Shown here piece after piece: positions 1 to 56,855 of a stretch of DNA of 56,855 bases. Numbering within the stretch: position 1 is the first letter of the stretch; the number at the start of each line of letters is the position of its first letter. Origin of the DNA: an uncultured Bacteroidales bacterium (lineage in GTDB: Bacteria > Bacteroidota > Bacteroidia > Bacteroidales > Bacteroidaceae). Position numbers and translations under genes: made by a program. The DNA lies in NCBI GenBank assembly GCA_902779845.1, contig CACZCZ010000026.1:1-56855 (forward strand), read 5' to 3'. Below the pieces are notes generated by a model that ran no database searches, was not told the DNA's origin, and saw nothing but the letters and a program-made list of their open reading frames with translations.

Positions 1-225
1 ATACATTCCGAAGAGCAACGCAGGCACAAGCGCGATGACAACGAGCGACATGATGCGCTTGCTGTCGATGGCATCGTGGATGTGTGTTCCGCCAACGCGC
101 GCCGTGGTGTTGGGCACGAAGGCAAACGTATCGAAGCCATCATAAAGCGAACGGAAGGCGTGGAGCTTGCCACCCTCCTCGAAGTTCGGCTTTATTTTGT
201 CGAAAAATTTTCTTATTGCATTCAT
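1..225 (-). CDS. nqrB: Na+-translocating NADH:quinone reductase subunit B, N-terminal part (cut by window edge)
   Basis: The first 75 codons read leftward from the ATG at 225, and the frame is open at the window edge. The start MNAIRKFFDKIKPNFEEGG and the segment THIHDAIDSKRIMSLVVIAL match the usual beginning of NqrB, whose first membrane helix begins near the edge. NqrB is a membrane subunit of the sodium-pumping NADH:quinone oxidoreductase and carries covalent FMN and riboflavin. It follows nqrA with a 98-base AT-rich spacer, the expected nqrABCDEF order. An FMN transferase that could flavinylate Nqr subunits lies at 35016-36116. Confidence 0.9.
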   Translation of the reverse strand, partial: MNAIRKFFDKIKPNFEEGGKLHAFRSLYDGFDTFAFVPNTTARVGGTHIHDAIDSKRIMSLVVIALVPALLFGMY

Positions 226-239
226 AATGTAATCTTACG

Positions 240-325
240 ATTTAACAATTTACAATTTTACAATTGGGCTGCGCCTTTTGGGAACAGACAATTGTCCAAT
301 TGTAAATCGTCCAATTGTCCAATTT
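240..325. repeat. AATTG-type low-complexity repeat between nqrA and nqrB
   Basis: The spacer repeats short units such as CAATTTACAATTTTACAATT and CCAATTGTCCAATT, mostly self-complementary, broken by a short GC-rich piece (GGGCTGCGCCTTTTGGG). A related block is found inside cysN at 27339-27376. It covers the end of nqrA and the spacer before nqrB. Confidence 0.6.
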
Positions 326-1652
326 ATGCGTTCTCTTTTCTAAGGATATCCAATCCCTCACGCACAATGCGTTGCAATTCAAGTTTTGAACTATCCACGA
401 ACTCGGCAATGGCGAAATCCTCGGGAGCCACCTCGTAGATGCCGAGGGCTTCCTGGCGGTCGATGTCACCGGCGATGATAGCCTTCACGAGATAGCCGGC
501 ATAGATGTCCATGGGGAACACACGGTCGTATTCACCCGACATGATCATGTGGCGCTCGCCACCCTTGATGCGGGCATCCAGCTCGTATTCGGCCTTCTTA
601 GGACGCAGCCAGCTGAAATAGCTGCGGCTGGTGCTGAACTCCTTGAAGCGGGGAGCAATCCAACCGAGCATCTCATAGACATCGTCACCCTCGGGAATCA
701 CAGTGACCTCCGTGGCATGAGCTGCAAGCCAGCCTTCCTTGGAGGTCTTTACGCCCACCATGGGGTTGCCGTTGATGATGCGCAGGCTCTTGCTCTCGTC
801 AATCTGTCCGGCGAGGATAGATTTGATGGGCTGTCCCACGAGCGTCTTGGCGTACTTGGGAGCTTTCACCTCGGAACCGGCGACAGCGATGGTGCGGGTG
901 AAATCCACCTTACCTGTCAGCACCAGACGGCCGATGAAGATGACTTCCTCTGCGCCCAGCGTCCACACGACTTCGCCCTTGTTGATGGGATCAACGTGGT
1001 TGATCTGAACGCCCACGTTGCCTGCAGGAGCAGGACCGTCGAACACGGTGATGGTGCAGTCCTTGGCAGCGGTCAGCGCCTCAGCCTTCTGTTGCTTGCA
1101 GATGCCGAGGTTCACCTTGGCAATCTTAGCTAGCAAAGAGAGACCTGCCTGCCACTCCTTCTCCTGTCCCTGCAGGACATACTCGAAGTCGGCAGCCAGT
1201 GGCATTGAGTTGAATGCGCTCACGAAGATTGCCTTGGGCTTGTCCTCGGGATTCGCCACCACGTCGTAAGGACGCATACGGAAGAACCCGAACAATCCGC
1301 TTTCGAGCAGAAGCTTCAGCGGATCCTTCTCTGTGAAGGAGGCTGCTGTCTGCTTGCCGTCGGCATCTACGCGCACGCTCATCACCTTACGGCGTTCTCC
1401 GCGCTCCACGAGAGCGACGGTACCGCTGACAGGCGAAACGAACTTCACTTCGGGATGGCTCTTGTCCACAAACAAGGCATCCCCGACCTTGACAGCATCC
1501 CCTTCTTTGACAACGACCTTGGGTTTCATGCCACAGAAATCATCGGGGACCAGCGCATACTGACCCTCGACCTTCGTCTGCATGGTTTCCAAGTTCGCTT
1601 TGCCCTTCAGGTTTACGTCGAGGCCTTTGCGTAACTTGATTACATTTGCCAT
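324..1652 (-). CDS. nqrA: Na+-translocating NADH:quinone reductase subunit A
   Basis: A 442-residue protein of normal NqrA length. It begins MANVIKLRKGLDVNLKGKA and contains the family segments DDFCGMKPKVVVKEGDAVKVG (lipoyl/barrel-sandwich-like N-terminal region) and the C-terminal SGEYDRVFPMDIYAGYLVKA. NqrA is the peripheral cytoplasmic subunit of the sodium-pumping NADH:quinone oxidoreductase and helps form the quinone site. It is first in the nqr operon, followed by nqrB. A TAATTTTG -7 box on the minus strand lies 42 bases upstream. It is divergent from the TamB-like gene. Confidence 0.96.
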   Translation of the reverse strand: MANVIKLRKGLDVNLKGKANLETMQTKVEGQYALVPDDFCGMKPKVVVKEGDAVKVGDALFVDKSHPEVKFVSPVSGTVALVERGERRKVMSVRVDADGKQTAASFTEKDPLKLLLESGLFGFFRMRPYDVVANPEDKPKAIFVSAFNSMPLAADFEYVLQGQEKEWQAGLSLLAKIAKVNLGICKQQKAEALTAAKDCTITVFDGPAPAGNVGVQINHVDPINKGEVVWTLGAEEVIFIGRLVLTGKVDFTRTIAVAGSEVKAPKYAKTLVGQPIKSILAGQIDESKSLRIINGNPMVGVKTSKEGWLAAHATEVTVIPEGDDVYEMLGWIAPRFKEFSTSRSYFSWLRPKKAEYELDARIKGGERHMIMSGEYDRVFPMDIYAGYLVKAIIAGDIDRQEALGIYEVAPEDFAIAEFVDSSKLELQRIVREGLDILRKENA

Positions 1653-1693
1653 ATAAAATTAGTATGAATAAATGGTTTTAGCTAAAAACTGCG

Positions 1694-1701
1694 CAAAATT
1701 A
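1694..1701 (-). promoter_or_regulatory. Bacteroidetes -7 box for the nqr operon
   Basis: TAATTTTG on the minus strand fits TAnnTTTG and lies about 40 bases before the nqrA start. No clear TTTG -33 box is seen at the expected spacing, so the call is moderate. Confidence 0.45.
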
Positions 1702-1741
1702 AAGAAAAAACACCAATCACGACGCATAAACGGCCAACAAT

Positions 1742-1773
1742 TTTGCTTAGGACACAAAAAAACACTACTTTTG
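1742..1773 (+). promoter_or_regulatory. Bacteroidetes promoter (TTTG ... TActTTTG) of the TamB-like gene
   Basis: TTTG at 1742-1745 and TACTTTTG at 1766-1773 are separated by 20 bases, a full match to the Bacteroidetes primary sigma consensus. Transcription should begin near 1780, which is downstream of the longest-frame start of the gene (TTG at 1743). Confidence 0.75.
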
Positions 1774-4700
1774 CTCTCACAAATCGCAACATAACCATCA
1801 AAACGCTGCGACATATCATCCGCTTGACGGTATATTTGTTCTTGGGACTATACCTCGGGCTTTGGCTGTTCACGATCTCTCCAGCGTGCCAACGCTGGTT
1901 GGCCGGGAAAGCTTCTGATGTGCTATCTAAAGAACTGGGTACTCATGTCGAGATTGGCAATGCTCGACTGGGGCTCTTCAACCGTGTGGTGCTTGATGAC
2001 ATACTCCTCCTGGACCAACAAGCCGACACCCTCCTCGCCGCAACACGTGCCAGCACGAAAATAAACCTGATGGAACTCACCCAAGGGCGCATACGCATCG
2101 GCAGCGTGCAGCTCTTCGGTTACGACATTCGTCTGCATCGCCCCACATGGGATGCACCCTATAACTTCCAGTTTATTATAGATCGTTTTGCCTCGAAGGA
2201 CACCACTTCTACCCCACTCGACTTAGCCATCTCCAGTATCATCATCCGTCGCGGACGACTCTCTCACGACATCGACAGTGTCCCCATTTCCAACCACTTC
2301 ACACCCGCTCATTTGTATTTTACAGACCTGAATCTAAAGGCCAGTGTCAGCGACCTTACTAAAGAACGTTGTAGCTTGGAAATCAACGAATTTAATTTTA
2401 CGGAATCAAGAAGTGGTTTAACAGTCGAGGACTTCCGAGCCAAGTTCTGGGGCGACCGCCAGAATGTGCAGCTCACGAACCTATGGATGCGGTTGCCGCA
2501 CTCCACGATTACCATCCCGGCCATCAGCATCAGTAATGGATTCACGCGATGGTTGGAGAACAACGCCGTCTTCCATATTCGCGGTGAGGTGACGCCTTCA
2601 GATTTGGCGCCCTTTGACCAACGTCTTCAACGTTTCCAGCAACCCATTCACCTCACCTTACAAGGTCGAAAGCGAGCAGAAGGGATTCTTCTTCAGCGCT
2701 TGATGCTCAGCGGTAAGGGCCTCTCCATCGAGGCCAAGGCAGAGGCCCGGCTGCAGGCGTCCGCCGACAGCAGCGCTTCCATCAAGCTTGCCAGTTGGCA
2801 CGCCACACTGCCGCATTGCTACGTCCGTCAGGCTTTCTATCAACCCATACTGGAGTTGCTAAGCGCGATGGAGCCTCGGCCAATCCTCCCAGTCTCAACC
2901 GCAAACATGCTGAGCCGTATCGGAGACATCAGCCTGACGAGCGAAGCATCGGGCAGCACAACGAGACAATTCATCACAGCAAGCGTGAAGGCGCACACCG
3001 CCATCGGCGGCATTGAAGCCCGGGGCGACTTGCAGGCCCAAGACAAGTTCAACATTCAGGCCGAGACCACCGATGTCCTCATCGCCAAGCTCCTGGGCAA
3101 AGATAGCGGCATCCCCGTAGATAACATCACCCTCATGGCCAACGCCAGTGGTAGCATCCGACAGCGGCAGCTACAGGGAACAGCCACCCTCAAGAACCTC
3201 GTTCTCAAAGAGACGCAGCTAAGCACTGTGGAGACTCGCTTCACAATCTCGCCCTATCATCTGAATGCCTCAGTGAATCTTGAAGACGACGAGTACGACC
3301 TGCAGCTGTCCACTGACCTGCACAGCCAGAAGGAGATGAAGCTGACAGCCGAGGCATTGGAGCATATAGAAGGACACATAGGATTAGAACGCGTGCGCGT
3401 GCATCGTGAAGAGAAGGACTACGAACTCAACCGCCTGCACTTCTCAACTGCCAACGACGATCGCGGCCACCACATTCTTGTCAGCGGTGACTTCATCGAC
3501 GCTCATGCCGATGGGCGCTTCCACTATGCCAGCATCGTCCCTGCCGTACGCCAAAGACTGCACGAAGTACTGCCCTCGCTCATCAGTGCGCCCAAAGCCG
3601 CGAGTGAGGGACTTAATGAGCAAGTTACTTTTTCCATACATCTGTGGAACACGACGCAACTGCTCTCGCTGGCCGACATTCCTCTGCGTCTGCCAGAACC
3701 TGGATATATCGAGGGTGAGCTCAACATGTCAAAGAGTGAGTTCGCTGTGATGGCTGACTTCCCGCATCTTGAATATGCCTCCGAGGATCTGCGCGCCGTC
3801 AGTATGCTGGCGCGTCAAGAAGGAGACAGCATCCTGTCCTTTGTAACCCTGCAGCGAATGATGGAACTGGGGCCAATGGACCTCTCCGTGCTCGCCGAAG
3901 GCAAGAACGACAAGTTGAACACCACCTTTGCCTGGGACGACCACAATATACCTGCCGAGCGTGGCGAACTAACCACCTCAACCCTCTTCTTCAAGGATCA
4001 GGAGAGCCATCTCGGTGCTGACATCCGCATTCTTCCCACGGACATCGTCATCTCTGACACTGTCTGGAATGTGAATGAAGCCCGCGTGAAGTATGACAAA
4101 GGCGTCGTTGATGTCAACGGATTCCGTATTGCTCAGGGTGGACGCCATTTGCGCGTTGATGGCCGTGTTTCAGACAATCCGGCAGACACGCTCTATGCCG
4201 ACCTGCGCAGCATCAAGCTGGAATATGTGTTTGGCATCATTGACTTCCACGATGTAGAATTCGAGGGACAGACCACGGGCAAGGTGAAGGTCCACGATAT
4301 CTTCAAGGATATCGCCGTGGATGCCGACCTGCATGTTGATGACCTGATTCTCAACGGCGGGCTGCTGGGCGAAGCACAAGTGCTTGGCGGCTTCGGGCGC
4401 AAGGACGATCGCGCTATTGACCTCGACATTCTCATCCGCGAGCCTTTGCGGGGCGAGTTCAGCACCGTCCGTGGTATCGTCAAGCCCGGTCATGAGCCAG
4501 GACGCGGTTTGGATCTCGACATACGAGCGAACTACCTGAACACCTATTTCATCAACTACTTCACCGAAGGCATCTTCAACAACCTGCAGGGACGCGCCAC
4601 AGGCTATGCTCATCTCTATGGGCCATTCAAGCAATTGGACCTCGAAGGCGAGTTGGTGCTGGACACGTTGGATGTAGGCATCGATGTGCTGGGCACCCGT

Positions 4701-6179
4701 TTCCACACCTACGGCGGCGACAGCCTCCACCTCTTCCCCGGCGGCATCCGCATCTCCGATGCCCAGATCTACGACCGCTACCACCGCAAAGACAACCTCG
4801 CTCACCACGCCATCCTCAACGGCGAGCTGCGCTACGAACATTTCAAGAATCTGCGCTACACCTTTGACATCGCTGCCGACGATTTCCTGGGCTATGACTT
4901 TAAGGACTTCGGCGACCAAAGCTTCTACGGCACAGTCTATGCCGATGGCAACGTGCATCTGGCTGGACAACCTGGCGAACTGACTGTGGACATCAAGTGT
5001 ACGCCCCTGCAAGGCACCGTCTTCACCTATAATGTCTCTTCGCCCACGACGCTCACGGATAATGAGTTCATCACCTATAAGGAGAAAAACCACCTGGTCC
5101 CCCTTTCGCCCCCCGAGGGTGGCACTGATGCTCAATCCAATACTGATGATGGTAATGTAGCCCCCTCGGGGGCAGAAGAGGGGGCCACTTCTGACGAACC
5201 CATGGACATGCACATCAACTTTGACTTGGACATCACGCCTGCGGCTCAGATGCGTCTGCTGATGGACGCCCGTTCCGAAGACTACATCAACCTCTTCGGT
5301 GACGCACACATCCGCGCCACCTTCCACAACCGCGGGCGTTTCCAGATGTACGGCACCTATCGCGTCGATCACGGCACCTATCGTCTTTCGCTGCAGGATG
5401 TCATCCGCAAGGAGTTCCGTTTCCAGCAGGGAGGCACTCTTGTCTTTGGCGGCGATCCCATGAAGGGCACCCTGAACCTGCAGGCCATCTACACCGTTCC
5501 CAGCGTGTCGCTGAACGACCTGGCTGTAGGTAATAACTTCTCCAGTAGTAACGTTCGTGTGAACTGTCTGATGAACATCGGCGGGCGTGCTGAACAGCCA
5601 CAGGTCACCTTCGACTTCGATATCCCCAACGTCAACGAGGACGAAAAGCAGATGGTACGCTCGCTCATCTCCACCGATGAGGAACGGAACATGCAGGTCA
5701 TCTACCTCCTGGGCATCGGACGCTTCTACACGCAGGACCTCACAGCCGGACAAAGCCAGACCAATGCCGCCATGCAGAGTCTGCTCTCCTCGACCATCTC
5801 AGGGCAGTTGAACAACCTCCTCACAAGCGTCATCGGGAACAGCAACTGGAACTTCGGCACGAATCTTTCAACAGGCAACCAAGGCTGGAACGAGGTCGAT
5901 GTCGAGGGAATGCTCAGCGGCCGCCTTCTCAACAACCGTCTTCTCATCAACGGCACCTTCGGCTACCGCGACACGCCCATCGCCAACACCAACTTCATTG
6001 GCGACTTTGATGTGCAGTGGCTGCTTACCAAGTCTGGCAACATCAGCCTGAAAGCCTACAGCGAGACCAACGACCGCTACTTCACCAAGACCGCCCTCAC
6101 CACCCAAGGCATCGGCATCCAGGTGAAGAAGGATTTCAATACACTGCGCGAGCTCTTCCGCTTCCGCCGCCGCAAATAG
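1743..6179 (+). CDS. TamB-like translocation/assembly protein (DUF490)
   Basis: A very large protein (up to 1478 residues) with one N-terminal membrane segment (about residues 28-47, LTVYLFLGLYLGLWLF). A long beta-rich AsmA/TamB-like body follows, ending in the conserved C-terminal TamB domain (about 1150-1478: GRFQMYGTYRVDHGTYRLSL, FRFQQGGTLVFGGDPMKG, GLFQ-like closing strands). TamB-like proteins bridge the inner and outer membrane and act in outer-membrane protein assembly or lipid transport. The coordinates use the longest open frame (TTG at 1743), but a promoter overlaps that codon. The true start probably lies near 1791-1824, where no ATG exists. An in-frame Gly/Pro/Glu-rich insert (about residues 1118-1150) comes from a palindromic element. 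The next gene starts 15 bases downstream. Confidence 0.88.
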   Translation: MLRTQKNTTFALTNRNITIKTLRHIIRLTVYLFLGLYLGLWLFTISPACQRWLAGKASDVLSKELGTHVEIGNARLGLFNRVVLDDILLLDQQADTLLAATRASTKINLMELTQGRIRIGSVQLFGYDIRLHRPTWDAPYNFQFIIDRFASKDTTSTPLDLAISSIIIRRGRLSHDIDSVPISNHFTPAHLYFTDLNLKASVSDLTKERCSLEINEFNFTESRSGLTVEDFRAKFWGDRQNVQLTNLWMRLPHSTITIPAISISNGFTRWLENNAVFHIRGEVTPSDLAPFDQRLQRFQQPIHLTLQGRKRAEGILLQRLMLSGKGLSIEAKAEARLQASADSSASIKLASWHATLPHCYVRQAFYQPILELLSAMEPRPILPVSTANMLSRIGDISLTSEASGSTTRQFITASVKAHTAIGGIEARGDLQAQDKFNIQAETTDVLIAKLLGKDSGIPVDNITLMANASGSIRQRQLQGTATLKNLVLKETQLSTVETRFTISPYHLNASVNLEDDEYDLQLSTDLHSQKEMKLTAEALEHIEGHIGLERVRVHREEKDYELNRLHFSTANDDRGHHILVSGDFIDAHADGRFHYASIVPAVRQRLHEVLPSLISAPKAASEGLNEQVTFSIHLWNTTQLLSLADIPLRLPEPGYIEGELNMSKSEFAVMADFPHLEYASEDLRAVSMLARQEGDSILSFVTLQRMMELGPMDLSVLAEGKNDKLNTTFAWDDHNIPAERGELTTSTLFFKDQESHLGADIRILPTDIVISDTVWNVNEARVKYDKGVVDVNGFRIAQGGRHLRVDGRVSDNPADTLYADLRSIKLEYVFGIIDFHDVEFEGQTTGKVKVHDIFKDIAVDADLHVDDLILNGGLLGEAQVLGGFGRKDDRAIDLDILIREPLRGEFSTVRGIVKPGHEPGRGLDLDIRANYLNTYFINYFTEGIFNNLQGRATGYAHLYGPFKQLDLEGELVLDTLDVGIDVLGTRFHTYGGDSLHLFPGGIRISDAQIYDRYHRKDNLAHHAILNGELRYEHFKNLRYTFDIAADDFLGYDFKDFGDQSFYGTVYADGNVHLAGQPGELTVDIKCTPLQGTVFTYNVSSPTTLTDNEFITYKEKNHLVPLSPPEGGTDAQSNTDDGNVAPSGAEEGATSDEPMDMHINFDLDITPAAQMRLLMDARSEDYINLFGDAHIRATFHNRGRFQMYGTYRVDHGTYRLSLQDVIRKEFRFQQGGTLVFGGDPMKGTLNLQAIYTVPSVSLNDLAVGNNFSSSNVRVNCLMNIGGRAEQPQVTFDFDIPNVNEDEKQMVRSLISTDEERNMQVIYLLGIGRFYTQDLTAGQSQTNAAMQSLLSSTISGQLNNLLTSVIGNSNWNFGTNLSTGNQGWNEVDVEGMLSGRLLNNRLLINGTFGYRDTPIANTNFIGDFDVQWLLTKSGNISLKAYSETNDRYFTKTALTTQGIGIQVKKDFNTLRELFRFRRRK
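5097..5186. repeat. Palindromic GC-rich element pair inside the TamB-like gene
   Basis: Two inverted G/C blocks (CCCCCCGAGGG and CCCCCTCGGGGGC) flank a 40-base Asn/Asp-rich spacer. They are read in frame as PLSPPEGGT and APSGAEEGAT just before the C-terminal TamB domain. This is a variant of the element family found elsewhere in the window. Confidence 0.65.
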
Positions 6180-6194
6180 AAACACAAAGAACAA

Positions 6195-7718
6195 ATGAAA
6201 CAGGTACAAAGTTTGATTATAATTGTAATGGCGGCAGTAACGCTGCTCACGATCGGCGGCTGCAGCAGGGATGACCATGCTGCAGAGCCGCTGGAAACCA
6301 TTGACTTCAGCCACGCACGCCTGGCGGTGTGGACGGACAGCGGTAATGAGTACTACACGAAGATTCTGTATCCCGAGGCGAAATGTGTATATCTGGAGAG
6401 TCTCAGCAGTATGGTGCAGAACCTCAAGCAGGGCAAGGTGGACGGCTTCATCATGACACGTAGCATAGTGACGACCCTGCAGAAGGAGGGTGTGGATATC
6501 GACTTCCTGCCGGACACGCTGTGCAATGTGCCGTGTGTGTATGCCTTCACGGTGTCGGAGCGCGGCAAGATGTTGTGTCAGCAGATGAATGCCTTTCTGG
6601 CCTCCATCAAGGCCGACGGCACGCTGGAGCGCCTGCGGCAGAAATGGATGGAGAGCGACGAGAGCGACCGCACATTCATCAAGTCGCCACTCACGGGCGA
6701 GAACGGTACCATCGTGGTGTCATCCTCAGCGGAAACGGTGCCCTACTCCTATATGAAAGACAACGAGCTGACAGGCTTCGAGATAGAGATCATCGATTTG
6801 TTCTGTGCTGCCAACGGCTACGACTACGCGGTGAAGACCAACAACTTCGACGCGATGCTGGCCGATGTGTCGCTGGGCAAAGTGGACATCGCCGCCAGCT
6901 ACATCGAATGGTTGCCGGACCGCGAGGGGAATGTCCTGTTCTCCACACCCACGGACGAGGGCTACTGCGTGATGGTGGTCCGTTCGGACGAGGTCAGCCA
7001 TATGGGACTCCTCAGCATGCTCGCGCGCGGCATCAAGAACACACTGATTGTGGAGGACCGCTGGAAGATGATTCTCGAAGGAATGTACGTGACAATTGTC
7101 ATCACCATCTTCGCAGCGCTGCTGGGCACACTGCTAGGTTTCCTCGTCTATCTGCTCTATCGCGAGAACATCAAGGTGTTGAACAAGTGCATTGACCTGT
7201 CGGTGACAGCGTTGCAAGGCGTGCCAGACTTAATCCTTCTGATGTTCTTCTACTATGTCGTCTTCGGAAAATTCGACGTGGGCGGCACGGTGGTGGCTGT
7301 CATCGCCTTCGGAATCATGCTGAGCGTCTCGGTATTCATTATGCTGAAAAGCGGTTCCGAGAGCATTCACCGAGGACAGACGGAAGCGGCGCTGGCGCTG
7401 GGATTCACGGAGCGGAGGACTTACCTGAAGTTCATACTGCCGCAGGTGCTGACAGTCTTCTTCCCGACCTATAAGAAAGCACTCGTAGATATGATGCTTT
7501 CCACCGCCATTGTGGGCTATGTGGCCGTGCAGGACCTAACACGCATGGGCGACCTCATCCGTGCGCGTACCTTCGATGCGTTCGTGCCGCTGATCACCGT
7601 CTCCATCATCTACTTCCTGCTCTCCTGGCTGATGCTGAAGGGCATGGGCGCGCTACTGTCGCAACTGAATCCAAGAAACCGCAAACCTAAAACGATACTG
7701 AAAGGAGTGAAGCAATGA
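6195..7718 (+). CDS. Fused amino-acid ABC transporter receptor/permease lipoprotein
   Basis: A 507-residue protein starting with a lipoprotein signal (LLTIGGC lipobox, Cys at about 23). Residues 35-270 carry two SBP_bac_3-like receptor segments, the second with SSSAETVPYSYMKDNELTGF, typical of polar amino-acid receptors. Residues 290-490 form a membrane permease of the GlnP/HisM kind with the EAA loop EAALALGFTERRTYLKFILP. The receptor and permease are one chain, as in GlnP-type transporters. A lipidated N-terminus is unexpected for a chain whose receptor must face the periplasm, but it fits inner-membrane anchoring. The substrate is unknown. It overlaps the ATPase gene by 4 bases (ATGA), so the two are translationally coupled. 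Confidence 0.88.
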   Translation: MKQVQSLIIIVMAAVTLLTIGGCSRDDHAAEPLETIDFSHARLAVWTDSGNEYYTKILYPEAKCVYLESLSSMVQNLKQGKVDGFIMTRSIVTTLQKEGVDIDFLPDTLCNVPCVYAFTVSERGKMLCQQMNAFLASIKADGTLERLRQKWMESDESDRTFIKSPLTGENGTIVVSSSAETVPYSYMKDNELTGFEIEIIDLFCAANGYDYAVKTNNFDAMLADVSLGKVDIAASYIEWLPDREGNVLFSTPTDEGYCVMVVRSDEVSHMGLLSMLARGIKNTLIVEDRWKMILEGMYVTIVITIFAALLGTLLGFLVYLLYRENIKVLNKCIDLSVTALQGVPDLILLMFFYYVVFGKFDVGGTVVAVIAFGIMLSVSVFIMLKSGSESIHRGQTEAALALGFTERRTYLKFILPQVLTVFFPTYKKALVDMMLSTAIVGYVAVQDLTRMGDLIRARTFDAFVPLITVSIIYFLLSWLMLKGMGALLSQLNPRNRKPKTILKGVKQ

Positions 7719-8818
7719 ACGAGCCCATGATAAAAATCCGAAACCTCACGATGTCCTTCGGAAGTGTCACACCGCTGAAGAATATCAACCTCGACATCCA
7801 ACGAGGCGACATCGTTGCCCTCATCGGTCCCTCGGGCACGGGTAAGTCAACGCTCCTGCGGTTGATCAACCGTCTGGAGACGCCCACCAGCGGCAGCATC
7901 ATCGTGGATGGCGAGGACATCACGGCTCCCGACTGTCGTCTGGAACTGTTGCGAAAGAAGATTGGCATGATTTTCCAGTCGTTCAATCTCTTTGCCCATC
8001 TCACAGTCATCGAGAACATCATGGCAGCACCTGTGAGCGTGGCTCATCTCTCGCGGCAGGCGGCCTACGACCAGGCTATGAAACTGCTGAAGAGCGTGGG
8101 CTTGCAGAGTAAGGCGCTCAGCTACCCCTCGGAGCTTAGCGGCGGCCAGCAGCAGCGCATTGCCATCGTGAGGGCCTTGGCCATGAATCCTGAGATGCTG
8201 TTGTTCGATGAACCCACCTCTGCGCTTGACCCCACGATGGTAAGCGAGGTAGAGAATGTCATCCGCCGTGTGGCCGAGGAGGGTACCACGATGATGATTG
8301 TGACCCACGAGATGGAGTTCGCCCGCAGCATTGCCAACCGCGTTATCTTCATGGAGAATGGCTGTATTCACGAAGACGGAACGCCAGACCAAATCTTCAA
8401 CCACCCGCAGAGCGAACGCACGCGTCAGTTCATACAACGACTGAAGGTGCTGACCCTTACCGTTGACTCACATGAAGTGGACACCCTGAGCTGCTTTACA
8501 CTCATCGAGGAGTTCGTTGCCAAGAACGGCATCCCACGCAGAACGAAGAATGCGCTGCTCTCCCTCTTTGACGAGCTCTGCATTGGAATGCTTTTGTCGA
8601 GGATGGAAAGTCCCCTCATTAAGATGATGATAGAATACGGCGTTGACGGCCACGTGACAGTGAATATCGACTACAACGGCGACCGCTTCGACATTGCCGA
8701 TTCCACCGACGACATCGCCCTCGCCATCGTCAAGGCGTTCATCGCAGACATGTCGTACAACTACGACGCTGATGACCGCGAAGCGCCCAATCATCTAAAA
8801 ATTAGCTTAGTAGATTAG
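7715..8818 (+). CDS. Amino-acid ABC transporter ATPase with extra C-terminal domain
   Basis: Residues 1-245 are a GlnQ/HisP-type ABC ATPase: Walker A GPSGTGKST, signature LSGGQQQR, Walker B LLFDEPTSALDP, switch His in VTHEMEF. It powers the receptor/permease encoded just upstream with ATGA overlap. The family normally ends near residue 245. Here about 120 residues are added, with a helix-rich part (LLSLFDELCIGMLLSRM) followed by strand patterns (VTVNIDYNGDRFDIAD) and a final helix/strand. This recalls the RsbW/SpoIIAB anti-sigma ATPase fold but lacks the N-box Asn, so it may be a degenerate regulatory domain. The domain assignment is inference; the ATPase call is firm. Confidence 0.9.
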   Translation: MNEPMIKIRNLTMSFGSVTPLKNINLDIQRGDIVALIGPSGTGKSTLLRLINRLETPTSGSIIVDGEDITAPDCRLELLRKKIGMIFQSFNLFAHLTVIENIMAAPVSVAHLSRQAAYDQAMKLLKSVGLQSKALSYPSELSGGQQQRIAIVRALAMNPEMLLFDEPTSALDPTMVSEVENVIRRVAEEGTTMMIVTHEMEFARSIANRVIFMENGCIHEDGTPDQIFNHPQSERTRQFIQRLKVLTLTVDSHEVDTLSCFTLIEEFVAKNGIPRRTKNALLSLFDELCIGMLLSRMESPLIKMMIEYGVDGHVTVNIDYNGDRFDIADSTDDIALAIVKAFIADMSYNYDADDREAPNHLKISLVD

Positions 8819-8824
8819 TACACT

Positions 8825-9400
8825 ATGAAATTAATATACTTCCATGGTTTCGGCTCATCGGGTGCCAGCGGCACTGTCGAAACCCTTCGTCGTCTCCTCC
8901 CCGACGACCAAATCATCGCTCCAGACATCCCCATTGACCCTGTCGAGGCACTACCCTACCTCCGTCAGCTCTGCGCCAACGAGCAGCCCGACATCGTCGT
9001 GGGAACAAGCATGGGTGGAATGTATGCCCAGCAGATGCGTGGCTTTGTCCGTATCTGCATCAATCCGGCTGTGAACATGTCCACAATGAGCACTGTCCTT
9101 CGCACGGGCGAACACAAGTTCTTCAACGGGCGCAAGGACGGTCAGAAGACCTTCCGCATCACGCGCGACATCATCCAGCATCACAACCAGATGGAACGTC
9201 AGCAGTGGAAGGACATCACCGACTGGGACCGTGAACACTGCTATGGTCTCTTCGGCATCAACGACCCGCTGGTGCACACCTACGATCTCTTCCACAAGCA
9301 TTATCCCCACGCCATCCGCTTCGAAGGCGAACACCGCCTCAATGAGAAAGTCCTGCGCAAAGTCGTCCTTCCCCTGATTCAAGAGCTCACAGCGAAGTGA
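8825..9400 (+). CDS. YqiA/YcfP-like alpha/beta-hydrolase
   Basis: A 191-residue protein beginning MKLIYFHGFGSSGASGT, with the nucleophile elbow GTSMGGMYAQ (Ser near residue 61) and a closing His in FEGEHRLNEKV. Size and layout match the UPF0227/YqiA esterase family, which hydrolyses small esters in the cytoplasm; the natural substrate is not known. It starts 6 bases after the ABC ATPase and probably shares its transcript. It converges on the ABC-F gene with only 20 bases between the stops and no clear terminator hairpin. Confidence 0.85.
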   Translation: MKLIYFHGFGSSGASGTVETLRRLLPDDQIIAPDIPIDPVEALPYLRQLCANEQPDIVVGTSMGGMYAQQMRGFVRICINPAVNMSTMSTVLRTGEHKFFNGRKDGQKTFRITRDIIQHHNQMERQQWKDITDWDREHCYGLFGINDPLVHTYDLFHKHYPHAIRFEGEHRLNEKVLRKVVLPLIQELTAK

Positions 9401-9420
9401 GACGCCCCTTGCGCATCCCT

Positions 9421-11301
9421 CTACCCTGCCCTTTCTGAGAGTTCAAGCCAGCGCATTTCGGCGGCATCGAGTTCTTCTTGGAGGATGGGGAGGCGTTTGC
9501 TCTTGGCGGTGAGGTCATCGATGGAGAGGGTGCCGCTGCAGAGGGCGCTTTCGAGTTCTTTTTTCTCTGCTTCGAGAGCTGCAATGGTGGCTTCGAGGGC
9601 TTCAAACTCGCGCTTTTCTTTGTAGGAAAGGCGAAGACCCACCCCCCGACCCCTCCCGTCAGGGAGGGGGGAAGACCCCTCTAAATCTACCCGTAAGGGG
9701 AGACTTGCAACTCCTTTAGCCGCTTTCCCCATACATTTCTTCGCGCCAGCCCTCTCCCCGCCCTCACGGGAGGGGCTGGAGGTGGGGCTGTTCTTCTCCC
9801 ATTCCCTATACTGTGTATAATTCCCTGGGAAATCTTTGATAACGCCATCGCCTTTGAAGACGAGGAGGTGGTCAACGACTTTGTCCATGAAGTAGCGGTC
9901 GTGGCTGACAACGATGACGCAGCCCTTGAAGTTCTTGAGGTAGTCCTCGAGGATGTTCAGTGTCACGATGTCGAGGTCGTTAGTGGGCTCGTCGAGAATG
10001 AGGAAGTTGGGGTTCTGCATCAGCACGGTGCAGAGGTAGAGGCGCCGCCGCTCGCCGCCCGAGAGTTTGTAGATATAATTCTGCTGTTGCAGGGGTGTGA
10101 ACAGGAAGTGCTGCAGGAACTGCATCGCGGTGAGATGGCGACCGCCGCCGAGATCCACGTATTCCGCTATCTGCCGTACGGCATCGATGACCTTCATCTC
10201 CTGATTGAACTGCATCCCTTCTTGCGAGAAATAGCCAAAGCGCACGGTCTCGCCCACGACGAAGCGCCCGCTGTCAGGCTGCACCAATCCCAGCAACATC
10301 TTGATGAACGTGCTCTTGCCCGTTCCGTTGGCGCCTACGATGCCCATCTTCTCATAACGCGAGAAGTTGTAGTAGAAATCCTTCAGGATGACGCGCTCCG
10401 TGGAATTCGGGTCGTCGGGGCGTGGCGGGAACGTCTTGCTGACATACTGCGCCTCGAAGATCTTGGAACCGATGTAGGTGCTATTCACCTGCAGCGACAC
10501 CTTCTCCTCGGTGATGCGCTGTTTGGCTACGCGTTCGAGGTCGTAGAAGGCATCCTCGCGCGAACGAGCCTTGTGGCCGCGTGCTTGGGGCATCCGTCGC
10601 ATCCACTCCAACTCACTCCTATATAAATTATTCGCGCGCGCGATGGTTGCGTTGGTCACGTCGATGCGCTCTTGCCGCTTTTCAAGATAGTAGGCATAAT
10701 TGCCGCGATAGGTGTAGAGTGTCTCGTTGTCCAGCTCCAGAATGAGCGAGCAGACACGGTCGAGGAAATAGCGGTCGTGGGTCACCATGAGCACCGTCAT
10801 ACTCGACCGCGAGAGATAAGTCTCCAGCCATTCAATCATCTGAAGGTCAAGATGGTTTGTGGGCTCGTCGAGGATGAGGAGGTCCGGTTCCTGACACAGC
10901 ACGTTGGCCAGCGCCACACGCTTGAGTTGTCCTCCAGAGAGGTGGCTGATGGGCTGTGCATGGTCTGTGATTTTCAGCTTTGTCAGATACTCCTGAATGC
11001 GCCGCGGTTCCTCCTTGCAATGCCAAAGGCAAGCCTCCATCACGGTCATGTCCTTGGGGTAAGTGGGCGTCTGCTCGAGATAGGCCACACGCAGGTCACG
11101 CCGATAGGTGATGGTGCCGCCCTCAGGTTCCTCATGTCCTGCCAGGATGTTCAGCAGCGAGGTCTTGCCAGTTCCGTTCTGCGCTATCAGTCCCACGTGC
11201 TGCCCCTCGGCAATGCCAAAGCTGATATCGTGGAAGAGCGTCTTGTCGCCAACAGAAAAAGTGAGGTTGTCAACCTGCAAATAAGGGTTCACGAGTGCCA
11301 T
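9421..11301 (-). CDS. ABC-F family ATPase (Uup/YbiT-like)
   Basis: A soluble tandem ATPase of 626 residues from the ATG at 11301 (MALVNPYLQVDNL). The frame extends further upstream, but that stretch is the divergent promoter region. First ABC domain: Walker A AQNGTGKTS, signature LSGGQLKR. Second: GANGTGKST, signature LSGGERRR, Walker B FLILDEPTNDLD. The family acts on translating ribosomes. The linker between the second ATPase and the C-terminal coiled coil (EFEALEATIAALEAEKKELE) is expanded by about 45 residues encoded by two palindromic elements (NSPTSSPSREGGERAG ... SSPLPDGRGRGVGL). A weak -7 box (TACTTTCG) lies near 11320. It is divergent from rho. Confidence 0.93.
   Translation of the reverse strand: MALVNPYLQVDNLTFSVGDKTLFHDISFGIAEGQHVGLIAQNGTGKTSLLNILAGHEEPEGGTITYRRDLRVAYLEQTPTYPKDMTVMEACLWHCKEEPRRIQEYLTKLKITDHAQPISHLSGGQLKRVALANVLCQEPDLLILDEPTNHLDLQMIEWLETYLSRSSMTVLMVTHDRYFLDRVCSLILELDNETLYTYRGNYAYYLEKRQERIDVTNATIARANNLYRSELEWMRRMPQARGHKARSREDAFYDLERVAKQRITEEKVSLQVNSTYIGSKIFEAQYVSKTFPPRPDDPNSTERVILKDFYYNFSRYEKMGIVGANGTGKSTFIKMLLGLVQPDSGRFVVGETVRFGYFSQEGMQFNQEMKVIDAVRQIAEYVDLGGGRHLTAMQFLQHFLFTPLQQQNYIYKLSGGERRRLYLCTVLMQNPNFLILDEPTNDLDIVTLNILEDYLKNFKGCVIVVSHDRYFMDKVVDHLLVFKGDGVIKDFPGNYTQYREWEKNSPTSSPSREGGERAGAKKCMGKAAKGVASLPLRVDLEGSSPLPDGRGRGVGLRLSYKEKREFEALEATIAALEAEKKELESALCSGTLSIDDLTAKSKRLPILQEELDAAEMRWLELSERAG
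9634..9680. repeat. Palindromic GC-rich element in the ABC-F gene, copy 1
   Basis: Core CCCCTCCCGTCAGGGAGGGG preceded by GACCCACCCCCC. On the coding (minus) strand it is read as SSPLPDGRGRGVGL without a stop. Confidence 0.8.
9746..9800. repeat. Palindromic GC-rich element in the ABC-F gene, copy 2
   Basis: CGCCAGCCCTCTCCCCGCC followed by CTCACGGGAGGGGCTGG and GGTGGGGCT. It is read on the minus strand as SPTSSPSREGGERAG. It is 65 bases from copy 1, in the other reading phase. Confidence 0.75.
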
Positions 11302-11346
11302 AGGTGATGAATTTTGGTGCGAAAGTAAGAAAAAAGCATGAAAAAC

Positions 11347-11377
11347 TTTGCTGAATGGACGGAAATCGTTACCTTTG
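11347..11377 (+). promoter_or_regulatory. Bacteroidetes promoter of rho
   Basis: TTTG at 11347-11350 and TACCTTTG at 11370-11377 have 19 bases between them, the usual spacing. This gives a leader of about 65 bases before the rho ATG at 11450. Confidence 0.75.
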
Positions 11378-11449
11378 CACTCGATTTTTGGAGAGTTACC
11401 CTGCAAAAAGCGGTTAACTCCTTCTTATTTCCTCTTATTTACTTTATTT

Positions 11450-13351
11450 ATGCACACGAAAAGTGACCTCGAAGCATTGAGCATCGAGCAGTTGAATGAA
11501 ATTGCACATTCATTGAACATATCCACGAAAGCGGATACGCCCAAGTTGAATATCATCTATAGTATTATTGAAGCCGAACTGGCTCAAGGTACGCCCGCTG
11601 TCCCTGAAGAGAAGACGGCAAAGAAACGTGGCCGCAAGCCCAAGGCTGAGAAGGAAGCCGAGGAGAAGGCGGAAGCTGAAGCCGTTGCCCCCGAACAGGA
11701 GAAGGCGACCTCCAAGCGCAAGAGCTCCAAGAAGGCTGAGAAGGAAGCCACGAAGCAGCCCGAGGAGCAGAAGCCCGCTGAGCAAGCCAAGGAAGAGGCC
11801 GCAGCCGTCGAAGCCACCGAGAAGCCCGCTCCCAAGAAGCGTGGCCGCAAGTCGAAGGCTGAGAAGGAAGCCGAGGCCGCTGCGCAGCAAGCTCAGGAGT
11901 TGGCTCTCTTCCCCGAAACGGACGACGAGGCTGCTGCCAACGCTGAACAGCCTGAACAGACAGCCCCTGCCGAGACCTCAGAAACGCCCGTAGAGGGCAC
12001 CACCGAGGAGTATGTGATGCCTACCCCCGAAGAGGTCGAAGCCTTCTTCAATGCCGACGAGCCCGATTTCGTCATACTCAAGTCCATTCCCGAAGGCGGA
12101 AACATCGCCCCTGAACCCGCATACACCCCAGAGGCCGAGATGCCACAGTACATCGAGAACCTCACGGACATTGCAGCCACAAGTAAGCCCCAGGCAAAGC
12201 ATCGCGAGGAAGCAGCCCCCGCCCCCTATGACTTCAGCGATATGGTGAAGACGGAAGGCGTATTGGAAGTGACCCCCGACGGATGGGGTTTCCTGCGTTC
12301 CAGCGACTACAACTACCTCCCCAGCCCCGATGACGTCTATCTTAGCCAACAGCAGATCAAGCAGTATGGGCTGAAGACCGGTGATGTCGTCGAAGGCAAC
12401 GTGAGGCCGCCATTGGAGGGTGAGAAATACTTCCCCCTCACGAGCGTGACCAGCGTGAATGGCTGTAATCCCGCTCGCATCCGCGACCGTCAGGCCTTTG
12501 AGCACTTGACACCGCTGTTCCCCGACGAGAAATTCACGCTCTGCCGCGGCTATAACGACCCCACCAGCGTGCGCGTCGTGGATCTCTTCTCCCCTATCGG
12601 TAAAGGCCAGCGCGCCCTCATCGTGGCACAGCCTAAGACGGGTAAGACCATCCTCATGAAGGAGATTGCCAACGCCATCGCTGCCAACCACCCCGAAGCC
12701 TATCTGATGATGTTGCTCATCGACGAACGTCCCGAAGAGGTGACGGATATGGCCCGCAGCGTCAACGCCGAGGTCATCGCCTCCACCTTCGACGAGCCTG
12801 CCGACCGCCACGTGAAGATTGCCGGCATCGTGCTGGAGAAAGCCAAGCGCATGGTCGAGTGTGGCCACGACGTGGTCATCTTCCTCGACAGCATCACACG
12901 TCTGGCCCGTGCTTACAACACCGCAGCTCCTGCCAGCGGCAAGATTCTCACCGGCGGTGTCGATGCTAACGCCCTGCAGAAGCCCAAGCGCTTCTTTGGT
13001 GCAGCACGTAACATCGAGGGCGGCGGTTCGCTCACCATCATCGCCACAGCCCTCATCGACACAGGCAGCAAGATGGACGAAGTCATCTTCGAGGAGTTCA
13101 AGGGCACCGGTAACATGGAACTGCAGCTCGACCGCACACTGGCCAACAAGCGCATCTTCCCTGCCGTGAACATCGTAGCCAGCAGCACACGTCGCGACGA
13201 CCTGCTCCACGACAAGACCACCCTCGACCGTATGTGGATTCTCCGCAAGTTCCTCGCCGACATGAATCCGCTGGAGGCCATGAACGAGCTCAAGAGCCGC
13301 CTCGAGGGCACCAAGACCAATGAAGAATTCCTCATCTCCATGAACTCCTAA
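11450..13351 (+). CDS. rho: Transcription termination factor Rho
   Basis: 633 residues from the ATG at 11450, chosen because the promoter TACCTTTG at 11370-11377 lies after the longest-frame start. The order is: a short helical N-terminal piece ([19 protein letters not shown]); about 180 residues of Lys/Glu/Ala-rich low complexity with two KKRGRK(P/S)K motifs like AT-hooks; then the RNA-binding domain ([20 protein letters not shown]) and hexameric ATPase with Walker A QPKTGKT and Walker [17 protein letters not shown]. Rho unwinds nascent RNA to end transcription. The extension is common in Bacteroidetes Rho but long here. A terminator hairpin follows. Confidence 0.97.
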
Positions 13352-13382
13352 CCCCAGCACTCTTAACCCATCATCCCCATAC

Positions 13383-13416
13383 AGCAAGCCCACCTCCCTA
13401 CCGAGGCGGGCTTGCT
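13383..13416 (+). terminator. Hairpin after rho
   Basis: AGCAAGCCC and GGGCTTGCT form a 9-bp stem around a 16-base loop, followed by TTTAG. It lies between rho and the convergent FadL-like gene and may serve both. Confidence 0.65.
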
Positions 13417-13463
13417 TTAGCTAATCAGGCTTCGAACTCGCGTAGAACTTGTTCTGAACTCGA

Positions 13464-15122
13464 TTAGAATTCGTAGCCGAGGGTGAGGGTGATATCGTGG
13501 CGGTCGAGGTTGACCTCAACAGGGCGCAGAGCTGTGGCCTCTGTGATGAACTGTGCCTCGGGCGCCATTGCAGTCTGATAGTAGTCATCGAAGGCATAGA
13601 AATCGCCCTTCTGCATGCGGTACTTGTAAGCCAGGTTGGCGTAGAAGCCCTTGATGTGGTAGCCCAAGCCGAAGGAGAAGATGTTCGTGGTGCCCAGGTT
13701 GATGTACTCTGTCCCCACGACTTTGTTCATGGCGTAGGAGTCGATGCTCTGGTCGTAGCGTCCGTTGGACTTGAAGGGCTTGCTGTAGAAGTTGTAGCCG
13801 GCACGCAGCGAGAGGTGGTCTGTAGGCATCACCTCCAAGCCGACACGCACGTTGTGAATGCCCTGAGTGATATTCTTCGTCATCGTGTTCATCGCCTTGT
13901 CCTGATCGGTGGAGATGCTGGGCTCGTCATACTTGCCACGGCTCTCGTAGGTGGGATAACCCATCTTGGTGTAGTTGTTCATCGAGTACTCGTACTCCAC
14001 ATCCCAAGCCACCATACCTGCGTGGACATCGGCGAGGCTGACACGGAACTTCCAAGGCGTGTAAACATTGAACTCCATGTAGTTGTTGTCGGGGCTGTCA
14101 TAGGCTACGTAGTTTCCTTTGCCACCTTGATAGTTGTAGTCGTACTGCTCGGAGCCGGGAATAACCTGCCCTGTGTTCTGGAACTTGCTCCACACGGTCC
14201 AGTAGGTGTCCTTCTGCTTCATGGTGTACCACGTGGGAGTCTCCACGGCGATACCAAAGCGGAAGGGGTTGTCTTCGATGGGGCTGATGATCGTTCCGAC
14301 CTTGAAGTTCAGGCCTACGCCGCTCACCTTCTTCCACCATTCGAGGGTGTAGTCTTGAATGCCGCCCTTGTCATCGGGCAAATATTCCAGAGCACCATTC
14401 ACTACGTGAGCGCCATCGCGGAACTCTGCATAGGAACCTTCGCTCTTGAAATTCAGAATGTCGATGCCGAAGGTGGCACCCCAATAGATGCGTTCGTTGA
14501 CGGCACCCGAAACGTTGAGGTCGAGGGCATAGAGGTTACCGCTTGTCGTGCGGTAGTAAGAATTGTCATTCGCACGATAGAGGTAGAAGGAGCCATCGGG
14601 CTTATAGACGTCATACAATCCCATATAGCCAGTGCAAGCAGGCAGAGCACCCTTCTGGGAATAGCCGATGGAGGCCAGGCCTGCGAACTGGGCTGCTTGC
14701 GAGAGGCCGCCGAGATTCTTGTTCTCAGCAATCATGGAACGGTAGTAGCCGAGTTTCTTCTGTAAATTCAAGGCGAAGTTAACACGGTTCTCATCGCTCG
14801 TGGGCAGTACCACCACGAAGCCAACCTGGTCGAAGCTGTAGCGAGCACGGCTGTCACCGTCGATAGGGTTGGCAGCCTGAATGGCGGCACCCATACCGAT
14901 GCTGGCCCAACTGCGGTTGAAGCCGCCGATGCCGGCCGGGTTGTTGGAGATGCCGGAGATCTCGCCGCCGAGAGCACCTACGGCACCACCCATACCAATG
15001 TAGCGTGCTGTGCCGTGAATGTCAGACGCGTTCGTCATCAGGTCATTGGTGTAGGTGTCCTGTGCCATCAACACTTGAGCGCAGGCCAGAAACACGATTG
15101 TAAGGGATAATATCTTTTTCAT
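13464..15122 (-). CDS. FadL/OmpP1-like outer-membrane beta-barrel protein
   Basis: 552 residues with a cleavable signal (MKKILSLTIVFLACAQVLMAQ). The N-terminal plug-like motif RYIGMGGAVGALGGEISGISNNPAG is typical of the OmpP1/FadL/TodX superfamily. Alternating hydrophobic strands continue to the final aromatic residue (TLTLGYEF), as expected for a barrel. Members carry hydrophobic compounds across the outer membrane; the ligand here is unknown. It follows the Tyr/Trp-rich protein gene on the same strand after a 102-base repeat spacer with no promoter box visible, so the two are probably co-transcribed. Confidence 0.85.
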   Translation of the reverse strand: MKKILSLTIVFLACAQVLMAQDTYTNDLMTNASDIHGTARYIGMGGAVGALGGEISGISNNPAGIGGFNRSWASIGMGAAIQAANPIDGDSRARYSFDQVGFVVVLPTSDENRVNFALNLQKKLGYYRSMIAENKNLGGLSQAAQFAGLASIGYSQKGALPACTGYMGLYDVYKPDGSFYLYRANDNSYYRTTSGNLYALDLNVSGAVNERIYWGATFGIDILNFKSEGSYAEFRDGAHVVNGALEYLPDDKGGIQDYTLEWWKKVSGVGLNFKVGTIISPIEDNPFRFGIAVETPTWYTMKQKDTYWTVWSKFQNTGQVIPGSEQYDYNYQGGKGNYVAYDSPDNNYMEFNVYTPWKFRVSLADVHAGMVAWDVEYEYSMNNYTKMGYPTYESRGKYDEPSISTDQDKAMNTMTKNITQGIHNVRVGLEVMPTDHLSLRAGYNFYSKPFKSNGRYDQSIDSYAMNKVVGTEYINLGTTNIFSFGLGYHIKGFYANLAYKYRMQKGDFYAFDDYYQTAMAPEAQFITEATALRPVEVNLDRHDITLTLGYEF

Positions 15123-15135
15123 TTCAAGAGCTTTT

Positions 15136-15186
15136 TCGTTATGTCGGTTATCGTTATTACGTTATAACGTTACTTCGTTATTTCGA
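15136..15186. repeat. CGTTAT-type low-complexity repeat
   Basis: Repeats of CGTTAT, TCGTTATTACGTTATAACG and TTACTTCGTTATTTCGA fill the spacer before the FadL-like gene. The same family occurs at 28002-28030, 50144-50193 and 51351-51412, always just upstream of a gene start within an apparent operon. Confidence 0.6.
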
Positions 15187-15224
15187 CGGTGTCAATATTT
15201 CAAGATTTCAATCCTTAAATTTCA

Positions 15225-16226
15225 TTATCTACCGCGGCCGCCACCGCCACCACGTGAACCGCCTGTGAAGCCGCCGCCACCGCCGCCGGAACGGGAACCG
15301 CCGAAGCTGCCGCCGCCGAAGCTGCTGCCACTGCTGCGCGTGCTGCCGGAATAGGACGGTGAACTACTGCGGGAAGAGGCTCCGCTGAACGTTGAGCTGC
15401 TGCGAGCAGAGGAACTGGAGGAAGAGCGAGCGGGAGCGCTGACCGTGGAGCGCGACGAGCCATAGCCCGAGCGGCTGCTGGCAGCACCTGTGACACGGCC
15501 ACCGGTGAAGCCTGTGTTGCGACCGCCATAGTAGCGGCTGTTACCGCGGTTCGAACCAGCCATGCGACCCGTCTGACCAGGACGGCGACCGCTGTTCGTG
15601 ACATAATCACGGGGGTGACCGCCGCCATGATGGTAGTAGCCGCCATGGTAGTAAGGACGGTGCCAGCCATAATAGCCATAGCCGCGGTAGCCATACCAGT
15701 AGGGATCGTAGTAGGCGCCATAGTAGCCCCAGTAAGGACGGCTCCAACCATAATACCAGTACCAGTCATCCCAGTAGAACGGGTCGAGGATGCTCCAGTA
15801 GAACGGCGAACAGTAGATGCTGGAATAGCCGAAGCGCCCTACCCTGCGCGACAGCGCATAGTCCTCGCCATCGGAATAGCCTTCGTTGTAACCTTTAGAA
15901 TAGAGATCCGTCAGCTGCCCCTGTGTGACAGCAAGATAAGTGGTGTCCATGGGATAAGCAAGGGAGTCCGCCTGAGCCGTATAGCGGGGACCACGGCGGT
16001 TGTACTCGTCAACATCACGCACAGGACCGCTCGTCACAGGCAACTCATTGTCATCGGCATAGATGATTTCCACGTTCGAAGGAGCTGCAGCAGCCTGCGT
16101 CGCAATGATCCGTTCAACCTTCGCCTTGCTCTTCTTCGAAGACATGGAATACATGCCACTCTGCCCCCACATCGTGAGCGGCAAACTCAGCAGCAATGCT
16201 GCCCATAATACTCGATTGTTCTTCAT
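15225..16226 (-). CDS. Exported Tyr/Trp-rich and Gly/Ser/Arg-rich protein, unknown function
   Basis: 333 residues: signal peptide (LLLSLPLTMWGQ), a middle part of normal composition (about 25-150), and a block of Tyr/Trp/Gly (about 140-205, e.g. YWDDWYWYYGWSRPYWGYY). A His/Gly patch follows, then about 120 residues of low-complexity Ser/Arg/Gly ending in GGGGR repeats. The composition suggests an exposed or matrix-like protein rather than an enzyme. I recognise no catalytic family. A CAAAAGTA (minus-strand TACTTTTG) box lies about 30 bases before the start, and the FadL-like gene follows. Confidence 0.75.
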   Translation of the reverse strand: MKNNRVLWAALLLSLPLTMWGQSGMYSMSSKKSKAKVERIIATQAAAAPSNVEIIYADDNELPVTSGPVRDVDEYNRRGPRYTAQADSLAYPMDTTYLAVTQGQLTDLYSKGYNEGYSDGEDYALSRRVGRFGYSSIYCSPFYWSILDPFYWDDWYWYYGWSRPYWGYYGAYYDPYWYGYRGYGYYGWHRPYYHGGYYHHGGGHPRDYVTNSGRRPGQTGRMAGSNRGNSRYYGGRNTGFTGGRVTGAASSRSGYGSSRSTVSAPARSSSSSSARSSSTFSGASSRSSSPSYSGSTRSSGSSFGGGSFGGSRSGGGGGGFTGGSRGGGGGRGR

Positions 16227-16255
16227 ATTGCTTTTGTTTTAACGTTTCGATGGTG

Positions 16256-16263
16256 CAAAAGTA
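16256..16263 (-). promoter_or_regulatory. -7 box for the leftward exported-protein operon
   Basis: TACTTTTG on the minus strand, 30 bases upstream of the ATG at 16226. The -33 box is weak. Confidence 0.5.
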
Positions 16264-16405
16264 GTCTCTTTTTATGAGATGAAAAAGGGGAAAAACCTAC
16301 TTCTACGGGTGAAATCCCTATCATTTTTCTATGCAAAGATAGACATTGTTACGCGCGCAGGCAAATAAATAAGGTGAAATTTTCGTGAAGAAGCAATTTT
16401 TTGTG

Positions 16406-16443
16406 TACCTTTGCACCCGATTAGCGGACATCCTTGTGTCCGA
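16406..16443 (+). promoter_or_regulatory. -7 box and leader hairpin of fabD
   Basis: TACCTTTG at 16406-16413 fits TAnnTTTG. The leader then has a small hairpin, CGGACA/TGTCCG at 16426-16443, before the fabD ATG at 16496. There is no U-run, so it is not an obvious terminator. Confidence 0.55.
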
Positions 16444-16495
16444 CAACATGTAAAGAACCTAATTTATAATAACGTATAACAACGAACAAAAGACA

Positions 16496-17398
16496 ATGAA
16501 AGCATTTGTTTTCCCCGGTCAGGGTGCCCAGTTCCCCGGTATGGGCAAAGATTTGTATGAGAACAACGCCGAAGCCAAGGCTCTTTTTGACAAAGCTAAC
16601 GATATTCTCGGTTTTGAGATTACGAAGATTATGTTCGAGGGCACAGCCGACGAACTGAAACAGACGAAGGTCACGCAACCTGCTGTGTTCCTGCACTCCG
16701 TCATCACTGCCATCTGCCTGGGCGACAAGTTCCAACCCGACATGGTAGGCGGTCACTCGCTGGGTGAGTTCAGCGCATTGGTGGCAGCCGGTGCTCTCTC
16801 CTTCGAGGATGGTCTGCGTCTGGTCAGCGCCCGTGCTCAGGCCATGCAGAAAGCCTGCGAGGCTCAGCCCTCCACAATGGCAGCCATCATCGGCCTGCCT
16901 GACGATGCTGTTGAGCAGATCTGTGCCGAGGTGTCTGCCGAGGGCGGCGTCTGCGTACCGGCCAACTACAACAACCCCGGCCAGCTGGTCATCAGCGGTA
17001 ACGTGGAGGCCATCACTGCCGCTTGCGAGAAGTTGAAGGCTGCCGGCGCCAAGCGTGCCCTGCCCCTGGCAGTGGGCGGCGCCTTCCACAGCCCCCTGAT
17101 GCAGCCCGCCAAGGACGAACTGCAGGCAGCCATCGAAGCCACCGAGTTCCATACACCCAACTGCCCCGTTTATCAGAACGTGGACGGTCTGGCACACATC
17201 GAACCTGCCGAGATCAAGGCAAACCTCATCGCACAGCTAACCGCCAGCGTGCGCTGGACTCAGGAGGTGCAGGCCATGTTGGCCGCCGGCGCTACGGAAT
17301 TCACCGAGTGCGGTCCCGGCAAGGCGCTGCAAGGTATGATTTCCAAGATAGCCAAGGATGTCGAGGGCATTGTCATACGCAGTGCCGCTGACCTCTAA
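16496..17398 (+). CDS. fabD: Malonyl-CoA:ACP transacylase
   Basis: 300 residues, normal for FabD. It starts KAFVFPGQGAQFPGMG and carries the active-site motif GGHSLGEFSALVAAGAL with the acyl-accepting Ser, TKVTQPAVF (Gln region), and the catalytic His in GGAFHSPLM. The enzyme moves malonyl from CoA to acyl carrier protein for fatty-acid synthesis in the cytoplasm. It has its own TACCTTTG promoter. The GH13 gene starts 45 bases later with no promoter box between and may be read through from here. Confidence 0.96.
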   Translation: MKAFVFPGQGAQFPGMGKDLYENNAEAKALFDKANDILGFEITKIMFEGTADELKQTKVTQPAVFLHSVITAICLGDKFQPDMVGGHSLGEFSALVAAGALSFEDGLRLVSARAQAMQKACEAQPSTMAAIIGLPDDAVEQICAEVSAEGGVCVPANYNNPGQLVISGNVEAITAACEKLKAAGAKRALPLAVGGAFHSPLMQPAKDELQAAIEATEFHTPNCPVYQNVDGLAHIEPAEIKANLIAQLTASVRWTQEVQAMLAAGATEFTECGPGKALQGMISKIAKDVEGIVIRSAADL

Positions 17399-17443
17399 GC
17401 TACCAAGCCCCTAGTCCTAAGCTTTTAAGCCCCGCTCTCCCCC

Positions 17444-19138
17444 ATGCAGAACAAGCCCATCATCTATCAAGTCTTCACACGCCTCTTTGGCAGTGACAAG
17501 AACGTGAACCAGCCCAATGGTGACCGCAACGTCAACGGTTGCGGCACCATGACGGCTTTTACGCCTGCGGCATTGGCCGAGATCAAGGCGCTGGGAGCCA
17601 CACACATCTGGTACACCGGCATCATCGAACATGCCACGCAGACCGACTACTCAGCCTATGGCATCACACACGACCATCATGCCGTTGTCAAAGGCAAGGC
17701 AGGCTCGGCCTACGCCATCAAGGACTACTACGATGTAGATCCTGACATAGCGACCACTGTGCCGGCTCGCATGAGGGAGTTCGAGGATCTTCTGCTGCGC
17801 TCACACAGAGCCAACCTCAAGGTCATCATTGACTTCGTGCCCAATCACGTAGCACGACAGTACCACAGCGATGCCTGTCCTGAGGGCGTAGAAGATCTGG
17901 GGGCTGCGGACGACACCACGAAGCATTTCTCTGCGCAGAACAACTTCTACTACTTCCCCGGCGAGCAGTTCCAAGCTGACTTCGACCTGCAGCAGGACGA
18001 AGATGCGCCCTACATAGAGAACCCGGCTCGCGCCACTGGCAACGATGTCTTCTCCAGCTTCGCAGGACACAACGACTGGTATGAGACCGTGAAACTCAAC
18101 TATGGCGTTGACTACACCGCTGGCCGCGTGACAAACTTTGAACCCATTCCTTCGACCTGGGAGAAGATGTTGAACATCTTGCTCTTTTGGGCTGGAAAGG
18201 GTGTCGATGGTTTCCGCTGCGACATGGCTGAGATGGTGCCCGCCGAGTTCTGGGGTTGGGCCATTCCACAGGTGAAAGCCCGCTACGAAAGCATCATCTT
18301 CATTGCCGAAGTCTATAACCCCGCAGAATACCACAGATATATCTACGACGGTCATTTCGACTACCTCTACGACAAAGTAGGGCTTTATGACACGCTGCGT
18401 GCTGTCACCTGCGGCTATGCCAACGCCAGTGCTATCACAGGCTGCTGGCAGGCTCTCGACGACATCCGCCCACACATGCTCTCCTTCCTGGAGAACCACG
18501 ATGAGCAACGCCTTGCATCGGACTTCTTCGCTGGCAATCCGCTGAAAGGACGTGCACCGATGCTCGTGGCTGCCACCTTCAGCACTGGCCCCGTCATGCT
18601 CTATTTCGGTCAGGAACTGGGCGAGCGCGGAATGGACAGCGAAGGCTTCAGCGGCTGCGATGGTCGCACCACAATCTTCGACTACTGGACCGTTGACACC
18701 ATCAGCCGTTGGCGCAACAAAGGGGCTTTTGACGGTTCAAGGCTAACCCCACAAGAGATTGAGCTACAGTCCTTCTACAAGACATTGCTCAACCTTTGCT
18801 CTAACGAGATAGCTATCCAGCAGGGCGAATTCTATGATCTGATGTATGTGAACCCGCCCAGCGAGCATTTCAATCCCAACAAGCAGTATGCTTTCCTGCG
18901 CCACTCCGAGCGCACGACCTTACTGATTGTTGCCAACTTCGACAGCGAACCGGCGGCCATTGATGTTCAGATCCCGGAACACGTCTTCAAGTTCTATCGC
19001 ATGAACAAGAGACGTCGCCTGCGCGCTATCGACCTTCTGACAGGAAAGGCACACTCCATCTGTTTCACGTCTGAGCTACCCACTCATGTGGAGGTGCCCG
19101 CATACGGCGGCGTCATCCTGAAATTCAAGACCATCTGA
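17444..19138 (+). CDS. GH13 alpha-glucan-active hydrolase (alpha-amylase family)
   Basis: 564 residues with no signal peptide, so probably cytoplasmic. A TIM barrel carries the GH13 signature regions: DFVPNHVAR (region I); GFRCDMAEM with nucleophile Asp about 260; FIAEVYNP with acid Glu about 289; and ENHDEQ with Asp about 353. A C-terminal beta domain closes it (VEVPAYGGVILKF). It likely cleaves or rearranges alpha-1,4-glucans or maltodextrins; the exact specificity cannot be read. A branching-enzyme gene, though broken, lies at 36-38 kb. The SLC13 permease starts 28 bases downstream. Confidence 0.9.
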   Translation: MQNKPIIYQVFTRLFGSDKNVNQPNGDRNVNGCGTMTAFTPAALAEIKALGATHIWYTGIIEHATQTDYSAYGITHDHHAVVKGKAGSAYAIKDYYDVDPDIATTVPARMREFEDLLLRSHRANLKVIIDFVPNHVARQYHSDACPEGVEDLGAADDTTKHFSAQNNFYYFPGEQFQADFDLQQDEDAPYIENPARATGNDVFSSFAGHNDWYETVKLNYGVDYTAGRVTNFEPIPSTWEKMLNILLFWAGKGVDGFRCDMAEMVPAEFWGWAIPQVKARYESIIFIAEVYNPAEYHRYIYDGHFDYLYDKVGLYDTLRAVTCGYANASAITGCWQALDDIRPHMLSFLENHDEQRLASDFFAGNPLKGRAPMLVAATFSTGPVMLYFGQELGERGMDSEGFSGCDGRTTIFDYWTVDTISRWRNKGAFDGSRLTPQEIELQSFYKTLLNLCSNEIAIQQGEFYDLMYVNPPSEHFNPNKQYAFLRHSERTTLLIVANFDSEPAAIDVQIPEHVFKFYRMNKRRRLRAIDLLTGKAHSICFTSELPTHVEVPAYGGVILKFKTI

Positions 19139-19166
19139 TTCACTTCCCACGTTCACAAAGGCTGAC

Positions 19167-20828
19167 ATGACATTCCCTATACTATACGTTACACTCATCC
19201 TCATCTTCATGCTTGTGGCATTGAGGATGGAGTATCTCCGGCCTGGCCTGATTCTGTTCACGGCAGTAGTACTGTTTCTGGTGTCGGGCATCATCACCCC
19301 GGAGGAGGCCCTGAAGGGTTTCTCCAACAAGGGGATGATCACGGTGGCACTGCTCTACTTGATCAGTGAAGGCGTTCGCAAGAGCGGTATCCTGGAGCGT
19401 ATCGTGTTCCACATGTTACCCAAGAAGAACGCCTCCATCACCTCTGCAGGCCTTCGCCTCTACCCCATCGTGACATTCATCTCAGCCTTCTTCAACAACA
19501 CCCCTGTGGTGGTCATCTTCGCCCCGATGATTAAGAACTGGGCACGCAAGATGAAGCTTCCACCCACCAAATTCCTCATCCCGCTAAGCTACGCCACCGT
19601 CATCGGCGGCATCTGCACGCTCATCGGTACTACAACGAATCTGGTCCTGCATGGAATGCTACTTCAAGAAGCAAAGGAGGAGGCCATAGCCGTAGAAAGC
19701 GGTGCTGAAGAAGGTATTCTCATGCGCTTCGGCGTCACAGACGGTATCTCGATGTTTGAGCTCTCAAAGGTTGGTATCTTCATAGCCCTTGCAGGTCTCA
19801 TATATCTCATCTTTTTCTCGCGTTACTTATTACCCGACAGTCGTATGTCCGAGGAAGATGCTGACGACCGGAACCTGGCTCCTGGCATGACGCGCCACGA
19901 GGTACTGCTCGGCAACCGTTTCCCTGGGTTGGGAAAGACGCTCCACGAATTTGATTTCTACCGCCACTACGGTGCCCATGTGCGTGCCATCAGCCGTGGC
20001 GGCAACATTCTCGAAGGCGATTACATGAATATGCGGCTGACGCATGAGGACACGCTCATCGTGGATGCTGACAGCACATTTATGAAGACTTGGGGCGAGA
20101 GCCGTGTCTTCTGGATGATTAACCGTGTCGGCGACTACGAGCCGCCATTGAGCAAAAAGAAACGCTGGTTCGCTCTGGTACTGCTCATCCTGATGATTAT
20201 CAGCGCTACCGTAGGTGAGCTGGAGCCTGTCAAGCAGCATTTGGCACAGTCTGAATTTGTGCAGACCTATATGCCTGCACTCAAGATTGACATGTTCTTC
20301 TGTGCATGCATAACAGCCGTCATCATGTCCTGGACGAGGATGTTCTCTCCCCGCAAATATACAAAGTTCTTCTCGTGGGATGTCCTCATCACCATCGCCT
20401 GTGCCTTCGCCATCTCCACCGCTATGACAAAGTCAGGCTTCGCGGATGTCATCGCCAGCTTCATCATCTCACTCACCGAGCTGGCACGTCATAGCGAGTT
20501 CGGCATCTATATCATCCTGGCCTCGCTGTTCCTCATCACGAACATCTTCACCGAACTCATCACCAACAACGCCGCCGCTGCGCTGGCCTTCCCGCTGGCC
20601 TTGGCTGTGGCCGAGCAACTGGACATGAACCCCATGCCCTTCGTGGTGTGTGTGTGCTTCGCGGCCAGTTCCTCCTTCTCCACCCCCATCGGCTACCAGA
20701 CAAACCTCATCGTGCAGGGTGTCGGCGGCTATAAGTTCAAGGACTTCCTGAAGGTTGGTTTGCCGATGAATATCATCGTCCTCCTCTTGAGCATATTCCT
20801 GATTCCTTTCTTCTATCACCTGTCATAA
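19167..20828 (+). CDS. SLC13-type anion permease with TrkA-C domain, probable sulfate uptake
   Basis: 553 residues with about 11 hydrophobic segments and the DASS/SLC13 repeats: FFNNTPVVVIFAPM with GICTLIGTTTNLV in the first half, and ELITNNAAAALAFPLA with SSFSTPIGYQTNLIV in the second. Between them (about 230-310) is one RCK_C/TrkA-C-like domain (GNRFPGLGKTLHEFDFYRHYGAHV). This is the layout of bacterial sulfate/thiosulfate-linked SLC13 permeases. Its stop overlaps the cysC ATG by one base, so it is probably the sulfate importer of this operon. The substrate is inferred from context. Confidence 0.87.
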   Translation: MTFPILYVTLILIFMLVALRMEYLRPGLILFTAVVLFLVSGIITPEEALKGFSNKGMITVALLYLISEGVRKSGILERIVFHMLPKKNASITSAGLRLYPIVTFISAFFNNTPVVVIFAPMIKNWARKMKLPPTKFLIPLSYATVIGGICTLIGTTTNLVLHGMLLQEAKEEAIAVESGAEEGILMRFGVTDGISMFELSKVGIFIALAGLIYLIFFSRYLLPDSRMSEEDADDRNLAPGMTRHEVLLGNRFPGLGKTLHEFDFYRHYGAHVRAISRGGNILEGDYMNMRLTHEDTLIVDADSTFMKTWGESRVFWMINRVGDYEPPLSKKKRWFALVLLILMIISATVGELEPVKQHLAQSEFVQTYMPALKIDMFFCACITAVIMSWTRMFSPRKYTKFFSWDVLITIACAFAISTAMTKSGFADVIASFIISLTELARHSEFGIYIILASLFLITNIFTELITNNAAAALAFPLALAVAEQLDMNPMPFVVCVCFAASSSFSTPIGYQTNLIVQGVGGYKFKDFLKVGLPMNIIVLLLSIFLIPFFYHLS

Positions 20829-21406
20829 TGGCTGACAATATCTATCCTGTTTCTACGCTTCCTCGTTCTGCCCGTGAAGAACTGCTCGGACAGCACGGCA
20901 TGATGATCTGGTTCACGGGACTCAGCGGCTCCGGCAAGAGCACCGTGGCCCTCGGCGTGGAACGTGCCCTGCATGAGCGTGGCATCCTCTGCCGTGTGCT
21001 CGACGGCGACAACATCCGCACGGGCATCAACAACAACCTCGGCTTCAGCCCTGAAGACCGCAGGGAGAACATCCGCCGCATCGCCGAGGTGGGCAAGCTC
21101 TTCGTAGATACTGGCATCGTCACCCTCGCCGCCTTCGTGTCCCCCACGAATGAATACCGCCAGCTGGCACGCGACATCATTGGCGCCGATGACTTCTTTG
21201 AGGTCTATGTCAGCACGCCCCTCGAAGAGTGTGAACGCCGTGATGTAAAAGGACTCTACGCACGCGCCCGACGTGGCGAGGTCAAGGACTTCACCGGCAT
21301 CAGCGCTCCCTTCGAAGCACCCCTCCATCCCGCACTCACCATCGACACCAGCAAGCAGACGCTGGAAGAGAGCGTCAGGCAAGTGATGGCGTTAATTATC
21401 CCATAA
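20828..21406 (+). CDS. cysC: Adenylylsulfate kinase
   Basis: 192 residues with P-loop [35 protein letters not shown] (APS site) and [13 protein letters not shown]. CysC phosphorylates adenylyl sulfate to PAPS in the cytoplasm. It starts inside the stop codon of the SLC13 permease (TAATG) and precedes cysD by about 50 bases, so uptake and activation are linked. The length is normal, with no repeat inserts. Confidence 0.96.
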
Positions 21407-21452
21407 CCCAATTAGTCCCATGAGCCTCATTGGCCCTATAAGTCCTATAAAA
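21404..21452. repeat. Low-complexity TAGTCC/TGGCCC-type spacer between cysC and cysD
   Basis: Degenerate units ATTAGTCCCATGAGCCTCAT, TGGCCCTATAAGTCCTATAA and similar lie before the cysD start. They create a spurious upstream ATG at 21420. Confidence 0.5.
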
Positions 21453-21458
21453 AAACCT

Positions 21459-22370
21459 ATGACAAATAATTATCACCTTTCCCATCTTCAGGAACTTGAA
21501 GCCGAGAGCATCCACATCATCCGTGAGGTGGCAGCAGAGTTTGAGAATCCTGTCATGCTCTACAGCATCGGCAAGGACAGCAGTGTCATGGTGCGACTGG
21601 CTGAGAAAGCCTTTGCCCCCGGCAAGGTGCCGTTCCCGTTGATGCACATCGACTCGAAATGGAAGTTCAAGGAGATGATACAGTTCCGCGATGAGTATGC
21701 CAAGAAATACGGCTGGAACCTCATCGTGGAGTCCAACATGGAAGCATTCCGTGCTGGCGTGGGTCCTTTCACCCACGGCTCCAAGGTACACACCGACCTG
21801 ATGAAGACCAAGGCCCTGCTGGATGCCTTGAACAAGTATAAGTTCGATGCCGCCTTCGGCGGTGCCCGTCGCGACGAGGAGAAGAGCCGCGCCAAGGAGC
21901 GCATCTTCTCGTTCCGCGACCAGTTCCAGCAATGGGACCCCAAGAACCAGCGTCCGGAGCTGTGGGACATCTACAACGCCCGCATCCATAAGGGCGAGAG
22001 CATCCGCGCCTTCCCCCTCTCCAACTGGACTGAGCTGGACATCTGGCAGTATATCCGTTTGGAAAACATCCCCATCGTGCCCCTTTACTATGCAAAGGAA
22101 CGCCCGTGCGTGGAGATTGACGGCAACATCATCATGGCCGACGACGACCGTCTTCCCGAGCAGTACCGTCCACTCGTGAAGCCCCGTATGGTACGCTTCC
22201 GCACGCTTGGCTGCTGGCCCCTGACGGGTGCCGTGGAAAGCACCGCCTCCACCATCGAGGAGATTGTCGAGGAGATGATGACCACCACCAAGAGCGAGCG
22301 CACCACGCGCGTCATCGACTTCGACCAGGAAGCCTCCATGGAACAGAAGAAACGCGAAGGGTACTTCTAA
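21459..22370 (+). CDS. cysD: Sulfate adenylyltransferase small subunit
   Basis: 303 residues from the ATG at 21459, which matches the usual family length. An ATG at 21420 exists but lies in a repeat spacer. The motifs are [30 protein letters not shown] (PP-loop SGGKDS-like), [20 protein letters not shown] and [15 protein letters not shown]. CysD with the GTPase CysN makes adenylyl sulfate from ATP and sulfate. Its partner cysN is not next to it: a 3.9-kb helicase gene intervenes. Confidence 0.96.
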
Positions 22371-22383
22371 CATATTCGATGTC

Positions 22384-22485
22384 ATGGATAAATATATTTC
22401 CATACTTAAGGCAATTATTCTTTCTTGTATTGCTTTCGTGTGTTTGTTTTTTGTTCTTTCTATCATTTTATGGTTTTTTATCTAA
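22384..22485 (+). CDS. Possible 33-residue single-pass membrane peptide
   Basis: An ATG at 22384 opens 33 codons ending in TAA: MDKYISILKAI followed by about 22 hydrophobic residues (IILSCIAFVCLFFVLSIILW). This would span the membrane once. It sits 13 bases after cysD and 12 bases before the helicase start, so it would be co-translated. It is much richer in A+T than its neighbours. It is not a known family to me and could be chance, although a charged start with one clean hydrophobic helix is suggestive. Confidence 0.35.
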   Translation: MDKYISILKAIILSCIAFVCLFFVLSIILWFFI

Positions 22486-22497
22486 TCCATATCTTTT

Positions 22498-25400
22498 ATG
22501 AACAATAACAAACTATCTATATTCTCACCTGAGTCCCCCTCTCCCACGGGAGAGGGGTTAGGGGTGAGGCCTTCCGATACTGCTGGCCAAATCGATTCCG
22601 CCCCCTCCCTTCTCTCTCCCCTCTTTGAAAGAGAGGGGGCAGGGGGTGACTCTTCCGACGAAGCCGCCCTGCAAGTGGATGAGCGCCAGCTCACCCGTCA
22701 GGCACTCTGGGAGCGCAAGCTCCTGGACTTCAGCCTGCGCAACAACCTGCTGAACACGCGCTTCGGCAAGCGTGCCCTGCAGCTGTCCCTGTCTGACGTC
22801 GCACATCTCGAGGACCGCCTGCAGATGGGCGAGAGCTACTCCATCGCCCCCAAGGAAGCCGCGAAGACATCAGCTGATTCCGAAGGAGCAGCCACCGTGC
22901 CTGTCGCGTCAGTGTCGGGACACTCCCTCCCCACCCCGCTCACCCCCTCCGAGCTGAAGCCCATCCTCACGAATCTCTATCGTGGTGCCCGCACAGCGCT
23001 GGAGGAGAACGGTGCCAACGCCCTCTTCATCGCCATCGGCATGCTGAAGTGGTATGTCACCGAGAAGAGCGAGCAGCCCCGCTATGCCCCCATCCTGCTG
23101 TTGCCCGTGGACATCGTGCGCAACGGCACCGGTTATCTCGTGAGGATGCGCGACGAGGAGACGACCCTCAACATCACGCTCGCAGAGTTCCTGCGCCAGC
23201 AGTACAAGTTGCTCGTGCCCGCCCTCGACCCGCTGCCCACCGATGAGCACGGCGTGGATGTGCCCAAGGTCTTCGCTGCCATCCGCCAGGCTGTCAGCCA
23301 GCACCCGCAATGGGAGGTCCTCGACGCCTGTGCCCTCGGCCTCTTCTCGTTCAATAAGTTCGTCATGTGGAACGACATCCACAGCAATGCCGCCCGTCTG
23401 CAGGAGAGCCCTGTCGTGCAGAGCCTCGTGGAGCGGCGCCTGACATTGGAAGCCCTCGACAAAGAGGTTGATGTCCACGACTTCGACCTCCACGCCCGCC
23501 CCTCCGATGTGGCCACGCCCATCAGCGTCGATTCCTCACAGCTGGAAGCCGTCATCGAGAGCGGCGAGGGCAAGAGTTTCATCCTCTACGGCCCTCCCGG
23601 AACGGGCAAGTCACAGACCATCACCAACATGATTGCCAACGCCCTCTATCAGGGCAAGCGCGTCCTGTTCGTTGCCGAGAAGATGGCAGCCTTGCAGGTC
23701 GTGCAGAAGCGTTTGGCAAAGATAGGTCTCGACCCGTTCTGTCTGGAGCTCCACTCCAACAAGGTCACCAAGACCCACTTCCTCGAACAGCTGCAGCAGG
23801 CCTTGGATGTCACCCACGGCCATGTCAGCGAGGACTTCCAGCAACGCTCCGAAGAGCTCTATGCCCTGCGCCAGCAGCTCAACGGCTATATGCAGGCCGT
23901 CCACCGCGTCGGTGCCAGCGGCCTCTCCGTCTATGACTGCATCGAGCGCTACATGCAGTTGAGTGCCGATGGCGAAGCCGCCGACCTCTCCCTGCCCTTT
24001 GCGCTCCCCCAGCAGAAGACCGCCGCCGACCTCGACGCCCTCACCGACATCCTCACTAAGCTTGATGCCGTCTTCCAGCTCACCGGCCACCCCATGGGTC
24101 ACCCCTTGACGGGTCTTGCGCCCAAGGGCGACCGCCGCGAGGACTTCGCGCAGCTGGAACTGTTGCTGCAGCAGCTGAGCGCCGTGCCGGCCGAGCAGCC
24201 CACCGCCCTCGTCGCGCAATGGGAGGCCATCCAGCAGAAATGGTTCCTGCCGCGCTTCTTCGCCACCGGTTCGTTCCTCAAGCGTCTGCAACGCATCGAT
24301 GCATCCCTGACCAAGGGCCACATCGCCGAATTCGTCGCCAATCTGTCACAGGTGACGACGCCCACCGTCAGCGCAGAATGGCTGCGTCACAAGGATGAGT
24401 GGCGCGACTGGTACCAATGGTCTTCGCAGCGTGCTACCATCATCTCACAGGGCTGGCAGCCTGTCGTGGACTTCATCGAGGAAGGCCACAGCGGCGAGGA
24501 AGCCGCTCGTGCCCTCGCGCGTACCTTATATAAAGAGTGGGCCTTGCAGATGATTGACTCCGACGAGGAACTCCGTCGTTTCAGCGGCCTCGTCTTCGAG
24601 GATGTCATCGCCCGCTACCGCCAGCTCACAGACCATTTCCAGGAGCTTACGAAGAAAGAGCTCTACTGCCGTCTAGCCGCACGCATCCCCGCCATCTCCA
24701 TCGAGGCGGCCACGGGTTCCGAGGTCAACATTCTCAAGCGTAACATCGCCAACGGCGGTCGTGGCACCAGCATCCGACATATCATCGAGCAGATCCCCAA
24801 CCTCATGCCCAAGCTCTGCCCCTGTATGCTCATGAGCCCCATCTCCGTGGCGCAGTTCATTGACCTCAAGACGCCCAAGTTCGACCTCGTCATCTTCGAC
24901 GAGGCTTCGCAGATGCCCACCGCAGAGGCCGTCGGCGCCATCGGTCGTGGCAAGGCGCTCATCGTCGTGGGCGACAACAAGCAGATGCCACCCACCAGCT
25001 TCTTCGACACGCAGCAGGTAGATGATGAGGATGCCGAACTCGACGACCTCGACAGCATCCTCGACGACTGTCAGGCCCTCTCGCTGCCCGACCACTATCT
25101 CGCCTTCCACTACCGCTCGAAGCACGAGTCGCTCATTGCCTTCTCCAACCAAGAGTACTACGACGGCCGCCTCTTCACCTTCCCCTCTGCCGACGACCGC
25201 CAGCGCAAGGTGTCGCTCGTCAAGGTCGAGGGTGTCTATGACAAGGGCGGCAAGCGCAGCAACCGTGCCGAGGCTGAAGCCGTCGTTAGCGAGATTGTCC
25301 GCCGCCTGACCGATGCCGAGCTGTCACAGCGCAGCATCGGTGTCGTAGCCTTCTCCGTGGCACAGCAGAACCTCATCGAGGATGTCTTCATGGAAGCCAT

Positions 25401-26409
25401 CAGCGGCAAACCGGAATTAGAGGCCCGCGCCCTCCAGAGCGAGGAACCCATCTTCATCAAGAACCTCGAGAACGTGCAGGGCGACGAGCGCGACGTCATC
25501 CTCTTCAGCATCGGCTACGGCCCCGACAAGGACGGCAACGTCAGCATGAACTTCGGCCCGCTGAACAACCGCGGCGGCGAGCGCCGTCTGAATGTGGCTG
25601 TCTCGCGTGCACGTTATGAGATGATAGTCTTCTCCACCCTGCGCGCCGAGCAAATCGACCTGCGCCGCTCGCAGGCCGCCGGCGTAGAAGGACTGCAGAA
25701 GTTCCTGAAATATGCCGAGGGAGGAGACTCACCCCTCACCCCTCTCCAGCAAAGAGGGGAACAGGAAGAGGGCCTTTCCGCAGACATCGCCGCAGCCCTC
25801 AACAGCCTCGGCTACAAGACAGCGCTCAATGTGGGCCGCTCCAAGTTCAAGGTCGATGTGGCCGTCGTGGATCCTCAAGACCCCGACCGCTATCTGATAG
25901 CCATCCTCATCGACAACCACGCCCGCAACGCCACGAAGATAGCCCGCGACCGTGAGCTCACACAGCCCGCTGTCCTCGAAGGACTCGGCTGGAAGGTGCT
26001 GCGCGTCTGGAGCATCGACTGGCTGCAGAACCGCCAGCGCGTGCTGGACACCATCGTGGCTGCTATCGAGACGCGCAAGACCGCCACGAAGGCTGCCCCC
26101 CTCACCCTCACACAACCCAAGATTGTCGAGGAGAAGGCCAAAGCCGTGAAACCCGCAGCCATCGTCAGCAAGGACGGCACCAAGCGCGACATCGACGACA
26201 TCCCCGATGCCACCATCGACAAGGTCGTCCTGCAGATTGTCAACGAACAGATTGCCATCCCCCTCGACGGCATCAAGCTCGCTGCCAACCGTATGCTCGG
26301 CTACCAGCGCCGCACCACCCGCATCGACAACGCCATCACCCGCAGCGTCGCCCGTCTCATCAGCGCCAAGCAGATCCTGCGCGACGGCGACACCCTCAAA
26401 GCAATTTAA
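22498..26409 (+). CDS. Large superfamily I helicase (DUF4011/DUF3320 type)
   Basis: 1303 residues. After a repeat-encoded N-terminus (to about residue 60), ERKLLDFSLRNNLLNTRFGKRALQLS marks the DUF4011 region. Helicase motifs follow: I LYGPPGTGKSQTITNMIAN, II DLVIFDEASQMPTAEA, III VVGDNKQMPPTSFF, then VQGDERDVILFSIGYG and VI RRLNVAVSRAR. A restriction-endonuclease-like part (RSKFKVDVAVVDPQ, about 1110-1190) and a DUF3320-like tail end it. Such proteins are ATP-driven DNA/RNA helicase-nucleases, often suspected in repair or defence. It lies between cysD and cysN on the same strand, an unusual place. Elements at 22527-22653 and 25724-25770 are read in frame. Confidence 0.9.
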   Translation: MNNNKLSIFSPESPSPTGEGLGVRPSDTAGQIDSAPSLLSPLFEREGAGGDSSDEAALQVDERQLTRQALWERKLLDFSLRNNLLNTRFGKRALQLSLSDVAHLEDRLQMGESYSIAPKEAAKTSADSEGAATVPVASVSGHSLPTPLTPSELKPILTNLYRGARTALEENGANALFIAIGMLKWYVTEKSEQPRYAPILLLPVDIVRNGTGYLVRMRDEETTLNITLAEFLRQQYKLLVPALDPLPTDEHGVDVPKVFAAIRQAVSQHPQWEVLDACALGLFSFNKFVMWNDIHSNAARLQESPVVQSLVERRLTLEALDKEVDVHDFDLHARPSDVATPISVDSSQLEAVIESGEGKSFILYGPPGTGKSQTITNMIANALYQGKRVLFVAEKMAALQVVQKRLAKIGLDPFCLELHSNKVTKTHFLEQLQQALDVTHGHVSEDFQQRSEELYALRQQLNGYMQAVHRVGASGLSVYDCIERYMQLSADGEAADLSLPFALPQQKTAADLDALTDILTKLDAVFQLTGHPMGHPLTGLAPKGDRREDFAQLELLLQQLSAVPAEQPTALVAQWEAIQQKWFLPRFFATGSFLKRLQRIDASLTKGHIAEFVANLSQVTTPTVSAEWLRHKDEWRDWYQWSSQRATIISQGWQPVVDFIEEGHSGEEAARALARTLYKEWALQMIDSDEELRRFSGLVFEDVIARYRQLTDHFQELTKKELYCRLAARIPAISIEAATGSEVNILKRNIANGGRGTSIRHIIEQIPNLMPKLCPCMLMSPISVAQFIDLKTPKFDLVIFDEASQMPTAEAVGAIGRGKALIVVGDNKQMPPTSFFDTQQVDDEDAELDDLDSILDDCQALSLPDHYLAFHYRSKHESLIAFSNQEYYDGRLFTFPSADDRQRKVSLVKVEGVYDKGGKRSNRAEAEAVVSEIVRRLTDAELSQRSIGVVAFSVAQQNLIEDVFMEAISGKPELEARALQSEEPIFIKNLENVQGDERDVILFSIGYGPDKDGNVSMNFGPLNNRGGERRLNVAVSRARYEMIVFSTLRAEQIDLRRSQAAGVEGLQKFLKYAEGGDSPLTPLQQRGEQEEGLSADIAAALNSLGYKTALNVGRSKFKVDVAVVDPQDPDRYLIAILIDNHARNATKIARDRELTQPAVLEGLGWKVLRVWSIDWLQNRQRVLDTIVAAIETRKTATKAAPLTLTQPKIVEEKAKAVKPAAIVSKDGTKRDIDDIPDATIDKVVLQIVNEQIAIPLDGIKLAANRMLGYQRRTTRIDNAITRSVARLISAKQILRDGDTLKAI
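22527..22653. repeat. Two palindromic GC-rich elements at the helicase 5' end
   Basis: Copy 1 (22527-22570) has CCCCTCTCCCACGGGAGAGG. Copy 2 (22600-22653) has CTCTCTCCCCTCTTTGAAAG with AGAGGGGGCAGGGGGTGACT. They are read as SPSPTGEGLGVRP and SPLFEREGAGGDS. Both lie within 160 bases of the start codon, before the first conserved residues. Confidence 0.75.
25724..25770. repeat. Palindromic GC-rich element in the helicase gene, 3' part
   Basis: CACCCCTCACCCCTCTCCAG CAAAGAGGGGA, read as SPLTPLQQRGEQEEGL. It sits between the helicase core and the nuclease-like region, i.e. at a domain boundary. Confidence 0.7.
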
Positions 26410-26410
26410 A

Positions 26411-26460
26411 CTATCTAGACAATCTAGAATATCTAGAAAATCTAGACAATCTAGAAAAAA
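26411..26460. repeat. CTAGA tandem repeat between helicase gene and cysN
   Basis: Five to six near-9-base units (CTAGACAAT, CTAGAATAT, CTAGAAAAT, CTAGACAAT, CTAGAAAAA) occupy almost the whole spacer before cysN. The unit is close to an XbaI-like palindrome TCTAGA. Confidence 0.75.
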
Positions 26461-26472
26461 ACAATACCCCCT

Positions 26473-27987
26473 ATGAAAGAACCCCTCGATATCAAAGCAT
26501 ACCTCGACGCCGACGAGAAGAAAGACCTCCTGCGTCTGCTCACCGCCGGCTCCGTCGATGACGGCAAGTCTACCCTCATCGGACGCCTGCTCTTCGATTC
26601 CAAGAAACTCTACGACGACCAGCTCGCCGCCCTTGAGCGCGACAGCAAACGTGTGGGCAATGCCGGCGACAGCATCGACTACGCCCTCCTCCTCGACGGC
26701 CTCAAGGCAGAGCGCGAGGAAGGCATCACCATCGATGTCGCCTACCGCTATTTCTCCACCAACCGCCGTAAGTTCATCATCGCCGACACCCCGGGACACG
26801 AGCAATACACGCGTAACATGATTACCGGCGGCTCCACAGCCAACCTCGCCATCATCCTCATCGATGCGCGCAAGGGCGTCATCACACAGACGCGCCGCCA
26901 TACGTTCCTTGTCTCGCTCCTCGGCATCAAGCACATCGTGCTCGCCGTGAACAAGATGGACCTCGTGGATTTCAGCCAGCAGGTCTTCGATGACATCGTA
27001 GCTGACTACCGCAAACTCACCGACCACCTCGGCATCGACGATGTCACCTGCTTCCCCCTCTCCGCACGCGAAGGCGACAATGTCGTGGAGAAGAGCGACC
27101 GCACGCCGTGGTACAGCGGCCCTGCCCTGCTCCACTTCCTCGAAACGGTGCCCATCCATGCCGACCGCAACTTCGAGGACTTCCGCTATCCCGTGCAGTA
27201 TGTACTACGCCCCGACCTTAACTTCCGCGGCTTCTGCGGCAAAGTGGCCAGCGGCATCGTGCGCGTCGGCGACGAAGTGATGGCGCTGCCCAGCATGAAG
27301 AAAAGCAAGGTGAAGGAAATCGTGGGAACAGGAACGGCACAATTGTCAAATGGTAAATTGACAAATTGTCAAATCACTGAGGCCTTCCCGCCCCAATCCG
27401 TCACCATCACCCTTGAAGATGAAATCGACATCAGCCGCGGCGAGATGATTGTCCACCCCGACAACCTGCCGCACATCGGGCGCCACTTCACCACCATGCT
27501 CGTGTGGATGGATGAGGAGCCCATGGACACCGGCAAGCAGTTCTTCCTTAAACACAACACCAACACCACCCGTGCCACCATCTGTGCTATCAGAGGTAAA
27601 ATAGATGTGAATAATGGTCCGTATAACCTTGAGGAACTGGCCGATGCGCCAGCTTCCCCCTCCCTTACGGGAGGGGCCCGGGGTGGGTCTTCATTCCAAC
27701 TCAATGAGATTGGTCAGGTCGATATCCTCACCGCCAAGACACTCTTCTTCGACGCCTACGCCAAGAACCGGCAGACCGGCGCCTTCATCCTCATCGACCC
27801 CATCACCAACAACACCTCCGCCGTCGGCATGATCCTGGCACCGCTCGACGAGAGCGCCCTTGAGAACGACCTCGTGCCCACCCTCGACCTGCCCAAGCTC
27901 GGCATCACCCCCGACCACTACCCCGCCATCGAGACCGCCGTCAAGGAGCTGTCGCGCCAAGGGCTGGAGGTAAAAGTGAAATATTAA
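26473..27987 (+). CDS. cysN: Sulfate adenylyltransferase GTPase subunit
   Basis: 504 residues with GTPase motifs G1 [10 protein letters not shown]3 DTPGHEQY and G4 NKMD, then the two EF-Tu-like barrels ([14 protein letters not shown]). The C-terminal catalytic-domain part has [20 protein letters not shown]. With CysD it makes adenylyl sulfate at the cost of GTP. There is no fused APS kinase domain; cysC is separate upstream. Two repeat inserts are read in frame: an AATTG-type block (27339-27376, [13 protein letters not shown]) and a GC-rich palindrome (27649-27693, [14 protein letters not shown]), both between conserved strands. The helicase gene separates it from cysD. Confidence 0.94.
27339..27376. 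repeat. AATTG-type repeat inside cysN
   Basis: CAATTGTCAAATGGTAAATT followed by GACAAATTGTCAAAT encodes [13 protein letters not shown]. It replaces a short loop between EIV and [12 protein letters not shown]. The same repeat type fills the nqrA-nqrB spacer. Confidence 0.65.
27649..27693. repeat. Palindromic GC-rich element inside cysN
   Basis: GCGCCAGC, then CCCCCTCCCTTACGGGAGGG, then GGTGGGTCT, read as [15 protein letters not shown]. This frame and outer sequence match copies in hisC, hisB and mutS2. Confidence 0.8.
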
Positions 27988-28001
27988 AAGATTAAAAGAA
28001 T

Positions 28002-28030
28002 CTCGTTATTTCGAAACATCGATATATCGA
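28002..28030. repeat. CGTTAT/TCGA-type repeat before the sulfotransferase gene
   Basis: TCTCGTTATTTCGAAACATC followed by GATATATCGA, related to the block at 15136-15186. It lies 26 bases before the start of the sulfotransferase. Confidence 0.5.
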
Positions 28031-28055
28031 ACCCCCTAAACGTTAAACGTACATT

Positions 28056-29168
28056 ATGGGACTACTCAAGTTTGAAGACCTGCCTGTGAACACCCTTGTT
28101 GGCGCCGATTGGAAAACATTCAAGCGGATGACCGATGGCAAAGAAATCGACAAGGGTTATCGCACAAAATACTATCTCACGAAGAGTATTTGCCGTCTGC
28201 TATCACTGATGGCGCCCATCCAAGAACGTCGCTATCAGAAACTGTTGGCCGACAAGCCCTTGGAGCATGACCCGTTATTTATCCTTGGCCATTGGCGCTC
28301 AGGCACCACCTTTGTGCATAATATCTTCGCCCAAGATATGCACTTCGCCCACACGACCACATATCAGACCGTGTTCCCCCACATGATGATGTTCGGACAG
28401 CCGTTCTTCAAGTTCATGATGAACATCTTCATCCCCTCGCAACGTCCTACAGACAAGATGGAACTGACGCCCGACCTGCCTCAGGAAGAGGAGTTCGCAC
28501 TCACGAACATGACACCCTGCTCCTACTACGACTTCTGGTTCTTCCCGCGTCAGATGATGGATTTCTGCGACCGTTATCTCACCTTCGAAACCATCACCGA
28601 ATCGGAGAAACGCGAGTTTCAGGAACAGTTCCTGAAGATCGTCAAGATCAGCCTGTGGAACACCGGCGGCACACAGTATCTCTCCAAGAACCCGCCGCAC
28701 ACGGGTCATGTGAAAGCCCTCGTAGAGATGTTCCCCAACGCTAAGTTCATCTATCTCATGCGCAACCCTTACACCGTCTTTGAGAGCACCCGCAGCTTCT
28801 TCACGCAGACCATACAGCCGCTGAAACTGCAAGACATCAGCGATGACGAGATAGAGATGAACGCTATCCACGTCTATCCCCGTCTCTACAAAGCCTATCA
28901 GGAGCAGAAGAAGTTCATCCCCGAGGGCAACCTCTATGAGGTCAAGTTCGAGGAGTTCGAGCGCGATGCCTATGCCACCACCAAGGACATCTACGCCAAG
29001 CTCCAGCTCCCCGGCTGGGAAGAGTCCGAGGAAGCCATCCGCCACTACATCGAGAGCAAACGCGGCCACAAGAAAAATCAATATGAATATAAACCCCGCA
29101 CCATCCAGCTTGTCAACGAACATTGGGGACAGGCCATCAAGGACTGGGGCTACGAACCCAAATTCTGA
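28056..29168 (+). CDS. PAPS-dependent sulfotransferase
   Basis: 370 residues. The 5'-phosphosulfate loop is LGHWRSGTTFVHN (about 80-92), and the 3'-phosphate-binding motif is FIYLMRNPYTVFESTRSFF (about 230-250). The protein is soluble with no signal peptide. It should move sulfate from PAPS to an acceptor, making PAP. It follows cysN by 68 bases, and the upstream genes make PAPS, so the acceptor reaction is the likely purpose of the cluster. The size, context and motif spacing resemble the Bacteroides sterol/steroid sulfotransferase (BT0416-type), but the acceptor cannot be read from the sequence. Tail regions are intact. Confidence 0.9.
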   Translation: MGLLKFEDLPVNTLVGADWKTFKRMTDGKEIDKGYRTKYYLTKSICRLLSLMAPIQERRYQKLLADKPLEHDPLFILGHWRSGTTFVHNIFAQDMHFAHTTTYQTVFPHMMMFGQPFFKFMMNIFIPSQRPTDKMELTPDLPQEEEFALTNMTPCSYYDFWFFPRQMMDFCDRYLTFETITESEKREFQEQFLKIVKISLWNTGGTQYLSKNPPHTGHVKALVEMFPNAKFIYLMRNPYTVFESTRSFFTQTIQPLKLQDISDDEIEMNAIHVYPRLYKAYQEQKKFIPEGNLYEVKFEEFERDAYATTKDIYAKLQLPGWEESEEAIRHYIESKRGHKKNQYEYKPRTIQLVNEHWGQAIKDWGYEPKF

Positions 29169-29176
29169 CTTTTTAA

Positions 29177-29308
29177 TTTTATTCAATTGATGACAAGCAG
29201 CACCTGCGTTTCATTGTCACCAAGATGGAGGATAGTCAGCTCGGCGGCACCGTCACCTTCTTCGATGACAATGTGACCTTCGATGTCATCATGGAACCCA
29301 CCTGGTAA
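29177..29308 (+). pseudogene. C-terminal fragment of an unknown gene
   Basis: After an in-frame TAA at 29174, an open stretch of 43 codons without a start ends at TAA 29306-29308. It reads ...DDKQHLRFIVTKMEDSQLG... ending in ...FDDNVTFDVIMEPTW. The regular codon use looks like real coding sequence, so this is probably the tail of a gene deleted behind the sulfotransferase. The parent family is not recognised. Confidence 0.4.
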
Positions 29309-29320
29309 TATTTGACAAAG

Positions 29321-29360
29321 AAAAGGGGCTATGTCGTTGGTTGGACACAGCCCCTTTTTT
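29321..29360. terminator. Strong bidirectional terminator between sulfotransferase locus and thioesterase
   Basis: AAAGGGGCT/AGCCCCTTT stem with inner TGTC/GACA pairs, followed by T-runs on both strands. It closes the sulfate operon on the + strand and the thioesterase gene on the - strand. Confidence 0.85.
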
Positions 29361-29365
29361 CTTTT

Positions 29366-29773
29366 TCAGGCCAGCGAATGCGACTTCCGATAGCCCATTC
29401 CCGTGACATGGCAGATGAGACGTCCATCCTGATTTGTCACCCTCACTTCTACGGCCGGAATCTTATGGTGATCGGCTACGCTGACAGCCTCTGCCCGCAG
29501 CACATCCCCCTCTTTGGCACTCGCCACGAACATGATGCTGTTATTGATGCCAAAGGTTAGTTGGCCTTGATGATTCATCAGAGCTGCGATGGCAATGTCT
29601 GCCAGCGTGAACAGGGCACCGCCCTGACACACATTGCCACCGTTCAGGTGCTTGTCGGTCACCTTCATCACCGCCACCGCGTGCTCTTCATCCACCTCAG
29701 TAATCTGGCAGCCGGCTCCTGCGGCGAAGCGATCCATTCGATTCAGATATTCTCCTATATTCATTGACTTCAT
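29366..29773 (-). CDS. PaaI-like hotdog thioesterase
   Basis: 135 residues with the PaaI signature LNGGNVCQGGALFTLADIAIAAL, in which Asn, Gly and Asp form the acyl-CoA thioesterase site, and a closing strand (GRLICHVTGMGYRK). It hydrolyses acyl-CoA or aryl-CoA esters in the cytoplasm; the natural substrate is unknown. A minus-strand TAGCTTTG box (29789-29796) is 16 bases upstream. A second Met is at codon 4. It stands alone between a terminator and the divergent mutS2 gene. Confidence 0.88.
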   Translation of the reverse strand: MKSMNIGEYLNRMDRFAAGAGCQITEVDEEHAVAVMKVTDKHLNGGNVCQGGALFTLADIAIAALMNHQGQLTFGINNSIMFVASAKEGDVLRAEAVSVADHHKIPAVEVRVTNQDGRLICHVTGMGYRKSHSLA

Positions 29774-29788
29774 CTGTTAATTACGGGA

Positions 29789-29796
29789 CAAAGCTA
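29789..29796 (-). promoter_or_regulatory. -7 box of the thioesterase gene
   Basis: TAGCTTTG on the minus strand fits TAnnTTTG. No clear -33 box in the T-rich upstream stretch. Confidence 0.5.
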
Positions 29797-29879
29797 CGCA
29801 TTTTTTTTCATTCTCTCATCATTTTCCCCTTTTTCTTTCATTTTTAGCCATTCTCTTTTTCTCTTATAATTATTAGTGG

Positions 29880-29887
29880 TATCTTTG
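29880..29887 (+). promoter_or_regulatory. -7 box of mutS2
   Basis: TATCTTTG, 45 bases before the mutS2 start, downstream of a T-rich tract. Confidence 0.55.
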
Positions 29888-29932
29888 CAGGCAAAATGAT
29901 GAGCGGAATGAAGCCGCTATAAATACAAAAGG

Positions 29933-32566
29933 ATGATATACCCACAGTCGTTTGAAGAAAAGATAGGAATGAGTGATGTGAGGGCAATGCTCAAGCGGTA
30001 TTGCCTGAGCACCATGGGCGAAGAGCGCGTGGATGGTTTGACGTTCAGCACCGATGTGGAGCAGATACGTGAATGGCATCGACAGGCGGGCGAGTTCAAC
30101 CGTCTTATAGAAGAACAGGACTTCCCCGATCAAGGCTACTACGACCTGCGTCCTGTGTTGGCACGCATCCGTGTTGTTGGCACATATATGGAGGTGGAGG
30201 AACTATTTGCCCTCAAGCGGTCGTTGGAGACCATTGAAGCAATCATCAAAACCCTCACCCCCCTCCCTTCTGAGGGGGAAAGCATCGCTAAGACTCCCTC
30301 CCCGCTCCCCCGTGAGGGGGAGGGCCTTGCTACGGTCGAGAGTCCCTACCCTGCCCTGTCGCGCATGGTGAACGCCCGATTGTCTGGAGATTCCGCTCCC
30401 CTCCCTGACGGGAGGGGTCAGGGGGTGGGTCTTCTCATCAGGAAGATAGACGCCGTTCTGGACAAATTCGGCCACGTGAAGGATTCTGCCTCGGCTGAGC
30501 TGCAACGTATCCGCCGCGAGCTGGCCAGCACTGAAGGCAGCATCGGACGTGTGCTCAACAGCATCTTACGCGCCGCACAGGCTGAGGGAACTGTGGCCGA
30601 TGATGTCACACCGACCATGCGCGACGGCCGTCTGGTCATCCCCGTAGCACCCGCTTTGAAACGCAAGCTCAAGGGCATCGTCCACGACGAGAGCGCAACG
30701 GGCAAGACGGTATTCATTGAGCCGCAGGAGGTGGTGGAAGCCAACAACCGTGTCAGAGAACTGGAAGCAGAGGAACGGCGCGAGATCATCAGGATTCTAC
30801 GTGAACTGACAGATGCCGTGCGGCCGTTGGCTCCACAGCTGATGGAGAGCTATGAGATGCTGGCCGACGTGGAGCTCGTGCGTGCCAAGGTACAACTGGC
30901 CCGCGAGATAAAGGCCACAATAAGCACCGAACCGGAGATTGCACCCCACCCGTTCATTGACTGGACACTGGCTGTACATCCGCTACTGGAGCGTTCGCTG
31001 GCGAAGCACGGCAAAAAGATGATTCCTTTGGACATCGAGCTAACACGCCGCCAGAGAATCCTGCTCATCTCTGGTCCCAATGCCGGTGGAAAGAGTGTCT
31101 GCCTGAAGACCGTAGGACTACTGCAATATATGCTGCAATGCGGATTGCCCATCACCGTGGGCGAACGCTCTCGCGTGGGCATCTTCGAGCATATCATGAT
31201 AGACATTGGCGACGAACAAAGCCTTGAAGATGAACTCTCGACCTACAGTTCACACCTGCTGAACATGAAACAGATGATGCGCGCTGCCGACCCCTCCACG
31301 CTGCTGCTCATTGATGAATTCGGCGGTGGCACCGAGCCTCAGATAGGCGGTGCGATGGCAGAGGCAGTATTGAAGCGCTTCGTGCGTCAAGGGGCTTTTG
31401 GCATCATCACCACGCACTACCAGAACCTGAAGCATTTTGCCGAGGAGACAGACGGTGTGGTGAACGGCGCCATGCTCTACGACCGCCATCTGATGCAACC
31501 GCTCTTCCAGTTGCAGATAGGGCAGCCTGGATCGTCGTTCGCCGTAGAGATAGCGCGCAAGATTGGCATCCCAGAGGAGGTCATCGCCGATGCCTCGGAA
31601 ATCGTAGGCCGCGACTACATCAACGCCGACAAATGGCTGCAGGACATTGTGCGCGACCGCCGCTACTGGCAGCAGAAGCGCGAGGCCATCCATGGACATG
31701 AGCGCAAGATGGAACAAACCATCGAACGCTATGAAACAGAGATGGAGGAACTACAGCGACAGCGCAAGGAGATCCTGCGCAAAGCCCGCGGGGAAGCGGA
31801 ACAACTGCTGCAGGATGCCAATGCTCGCATTGAGAATACCATCCGCGAGATTCGCGAGGCGCAAGCCGAGAAAGAAGAGACACGCCGCACACGTCAGCAG
31901 CTCGAAGAGTTCAAGATCAAGACCATCGAGCAGCAAGAGAGTGCCGATGACGATGAGATAACTCGCAAGATGGAGAAAATCAGGAGGAGGCAGGAGAGAA
32001 AGAACCGACCCTCCCCCGACCCCTCCCGTGAGGGAGGAGCGCAGTCCTCAGGAAAACAAAAAGGTAGCAATGCGCCAGCTCTCCCCTCCATTACGGGAGG
32101 GGTTGGGGGTGGGTCTTTCGTTCGCATCAAAGGCCAATCCTCTGTGGGCCAGCTCCTCAGCATCAGCGGAAAGACGGCCACGGTGCTCTTCGGGCAGATG
32201 CGCACGCAGGTGAAAGTGGATAGGCTCGTGGCCGCACAGCAGCCTAAGAAGGAGGATACTGCAAGCGGATTCACGTTCCTCGGTCGTGAGACACAACGCG
32301 AGATGCGCGAGAAGAGCCTGAACTTCAAGCAGGACATTGACGTGCGCGGGATGCGCGCTGAGGAGGCCTTGAATGCCGTCACGCATTATATTGACGATGC
32401 CATACAGGTTGGCGTTGCACGCATACGAATCTTACATGGCACGGGAACAGGCGCACTGCGCCAGATCATCCGACAGTACCTGCGCACCGTCCCCAGTGTC
32501 CTCGATGCTCGCGACGAACATGTCCAGTTCGGAGGCGCCGGCATCACCGTTGTGGATTTGGAATAA
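29933..32566 (+). CDS. mutS2: MutS2 DNA/ribosome-associated ATPase with Smr nuclease domain
   Basis: 877 residues, longer than the usual 780-840. The order is: N-terminal clamp region (MIYPQSFEEKIGMSDVRAML); ATPase with Walker A SGPNAGGKSV, Walker B LLLIDEFGGGTEP and FGIITTHYQNLK; a long coiled coil (about 570-680); and a C-terminal Smr domain (DIDVRGMRAEEALNAVTHYID, HGTGTGALR). MutS2 suppresses recombination and, in some bacteria, acts on collided ribosomes. At least four GC-rich palindromic elements are read in frame: about residues 105-170 in the clamp (PLPSEGE, PLPREGEG, PLPDGRGQGVG) and about 690-730 between coil and KOW-like strand ([19 protein letters not shown]). All motifs remain intact. 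Confidence 0.95.
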   Translation: MIYPQSFEEKIGMSDVRAMLKRYCLSTMGEERVDGLTFSTDVEQIREWHRQAGEFNRLIEEQDFPDQGYYDLRPVLARIRVVGTYMEVEELFALKRSLETIEAIIKTLTPLPSEGESIAKTPSPLPREGEGLATVESPYPALSRMVNARLSGDSAPLPDGRGQGVGLLIRKIDAVLDKFGHVKDSASAELQRIRRELASTEGSIGRVLNSILRAAQAEGTVADDVTPTMRDGRLVIPVAPALKRKLKGIVHDESATGKTVFIEPQEVVEANNRVRELEAEERREIIRILRELTDAVRPLAPQLMESYEMLADVELVRAKVQLAREIKATISTEPEIAPHPFIDWTLAVHPLLERSLAKHGKKMIPLDIELTRRQRILLISGPNAGGKSVCLKTVGLLQYMLQCGLPITVGERSRVGIFEHIMIDIGDEQSLEDELSTYSSHLLNMKQMMRAADPSTLLLIDEFGGGTEPQIGGAMAEAVLKRFVRQGAFGIITTHYQNLKHFAEETDGVVNGAMLYDRHLMQPLFQLQIGQPGSSFAVEIARKIGIPEEVIADASEIVGRDYINADKWLQDIVRDRRYWQQKREAIHGHERKMEQTIERYETEMEELQRQRKEILRKARGEAEQLLQDANARIENTIREIREAQAEKEETRRTRQQLEEFKIKTIEQQESADDDEITRKMEKIRRRQERKNRPSPDPSREGGAQSSGKQKGSNAPALPSITGGVGGGSFVRIKGQSSVGQLLSISGKTATVLFGQMRTQVKVDRLVAAQQPKKEDTASGFTFLGRETQREMREKSLNFKQDIDVRGMRAEEALNAVTHYIDDAIQVGVARIRILHGTGTGALRQIIRQYLRTVPSVLDARDEHVQFGGAGITVVDLE
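30250..30436. repeat. Three palindromic GC-rich elements in the mutS2 5' part
   Basis: 30250-30283 CCCCCTCCCTTCTGAGGGGG; 30292-30327 CCGCTCCCCCGTGAGGGGGA; 30392-30436 CCCCTCCCTGACGGGAGGGG followed by GGGGGTGGGTCTTCT. The peptides are TPLPSEGES, SPLPREGEG and [14 protein letters not shown]. They add about 60 residues to the clamp region. Confidence 0.8.
32005..32120. repeat. Two palindromic GC-rich elements in the mutS2 3' part
   Basis: 32005-32040 CCCCTCCCGTGAGGGAGGAG, read SPDPSREGGAQ. 32073-32120 GCGCCAGC then CCCCTCCATTACGGGAGGGG then GGTGGGTCT, read [14 protein letters not shown]. They sit in the linker before the Smr-side strand. Confidence 0.8.
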
Positions 32567-32634
32567 GACTTTACATTTTTAACTCCGGAACGTTGTTTTA
32601 TCAGGAAAAAACGCAGGAATAGCGAGAAATGTTG

Positions 32635-32642
32635 TACCTTTG
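32635..32642 (+). promoter_or_regulatory. -7 box of the GT2 gene
   Basis: TACCTTTG, 31 bases before the ATG at 32673. It rules out the longer frame start at 32640. Confidence 0.6.
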
Positions 32643-32672
32643 CGGCGTAAAAGAAAAAAACGTTTAGTAAAG

Positions 32673-33623
32673 ATGGATATTTCTGTCATCGTACCGCTAT
32701 ACAACGAGGCGGAATCGTTGCCCGAACTTCACGCATGGATTAAACGCGTGATGGATGCCAACGGCTTCTCGTATGAAATCATCTTCGTCAACGACGGCTC
32801 CACGGATGCCTCATGGCAAGTCATCGAAAAGCTGTCAGCCCAGAACCCAGAGGTAAAAGGCATCAAGTTCCGCCGCAACTACGGTAAGAGCCCTGCCCTT
32901 TACTGTGGCTTCGCACGCGCCGAGGGCGACGTGGTCATCACGATGGATGCCGACCTGCAGGACTCACCTGACGAGATTCCCGAGCTGCGCCGCATGATTG
33001 TGGAGGACGGCTACGACCTAGTCAGCGGCTACAAGCAGAAGCGCTACGACCCATTGTCAAAGACGATACCCACGAAGCTCTTCAATGCTACAGCACGCGC
33101 AGTGAGTGGCATTAAAAACTTGCACGACTTCAACTGCGGACTGAAGGCATACCGCCGCGATGTGGTAAAGAATATCGAGGTATATGGCGAAATGCACCGC
33201 TATATCCCGTATTTGGCCAAGAACGCGGGCTTCGACAAAATTGGTGAGAAGGTGGTACACCATCAGGCTCGCAAATACGGCAAGACGAAGTTCGGACTGG
33301 ACCGCTTCGTGAATGGCTATCTGGACTTGCTGTCGCTATGGTTCCTCAGCCGCTTCGGACTGAAGCCTATGCACGTGTTCGGACTGATGGGCACGCTGAT
33401 GTTTTTCATTGGCTTCATAGCCGTCATCATCGTGGGTACCAACAAGCTCATTGCACTGGCCAACGGCATCCCCGCACGTCTGGTGACAGACTCACCCTAC
33501 TTCTACATCTCGCTGACAATGATGATCCTGGGCACGCAGCTCTTCGTGGCCGGTTTCCTGGGTGATCTCATCAGCCGCAGTTCTGAACAGAGGAATAACT
33601 ACCAGATTGAGATGGAGTTGTAG
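32673..33623 (+). CDS. GT2 family glycosyltransferase (polyprenyl-phosphate sugar synthase type)
   Basis: 316 residues from the ATG at 32673, since the promoter box TACCTTTG overlaps the longer start. The GT-A domain starts MDISVIVPLYNEAESLPELHAW with VNDGSTDASW, MDADLQDSP (DxD) and GYKQKRYDP, then NCGLKAYRRDVV and a cytoplasmic helix. Two C-terminal membrane helices (FGLMGTLMFFIGFIAVIIVG; PYFYISLTMMILGTQLFVAGFLG) follow. The layout is that of DPM1/ArnC/GtrB enzymes, which load a sugar onto undecaprenyl phosphate at the inner membrane. The sugar is unknown. Confidence 0.92.
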   Translation: MDISVIVPLYNEAESLPELHAWIKRVMDANGFSYEIIFVNDGSTDASWQVIEKLSAQNPEVKGIKFRRNYGKSPALYCGFARAEGDVVITMDADLQDSPDEIPELRRMIVEDGYDLVSGYKQKRYDPLSKTIPTKLFNATARAVSGIKNLHDFNCGLKAYRRDVVKNIEVYGEMHRYIPYLAKNAGFDKIGEKVVHHQARKYGKTKFGLDRFVNGYLDLLSLWFLSRFGLKPMHVFGLMGTLMFFIGFIAVIIVGTNKLIALANGIPARLVTDSPYFYISLTMMILGTQLFVAGFLGDLISRSSEQRNNYQIEMEL

Positions 33624-33660
33624 AAGACCCGTCCCCTGTCCTCCCCGTGAGGGAGGGAGC
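33623..33660. repeat. Palindromic GC-rich element between GT2 and DUF6452 genes
   Basis: AGACCCGTCCCCTGTC with CTCCCCGTGAGGGAGGGAG, beginning at the GT2 stop codon. This intergenic copy may form a transcript hairpin. Confidence 0.7.
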
Positions 33661-33682
33661 TGATACATTCAAGACAGAGCAC

Positions 33683-34216
33683 ATGTCCCATCGATTAAGC
33701 TTTTTAAAAGAGCATTTCACAAAGGTAATCACCCTCTCCCTCACGAGAGGGGCCTGGGGGTGTATCTTTCTTTTATTCTTCTTTTTCAATCTGACCAGCT
33801 GCGACACATATAACTGTCTGCTGGAAACAAAGGTGCAGTATGTGTATGGGTTCTATAACTCCGGAGGCTCAATAGCCATCCATGACACACTGACCATCAC
33901 AGCCCTGGACATCAACACCGTGCTCGCAAATCGCCTCGTCGATGCTAGTCAAGTGAAACTGCCCGTAAGTTACTACAACGATGCAGACACGCTGGAATTT
34001 CTGATTCAGGGAGAGGACGGCGAAGGGAGCGACACACTGTACATCGAGAAGAAGAACATCGCACATCTGGACGACGTGTCGTGTCCGGCTCACATGTGGC
34101 ACTACATCACCCGTGTGTATTCCACACACCACCTCATAGACACCGTACTCATCAGCGAACCCAACATCAACTACGATGGCAAGGAGAACCTGCAGATATA
34201 TTTCCGCACCGATTAG
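33683..34216 (+). CDS. DUF6452-like lipoprotein
   Basis: 177 residues from the ATG at 33683 (an upstream start at 33647 lies in a repeat). A hydrophobic run IFLLFFFFNLTSC gives a lipobox, so the protein is probably lipidated and exported. Mature strands include FYNSGGSIAIHDTLTITALDI. The pairing with the next gene, DUF6048-like, with which it overlaps by 41 bases, is typical of Bacteroidales. The function is unknown. The segment just before the hydrophobic run (ITLSLTRGAWGC) is encoded by a palindromic element (33728-33770), so the signal peptide has been rebuilt by a repeat. Confidence 0.7.
   Translation: MSHRLSFLKEHFTKVITLSLTRGAWGCIFLLFFFFNLTSCDTYNCLLETKVQYVYGFYNSGGSIAIHDTLTITALDINTVLANRLVDASQVKLPVSYYNDADTLEFLIQGEDGEGSDTLYIEKKNIAHLDDVSCPAHMWHYITRVYSTHHLIDTVLISEPNINYDGKENLQIYFRTD
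33728..33770. repeat. Palindromic GC-rich element in the signal-peptide region of the DUF6452-like gene
   Basis: ATCACCCTCTCCCTCACGAG, then AGGGGCCTGGGGGTGTATCT. In frame it reads ITLSLTRGAWGCI, directly joined to the hydrophobic signal core. Confidence 0.65.
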
Positions 34217-34907
34217 GAATAGTCTCCTGGTGCTGCTGGTGCTGCTGTCGAGTCCACTCTCGGCACAGGACACCTTGCGCGTGGAGCTGGGTGACACGGT
34301 GAAGATAGAACTGCCCAAGAAGAAAGACAAGGAGATGCGCATATACTACGGAGTTGCCGTAGGTGCAGATCTCGTGGGTCTGGGGATGAAGGTGGCAGGC
34401 GTGGAATGGTCTCTCATGGAGGTGATGGCACGCGTCAACCTGAAGGACAAATTCTTCCCCATTTTCGAGATGGGTTTGGGCGAAGCGGATCACGAAGGCA
34501 ACGATCTGGACTATCGCTTCAACGTGCGGGCTCCCTACTTCCGCGGCGGAATGGACTACAACATCAACAAGAAGCACAACGGCAACCGCTTGTTCGTGGG
34601 TGTACGCTACGGCTTCTCGGTATTCAACTACGACCTCACCTCTCCCACCCCACTGACGGACCCCGTATGGAACGACTCACGACCTTTCAACCATGAGAGC
34701 TTACGCGGAACAGCCCACTGGGCGGAAATCGTCTTCGGACTGGAGACACGCCTGTGGAAGATGATCCGGCTGGGATGGGACATCCGCGGCAAATTCCGCA
34801 TGGCACAAACCACTGGCGAAGTAGGTCCTCCCTGGCTCATTCCGGGTTTCGGCAAGAACGACACAAGCGGATGGGGAGGAACATTCAAAGTGATGGTGGA
34901 GCTTTGA
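34176..34907 (+). CDS. DUF6048-like exported beta-barrel protein
   Basis: 243 residues with a signal peptide (IRNSLLVLLVLLSSPLSAQ) and then beta strands rich in Gly and aromatic residues (YYGVAVGADLVGLGMKVAGVEW, ending FKVMVEL), as for a small outer-membrane barrel. It overlaps the end of the DUF6452-like gene by 41 bases in another frame, suggesting coupled translation. The function is not known. The Bacteroidales pairing suggests the two act in the same envelope process. Confidence 0.75.
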   Translation: MARRTCRYISAPIRNSLLVLLVLLSSPLSAQDTLRVELGDTVKIELPKKKDKEMRIYYGVAVGADLVGLGMKVAGVEWSLMEVMARVNLKDKFFPIFEMGLGEADHEGNDLDYRFNVRAPYFRGGMDYNINKKHNGNRLFVGVRYGFSVFNYDLTSPTPLTDPVWNDSRPFNHESLRGTAHWAEIVFGLETRLWKMIRLGWDIRGKFRMAQTTGEVGPPWLIPGFGKNDTSGWGGTFKVMVEL

Positions 34908-34908
34908 T

Positions 34909-34980
34909 GAGTGAAGAGTGAAAAGTGAAAAATGAAAAGTGAAAAGTGAAAAATGAAAAGTGAAAAGTGAAGAGTGATGA
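34909..34980. repeat. GTGAAAA tandem repeat before apbE
   Basis: About ten units of GTGAAAA/GTGAAGA/ATGAAAA run on into an ATTATTAATTATTCATTATC block ending at the apbE ATG. T-rich reverse-complement relatives occur at 44208-44245 and 47580-47750. Confidence 0.7.
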
Positions 34981-35015
34981 ATTATTAATTATTCATTATC
35001 AATAATACATTATCA

Positions 35016-36116
35016 ATGAATGATCCCCTAAACCCTATTCACAATATTCAGATGCCCGAGGAAGCACAGGATGACAAGGAGCCCCAATTTAAGCCACTGA
35101 CACGACAGGACGCGCCCAAGTCACAGTGGCGCCGCTGGCACATTCCTGTGCTGTTGCTCTTCATCATCGGCACAATCCTCATCATCACACGCAAGAATGC
35201 ACCTGCGCCCTATCAGCACAACGAGGGAGCTGTCTTCGGCACCTTCTACCATCTTAGCTACCAGTCCAGCGAAGACTTGCAGGACGAAGTGGAAGCTGCG
35301 TTGAAGGGCGTGGACCAGAGCCTGTCGATGTTCAACCAACAGAGCATCATCAGCCGTGTGAACCAAGGTGAGGACGTGGAGGTGGACAGTCTCTTCAAGC
35401 GTGTCTTCCTTCTAAGCCGTCAGGTTAGCGAGGCCACCGGCGGTGCCTTTGACATCACGGTAGCACCGTTGGTGAACGCCTGGGGCTTTGGTTTCAAGAA
35501 CGGCAGCCTGCCAGACAGCGCCGCTGTGGATAGCCTGCGTGCGCTGGTGGGTTGGCAGCGTGTGACGCTGACTCCAGAGAACCGCATTCACAAAGAAGAC
35601 GCAGGCATCATTCTGGACTGCTCAGCAGTGGCCAAAGGCTTCGGCGTGGACATCGTCGCTGACCTGTTGCGCAGCAAAGGCATTGAGAACTTCATGGTTG
35701 AGATTGGTGGTGAGGTCGTCGTGAAGGGTAAGAACCCAAAGGGCGAGGCCTGGCGCATCGGTGTCAACAAACCTGACGATGACCCCACCAGCAGCAACCG
35801 CGAGCTGGAAACAGTGCTGACGTTGGACAATCAGGCGCTGGCCACTAGCGGAAACTACCGCAACTTCTACGTCACCGACGAAGGCCGTCGCGTGGCACAT
35901 ACCATAGACCCACACACGGGCTACCCCGTGCAGCACTCCCTGCTTTCAGCGACCGTGCTGGCCCCCAACTGCGCCACGGCCGATGCCTTTGCCACCGCGT
36001 TTATGGTGTTGGGCATCGACCGCGCGAAGGAAGTGCTTGCACACCATCCCGAGTTAGAGGTCTATTTCATCTACGATTCGCTGGGCGAGCACCGAATCTT
36101 CTCAACTATCGAATAA
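35016..36116 (+). CDS. apbE: FAD:protein FMN transferase
   Basis: 366 residues. An N-terminal membrane anchor (PVLLLFIIGTILIITRK, about 44-60) places the catalytic domain outside the cytoplasm. The ApbE motifs are FGTFYHLSYQS, MFNQQSIISRVNQG, GGAFDITVAPLVNAWGFG, LDCSAVAKGFGVD, VEIGGEVVVKGKNP, HTIDPHTGYPV and ADAFATAFMVLG (metal-binding region). It attaches FMN to Thr/Ser of exported parts of redox pumps such as NqrB/NqrC and RnfG. The left end of the window encodes nqrA and nqrB. A perfect palindromic terminator follows. Confidence 0.95.
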   Translation: MNDPLNPIHNIQMPEEAQDDKEPQFKPLTRQDAPKSQWRRWHIPVLLLFIIGTILIITRKNAPAPYQHNEGAVFGTFYHLSYQSSEDLQDEVEAALKGVDQSLSMFNQQSIISRVNQGEDVEVDSLFKRVFLLSRQVSEATGGAFDITVAPLVNAWGFGFKNGSLPDSAAVDSLRALVGWQRVTLTPENRIHKEDAGIILDCSAVAKGFGVDIVADLLRSKGIENFMVEIGGEVVVKGKNPKGEAWRIGVNKPDDDPTSSNRELETVLTLDNQALATSGNYRNFYVTDEGRRVAHTIDPHTGYPVQHSLLSATVLAPNCATADAFATAFMVLGIDRAKEVLAHHPELEVYFIYDSLGEHRIFSTIE

Positions 36117-36119
36117 AAA

Positions 36120-36149
36120 GAATCGGGGATGTTGCAACATCCCCGATTC
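36120..36149. terminator. Perfect palindromic bidirectional terminator after apbE
   Basis: GAATCGGGGATGTTG and its exact reverse complement form a 30-base palindrome flanked by A- and T-rich DNA, between the convergent apbE and glgB. Confidence 0.8.
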
Positions 36150-36195
36150 CATTATTCAACGGAAGCAATCACCAGTCCGTTCTTCTATTCCTTTA

Positions 36196-38243
36196 TTAAT
36201 CTTCTTTGGATCGTGTGAGCACCACAGCGGAGCGTGCCGGCAGGTAGAGCTTCAGCCAGCCCTTGTTGTCGCGAGCCAGCAGCGGGTCATAAACCGTGAA
36301 GTGGCGCACGCTGTCGTCGTTGAGGCCATGACCTCCGAAGGCCACGTCATCAGTGTTCAACAGCACATTGTAAGCGCCCTGGCGCACCATGAAGCCATAG
36401 CCAGTGTAGCTGCGATTGTAGCTGAAGTTGAACACGAAGAGCAGATCGCCACGCTGGTAGGCCAGTACCTGGTCGCCGTCATTGTGCCAGATCTCGGTGA
36501 CGGGTGTCTTCTGGATATCCTTCTGCAGTTTCAGCGTCTTCAGCATCTGACGGTCAAAGTCGCCAAGGTAGTGGTAGCAGAGTTCATGGTTATCCACGAG
36601 GTTCCATTGACGACGGGCGTACTTGTAGCTCCAGCCATTACCCTCGCGGGGGAAGTCGATCCATTCGGGATGACCAAACTCATTACCCATGAAGTTCAGG
36701 TAGCCGCCGTTGATGGTGGAGGCTGTGAGCAGGCGAATCATCTTGTGCAGTGCAATACCACGCTCCACATTGTAGTTCTCGTCGCCCTTCTTGAAGTGCC
36801 AGTACATGTCGGCATCAATGAGTCGGAAGATGATGGTCTTGTCGCCCACGAGTGCCTGGTCGTGGCTCACATGCTACTGGGCTTCCAGTCTTCATCGCGC
36901 ACTTCCTTGATGATCTTAATCCAATAGTCAGGGATGTTCATGGCCATGCGGTAGTCGAAGCCGTAGCCGCCATCCTTGAAGGGCGCAGCGAGACCGGGCA
37001 TACCGGAGACTTCCTCAGCGATGGTGATGGCCTTGGGGTTCACCTCGTGGATGACGAGGTTAGCCAGCGTCAGGTAAGCAATGGCATTGTCATCCTCATT
37101 GCCGTTGTAGTAGTCGCCATAGCCCGTGAAGTTATCACCGAGACCGTGGCTATAGTAGAGCATGGAGGTGACACCGTCGAAGCGGAATCCATCGAAGTGG
37201 TACTCCTCGAGCCAGTATTTGCAGTTGGAGAGCAGGAAGTGCAGCACCTCATTCTTACCGTAGTCGAAGCAGAGGCTGTCCCATGCGGGATGCTCACGGC
37301 GACCGCCCTGATAGAAGTACTGGTTGGGATCACCGGCGAAGTTTCCGAGACCCTCGTTCTCATTCTTCACGGCGTGGCTGTGCACGATATCCATGATGAC
37401 GGCGATGCCGGCAGAATGTGCTGCATCAATGAGTGCTTTCAGTTCCTCGGGCGTGCCGAAGCGGGAACTGGCAGCGAAGAAACTGCTGACGTGGTATCCG
37501 AAGCTGCCGTAGTACGGGTGCTCCTGAATGGCCATAATCTGAATGCAGTTGTAGCCGTCCTTGATGATGCGCGGCAGCACCTTCTCGCGGAACTCGGTAT
37601 AAGTGCCAAGACCTTCCTTGTCCTGTGCCATACCAATGTGGCACTCATAGATCAGGAGCGGTGATGTGTTGGGCTTGAATTTCGTGACCTTCCACTCGTA
37701 GGGCTGTTCGGGAGCCCAGGCCTGTGCGGAGAAGATCTTGGTCTGTTCGTCCTGTACGACGCGCGTGGCCCATGCAGGGATGCGCTCGCCTTGTCCGCCT
37801 TCCCAGTGAATGGAGAGTTTGAAGAGCTGTCCATGCTTGATAGCTTTTGCAGGGAGCTTCAGTTCCCAATCTCCAGCCGTCTTGGTGAGACGCTTCATGG
37901 CGTAGGCTTTATCCTCCTGCCAGTTATTAAAGTCACCCACGAGATAGATGGCTGTAGCGTTGGGAGCCCATTCACGAAGTATCCATTTCTTGTCCTCAAG
38001 ATGAAGACCATAGTAAAGATACCCAGTGGCGAAATCGCCCAACTTAAGTTTGCCACCATTGGTGATCTCGGCCATCTTGTCGAGCACATGCTGGTGGCGA
38101 CCGGCAATAGCGGGCTCAAAGGGCGCCAGCCATTCGTCCGAGCGAACGATTTTCAGTTGCTGGGGTACAGCGGCTGCTTTTTTCTTTTCAGCCGCACTCT
38201 TAGAACTCGAAGCGGCCTTCTTTGAAGTGGTTTTGGTTGCCAT
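36196..38243 (-). pseudogene. glgB: 1,4-alpha-glucan branching enzyme, broken by an internal deletion/frameshift
   Basis: Two leftward frames make one GH13_8 branching enzyme. The 5' part (38243-36867, 458 codons) has a Lys/Ala N-terminus, a CBM48 domain (EWAPNATAIYLVGDFNNW) and catalytic GFRFDGVTSML (nucleophile Asp) and TIAEEVSG (acid Glu). It ends ...EDWKPSSM with TGA at 36869-36867. The 3' part (36870-36196) resumes at SHDQALVGDKT through a GTG overlapping that stop (GTGA). Compared with relatives, about 17 codons plus one base (about 52 bases) between DEDW and SHDQ are missing. The protein normally makes alpha-1,6 branches in glycogen; a single chain cannot be made here. Reinitiation at GTGA could give two pieces, or the gap is an assembly error. 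Confidence 0.85.
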
Positions 38244-38287
38244 ATAGTTGTTGTTAGTATTCGTTATTTAGTAAATTTCATCTCCAT

Positions 38288-38752
38288 TCAAGCCTTCACC
38301 TTGATGATGGCCTTGCGCAGTCCCGTTTGTGTGATGGCCGGGGCGTGTCCGTCCTCAGGGAAGAAGATGGCAAACTGTCCGGGATGCAGGGTGAAATAGG
38401 TTGCGGCCACATCCTCGGGTGTCTTGGGAGCCTCGGGGTCATGCAACGTCATATCGCAGGAAGCGTCGTACACCGCTGCGGGCAGCGCACTGATGGGCGC
38501 CCAGCCGTATTCCTCACTGTCGCTGATGGGCACCTGGATGTCCAGCATCCTGCGATGCGTCTCGAAGCGCGCCTGCGAGCGCGTCTTGACGGGAGCCTGC
38601 TGCACATTGATGAAGAGGTCGTCGCCTTGGATTTTTGTGATACCTGTAGGAAGGGAGTTGAGGTCCGTTGTACGCAAGAATTCTGCCACAGCGGGGAAAA
38701 GCGGGTTCATGCCGAGATAGCGATCGAACGCCTTAAAGTCATCAATAATCAT
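38288..38752 (-). CDS. YhcH/YjgK/YiaL (DUF386) cupin protein
   Basis: 154 residues from the ATG at 38752 (IIDDFKAFDRYLGMNPLF); longer frames run through the promoter. The conserved features are RFETHRRMLDIQVPISDSEEYGW (metal-binding His/Asp/Glu cluster) and a PGQFAIFFPEDGHAPAI strand with the metal-binding His near the end. The family is linked with sugar-acid, N-acetylneuraminate or other sugar metabolism; the precise activity is unclear. A minus-strand TACCTTTG box (38788-38795) lies 36 bases upstream. Confidence 0.88.
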   Translation of the reverse strand: MIIDDFKAFDRYLGMNPLFPAVAEFLRTTDLNSLPTGITKIQGDDLFINVQQAPVKTRSQARFETHRRMLDIQVPISDSEEYGWAPISALPAAVYDASCDMTLHDPEAPKTPEDVAATYFTLHPGQFAIFFPEDGHAPAITQTGLRKAIIKVKA

Positions 38753-38787
38753 ACCGTAGGTGATTACTACTATTATATTTTTCGCGG

Positions 38788-38795
38788 CAAAGGTA
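38788..38795 (-). promoter_or_regulatory. -7 box of the YhcH-family gene
   Basis: TACCTTTG on the minus strand, 36 bases before the ATG. Confidence 0.6.
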
Positions 38796-38904
38796 CAACA
38801 TTTTTTTCGTAGATAAAAATAAAAATGAATGAAAATGCCCAAAAGAAGCATCAGATGCTCCCTTTGGGCACTTATACTATTTTGAGAAGGCCGAAAAGCA
38901 GTCT

Positions 38905-40056
38905 TCAGCGCTCTACAACACCGTTGTTATAGGTACCTCTGCGTATGACGTTGCCATTCCGGTCTTTCTCCACAAAGGCACCATCGCGCACGTCATCCTT
39001 ATAGGTTCCTTCAAAGCGAAGACCGTCTGGCATCTCCATGATGCACTTGCCGTTTTTTTTGCCTTCATGGAACTGCCCACGGAACTTGGTACCGTCTTTC
39101 TGTCGCAGCACACCCTCGCCGTCCATCATGTCGGCTTTCCACTCTCCATCATAGACGTCGCCGTTGCGCCACACGTACTTGCCGCGACCTTCCTTTTGGT
39201 CGCGCTGCCACTGGCCTGTGTAGCTGGTGCCATCAGGCGAGGTGAAGGTGCCGGCGCCATGCTTCATGCCGCCTTTGAGCTGTCCTACGTATTTATTACC
39301 ATTGGCATAGGTGAAAATGCCTTCGCCCTCACGCTGACTGTTGTGATAGCTGCCTTCATAGACATCGCCGTTGTTGTAGCGATAGATGCCTTTTCCTTCC
39401 AGGGAGTCGTTTACGAAAGAGCCTTTATAAACGTCGCCATTGGCATAGTTATAGGTGCCTGTTCCGTTCATCTTTCCTTCGCGCCACATGCCATTGTAGC
39501 GTGCGCCGTTGGACCAAACGAAGGTACCCAGTCCATCCTTTTTATCGTTCTTCCACGAACCTTTGTAGCTATCGCCTGTAGCAAAGGTATAGGTGCCCTG
39601 CCCTTCACGTTTGTCGTTCACCCAGTCGCCGTCATAGACATCGCCGTTGAAGTAGAACATCGTGCCCTTTCCATGTTGGAAGTCACGAAACCAAAAGCCT
39701 TCGTAGCGGTTGTTGTTCTTGAAATAAAAAACACCTTTTCCATGCTGCTGGTCCTGGAACCATTCGCCGTCATAGCGCTCGCCATCCACAAAAGTATAGA
39801 TGCCGGCGCCTTGGCGCTTTCCCTTTACGTACTCACCTTCATAGACATCGCCGTTCTTGAAGGTCGTGCGTCCCTTGCCATAGGGTTTCCCGCGGAAGAC
39901 TTCACCCTGGTACACAGCACCATCGCGGAAGGTGTATGTGCCAGTAGATATTTCCTGTGCCGTCAGCCACAGCGGCAGGCACAAAGCAACTGTCGCCAGC
40001 GTATGGCGCAGCAGGGTGTGAGAGAAGGTGTTTATATAGCAAAAAAGAGGATACAT
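38905..40056 (-). CDS. Exported MORN-repeat protein
   Basis: 383 residues from the ATG at 40056; the ATG-like start at 40086 overlaps the promoter. A signal peptide (LLRHTLATVALCLPLWLTAQ) precedes about 14 MORN repeats of 23 residues (GDVYEGEYVKGKRQGAGIYTF and similar) that cover nearly the whole protein. MORN repeats form an extended beta sheet that can bind proteins or lipids. No catalytic domain is seen, and the role is unknown. It stands alone with its own TACCTTTG box, upstream of the YhcH-family gene on the same strand. Confidence 0.85.
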   Translation of the reverse strand: MYPLFCYINTFSHTLLRHTLATVALCLPLWLTAQEISTGTYTFRDGAVYQGEVFRGKPYGKGRTTFKNGDVYEGEYVKGKRQGAGIYTFVDGERYDGEWFQDQQHGKGVFYFKNNNRYEGFWFRDFQHGKGTMFYFNGDVYDGDWVNDKREGQGTYTFATGDSYKGSWKNDKKDGLGTFVWSNGARYNGMWREGKMNGTGTYNYANGDVYKGSFVNDSLEGKGIYRYNNGDVYEGSYHNSQREGEGIFTYANGNKYVGQLKGGMKHGAGTFTSPDGTSYTGQWQRDQKEGRGKYVWRNGDVYDGEWKADMMDGEGVLRQKDGTKFRGQFHEGKKNGKCIMEMPDGLRFEGTYKDDVRDGAFVEKDRNGNVIRRGTYNNGVVER

Positions 40057-40083
40057 GAATGTAAGGTTGAATGATTCGAGGCA

Positions 40084-40091
40084 CAAAGGTA
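40084..40091 (-). promoter_or_regulatory. -7 box of the MORN-repeat gene
   Basis: TACCTTTG on the minus strand, 28 bases before the ATG at 40056. Confidence 0.6.
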
Positions 40092-40169
40092 GATAAAAAA
40101 AATGAGGGGGTGAAATTCCTTAAGACCTTTTAACGGAAGCTAAGGACATTTCACGGCAGACGCAGCGGT

Positions 40170-42383
40170 TCAGAGACGTGTTACGCTCTTCACGCCACGC
40201 ACTCCCTCCAGTTTTTGGACGAGCTGCCGCAAGCGCGCCGTGTCTTCAAGCATGATGGTCAGTGCGCCACTGAAGAGACCATCGTGGGAGTCGATGGAGA
40301 TGCTTCGCAACTGCAGTTTCTCATCTTTAGAGATGATGCTGGTGATATTGTTCACGATGCCCAGGTCGTCCTGTCCGACGATGCGCAGCGTGATGGCATA
40401 CTGGCTACCGCCCTTTCCCGCCCAGCGTGCATTAATAATACGGTACCCATAACGCGCGCGCAAAGCAGGTGCATTGGGGCAGTCGCAGCGGTGAATCTTG
40501 ATGCCTCCGCCTGCGGTGAGGAATCCGAAGACCTCATCGCCATAGACAGGTTGGCAGCAGCGTGCCAGCGAGTAGTCGATGCCGCTCAGATTCTGGTCGA
40601 TGACCAGCACGTCGGACTTGCGTCCGGCAGGCTGGTTGTCTGCCAGCTGCGCCTGGAAGTTCTCAGCACTCTGTGTCTGGGTGGTCAGCTCGCCGCGGTC
40701 ATAGCGCTGCTGCAGCTGATAGGCCTCCATCACTTGGTTGAGGTCTATGTCACCCACAGCCAGCGCGTTGTAGAACTCTGTCACCACGCGGTATCCCAGG
40801 CGGTGCATCGTGTGCATGAGCGTGGGTTCATCAATCTCTATTTTGCGGTTCTTGAACTTGCGCTCCAGCTCCTCCTTGGCAAAGGCGGCCTGCGTGGCAG
40901 CCATCTCCTTCAGCGCCTGACGTATCTTAGCTCGGGCACGACTTGTTTTGGCCACATTCAGCCAGTCCTGCTTCGGCACCTGGTTCGAGTGGGTCATGAT
41001 CTCCACCTGGTCGCCGCTGTGCAGCACCTGCCGCAGCGTCACCATCTTACCTCCGATGCGGCCGCCCGTGCAACAGTTGCCTATCTTGGTATGCAGCGCA
41101 TAGGCGAAGTCGAGGACTGTGGCACCCTGCGGCAACTTGAAGAGGTCACCCTTGGGCGTGAACACAAAGACCTCGTCCTCGTACAGATCCATCTTGAACT
41201 GATCCATGAGCTGCAGGTCGTCGCCCGTCTCCAAGGCGTTGCGGATGCCCTGCATCCACGCCTCCACAGCAGCCTCTCCGCCACGCACGCCTTTGTAGCG
41301 CCAGTGGGCTGCGAGACCGCGTTCTGCCACCTCGTCCATGCGTTCCGTGCGGATTTGCACTTCCACCCATTTCGCTTCGGGCCCCAGCACAGTGATGTGC
41401 AAGCTCTCGTAGCCGTTGGTCTTGGGAATGCTCAGCCAGTCACGCATTCGTTTCGGGTTGGGCTGGTACATATCTGTGATGATGGAGAACACCTGCCAGC
41501 AATCCTGCTTTTCGCGCTCCAGCGGCGAGTCCAGGATCACACGGATGGCGAACAGGTCATAGACACCTTCAAAGGCACATTGCTGCTTCTTCATCTTCTG
41601 CCAGATGCTATGAATACTCTTCGTGCGCCCCTTCATGTGAAACTTCAACCCAGCAGCCTTAAGCTTCTCTTCTACAGGTTTTATAAAGCGCTCTATATAA
41701 GCATCTCGATTCTTCTTCGTCTCGTTGAGTTTCTCTTTGATGTGGTAGTATGCATCGTGCTCCAGGTACTTCAGCGACAAGTCCTCCAACTCGCTCTTCA
41801 GGCGGTAGAGGCCCAACTTGTGAGCCAGCGGTGCATAGAGGTATGACGACTCCATGGCCACACGGCGTCGTGCCTCGTCGTTGACAGCTTCCTTGATCTG
41901 TCGCATGACACACACGCGGTTGGCAATCACGATGAGTATCACACGCATATCTTCGGCAAACGACAGCAACAGCTGCTTGAAGTTCTCGCTCTCCACGATG
42001 GGGTTCTTGGCGTAGAGCGTGTCTATGCGCTGCAGACCGCGGATGATGGTGGCCACGTCTTCGCCAAAATCATCGTGCACCTGCTTCTCTGTCAGCCGTC
42101 CCAGCCGAACCAGCTGGCACAGGATGACACCCAGGATGGCAGGACGCGACACGCCTATCTCTGTAGCCACAACCATGGCCGTCTGCATCGACATCAGCAG
42201 GGGGTGCAGTCCAAAGACATCGCGCTTCATGTCCGCTGTCATGGAGACATCTGCGAACAGGCTCCTAACGCGTTCGTAATCATGGGGGTGAAGTTCCGGT
42301 CCTACCAGCCTCATCAAGCCACGGTAGAGCCCCTTCAGCTTATGCTGTTCTTCCGTTGTCAAAGCAAAAGAATCGTTATTCAT
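40170..42383 (-). CDS. RelA/SpoT homolog with degenerate hydrolase domain
   Basis: About 737 residues from the Met of MNNDSFALTTEEQ (near 42383). The order is: HD-like region (about 40-190); (p)ppGpp synthetase (about 215-360: GVYDLFAIRVIL, IPKTNGYESLHITV, VEVQIRTERMDEVAERGLAAHWRYK); TGS domain (about 400-460); zinc-type conserved-Cys part (ARCCQPVYGDEVFGF, IHRCDCPNA); and C-terminal ACT (AITLRIVGQDDLGIVNNITSII). In the HD domain the metal motif HDxxED is absent (LCQLVRLGRLT) and ADRLHNMR became ANRVCVMR, so hydrolase activity is probably lost. This would be a RelA-like synthase for the stringent response. No repeat inserts. Confidence 0.92.
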   Translation of the reverse strand: MNNDSFALTTEEQHKLKGLYRGLMRLVGPELHPHDYERVRSLFADVSMTADMKRDVFGLHPLLMSMQTAMVVATEIGVSRPAILGVILCQLVRLGRLTEKQVHDDFGEDVATIIRGLQRIDTLYAKNPIVESENFKQLLLSFAEDMRVILIVIANRVCVMRQIKEAVNDEARRRVAMESSYLYAPLAHKLGLYRLKSELEDLSLKYLEHDAYYHIKEKLNETKKNRDAYIERFIKPVEEKLKAAGLKFHMKGRTKSIHSIWQKMKKQQCAFEGVYDLFAIRVILDSPLEREKQDCWQVFSIITDMYQPNPKRMRDWLSIPKTNGYESLHITVLGPEAKWVEVQIRTERMDEVAERGLAAHWRYKGVRGGEAAVEAWMQGIRNALETGDDLQLMDQFKMDLYEDEVFVFTPKGDLFKLPQGATVLDFAYALHTKIGNCCTGGRIGGKMVTLRQVLHSGDQVEIMTHSNQVPKQDWLNVAKTSRARAKIRQALKEMAATQAAFAKEELERKFKNRKIEIDEPTLMHTMHRLGYRVVTEFYNALAVGDIDLNQVMEAYQLQQRYDRGELTTQTQSAENFQAQLADNQPAGRKSDVLVIDQNLSGIDYSLARCCQPVYGDEVFGFLTAGGGIKIHRCDCPNAPALRARYGYRIINARWAGKGGSQYAITLRIVGQDDLGIVNNITSIISKDEKLQLRSISIDSHDGLFSGALTIMLEDTARLRQLVQKLEGVRGVKSVTRL

Positions 42384-42460
42384 ACACACTCTCTTTCTAA
42401 AAAACTTCGCGAAGATACAGATTTTCCGCGAATCATGATGCATCATTGAACCTTTTTTAC

Positions 42461-42468
42461 TACTTTTG
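42461..42468 (+). promoter_or_regulatory. -7 box of the DUF4301 gene
   Basis: TACTTTTG at 42461-42468 fits TAnnTTTG, about 120 bases before the ATG at 42587. Confidence 0.5.
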
Positions 42469-42586
42469 ACGGCGATTTTGAAACTCTTTAAGCTTTTCGC
42501 CGCCATTCATCATGCACAAAACAGAGAAGCATGAATATCTATAAACTTTAAACCATCATCAAGCTTTAATCTTTAAACTCAACAAT

Positions 42587-44107
42587 ATGATCACCTCAGA
42601 AGATCGCAAGCAGCTTGCCGCCAAAGGCATCAGCGAGCAACAAATCCAGCGCCAGCTCCAGCAGTTCCGCGAGGGCTTCCCCTTCCTGAAACTGCGTGCA
42701 GCAGCAGCCATCGGCAACGGCATCATAGCCCCCAGCGACACCGAGTGTCAGGCTTTCGTGGAGGCCTGGGAGAACTACAAGGCCGAAGGCCACCACATCA
42801 CCAAGTTCGTGCCCGCCAGCGGCGCTGCATCTCGTATGTTCAAGAATATGTTTGAATTCCGCGATGGCGACCACGATGCCCCCGAGAGCGATTTCGAGAA
42901 GACCTACTTCGACCGCATTCAGGATTTCGCCTTCTACCCTGCCCTCGACGACGCCTGTCAGGTGCTCTATGGCGAAGGTGCTCTGGCGCTGATGGAAGCC
43001 GGACGCTACAAGGACGTCGCCGCTGCCATGCTCAACGAGGAGGGCCTCAACTACGGCCAGCTTCCCAAGGGTCTGCTGCAGTTCCACGCCTATCCCGAGG
43101 ATGCGCGCACGCCGCTGGAAGAGCATCTCGTAGAGGCCGCACAGTATGCCGTGTCGAATGGCGAGACCGACGTGCACTTCACCGTCTCCACCGAGCATCG
43201 CGAGCTCTTCGAGGACCTCGTCGCGCGCGTGTTGCCCGCGTACGAAGAAAAATATAAGGTGAAGTACCACGTCTCCTTCAGCGAACAGAAGCCCAGCACC
43301 GACACCCTCGCCGCCACCATGGACAACGAGCCCTTCCGCACCGACGATGGCCAGCTCCTGTTCCGTCCCGGCGGTCATGGAGCCCTTATCCAGAACCTCT
43401 CCGACCTCGACAGCGACATCGTCTTCATCAAGAACATCGACAACGTCGTCCCCGACCGTCTGAAGCCCGCCACCACACTGTGGAAGCAGGTCATCGCCGG
43501 TGTCCTCGTCAACGCCCAGCGCCAAGTCTTCGCCTACCTCCGTCGTCTCGACGAAGGCGGTGTGGGTCGTGAAGAGCTGGAGGAGATGTGCCGTTTCCTG
43601 CACCGCGACCTCTGCACCGAGGTGCCTGACATCACATCGATGACCGATGAAGACCTCATCGCCACGCTCCGTCGCAAGTTCAACCGCCCCATGCGCGTGT
43701 GCGGTATGGTAAAGAATGTGGGCGAGCCCGGCGGCGGCCCCTTCCTGGCCTTCAACCCCGACGGCAGCGTCAGCCTGCAAATCCTTGAGAGCTCGCAGAT
43801 TGACACACACAACCCCGCCTACATGGCGATGTTCCAGAGCGGCACCCATTTCAACCCCGTGGATCTCGTCTGCGCCATCCGCGACTATCAGGGCCACCGC
43901 TTCGACCTGCCTCGCTACGTAGATCCCGCCACCGGCTTCATCTCCTTCAAGTCCAAGAACGGCAAGGATCTCAAGGCTTTGGAGCTGCCCGGACTGTGGA
44001 ACGGCGCCATGAGCGACTGGAGCACCATCTTCGTCGAGGTGCCCCTCGAGACCTTCAACCCCGTGAAGACCGTCAACGACCTCCTGCGCCCACAGCATCA
44101 AGGTTAA
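42587..44107 (+). CDS. DUF4301 family protein, nucleotidyltransferase-like
   Basis: 506 residues. The conserved segments are KFVPASGAASRMFKNMFEF, LLFRPGGHGALIQNLSDLDSD and FIKNIDNVVPDRLKP, with a C-terminal GLWNGAMSDWSTIFVEVP. The PASGAASRMFK start and PGGHGAL/IDN pattern resemble sugar-1-phosphate nucleotidyltransferases (UGPase-like), so it may activate a sugar or handle a nucleotide. That is inference from pattern; the family is formally of unknown function and common in Bacteroidales. A TACTTTTG box lies at 42461-42468, and a terminator follows. Confidence 0.85.
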   Translation: MITSEDRKQLAAKGISEQQIQRQLQQFREGFPFLKLRAAAAIGNGIIAPSDTECQAFVEAWENYKAEGHHITKFVPASGAASRMFKNMFEFRDGDHDAPESDFEKTYFDRIQDFAFYPALDDACQVLYGEGALALMEAGRYKDVAAAMLNEEGLNYGQLPKGLLQFHAYPEDARTPLEEHLVEAAQYAVSNGETDVHFTVSTEHRELFEDLVARVLPAYEEKYKVKYHVSFSEQKPSTDTLAATMDNEPFRTDDGQLLFRPGGHGALIQNLSDLDSDIVFIKNIDNVVPDRLKPATTLWKQVIAGVLVNAQRQVFAYLRRLDEGGVGREELEEMCRFLHRDLCTEVPDITSMTDEDLIATLRRKFNRPMRVCGMVKNVGEPGGGPFLAFNPDGSVSLQILESSQIDTHNPAYMAMFQSGTHFNPVDLVCAIRDYQGHRFDLPRYVDPATGFISFKSKNGKDLKALELPGLWNGAMSDWSTIFVEVPLETFNPVKTVNDLLRPQHQG

Positions 44108-44127
44108 GACACTACGCTACACCCTCC

Positions 44128-44172
44128 AGCAGGCCCTTTTTGCTCCTTACATGGCAGAAAAGGCCTGCTTTT
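44128..44172 (+). terminator. Hairpin terminator after the DUF4301 gene
   Basis: AGCAGGCC and GGCCTGCT, with a T-run in the loop and AAAA before the right arm, followed by TTTTT. Confidence 0.75.
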
Positions 44173-44248
44173 TGATGCCCCCGAACAAAAAATCAGGCCT
44201 CTTTCAACAATTTTTCATTTTTCATTCTTTCATTTTTCATTTTTATTG

Positions 44249-44256
44249 TACCTTTG
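44249..44256 (+). promoter_or_regulatory. -7 box upstream of tRNA-Arg
   Basis: TACCTTTG about 83 bases before the tRNA, after a TTTTTCAT-repeat stretch. Confidence 0.55.
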
Positions 44257-44338
44257 CGCCCGCTTTGCGCTATTATGCGTGCTGCTATCCTCCCTCCCTC
44301 CATCATCCATCTCCGGTGGCACGTGGCGCAAAGCTCTT

Positions 44339-44412
44339 GGCTCCGTAGCTCAGCTGGATAGAGCAACAGCCTTCTAAGCTGTGGGTCTTGGGTTCGAATC
44401 CCAACGGAGTCA
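44339..44412 (+). tRNA. tRNA-Arg (anticodon UCU)
   Basis: Cloverleaf: acceptor GGCTCCG/CGGAGTC, D-arm GCTC...GAGC, anticodon stem ACAGC/GCTGT with loop CTTCTAA (anticodon TCT), T-arm TTGGG-TTCGAAT-CCCAA, discriminator A. CCA is not encoded. A perfect hairpin terminator follows at 44431. Confidence 0.95.
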
Positions 44413-44430
44413 CACACGGAGACACATAAG

Positions 44431-44454
44431 AAAGCCGCTGATATCAGCGGCTTT
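44431..44454 (+). terminator. Palindromic terminator after tRNA-Arg
   Basis: AAAGCCGCTGATATCAGCGG plus CTTT is a perfect palindrome, followed by T-rich DNA. Confidence 0.8.
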
Positions 44455-44510
44455 TATTGTTTCTAAATCAGGACACACTTCAAGACTACAGCATTCGACA
44501 AAATGCTGTT

Positions 44511-45263
44511 TCATATCTCAATACTTTCTCCTTCCCTACTGATTTCCCAGAATGGAATATCCTTTTGATTCGCATATTCTTTGAAGCGCCAGGCTGAATC
44601 AAAACCGCTGGCTACGAAGTGCATGGGAACAAACAGTTTCACCTTGAATCGCTCGATAAACTGACGTCCACCAAGCGTATAACCATTACCGATGCGTCCG
44701 TCTATGGGGAACATCACCACATCGAAGCTGTCCGAGATTTTGCGTATGTCCTTCAGCTCACCCAAGTATTGCTTCTCATGGGCTATCGGGTCAATGTCCT
44801 CTCCCATCTCTTCGCTATGGATTGTCTGGCCAGGCTCAGCCTCGGACAGGAATCTGGCATACCAGTTGTTCAAATCCCCGGCATGGAAGATCCGTTTACT
44901 CTCAGTCTCTACAATCCACGAAACGCCGCTGTCCGTGCTGCCTGTAGCCCATACAGAGAGGGAACCATCAGTCCATGTTCCACCTTTGGCAAGCCACACA
45001 TCAGCCTCCTCCTTACTTGCTCTTCGGTGTCTATAAATATCCTTGGAGAGGATATATGTGATGCCTCCCCTCTGTTTCCTCCACACGAAGATATCCTTGT
45101 TGAAATGGTCTTCATGGAAGTGGCTTGCAAAAACATAGACGTGCTTATCTTTCTTCAGAAACGGCGGCACAACACCCGCTATGTCCATCCAGTAGTCGAA
45201 TATCAGGATGGACTTCTCCGTTTCCAGCACGAAGCCGCTATGGAAGATATAGGTGAGCGTCAT
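44511..45263 (-). CDS. MBL-fold metallohydrolase (UPF0173/UlaG-like)
   Basis: 250 residues from the ATG at 45263 (MTLTYIFHSGFVLETEKSI); a TTG at 45299 is possible. The metallo-beta-lactamase motifs are the ASHFHEDHF metal site, FHAGDLNNW, MFPIDGRIGNGYTLGG and PMHF with the later His. The fold hydrolyses esters, lactones or nucleic acids; the substrate is unknown. It follows the 48-aa ORF and the NUDIX gene on the same strand with little or no gap, so the three probably form an operon. Confidence 0.85.
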   Translation of the reverse strand: MTLTYIFHSGFVLETEKSILIFDYWMDIAGVVPPFLKKDKHVYVFASHFHEDHFNKDIFVWRKQRGGITYILSKDIYRHRRASKEEADVWLAKGGTWTDGSLSVWATGSTDSGVSWIVETESKRIFHAGDLNNWYARFLSEAEPGQTIHSEEMGEDIDPIAHEKQYLGELKDIRKISDSFDVVMFPIDGRIGNGYTLGGRQFIERFKVKLFVPMHFVASGFDSAWRFKEYANQKDIPFWEISREGESIEI

Positions 45264-45295
45264 TTGAAGATTATATATCGTTAAGCAATTGTTCT

Positions 45296-45442
45296 TCAAA
45301 TGTCGCCATAGTTTTTTGTCATCATGTCATAGTGCAGCGCCTCCAGCTCTTCGAGTGTGAGGTTATTCACTGCCGCTTCAATCTTTCTTATCAGCTCTTC
45401 CCTGCGGCTTTCTGAAGAGCCATATTTCTTGTAGAAATCCAT
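45296..45442 (-). CDS. Small 48-residue protein between NUDIX and MBL genes
   Basis: An ATG at 45442 opens 48 codons ending in TGA at 45298-45296: MDFYKKYGSSESRREELIRK... then KIEAAVNNLTLEELEALHYD near the middle. Sequence and codon use are those of a short charged two-helix protein. It starts 2 bases after the NUDIX stop and ends just before the MBL gene (overlapping its alternative TTG). I do not recognise the family, but the operon position and clean composition suggest a real gene. Confidence 0.6.
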   Translation of the reverse strand: MDFYKKYGSSESRREELIRKIEAAVNNLTLEELEALHYDMMTKNYGDI

Positions 45443-45444
45443 AC

Positions 45445-45903
45445 TCAAGAATTCTTTTGAGCTACTATGGTTTGAAATAATGCCATCGCATCCCGCATGA
45501 TATCATCATGGTCGAAAGCCAAAGGAGGAAGCGCATCGATGGGAAACCATTGAGCCTTTGCAGCATCATCCTGGCCAGTGACTGCAACGGGACAATCCAC
45601 AAACACCAGATAGGCTACTGTTATGGTGCGTCCTCTTGGGTCACGATCCACTTTAGAGTAAGCACCTATTTGCTGAAGATCGGAGACCACCAACCCTGTC
45701 TCCTCCTCCAGTTCACGAACCGCACACTGTTCCGTTGTTTCGTCCATATTCATGAACCCGCCTGGGAATGCCCAGCAGCCCTTGAAGGGTTCTGCGCCCC
45801 GTTCAATCAGCAACACCTTTGGCTGTGTGCCTTTGGTGATGACCACACAGTCAGCGGTCACTGCCGGTCTTGGATATTTATAGCTATATGTCATTCTATA
45901 CAT
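45445..45903 (-). CDS. NUDIX hydrolase
   Basis: 152 residues, or 149 from the Met at 45894. The Nudix box GGFMNMDETTEQCAVRELEEETGL is complete, with the metal-binding REXXEE. It is preceded by KYPRPAVTADCVVI, typical of the ADP-ribose/8-oxo-dGTP-like group. It removes nucleoside diphosphate derivatives in the cytoplasm; the exact substrate is unknown. It is the first gene of a leftward operon with the 48-aa ORF and the MBL-fold gene. Confidence 0.92.
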   Translation of the reverse strand: MYRMTYSYKYPRPAVTADCVVITKGTQPKVLLIERGAEPFKGCWAFPGGFMNMDETTEQCAVRELEEETGLVVSDLQQIGAYSKVDRDPRGRTITVAYLVFVDCPVAVTGQDDAAKAQWFPIDALPPLAFDHDDIMRDAMALFQTIVAQKNS

Positions 45904-46402
45904 TATATATATTATAGCCCAACAATCTCATTCCACAATCAGAATTACCATTTGGCCTTTAAAGTCCATATTTTGACCTTTTATGAGGACAAAATTAAAT
46001 AAAATGTTCTTTATATGAGGAACGAGCGAGAGAAAAAAAGTTAAATAGGAGGAAAATTGTTGTTTTTGCTCTTAAAAACGACACAGATGGGCATTAGAGT
46101 ATAATTGCGCTGCAAAGGTATTCAATTATTTCTAAATATCAAAGATTTAGCTCTATTTTTGTCAAAAATCTCACTTGTTTTATGTGGGAATTTGTCAAAA
46201 ATCTCATTTATTTATCCCGTCTTCTCCCTATCAAGCTCACCAGTCTATTAAATGTGTATGATGATAAAATGCCCATGTTCGGTGTAACCATGATAATACA
46301 GGCTTTTTTGTGCCTCTTTCCGAAAAAAGCAGCTATTTTTGCAGTGAGCAAAAAAATAATATCGTATTTTTGCCGCTGAAAGTCAATTATGCATTATGAA
46401 TT
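45904..46402. other. AT-rich intergenic region with divergent promoter boxes
   Basis: About 500 bases without a convincing gene. A minus-strand TACCTTTG at 46113-46120 could serve the NUDIX operon with a 200-base leader. Plus-strand TATTTTTG boxes at 46334-46341 and 46365-46372 precede the esterase. A direct repeat TTTGTCAAAAATCTCA occurs twice near 46157-46205. A 65-codon frame at 46182-46379 has no recognisable features and is not called. Confidence 0.5.
46365..46372 (+). promoter_or_regulatory. -7 box of the CE15-like esterase gene
   Basis: TATTTTTG 31 bases before the ATG at 46403. A second identical box lies at 46334-46341. Confidence 0.5.
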
Positions 46403-47548
46403 ATGGGTTATAGGTTATTGATATTCTTTATCCTCGCAGCAGTGACCTGTCAGGCACAGCAGACGGAGGTGCCGTTGGTATATGATGTGGAGAATACGGG
46501 CAGCGGCTTTGCTCCTGCCACGATGCCTGACTATGACCAGCTGCCCGTTATACACGATTTGCCTGATGCGTTGGAGGGTGTCAACGACTTCTCTGACTGG
46601 GCAAAGCGTCGCAGCTATATCGCTCAGATGATACAACACTATGGCATCGGCACGAAGCCTGCGGCAGAGAGCTGCCAGGTGAAGGCCCACATGGAGGGCG
46701 ATACGGCATTGGTGGTTGATGTGACAGTGGGTAGCGAGACGTTGACCTTACGCTCCACCATACGTTATCCGAAGGTGGGGAAACCACCATACGCGCTGAT
46801 GATTGGCACCAGCCACCTGTCGCTGCCAAAGCAACTGTTTGACAATCGCCCTGTCGCCATCATGACATTCCACGAAAAACAGGTGAATGACTATGGACAG
46901 TGGGGACCGCATCATGAAAGAGGAGAACATCCTTTTGACAGGTTGTATCCCGACCTCGTTGCAAATGGTGCATACAGCGAATGGGCATGGGGCCTGAGCC
47001 GTCTTATCGACGGACTGCAGCAATTAGGTCCTGAGGTGACAAAGATTGACACACGACGCATCGGTGTCTCGGGGTGTTCCTATGCTGGCAAGATGGCTCT
47101 CTATTGCGGAGCCTTTGACGAACGCATAGCGCTGACGATAGCGCAGGAGCCTGGAGGCGGTGGTGCCGCAGCATGGAGAAAGTCACATGAATCTAAGGAG
47201 AATGTGGAGGATATTGACAAGACGGACTATCATTGGTTTCTTGAGAGTCAGCGCGAACACTTCAGCGGCGACAACGTTTACCGCCTGCCGTACGACCAGC
47301 ATGAGTTGTGTGCGATGGTGTGTCCGCGTGCCCTGTTGCTGTTGGGAAATCCCGACTATCCTTGGCTCTCGGATGCAGCAATGATCCCTTCAGCAGAGGC
47401 TGCCAGCAAAGTGTGGCAACGCTTTGGCATTGCTGACCGCATGGCGTGGAGTATCGTAGGAGGGCATGGGCATTGCCAGCTGCCAGAAAGCCAATGGCCC
47501 GTAGTGCAGGAGTTTATAGATAAGTTCTTGTTGAACATTGAACATTGA
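46403..47548 (+). CDS. CE15-like glucuronoyl esterase
   Basis: 381 residues with a signal peptide (LLIFFILAAVTCQAQ). The alpha/beta-hydrolase nucleophile elbow is RRIGVSGCSYAGKMALYCGAFDERI. QEPGGGGAAAW provides the acidic region and IVGGHGHCQLPES the catalytic His. This is the layout of carbohydrate esterase family 15, which cleaves 4-O-methyl-glucuronoyl esters joining lignin to xylan. In most members the elbow is GCSRxGK; here the Arg is replaced by Tyr (GCSYAGK). The enzyme is exported, alone, and may act on plant cell-wall glucuronoxylan. Repeats ATTATGCATTATGAATTATG precede the start. Confidence 0.82.
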   Translation: MGYRLLIFFILAAVTCQAQQTEVPLVYDVENTGSGFAPATMPDYDQLPVIHDLPDALEGVNDFSDWAKRRSYIAQMIQHYGIGTKPAAESCQVKAHMEGDTALVVDVTVGSETLTLRSTIRYPKVGKPPYALMIGTSHLSLPKQLFDNRPVAIMTFHEKQVNDYGQWGPHHERGEHPFDRLYPDLVANGAYSEWAWGLSRLIDGLQQLGPEVTKIDTRRIGVSGCSYAGKMALYCGAFDERIALTIAQEPGGGGAAAWRKSHESKENVEDIDKTDYHWFLESQREHFSGDNVYRLPYDQHELCAMVCPRALLLLGNPDYPWLSDAAMIPSAEAASKVWQRFGIADRMAWSIVGGHGHCQLPESQWPVVQEFIDKFLLNIEH

Positions 47549-47579
47549 ACTGGGACAAATATTCAGAAGAATTTTTTGC

Positions 47580-47750
47580 TTTTACCATCATTTTTCACTC
47601 TTTCATTTTTCACTTTTCTCTTCTTCTTTTCTTCACTTTTCTCTTTTCTCTTCTTCTCTTTTCATTATTTCATTATTCCCCCCCCTTTCCCCTCTTTTTT
47701 CATCTTTCACTTCGAAATTTTCTCTTTTCTCTTTTTCTCTTTTAATTATT
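47580..47750. repeat. T-rich TTTTCACTT/TTTTCATT microrepeat tract
   Basis: Nearly pure pyrimidine on the + strand, made of TTTTCACT, TTTTCTCTT and TTTCATT units. This is the reverse complement of the GTGAAAA repeats at 34909-34980. Open frames through it are low complexity and not real genes. Confidence 0.65.
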
Positions 47751-47755
47751 ATCCC

Positions 47756-47763
47756 TATCTTTG
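47756..47763 (+). promoter_or_regulatory. -7 box upstream of the rsmE remnant
   Basis: TATCTTTG. About 25 bases later a GGCTT-TTCG-AAGCC hairpin (47787-47800) is formed with a stable tetraloop. Confidence 0.5.
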
Positions 47764-47857
47764 TCGCCGAAAGGGCCACGAAGAAGGCTTTTCGAAGCCG
47801 ATTCAACCTCAGCGGAGGGGCCTGATCAATCTTATTGGAAAACTAATAAACAGCACT

Positions 47858-47919
47858 ATGCATCTATTCTACGCGCCAGAAATGTGAGAGTTTTAAAACG
47901 CGTGCAAGAAATTGAATAG
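47858..47919 (+). pseudogene. Remnant of rsmE (16S rRNA m3U1498 methyltransferase)
   Basis: The ATG at 47858 gives MHLFYAPEM then TGA. MHLFYxP is the standard start of Bacteroidales RsmE. From the overlapping GTG (47884) the next frame gives VRVLKRVQEIE then TAG. This recalls the family's RVLR segment but with a large part between lost. The promoter and leader seem intact, but nothing of the remaining 200+ codons is visible. Probably a deletion remnant. Confidence 0.45.
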
Positions 47920-47941
47920 GTGACATGTGTCTGCGCGTAGT

Positions 47942-47994
47942 CTCTATAGTCCCTAAGCGTACCCTCTATAGTCCCTAAGCGTACCCTCTATAGA
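47942..47994. repeat. 22-base tandem direct repeat
   Basis: The unit CTCTATAGTCCCTAAGCGTA+CC occurs twice (47942-47963, 47964-47985) plus a partial third ending in CTCTATAGAGGG. There are no spacers, so it is not a CRISPR. Confidence 0.75.
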
Positions 47995-48020
47995 GGGTCA
48001 GGCGAGGGAGTAGTAGTGTC

Positions 48021-48260
48021 TTACAGAATGTCATTGAACATGTCATCAACGCTGCTATTTACTTTGTCCCCCATAAAAGTTTTGGGGCAAAAATCCCTCA
48101 TTCCCTCAAACTTGTTGGGTTCCAAGATATTGAGGCTGAGAGAAAGCTGAGGGAATGAGGGAAATGGGGTGAGGAAAGGGTCAGCGAGGTCATTCAACCT
48201 TAACGATAACCTTAACCTTAACGATAACCTTAACGATAACAGGTCGTGATGGTCATAAGG
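48021..48260 (-). other. Start-less open stretch with inverted repeat, unknown
   Basis: A leftward frame is open from about 48260 to TAA at 48021, without a good start. It has PSFPQLSLSLN and, at the end, VNSSVDDMFNDIL, which looks like a real C-terminus. Within it TCCCTCATTCCCTCA and TGAGGGAATGAGGGA (about 48093-48162) form a 14-bp inverted repeat. It may be the tail of a lost gene. Not called as a gene. Confidence 0.25.
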
Positions 48261-48298
48261 TCAAGTCCTTACGGCTATAAGGTCAAGTCCTTATGGCG
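48197..48298. repeat. TTAACGATAACC and GGTCAAGTCCTTA repeat blocks
   Basis: 48197-48240 has about four TTAACGATAACC-type units. 48255-48298 is a 22-base repeat (ATAAGGTCAAGTCCTTACGG type) present twice. The stretch contains no gene. Confidence 0.6.
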
Positions 48299-48357
48299 TT
48301 TCTCACTTGTGAGAAAAGCCGTAAGACCATGCTCTTCACGGACGAGAAGCATGGTCT
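48290..48357 (-). terminator. Hairpins downstream of ridA
   Basis: 48290-48325: TTTCTCAC/GTGAGAAA core extended by CTTATGGC/GCCGTAAG with one mismatch. 48324-48357: AGACCATGCT/AGCATGGTCT, a 10-bp stem with a 14-base loop. Both lie after the ridA stop on the minus strand; U-runs are weak. Confidence 0.5.
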
Positions 48358-48372
48358 GATGCTGAAAAGAAA

Positions 48373-48747
48373 CTACAGCGCTGCCACGACTTCGATTTCC
48401 ACCAACGCGGATTTGGGGAGGGTCTTGACGGCGACGGCAGAACGGGCGGGATAGGGCTCGGAGAAGAATTCGGCATAGACGGCGTTCATGTCGGCGAAGT
48501 CGTTCATGTCGGCCAGGAAGACGGTGGTCTTCACGACCTGGCTCATGCTGACACCGGCCTCACGCAGGATGGCCTGCACATTGGTCAGCGACTGACGGGT
48601 CTGCTCCTTGATGCCACCCACGGGGAATGCGCCGGTGGCTGGGTCTATGGGCAGCTGACCGGAGGTATAGACGAGATTGCCGATATGGATGGCCTGACTG
48701 TAAGGGCCGATGGCAGCGGGTGCCTGCTGGGTGCTGATGACTTTCAT
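48373..48747 (-). CDS. ridA: RidA family enamine/imine deaminase
   Basis: 124 residues from the ATG at 48747 (MKVISTQQAPAAIGPYSQAI), a normal RidA length. The family motifs are GPYSQA, VYTSGQLPIDP, TTVFLADMNDFADMNAVYAEFF and PARSAVAV with the substrate-binding Arg. RidA hydrolyses reactive enamines/imines from PLP enzymes such as threonine dehydratase to keto acids and ammonia. It lies 101 bases after hisB on the same strand, so it may be read with the histidine genes. Confidence 0.92.
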   Translation of the reverse strand: MKVISTQQAPAAIGPYSQAIHIGNLVYTSGQLPIDPATGAFPVGGIKEQTRQSLTNVQAILREAGVSMSQVVKTTVFLADMNDFADMNAVYAEFFSEPYPARSAVAVKTLPKSALVEIEVVAAL

Positions 48748-48848
48748 TGTAAATACTGTTTTATGATGGTTCATGAAATAAATGCTCCGATGCTCATCCC
48801 TTCCTTCGGCATCGATTCCTGTTTCTGTTCTCTGGTTGCCATGTATGG

Positions 48849-50153
48849 TTATAGTACGCCTTTGCTGGAGGGCAGCTGCATGTGGTGGATGTCGCGGCGG
48901 ACAGCCATGCGGAGGGCACGGGCAAGGGCTTTGAAGATGCCCTCAATCTTGTGGTGTTCGTTCTGTCCTTCAGCCTTGATATTCAAGTTCATGCGGGCTG
49001 CATCCGAGAGGCTCTTGAAGAAATGCAGGAACATCTCGGTAGGCATCTCCCCTACCCGCTCGCGGTGGAATTCGGCATCCCATACGAGCCAGGGGCGGCC
49101 GCCGAAGTCGAGGGCTACGCTGCAGAGGCAGTCGTCCATGGGCAGGGTATATTCGACAGCCGCCGAGGCACCGTCCTTGCTGAAGCCATAGCGCTCGATG
49201 CCGCGCTTGTCGCCGAGGGCTTTCAACAGCGCTTCGCCTAGGGCGAGTGCAGTGTCCTCGATGGTGTGGTGCTCATCCACATGGAGGTCGCCCTTCACGC
49301 GGATATCGAGGTCTATGCTGCCGTGTTTGGCAATCTGCTCCAGCATGTGGTCGAAGAAGCCGAGGCCTGTGGAGATACTGCTCTTACCAGTGCCGTCGAG
49401 GTTCACGCTGACGGCGATATCCGTCTCCTTCGTCGTACGGGTGACGGTTGCCTGTCGCACCCCGGCATAGACCATCTCTGCAATCTGCTGCCAAGAATGT
49501 ACAATGTACGATGCACAATGGGCGCTACTCCCCTCGCCCACGGGAGAGGGGCCGGGGGTGAGGCCTATTATCAACGCCTTACACCCTAGGTTCTTGGCCA
49601 GCTGTGCATCGCTCTCGCGGTCGCCGATGACGTAGCTGTTGGCGAGGTCATAGGAGCCATCCATGTATTTCGTGAGCATCGCGGTTCCGGGTTTGCGGGT
49701 GGGCAGGTTGTCCTCGGGGAAGCTGCGGTCGATGAGGATGTCGTCGAAGGTGACGCCTTCGCCTGCAAGAATCTCCAGCATCAGGTTGTGTGTGGGCCAG
49801 AAATCCTCCTCGGGGTACGAGGGTGTGCCGAGCCCGTCCTGGTTAGACACCATCACAAAGCGGTAGTCGGTGTGCTGGCGCAAGAAGCGCAGGGCGCTGA
49901 TGGCACCGGGCACAAAATGGAACTTCTCGAAGGAGTCTATCTGCTCGTCGGCAGGCTCCTGCAGGATGGTGCCGTCGCGGTCGATGAATAAAAGACCCAC
50001 CCCCGTGCCCCTCCCGTCAGGGAGGGGGGCAGACCCACCCCCGACCCCTCCCATTAGGGAGGGGAGAGGCTGGCGCGTAGATGCAGACCCACCCCCAGCC
50101 CCTCCCGTTAGGGAGGGGAGAGGCTGGCGCGTAGATGCATGATTATTCGACAT
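48849..50153 (-). CDS. hisB: Bifunctional histidinol-phosphatase / imidazoleglycerol-phosphate dehydratase
   Basis: 434 residues against about 355 for the family. From about residue 54 comes the HAD phosphatase ([14 protein letters not shown], nucleophile Asp), then the IGP dehydratase with [18 protein letters not shown] and [18 protein letters not shown]. It catalyses steps 7 and 9 of histidine synthesis. The extra length is repeat-encoded: residues 1-53 ([20 protein letters not shown]... up to GRGTGVG) from three palindromes, including the start codon, and a fourth ([14 protein letters not shown]) joining the two catalytic domains. Both catalytic sites are intact. It is 96 bases after hisC. 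Confidence 0.95.
49526..49565. repeat. Palindromic GC-rich element between the two hisB domains
   Basis: CTACTCCCCTCGCCCACGGG AGAGGGGCCGGGGGTGAGG, read leftward as [13 protein letters not shown], exactly at the HAD/dehydratase boundary. Confidence 0.75.
49992..50153. repeat. Three palindromic GC-rich elements and start-codon module at the hisB 5' end
   Basis: Three copies in a row (49992-50030, 50030-50084, 50085-50140), the last two with GCGCCAGCCTCTCC outer sequence on the coding strand. They encode [24 protein letters not shown] and [13 protein letters not shown]. The outermost ends in ATGTCGAATAAT, which provides the hisB start and is shared with hisC. Confidence 0.85.
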
Positions 50154-50193
50154 TGCGGTATTTCGTTTTTTCGATATTACGTTATTACGAAGA
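50144..50193. repeat. CGTTATTACG-type repeat at the hisC-hisB junction
   Basis: TTATTCGACATTGCGGTATT, TCGTTTTTTCGATATTACG and TTATTACGAAGAAAGAC. It is a near-copy of the spacer at 51351-51412. Confidence 0.65.
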
Positions 50194-50209
50194 AAGACAA
50201 CCCGCAGGC

Positions 50210-50250
50210 TTCTCCCCTCCCTAACGGGAGGGGTTAGGGGGTGGGTCTTC
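50210..50250. repeat. Palindromic GC-rich element at the end of hisC
   Basis: CTCCCCTCCCTAACGGGAGG GGTTAGGGGGTGGGTCT. An intergenic copy touching the hisC stop; could form a transcript hairpin in the his operon. Confidence 0.75.
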
Positions 50251-51365
50251 TATTTATACTGTCTTAACGCCCCCAGCAGTGCATTGTTTTCCTGCGGGGT
50301 GCCGATGGTGATGCGGAGGCAGTTGCCGCAGAGCTGCACACGCGAGCGGTTGCGGACCACGATGCCGCGGTCGATGAGATAACGATAGATGCTGTCGGCA
50401 TCGGTCATGCGTGCCAGGAAGAAGTTAGCATCGGTGGGATACACAGCCTTGCAGATGGGCAGCTCGGCCACAGCGGGCAGCAGGTGTTCACGTTCGCGCA
50501 ACAGCGTGGCACGCCAGTACTGGACCTGTTGGATGTCGGCCAGCATCTTCATGGCCTGCTGCTGGGTGAGTTGATTGACGTTATAGGGGTACTTGACCTT
50601 GTTGAACAGCGCTATGATCTCCTCGGAGGCGAAAGCCATGCCCAGACGGATTGCCGCCGACGCCCACAGCTTGGAGAAGGTGTTCAGCACGATGAGGTTG
50701 GGGAAGCGGTCGAGGTCGAGGCGGAAGGGGCGTGCGTCGTTGAAGTCGCTGTAGGCCTCATCGACGACCACAATGCCCTGAAACTCCGTGAGCACACGCT
50801 CGATGGCCTTGCGGTCGAGGGCATTGCCCGTGGGGTTATTGGGCGAGCAGAGCCAGATAACCTTGGTGTGGTCATCACAGGCTGCCAGCAGGCGGTCTGC
50901 ATCGAGCGAGAAGTCTTCATTGAGTTCTACGGGACGGTACTCGACATCGTTGATGTCGGCACAGACGCCATACATGCCGTAGGTGGGTGAGATGGCCACC
51001 ACGTTGTCCTGCCGCGGCTCGCAGAAGATGCGATAGACGAGGTCGATGGCCTCATCGGAGCCGTTGCCCAGGAAGATGCGGCTGGCAGGAACCTCCTTCA
51101 CCACCGACAGTTTCTCCTTCAGTTCCTCCTGCAAGGGATCGGGATAGCGGTTGAAGCCTGCATTATAGGGGTTCTCGTTGGCATCGAGGAATACATTGGC
51201 CACACGACCTTTGAACTCATCGCGCGCACAAGAGTATGGTGTGAGCTTCCAGATGTTGGGGCGAACAAAAGAACCCACCCCAGACTCACCCCTAGCAGAC
51301 CCACCCCCGACCCCTCCCGTTAGGGAGGGGAGAGGCTGGCGCGTAGATTCATTATTATTCGACAT
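50250..51365 (-). CDS. hisC: Histidinol-phosphate aminotransferase
   Basis: 371 residues. After about 33 repeat-encoded residues, [18 protein letters not shown] begins the normal HisC, with [52 protein letters not shown] and the PLP Lys in [17 protein letters not shown], then [10 protein letters not shown] and CLRITIGT. It transaminates imidazole-acetol phosphate to histidinol phosphate. The start ([20 protein letters not shown]) is almost identical to that of hisB, because both begin inside copies of the same composite repeat. It lies between hisD and hisB. Confidence 0.95.
51271..51365. repeat. Palindromic GC-rich element and start-codon module at the hisC 5' end
   Basis: CCCCTCCCGTTAGGGAGGGG with the GCGCCAGCCTCTCC outer sequence, then ATGTCGAATAAT at the start codon. 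A degenerate second fragment (51271-51297) encodes ARGESGVGS. The same order is found at the hisB start. Confidence 0.85.
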
Positions 51366-51412
51366 TGCGTTATTACGTTATTGCGAGATTTCGTTATTAC
51401 GTTATTACGAAG
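51351..51412. repeat. CGTTATTACG-type repeat at the hisD-hisC junction
   Basis: TTATTCGACATTGCGTTATT, ACGTTATTGCGAGATTTCG, TTATTACGTTATTACGAAG and AAAGAC. Shared with the spacer at 50144-50193. Confidence 0.7.
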
Positions 51413-51429
51413 AAAGACTGCCCGCAGGC

Positions 51430-51468
51430 ACTCCCCTCCCTAACGGGAGGGGTTAGGGGGTGGGTCTG
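51430..51468. repeat. Palindromic GC-rich element across the hisD stop
   Basis: CACTCCCCTCCCTAACGGGA GGGGTTAGGGGGTGGGTCT. It spans the last hisD codons (GGRPTP) and the stop, so it also rewrote the HisD C-terminus. Confidence 0.75.
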
Positions 51469-52742
51469 CCCCCCATCCTCACCGTCATCGCATTCTTGTG
51501 GGCATCGAGTTGCTCGGCAGCCGCCATGAGCTCCACGGTGCGGCCGATGCTCTGCAGACCTTCGGGCGTAATCTTCTGGTAGGTAATCTTGCGGCAGAAA
51601 GCGTCGAGGTTGACGCCGCTATAGGCCGTGGCATAGCCGTTGGTGGGCAGTGTGTGGTTGGTGCCCGAGGCATAGTCGCCGGCGCTCTCGGGAGTGAGAT
51701 GCCCGATGAAGACACTGCCAGCATTCACCACACGCTCAGCCAGCGCATCGGCATCGGCAGTCTCGATGATGAGGTGCTCGGGGGCGTAGCGGTTGCTGAT
51801 GGCGAGGGCCTCATCCGTGGAGGACACGAGTACGATGCGGCTGTTCCCGAGCGCAGCAGCGGCGATGTCCTTGCGTGGCAACAGAGCGAGCTGACGGGTC
51901 ACCTCGGCCTCGACGGCAGCAATTAGCGCCTCGGAGGTAGTCACAAGGAGCACCTGCGAATCCACGCCGTGCTCGGCCTGCGACAGCAGGTCGGCAGCCA
52001 CGAAGGCAGGATTCGCAGTCTCGTCGGCGATGACCTCCACCTCGCTGGGACCTGCGGGCATGTCGATGGCCACGTCAGCCAGCGACACGAGCTGCTTGGC
52101 GCATTGCACATACTGGTTGCCAGGACCGAATATCTTCGACACCTTGGGCACCGACTGCGTGCCGTAGGCCATAGCGCCGATGGCCTGTACGCCACCTGCC
52201 TTGAAGACCTTGGAGACACCAGCGATGCGGGCAGCCACGAGGATGGCGGGATGTACGCTGCCGTCCTTGCTGGGCGGCGTGCAGAGCACAATCTCGCTGC
52301 AGCCGGCGATGCGGGCAGGGGTGGCCAGCATCAGCACCGTAGAGAACAGGGGAGCTGTGCCACCGGGGATATAGAGTCCCACCTTCTCGATGGGTACGCT
52401 CTTCTGCCAGCAACGCACGCCGGGGGCCGTCTCCGCCTCGATGCCAGCATAGCGCTGTGCGCTGTGGAAGCGGGCGATGTTGTCGTGGGCCAGCTGCAGG
52501 GCGGCTTTCAGCTCATCGCCGACAAGAGCCTCGGCAGCAGCAAACTCCTCGGGGGTGACGGCCAGCGCCTGCAGCTCTACCCTATCGAACTGACGTTCGT
52601 AGTCGAGCACGGCGGCATCACCTTCGCTCTTGATGCGAGCGAGGACAGCGGACACGGTGGCCGTGAGGTCCTTGGCATCCTTCGTAGGGCGCGTGACGAT
52701 TTCACGCACCTCCGCTTCACTCGGATTTCTATATATTTTCAT
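51453..52742 (-). CDS. hisD: Histidinol dehydrogenase
   Basis: 429 residues of normal length. The motifs are VGLYIPGGTAPLFSTVLMLA, KVFKAGGVQAIGAMAYGT, KIFGPGNQYVQCAKQLVS, DMPAGPSEVEVIAD, SQAEHGVDSQ and APEHLIIET, with His residues in FIGHLTPESAGDYASGTNHTLPT. It oxidises histidinol to histidine with two NAD+. It starts one base inside the hisG stop (TAATG). The last residues GGRPTP come from a palindromic element overlapping the stop. Confidence 0.96.
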   Translation of the reverse strand: MKIYRNPSEAEVREIVTRPTKDAKDLTATVSAVLARIKSEGDAAVLDYERQFDRVELQALAVTPEEFAAAEALVGDELKAALQLAHDNIARFHSAQRYAGIEAETAPGVRCWQKSVPIEKVGLYIPGGTAPLFSTVLMLATPARIAGCSEIVLCTPPSKDGSVHPAILVAARIAGVSKVFKAGGVQAIGAMAYGTQSVPKVSKIFGPGNQYVQCAKQLVSLADVAIDMPAGPSEVEVIADETANPAFVAADLLSQAEHGVDSQVLLVTTSEALIAAVEAEVTRQLALLPRKDIAAAALGNSRIVLVSSTDEALAISNRYAPEHLIIETADADALAERVVNAGSVFIGHLTPESAGDYASGTNHTLPTNGYATAYSGVNLDAFCRKITYQKITPEGLQSIGRTVELMAAAEQLDAHKNAMTVRMGGRPTP

Positions 52743-53593
52743 TACAGAATCATTTTCTCAATGGGAATCACGAGGATGCCCTGTGCGCCCAGGGCTTTCA
52801 GCTGGGAGATGACTTCCCAGAAGCGCTTCTCGTCGATGACGGTGTGGACACTGTTCCAGCCCGGCGTTGCCAGCGGCATGACCGTAGGACTCTTGGCGCC
52901 CGGCAGCACGGCGATGACCTCAGAGAGGCACTCGGTGGGCACATTCATCAGGACATATTTCTTGTCCTCGGCAGCCTTGACGGCTTCGATGCGGAAGAGC
53001 AGGTCGTTGAGGGTGGCGCGCTTCTCGGCATCGAGACCCTTGTTGGCAATCAGCAGCGCCTCGCTCTTCATCACCACCTCCACCTCGCGCAGGTTGTTGC
53101 TCACGAGCGTGCTGCCCGACGAGACGATGTCGAAAATAGCGTCGGCCAAGCCGATGCCCGGGCTGATCTCAACGGAACCGGTGATGACATGGATCTCCGC
53201 GTTGACACCTTTATTATTAAGGTACGCGCGTAGGATGCCTGGATAGCTCGTGGCAATCTTCTTGCCCTCGAACCACTCGACACCCGGATAGTCGATAGCC
53301 TTGGGGATGGCCAGCGACAGGCGGCATTTGCTGAAGCCCAGACGACGCACCACTTCGGCGTCCTCGCCACGCTCCACAAACTCATTCTCGCCCACGATGC
53401 CCAGGTCGGCCACGCCCGTGGCCACGCTCTGCGGGATGTCATCATCGCGAAGATACAGGATTTCTACAGGGAAGTTGGGCGACTCGACCAGCAATGTGCG
53501 TTTGCTCGATGGAATCTTGATGCCTGCTTCAGCAAGCAGGGTCATAGTGTCCTCGAAGAGGCGACCCTTGGATTGAACAGCTATTCGTATCAT
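52742..53593 (-). CDS. hisG: ATP phosphoribosyltransferase (long form)
   Basis: 283 residues with MIRIAVQSKGRLFEDTMTLL, VATGVADLGIVGENEF, IATSYPGILRAYLNNKG, ISPGIGLADAIFDIVSSGSTL and a C-terminal ACT-like regulatory domain (KYVLMNVPTECLSEVIAVLPGAKSPTV). It joins ATP and PRPP in the first committed step and is feedback-inhibited by histidine through that domain. First gene of hisGDCB. The promoter box is at 53679-53686, and a terminator-like hairpin lies in the leader. Confidence 0.96.
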   Translation of the reverse strand: MIRIAVQSKGRLFEDTMTLLAEAGIKIPSSKRTLLVESPNFPVEILYLRDDDIPQSVATGVADLGIVGENEFVERGEDAEVVRRLGFSKCRLSLAIPKAIDYPGVEWFEGKKIATSYPGILRAYLNNKGVNAEIHVITGSVEISPGIGLADAIFDIVSSGSTLVSNNLREVEVVMKSEALLIANKGLDAEKRATLNDLLFRIEAVKAAEDKKYVLMNVPTECLSEVIAVLPGAKSPTVMPLATPGWNSVHTVIDEKRFWEVISQLKALGAQGILVIPIEKMIL

Positions 53594-53652
53594 AACATAC
53601 AGTTGTCTTTATAAAAAGTAAGGCTCGCCGCATCTTTCACGGTAAGCCTCAC
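53590..53652 (-). other. Possible 20-codon leader frame of the his operon
   Basis: A GTG at 53652 opens VRLTVKDAASLTFYKDNCML and stops at TGA overlapping the hisG ATG (ATGA). It has no His codon run, so classic attenuation is not supported. It overlaps the leader hairpin. Confidence 0.25.
53613..53649 (-). promoter_or_regulatory. Attenuator-like hairpin in the hisG leader
   Basis: On the transcript AGGCT...AGCCT with inner CCG/CGG is followed by UAC and UUUUU. It lies between the -7 box and hisG, so it could terminate early or protect the mRNA. Confidence 0.5.
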
Positions 53653-53678
53653 GTGGGGAAACCTGCTTATTTCGAGCG

Positions 53679-53686
53679 CAAAAGTA
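53679..53686 (-). promoter_or_regulatory. -7 box of the his operon
   Basis: TACTTTTG on the minus strand, 86 bases before hisG. Confidence 0.65.
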
Positions 53687-53749
53687 GAGATAATAATTGA
53701 TTCAGCCAAAAGAATCGATTATTTTTTTCAATTAGGCCCTATATTAAGA

Positions 53750-56700
53750 CTACTCGCCCTCTTCCTTCCTGCCTATCTTCACCTTTGTATCACCTGTCAC
53801 TTCGGCGTTGTTACCGCCGCCATAGACATCACCGCGGATGTCAACACCCAGGACGTCCTTTTTCTCGTAGTAGGTGGTTCCATCTTTGGCAGTGCCTTCG
53901 GCATCCGTGTAGATAAACGGACTTTCTGTTGTTCCGGCTCCTGAACGGGTGTAGTAGCCTGTTACATCGTCACCGACAGCGACCTGATTCACGACATAGA
54001 CCTCAGAAAGAGTGGCAATGTTGACATGGGTATCACCGACGACTTTGGCTGCATTGCCGCCACCAAAGACATTGTTGATGGCTCCCATCTTACCCTTGGC
54101 ATGAGATGGGATAGGATAACCGTCTTCTTCTCTTGTTTTCGCATTCTCACCGACAATGGACGAGTCATCGTTATAGTATCTGCCATAGGCCACATTGACG
54201 TTTACAGTAGGATTACCAACCATAGTGGCACGGTCACCAAAGCCACCGCCATAGATGTTACCGATACTGGTAAACGACTTTACGTTGACTTGAGGGTCGT
54301 TGTAGAGCGGAGTGGGTGGGGTCTCTCCCGGTACGATCGGTTTGCCCTCGCTATCATAGCCATAGACAGAATAGCCAGCCTGGTTGCCGCCGCCATACAA
54401 CTCACCTATCTTGACGGGCTTACAGCCAATCTCCTCCACATTCACGGTAATGGAGCCTCCGATGGTGCCGCTGAGGTTGTTACCGCCGAACACACGGTCG
54501 AAGGTGCCATTGGTGATGTTCAGCGTCACATTACCGCGAACGTCGGCAGCCTCAGCGCCGCCATAGACCGCTTGCAAGCCGGGGATACAAGCCATCAGCA
54601 GTTGGGCTTCGGCGTCCATCTCAGCACTCTTGCCACCGCCGTAAGCCTCATCGACACAGAATTCACATGCGCCACCCTCGTCCAGCAGCGTCACAGCCGT
54701 CTGACGAACATTACCCTTGGTGTTGGAGCCTCCGAACACATGGTTGACCTTGCCACCGTAGATATTCACGGCAGCCTTACCCGTGCCATAGACATACGAT
54801 GAGCCCGTTCGCTTCTCCTTCGTGTCGGCATCGGATTTATCACGCACCTTCCACTGGCCGTCTTCCTGATAATACTCGGAATAGTTCCTGTAACCTACGT
54901 TGGCACCAGGGTTCGGCATCTCGACACCATTGATGAGAATCTTGTCAAGACCATTACCGCCGCCAAAGAGTTCATCAATCTCGTATGTTCCGTTTACCGT
55001 CACATTGGTAGCCGGCGTGCAGGCTGCATTGCCGCCGCCATACACCTGTCGGATGCTGGTGAGGTCACAACCTTCGATGATGACATTGGTAAAATTCGTG
55101 GTACTCGCGCCACCGGCAGGTTCGTAGGCAGCCAAATTGCCACCGCCATAGACAGCGACAACATCAAACGACTTAGTACCCTTAGCTGGTTTGGTGCTGA
55201 TGTTGGCATTATTCTTATTCTGTGTCGCATAGACATGCACCAATACCTTTCCCATGGGTGTACCGGCAGCATTATTGCAGCCAAAGACTTCATGGACGGC
55301 ACATCCTCTGGCATCCCCAGCGATGGCAGTACCCTCTTCGCCCGACGATGTCGTTCCGTTCAAATCTAAGAGCACATCACCATAGACATAGGCAGGCTTG
55401 TCTGTTTCTCCCAGTCCGCCGCCGTAGGCTTCGCCAAGGATATTACCCCCCGTCAGACGTACGGTCGTCGTGGTGCTTGCAGAGGTCTTACCGTCAGCCC
55501 AGTCCCCTACTCCATCGTTTGCCGCAGCATCCCAGTTGCTGGTCTGCGTGTCAGCCAAAGCGCCACCGCCATAGATGTCTTTCATAATCAGACCACCAGT
55601 CATCTTGACAACTACGTTGCCTCTGACCGTTCCGGCCTCACCGCCGCCAAAGACAGAACCGGCGATAAGCTGTTGGGTTTTTCCTTCATCATCCTCTGCA
55701 GGAGACGTCGTATAGTTGATGTTCACCTCAGTCTCCCTGACGTTGGCAAGACCTGAGGCGGCTGTACTTACGCCAAACTCACCGCGGGCTGCACCAAAGA
55801 CATGTCCATTTCCGTCACCATCGTAGCCGATACGACCACCAGAAATGTTAATGGTAGTCTTGCCGCTTTCGGCATCAGAGGCATTACCCACTGAACCCAT
55901 GGCACCAGCGCCATAGACATTGTGAACCACCTGACCGCCAGTGATGTTGATTGTGGTAGTACCCTGTACAATACCAGCCAGCGGGTTGTAGCTGTCTTTA
56001 ATACCATCATTATCGGAATCGTACTTATCCGTACCGCAGCCACCACCATAGACATTGCCACGATAGGGATAGGCAGCACCTGAGTAATCTCCAACCGTCT
56101 CACCTACGGCAATACCGATTGTTCCTTTCTGAATATCTATGACGGCGTTCTGGAAGGTGTGACCATTCTCGCCACTGCCATAGACAGAGCCCCTAATCCA
56201 AGGCGTTGTTTCTACGCCCGTATCGCCGACTGTGATCTGTGTGCTATACACCCATGCCATGCGGTCGTTAGGATCAACGCCGTCTGTGCCAGGAGCAGCC
56301 ACATCACCACGCGAAGATCCGAACACCATACCATTCTCATCACCGTTGCTGCCAATCGTACCGCCTTTGATGGTGACGGTACAAGCACCCGTGTCAGCTG
56401 TTTTCAGAGCAGTAGGCATTTTAGTTGTGCCATCGTAAGTAAAATCACCTACAGAGCCGTAAGCGCCGCCGCCATAGACGTTGTGGAGAATCGTAGGCGA
56501 ACCACTGATATTGATATTGGTATTACCCTTTACGAGTCCGGCTGTAACATCATTTTCCTTACCTTTACCGCCACCATAGACGTTGCCCCAAGTAGCGCCG
56601 CCCTTACCGGTAGTGCCAATGGTGCCACCAGTGACGTTCACTTCGGTATCACCGCTTACAGTAGATTCTTCACCGCCGCCATAGACGCTTTGGCCTACTT

Positions 56701-56855
56701 TCATCACCTTGCCGTGTTCATCAACTACAGTATTGCCATTGATAGTGAGAGTGACTTTACCACTTACTGATCCAAGGTTTTCAAGAGACACCTCAGTATA
56801 TATATAGTTCTTCCCGTCACCATTGGGGTTTAAAATGGTTGGTTTTGATGTGTTG
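53750..56855 (-). CDS. Giant YGGG-repeat surface protein, C-terminal part (cut by window edge)
   Basis: The leftward frame is open through the window edge (the first codons visible read NTSKPTILNPNGDG), so only the last 1035 or so residues are seen. They consist of about 25 imperfect repeats of the form VYGGGxxGxVxGxxxVxIxGG, with DVYGGGNNAEVTGDTKVKI as the last. This gives a beta-helix-like solenoid with many Gly, Asn and Asp. Such repeats occur in large exported Bacteroidales proteins of unknown function. It ends KIGRKEEGE with no T9SS C-terminal domain or membrane anchor visible, so export or attachment may depend on the missing N-terminal part or another subunit. Confidence 0.8.
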   Translation of the reverse strand, partial: NTSKPTILNPNGDGKNYIYTEVSLENLGSVSGKVTLTINGNTVVDEHGKVMKVGQSVYGGGEESTVSGDTEVNVTGGTIGTTGKGGATWGNVYGGGKGKENDVTAGLVKGNTNINISGSPTILHNVYGGGAYGSVGDFTYDGTTKMPTALKTADTGACTVTIKGGTIGSNGDENGMVFGSSRGDVAAPGTDGVDPNDRMAWVYSTQITVGDTGVETTPWIRGSVYGSGENGHTFQNAVIDIQKGTIGIAVGETVGDYSGAAYPYRGNVYGGGCGTDKYDSDNDGIKDSYNPLAGIVQGTTTINITGGQVVHNVYGAGAMGSVGNASDAESGKTTINISGGRIGYDGDGNGHVFGAARGEFGVSTAASGLANVRETEVNINYTTSPAEDDEGKTQQLIAGSVFGGGEAGTVRGNVVVKMTGGLIMKDIYGGGALADTQTSNWDAAANDGVGDWADGKTSASTTTTVRLTGGNILGEAYGGGLGETDKPAYVYGDVLLDLNGTTSSGEEGTAIAGDARGCAVHEVFGCNNAAGTPMGKVLVHVYATQNKNNANISTKPAKGTKSFDVVAVYGGGNLAAYEPAGGASTTNFTNVIIEGCDLTSIRQVYGGGNAACTPATNVTVNGTYEIDELFGGGNGLDKILINGVEMPNPGANVGYRNYSEYYQEDGQWKVRDKSDADTKEKRTGSSYVYGTGKAAVNIYGGKVNHVFGGSNTKGNVRQTAVTLLDEGGACEFCVDEAYGGGKSAEMDAEAQLLMACIPGLQAVYGGAEAADVRGNVTLNITNGTFDRVFGGNNLSGTIGGSITVNVEEIGCKPVKIGELYGGGNQAGYSVYGYDSEGKPIVPGETPPTPLYNDPQVNVKSFTSIGNIYGGGFGDRATMVGNPTVNVNVAYGRYYNDDSSIVGENAKTREEDGYPIPSHAKGKMGAINNVFGGGNAAKVVGDTHVNIATLSEVYVVNQVAVGDDVTGYYTRSGAGTTESPFIYTDAEGTAKDGTTYYEKKDVLGVDIRGDVYGGGNNAEVTGDTKVKIGRKEEGE

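Follow-up and report, generated by a model that had tools for sequence, protein, structure and literature searches.

Paired palindromic elements inside and between genes in bacteria of the gut and rumen, with a DUF559 nuclease element as their probable parent

We analysed a stretch of 56,855 nucleotides from an uncultured Bacteroidales bacterium (contig CACZCZ010000026.1, assembly GCA_902779845.1; hereafter the window), for which a family of short GC-rich palindromes had been predicted from the sequence alone. The window genes touched by insertions include those for MutS2, CysN, an ABC-F ATPase and three His enzymes (Table 1). The family is real: the cores quoted in the original prediction have exact matches at 50099, 51311, 22539 and 32083, and the window contains 22 GC-rich hairpins with 7-bp arms (16 of them at the predicted places) as compared to 6–16 in five first-order Markov controls. 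Hairpins with arms of at least 8 bp number 10 in the window and 0–4 in the controls. R1, a covariance model built from 12 window copies, gives 19 matches at E<0.01 in the window (the 12 training copies among them) and at least 148 matches at E<=0.1 in the host genome (a lower bound, with 150 of 1786 candidates scored). Twelve of these 148 fall in the window, which makes up about 2% of the genome and is therefore enriched in elements. G192 and G226, near-complete assemblies from the family that consist of two contigs, have 17 matches apiece. A search of viral contigs gave one contig with three stretches. The pattern CTCTCCCNNNGGGAGAG has no match in the host genome.

Table 1. Palindromic elements in the window and the genes that they touch
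Feature	Position	Strand	Basis and remarks
SF3 palindrome pair in TamB-domain ORF (1743-6179 +)	5097..5195		Read by eye; TamB by Pfam
SF1 pair, C-terminal linker of ABC-F ATPase (9421-11406 -)	9634..9790		R1; 25 orthologues aligned
Two palindromes of other types, N-terminus of 1303-aa DUF4011-type helicase	22532..22655	+	R1
Single palindrome, same DUF4011-type helicase	25724..25765	-	R1; G041 has SF1 copy at equal place
Single SF1 element in CysN	27651..27691	+	R1; not in G041 (91% identical) or other relatives compared
MutS2 linker 1: SF4-type copies and SF1 copy around host residues YPALSRM	30248..30433		R1; absent in G041
SF1 pair in MutS2 linker 2	32005..32117		R1; other species have other subfamilies at this linker
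Pair beginning at glycosyltransferase stop codon	33624..33768		R1
One element between the two domains of hisB	49524..49566	+	Absent in G041; present in G107, G129, G133
hisC-hisB junction unit and two extra tandem left halves	49992..50249		Gives HisB start codon and N-terminal tag
hisD-hisC junction unit	51296..51468		Gives HisD stop (...RPTP*), HisC start and tag

The SF3 pair in the TamB-domain ORF resembles MutS2 linker 2 of genome G055 and, by eye, the flanks of the DUF559 genes at loci L367 and L377. At the helicase N-terminus, the relative G041 carries a different palindrome-type sequence. The right half of the pair at the glycosyltransferase stop codon codes for part of an apparent signal peptide (read by eye) of a DUF6452 lipoprotein starting at ATG 33683. 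In the hisD-hisC unit the hisD stop codon lies within the copy at 51427-51468, and the unit has a predicted single-stranded DNA fold of -55.3 kcal/mol (z -11.4).

Most of the window palindromes form one half of a larger unit of 103-267 bp, made of two inverted palindromes with a short spacer. In SF1 the end is an outward palindrome consisting of AGACCC... followed by a hairpin. All 34 neighbours lying 21-200 bp apart in the host genome face outward, as do 94 out of 99 in 147 sources (a set that overlaps with the first and includes homologous loci). The original prediction had overlooked that the palindromes are paired in a fixed orientation, have a role at cistron junctions, fall into distinct subfamilies and are linked to DUF559 (described below). 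A shared spacer was considered as the unit's identity and rejected, since the cores match another unit in only 17 of the 86 comparable cases. As spacers are rarely shared and the spacer in MutS2 linker 1 is host sequence, single ends may spread too. Among 338 elements there is no universal GTAG/CGTC end tag (within 15 nt, CTAC occurs at 102, GACG at 50, GTAG at 28 and CGTC at 16). Target duplications of 5 bp or more were found in none of the 72 units examined; this, together with a linked gene that belongs to a nuclease family and not to the DDE transposases, makes it very improbable that a DDE-type insertion sequence spread the units as its MITEs, an idea for which their long terminal inverted repeats would speak.

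Judging from sequence comparisons, copies of the element are written in frame into genes, and also between genes, in gut and rumen bacteria. For CysN and MutS2, orthologues without the copies confirm that insertion took place in frame, as had been proposed by analogy with Rickettsia palindromic elements, and the predicted location in linkers or at ends agrees with the alignments and with the HisB copy between two mapped domains. Presence is patchy between sister species, and several subfamilies are found at the same sites. Elsewhere, the insertions hit proteins that have ATP-synthase, gyrase B, cytidylyltransferase and SusD domains. In species without the elements, MutS2 linker 2 is about as long or a little shorter; the native linker has thus been replaced, not only lengthened. 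We note that the host linkers of MutS2 and ABC-F are variable in all species, as would be expected if the segments were ancestral low-complexity linkers or products of slippage (the latter raised in the original prediction). We give this explanation next to no credence: the same element DNA is used in all three phases and on both strands, it occurs at junctions as well, and relatives are without it. Among orthologues compared within the genus the sites are shared, and presence and subfamily differ by species.

The hisC-hisB junction measures 17 bp when empty, in the sister species G107 and in G041, vs 267 bp when filled. The unit took the place of the hisB start codon and brings its own, with a loss of about 13 host bases; at the left border, the AGA of the element coincides with a host AGA in several species. 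If the elements spread with no enzyme of their own, through recombination or template switching at microhomologies, both the coinciding AGA and the lost bases would be accounted for, but we hold this to be improbable in view of the sharp termini, the fixed orientation and the linked nuclease gene.

The claim that the palindromes lie mostly inside genes holds for the window copies, the exceptions being 33624-33661 and 50208-50249, directly past stop codons, and 51427-51468 with its hisD stop. It does not hold in general: in a wider set of 81 units, 32 have a long frame across the unit, vs 236 of 359 random placements. Some units provide the signals of a cistron junction. Stop codons lie at the unit edge in 29 of 129 cases (5 of 582 in controls), and 29 of the 81 units have an ATG in the spacer with the frame open through the hairpin (13 of 359 in controls). 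Stops 24-26 bases into the unit fall in the hairpin loop in 12 of 129 cases (e.g. GTGAG, GTTAG); reading these as CCCCCTAACCCC was rejected, as they are in fact hairpin-loop stops, and stops of the CCCCTAACCCC/CCCCTGACCCC kind account for only 3 of 129, at 10-13 bases. Placement at stop codons could also mean that the units are regulatory RNA elements between cistrons, maintained by selection, and a G-quadruplex motif, present on the tail strand of 291 of 339 elements where shuffled tails give a mean of 52, points the same way, but these elements were chosen with the SF1 model, and SF2 copies, by eye, often have no fourth G tract. The motif is not universal and was rejected as a universal explanation. 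A regulatory role as the reason for the units seems unlikely to us, given the units in spanning frames, a junction state that changed many times among the species compared, and an Rfam search that returned only tRNA, with no match for the elements at the gathering threshold.

DUF559 is a Vsr-like PD-(D/E)XK nuclease family whose function Pfam lists as unknown. Among 11 wide outward pairs (200-6000 bp), in which no transposase is evident by eye, L184 contains a DUF559 gene, the ORF lying 12 and 21 bp away from its R1 ends. GC-rich hairpins are found on both sides at 53 of 70 DUF559 loci vs none of 45 control positions; by the same rule, 13 of the 70 loci have them on one side only and four on neither side. 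At 40 of the 70 loci (hand count), outward R1 matches (E<=0.1) occur to either side of the gene, no more than about 250 bp away. The left and right flanks are inverted repeats of each other (median score 55 vs 17 for control ORFs), with scores above 44 at 44 of 70 DUF559 loci vs 1 of 79 control ORFs. A locus's own flank ranks first among all right flanks at only 15 of the 70 loci, because subfamilies are common to several loci. Palindromes of the types seen in the window turn up again next to DUF559 genes, e.g. those of 22532..22655 at L355, L361, L369 and L389 (by eye). L371 and L374 are examples of loci with a DUF559 protein of SF1 type. The window itself has ends only, and none of its ORFs is a DUF559 element gene. 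A host unit elsewhere (L070, C7:28800-29057; SF1, with window-type ends) retains an in-frame DUF559 remnant in its spacer (E 1.8e-10), the only recognisable one in 89 unit spacers. EVDGxxH is present in 70 of 70 DUF559 domains. Matches were obtained to the PDB entry 3hrl ('Endonuclease-Like Protein', E 5.8e-17) and, weakly, to a homing endonuclease model of PADLOC (E 0.0019). The family combines a nuclease fold with a conserved motif.

DUF559 is found in 34 of 45 genomes with R1 matches and in 3 of 16 without (Spearman 0.61 over 61 genomes, phylogeny uncontrolled), where the MAGs are incomplete, R1 counts are lower bounds and some DUF559 counts are weak matches. As exceptions, five genomes with 10 or more R1 matches (G018 with at least 107) have no DUF559 match, and three genomes with DUF559 have fewer than three R1 matches. 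From the flanks, the remnant and the co-occurrence, the window elements look like non-autonomous relatives of nuclease-coding elements of about 500 bp, and a DUF559-carrying element is their probable parent. The nuclease could instead be a passenger, carried by some copies of units that another system moves, a reading that would suit the many units without the gene and the element-rich genomes without a DUF559 match. We give it a limited but appreciable chance, set against the hairpins on both sides of most DUF559 genes, their subfamily-specific ends and the finding of no other linked enzyme gene.

A trans-acting transposase had been suggested, with a REP-associated tyrosine transposase to be looked for. 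A trans-acting enzyme is plausible; linkage to Y1 was tested and not found, and the linked candidate is DUF559. On one alternative the elements would be REPINs mobilised by the long Y1 (HUH) transposases that these genomes encode, detected with a profile of 11 members because the Pfam model is too weak for the long family. The missing target duplication, hairpin ends and paired architecture are compatible with this, and Y1-long co-varies with the elements about as well as DUF559 does (Spearman 0.58; Y1-long is present in 22 of the 24 genomes that have 30 or more elements and in 15 of the 37 with fewer). The low probability that we assign to it reflects the loci themselves: 29 Y1 loci yielded one weak match, a family-like hairpin lies within 300 bp at 2 of 20 loci (the Y1 ORF being poorly located in three, L301, L306 and L315), and Y1-long genes are hairpin-rich in their own right, with other sequences (1.45 vs 0.71 per kb). 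Three Y1-like ORFs in the fetched loci are 881-2415 bp from the nearest element.

We therefore favour, with a probability of roughly 0.7, the reading that the window palindromes are small mobile elements whose parent is a DUF559 element of about 500 bp, copied in a homing-like manner. In this reading the complete element consists of an outward palindromic end, a DUF559 gene of about 125 codons and a second end as inverted repeat; the window units have the same ends with a short spacer instead of the gene, and would be non-autonomous derivatives or relatives. We infer that DUF559 moves the elements, perhaps by homing: the nuclease, in cis and in trans, would cut DNA, and repair would copy the element in. 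This would account for the absence of target duplications, for the loss of host bases and for one subfamily taking the place of another at a given site. Copies that break the frame would be removed by selection. Whether this amounts to a new mobile class is, in our estimate, an even bet. The only gene of such a class would be that of a lone DUF559 nuclease of Vsr-like type, set between hairpin ends specific to each subfamily. Its elements would home into genes and into the junctions between cistrons, would leave no target duplication and would be tolerated since their ends are open reading frames; their gene-less pairs would donate linkers, N-terminal tags, signal-peptide starts and stop and start codons, and rival subfamilies would replace one another at the same sites.

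The proposal suggests a role and a mobile way of life for a Pfam family of unknown function, and a class of coding palindromes without a known parent would gain one. Unusual linkers and N-termini annotated in gut Bacteroidales would find an explanation in the elements. Sister species provide both empty and filled alleles, so that homing, its cost in fitness and the consequences for translation can be tested directly.

Homing endonuclease genes, notably the Vsr-like (EDxHD) ones, are solitary nuclease genes at conserved gene sites, make no target duplication and are sometimes in frame with the host gene. The present elements share all of these features, and differ in their palindromic inverted-repeat ends, their many gene-less derivatives and the lack of any splicing element seen. 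For Rickettsia palindromic elements we know of no parent gene. As described in parts of PMC10969869 and PMC3733652, these too are in-frame palindromic inserts in unrelated genes; they belong to another phylum and are probably of another sequence. That no equivalent had been described in Bacteroidales is not contradicted by the literature searched, which included few subscription papers. In PMC12907096, Vsr and DUF559 Vsr-like endonucleases are described as of mismatch-repair type, with the DUF559 domain and the PD-(D/E)XK superfamily in common with our candidate; 'palindrom' and 'homing' are absent from its text. Passages of PMC12308824 describe Legionella transposase/DUF559 segments as repeated recombination hotspots, similar in having DUF559 in repeated segments and different in having a transposase alongside, with palindromes unmentioned in those passages. 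Intragenic ERIC/RU elements, going by excerpts of PMC2759123, are likewise small mobile repeats within genes, with a different host and sequence. REP/REPIN systems with RAYT, as portrayed in portions of PMC3116915, PMC3733652 and PMC6006769, have paired palindromes, a variable spacer and a parent gene between cognate palindromes. Unlike these, the present elements have a DUF559 gene and not Y1, are often in frame and not confined to extragenic sites, and carry no universal GTAG/CGTC tag; like REPINs, they have inverted paired palindromes, a variable spacer, a predicted single-stranded DNA hairpin and a putative parent gene flanked by cognate palindromes.

The GC-rich palindromes that the original prediction put forward as possible mobile inserts, whose cores are found in the window, appear to be the ends of mobile elements, a reading that draws on architecture, in-frame placement, turnover and a link with DUF559 (a Vsr-like PD-(D/E)XK nuclease family), all as read from sequence. 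The consensus copy, CTCCCCTCCCTNACGGGAGGGGTNNGGGGGTGGGTCTT, consists of a hairpin (8-bp stem, 4-base loop) followed by a conserved tail. Using R1, a covariance model built on 12 window copies, we obtained 19 matches in the window at E<0.01 (training copies counted in) and at least 148 in the host genome (2.92 Mb, 47 contigs) at E≤0.1. A canonical G-quadruplex motif is found on the outward (tail) strand of 291 out of 339 R1 elements, and on the opposite strand of none of these 339.

Neighboring copies in the host genome face outward in all 34 cases with gaps of 21–200 bp, and are of mixed orientation when more than 1 kb apart. Outward orientation was also observed for 94 of 99 neighbors at 26–200 bp in 147 sources (the window, 20 host stretches, 115 pattern-scan loci from named genomes and 11 stretches from relatives), a set that overlaps the host set, includes homologous loci and was partly picked via the exact pattern of palindrome subfamily SF1. 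The 89 pairs kept, referred to as units, are 103–267 bp long (24 of them 110–119 bp). Two ends within one unit are closer to each other than ends across units (edit distance 4.96 vs 5.85, p 0.003, for 23 own units; 4.76 vs 6.36 for 89 units from mixed genomes), in part because both ends share a subfamily. As single-stranded DNA, one unit is predicted to fold at -55.3 kcal/mol (z -11.4). At the 72 of 89 units with locatable termini, no flanking direct repeats of at least 5 bp were found, and shorter ones number 8 (3 bp; 5.3 expected) and 2 (4 bp; 1.7 expected). The GACCC at the unit flanks is preceded by A in 90%.

Comparison with relatives points to turnover inside protein genes. The window copy in CysN is missing from G041 (91% identical), G016, G042, G003, G029 and G060; in G019, an SF2 element occupies that same codon position, and the linkers of G043 and G002 are longer and of other kinds. 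For MutS2 (61 genomes searched, 30 loci fetched, subfamilies assigned by eye), linker 2 contains SF1 in G000 (the window's species), G018 and G043, SF2, in diverged or typical form, in G041, G040, G019 and G042, SF3 in G055, SF4 in G003, and no palindrome pair in G029, G011, G015 and G060 (G010, G016 and G048 are not readable either way). In linker 1, outward copies flank the host residues YPALSRM, and G041 is without them. The ABC-F linker is a mosaic resembling that of MutS2 (25 of 30 fetched loci aligned). Frames spanning units use all three phases. Two further proteins are included in the table.

Coordinates of individual features
Source	Coordinates	Feature	Remarks
Window	22498-26409	DUF4011-type helicase, 1303 aa	1434 bits, just below the NCBIfam cut-off of 1500 for anti-phage protein ProA
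L167	1238-2654	Outer-membrane-like protein, ~407 aa	Element-type peptide APLPWGGVGGGFA near likely signal cleavage site
Host contig C7 (L070)	28800-29057	Unit with SF1 ends	Spacer reads ...YDEGRPQRLQDLCFSVLRFSNDEVRNQIEYVVQTIKN..., the DUF559 C-terminal part, in frame with both unit ends

Units are also found where genes start and stop, counting stop-to-stop frames (not curated genes) as ORFs. In 29 of 81 analysable units, vs 13 of 359 random placements, the spacer contains an in-frame ATG followed by ≥100 aa past the element, and a long frame spans 32 of the 81 vs 236 of the 359. Of 129 ORFs ≥120 aa long that run into a unit, 29 stop at the unit edge (control: 5/582) and 19 stop inside the near end (control: 25/582); 12 of the 129 end 24–26 bases into the unit, in the hairpin loop. 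Pfam gives names to 8 of 10 start-cassette proteins, and in several (e.g. the SusD protein, L148) the element peptide runs, by eye, into a lipoprotein-like signal.

In the his operon, the hisD-hisC junction unit provides both the stop codon of hisD and the start codon of hisC. Between the conserved ends of hisC and hisB, G107 and G041 have 17 bp and G000 has 267 bp. In G000, HisB starts inside the junction unit and ~13 host bases, the hisB ATG among them, are replaced; aligned with G107, the hisB side is identical over the stretch shown, and a few base differences are seen on the hisC side. Across 30 species (labels by eye), this junction has a pair in 8, the right half only in 3 and none in 18, and is unread in 1. 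Pair state requires 7 changes on the hisC DNA tree (6 forced by starred branches, bootstrap unsettled), with no clustering (shuffled mean 7.1), and it differs between the fully supported sisters G000 and G107; gain, loss and allele exchange would look alike on this tree. We note that the hisC-hisB junctions of L278 and L279 (G067, G123) carry other repeats, arranged as tandem arrays of the GCGGTTGCATCCGC and AACTTTCAACTTTC types.

R1 matches occur in 45 of 61 genomes of the genus (E≤0.001), and in 52 of 201 genomes and 11 of 30 genera of the family (E≤1e-5). Among the 80 matches listed in the named-genome scan, 3 are non-Bacteroidales and the rest are mostly ruminant-gut MAGs by title. Planctomycete and Anaerolineae contigs (L141, L151, L215) share the hairpin-tail pattern, by convergence or transfer, and one 77.5-kb IMG/VR contig (L316–L318), either prophage or mis-sorted host DNA, has element copies.

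Outward neighbors 200–6000 bp apart number 11, including L184, which holds a single 127-aa ORF, assigned to DUF559 by Pfam and flanked by R1 ends at distances of 12 and 21 bp. DUF559 matches are found in 37 of the 61 genus genomes (a few of them weak matches within long ORFs), namely 34 of the 45 that have R1 and 3 of the 16 that lack it, and the two counts correlate (Spearman 0.61; kinship ignored, MAGs incomplete, and the highest R1 counts being at least ~106). Counts of Y1-long, a long Y1 (HUH) transposase family that could instead be the mover, covary with R1 too (Spearman 0.58), so co-occurrence alone cannot choose between the two; linkage does, in favor of DUF559. The long Y1 proteins (L001, L296–L315) form a multi-copy family with 1.45 hairpins/kb inside their genes vs 0.71/kb around (17 loci).

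We examined 70 DUF559 loci (30 from the search and 40 further near-full-length matches), all of which have the motif EVDGxxH. Hairpins (arms ≥6 bp, G+C ≥75%, within 200 bp of the gene) lie on both sides in 53, one side in 13 and neither in 4, vs 0, 9 and 36 of 45 control positions. The median inverted-repeat score between left and right flanks is 55, compared with 21 for flanks from other loci, 22.5 in direct orientation and 17 for 79 control ORFs; it exceeds 44 at 44/70 DUF559 loci vs 1/79 control ORFs. By our count, outward R1 matches (E≤0.1) lie within ~250 bp on both sides of 19/30 and 21/40 loci. By eye, SF1 flanks DUF559 in L374 (G041), L371 (G033) and L184 (513, 559 and 503 bp end to end), SF2 does so in the window's own host genome (L387, L418) as well as in G019, and the remaining window palindrome types in L355, L361, L369, L389, L399, L367 and L377. 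A recognisable DUF559 remnant is present in 1 of 89 units (L070, see table).

We infer a role for the DUF559 enzyme and a homing mechanism; in the excerpts of literature mentioning DUF559, we met no account of hairpin-flanked mobility. Most DUF559 frames (55) are free-standing, 7 extend upstream only and 6 downstream only (some clipped at the locus end), and in L392 and L408 the frame runs, by eye, on both sides into nucleotide-sugar epimerase-like sequence. L351 has a DUF559 element at apparently the same epimerase-like site, with a stop codon ahead. In L392 and L408 the element and its palindromes appear to be in frame within the epimerase-like host protein, a placement that resembles that of inteins.
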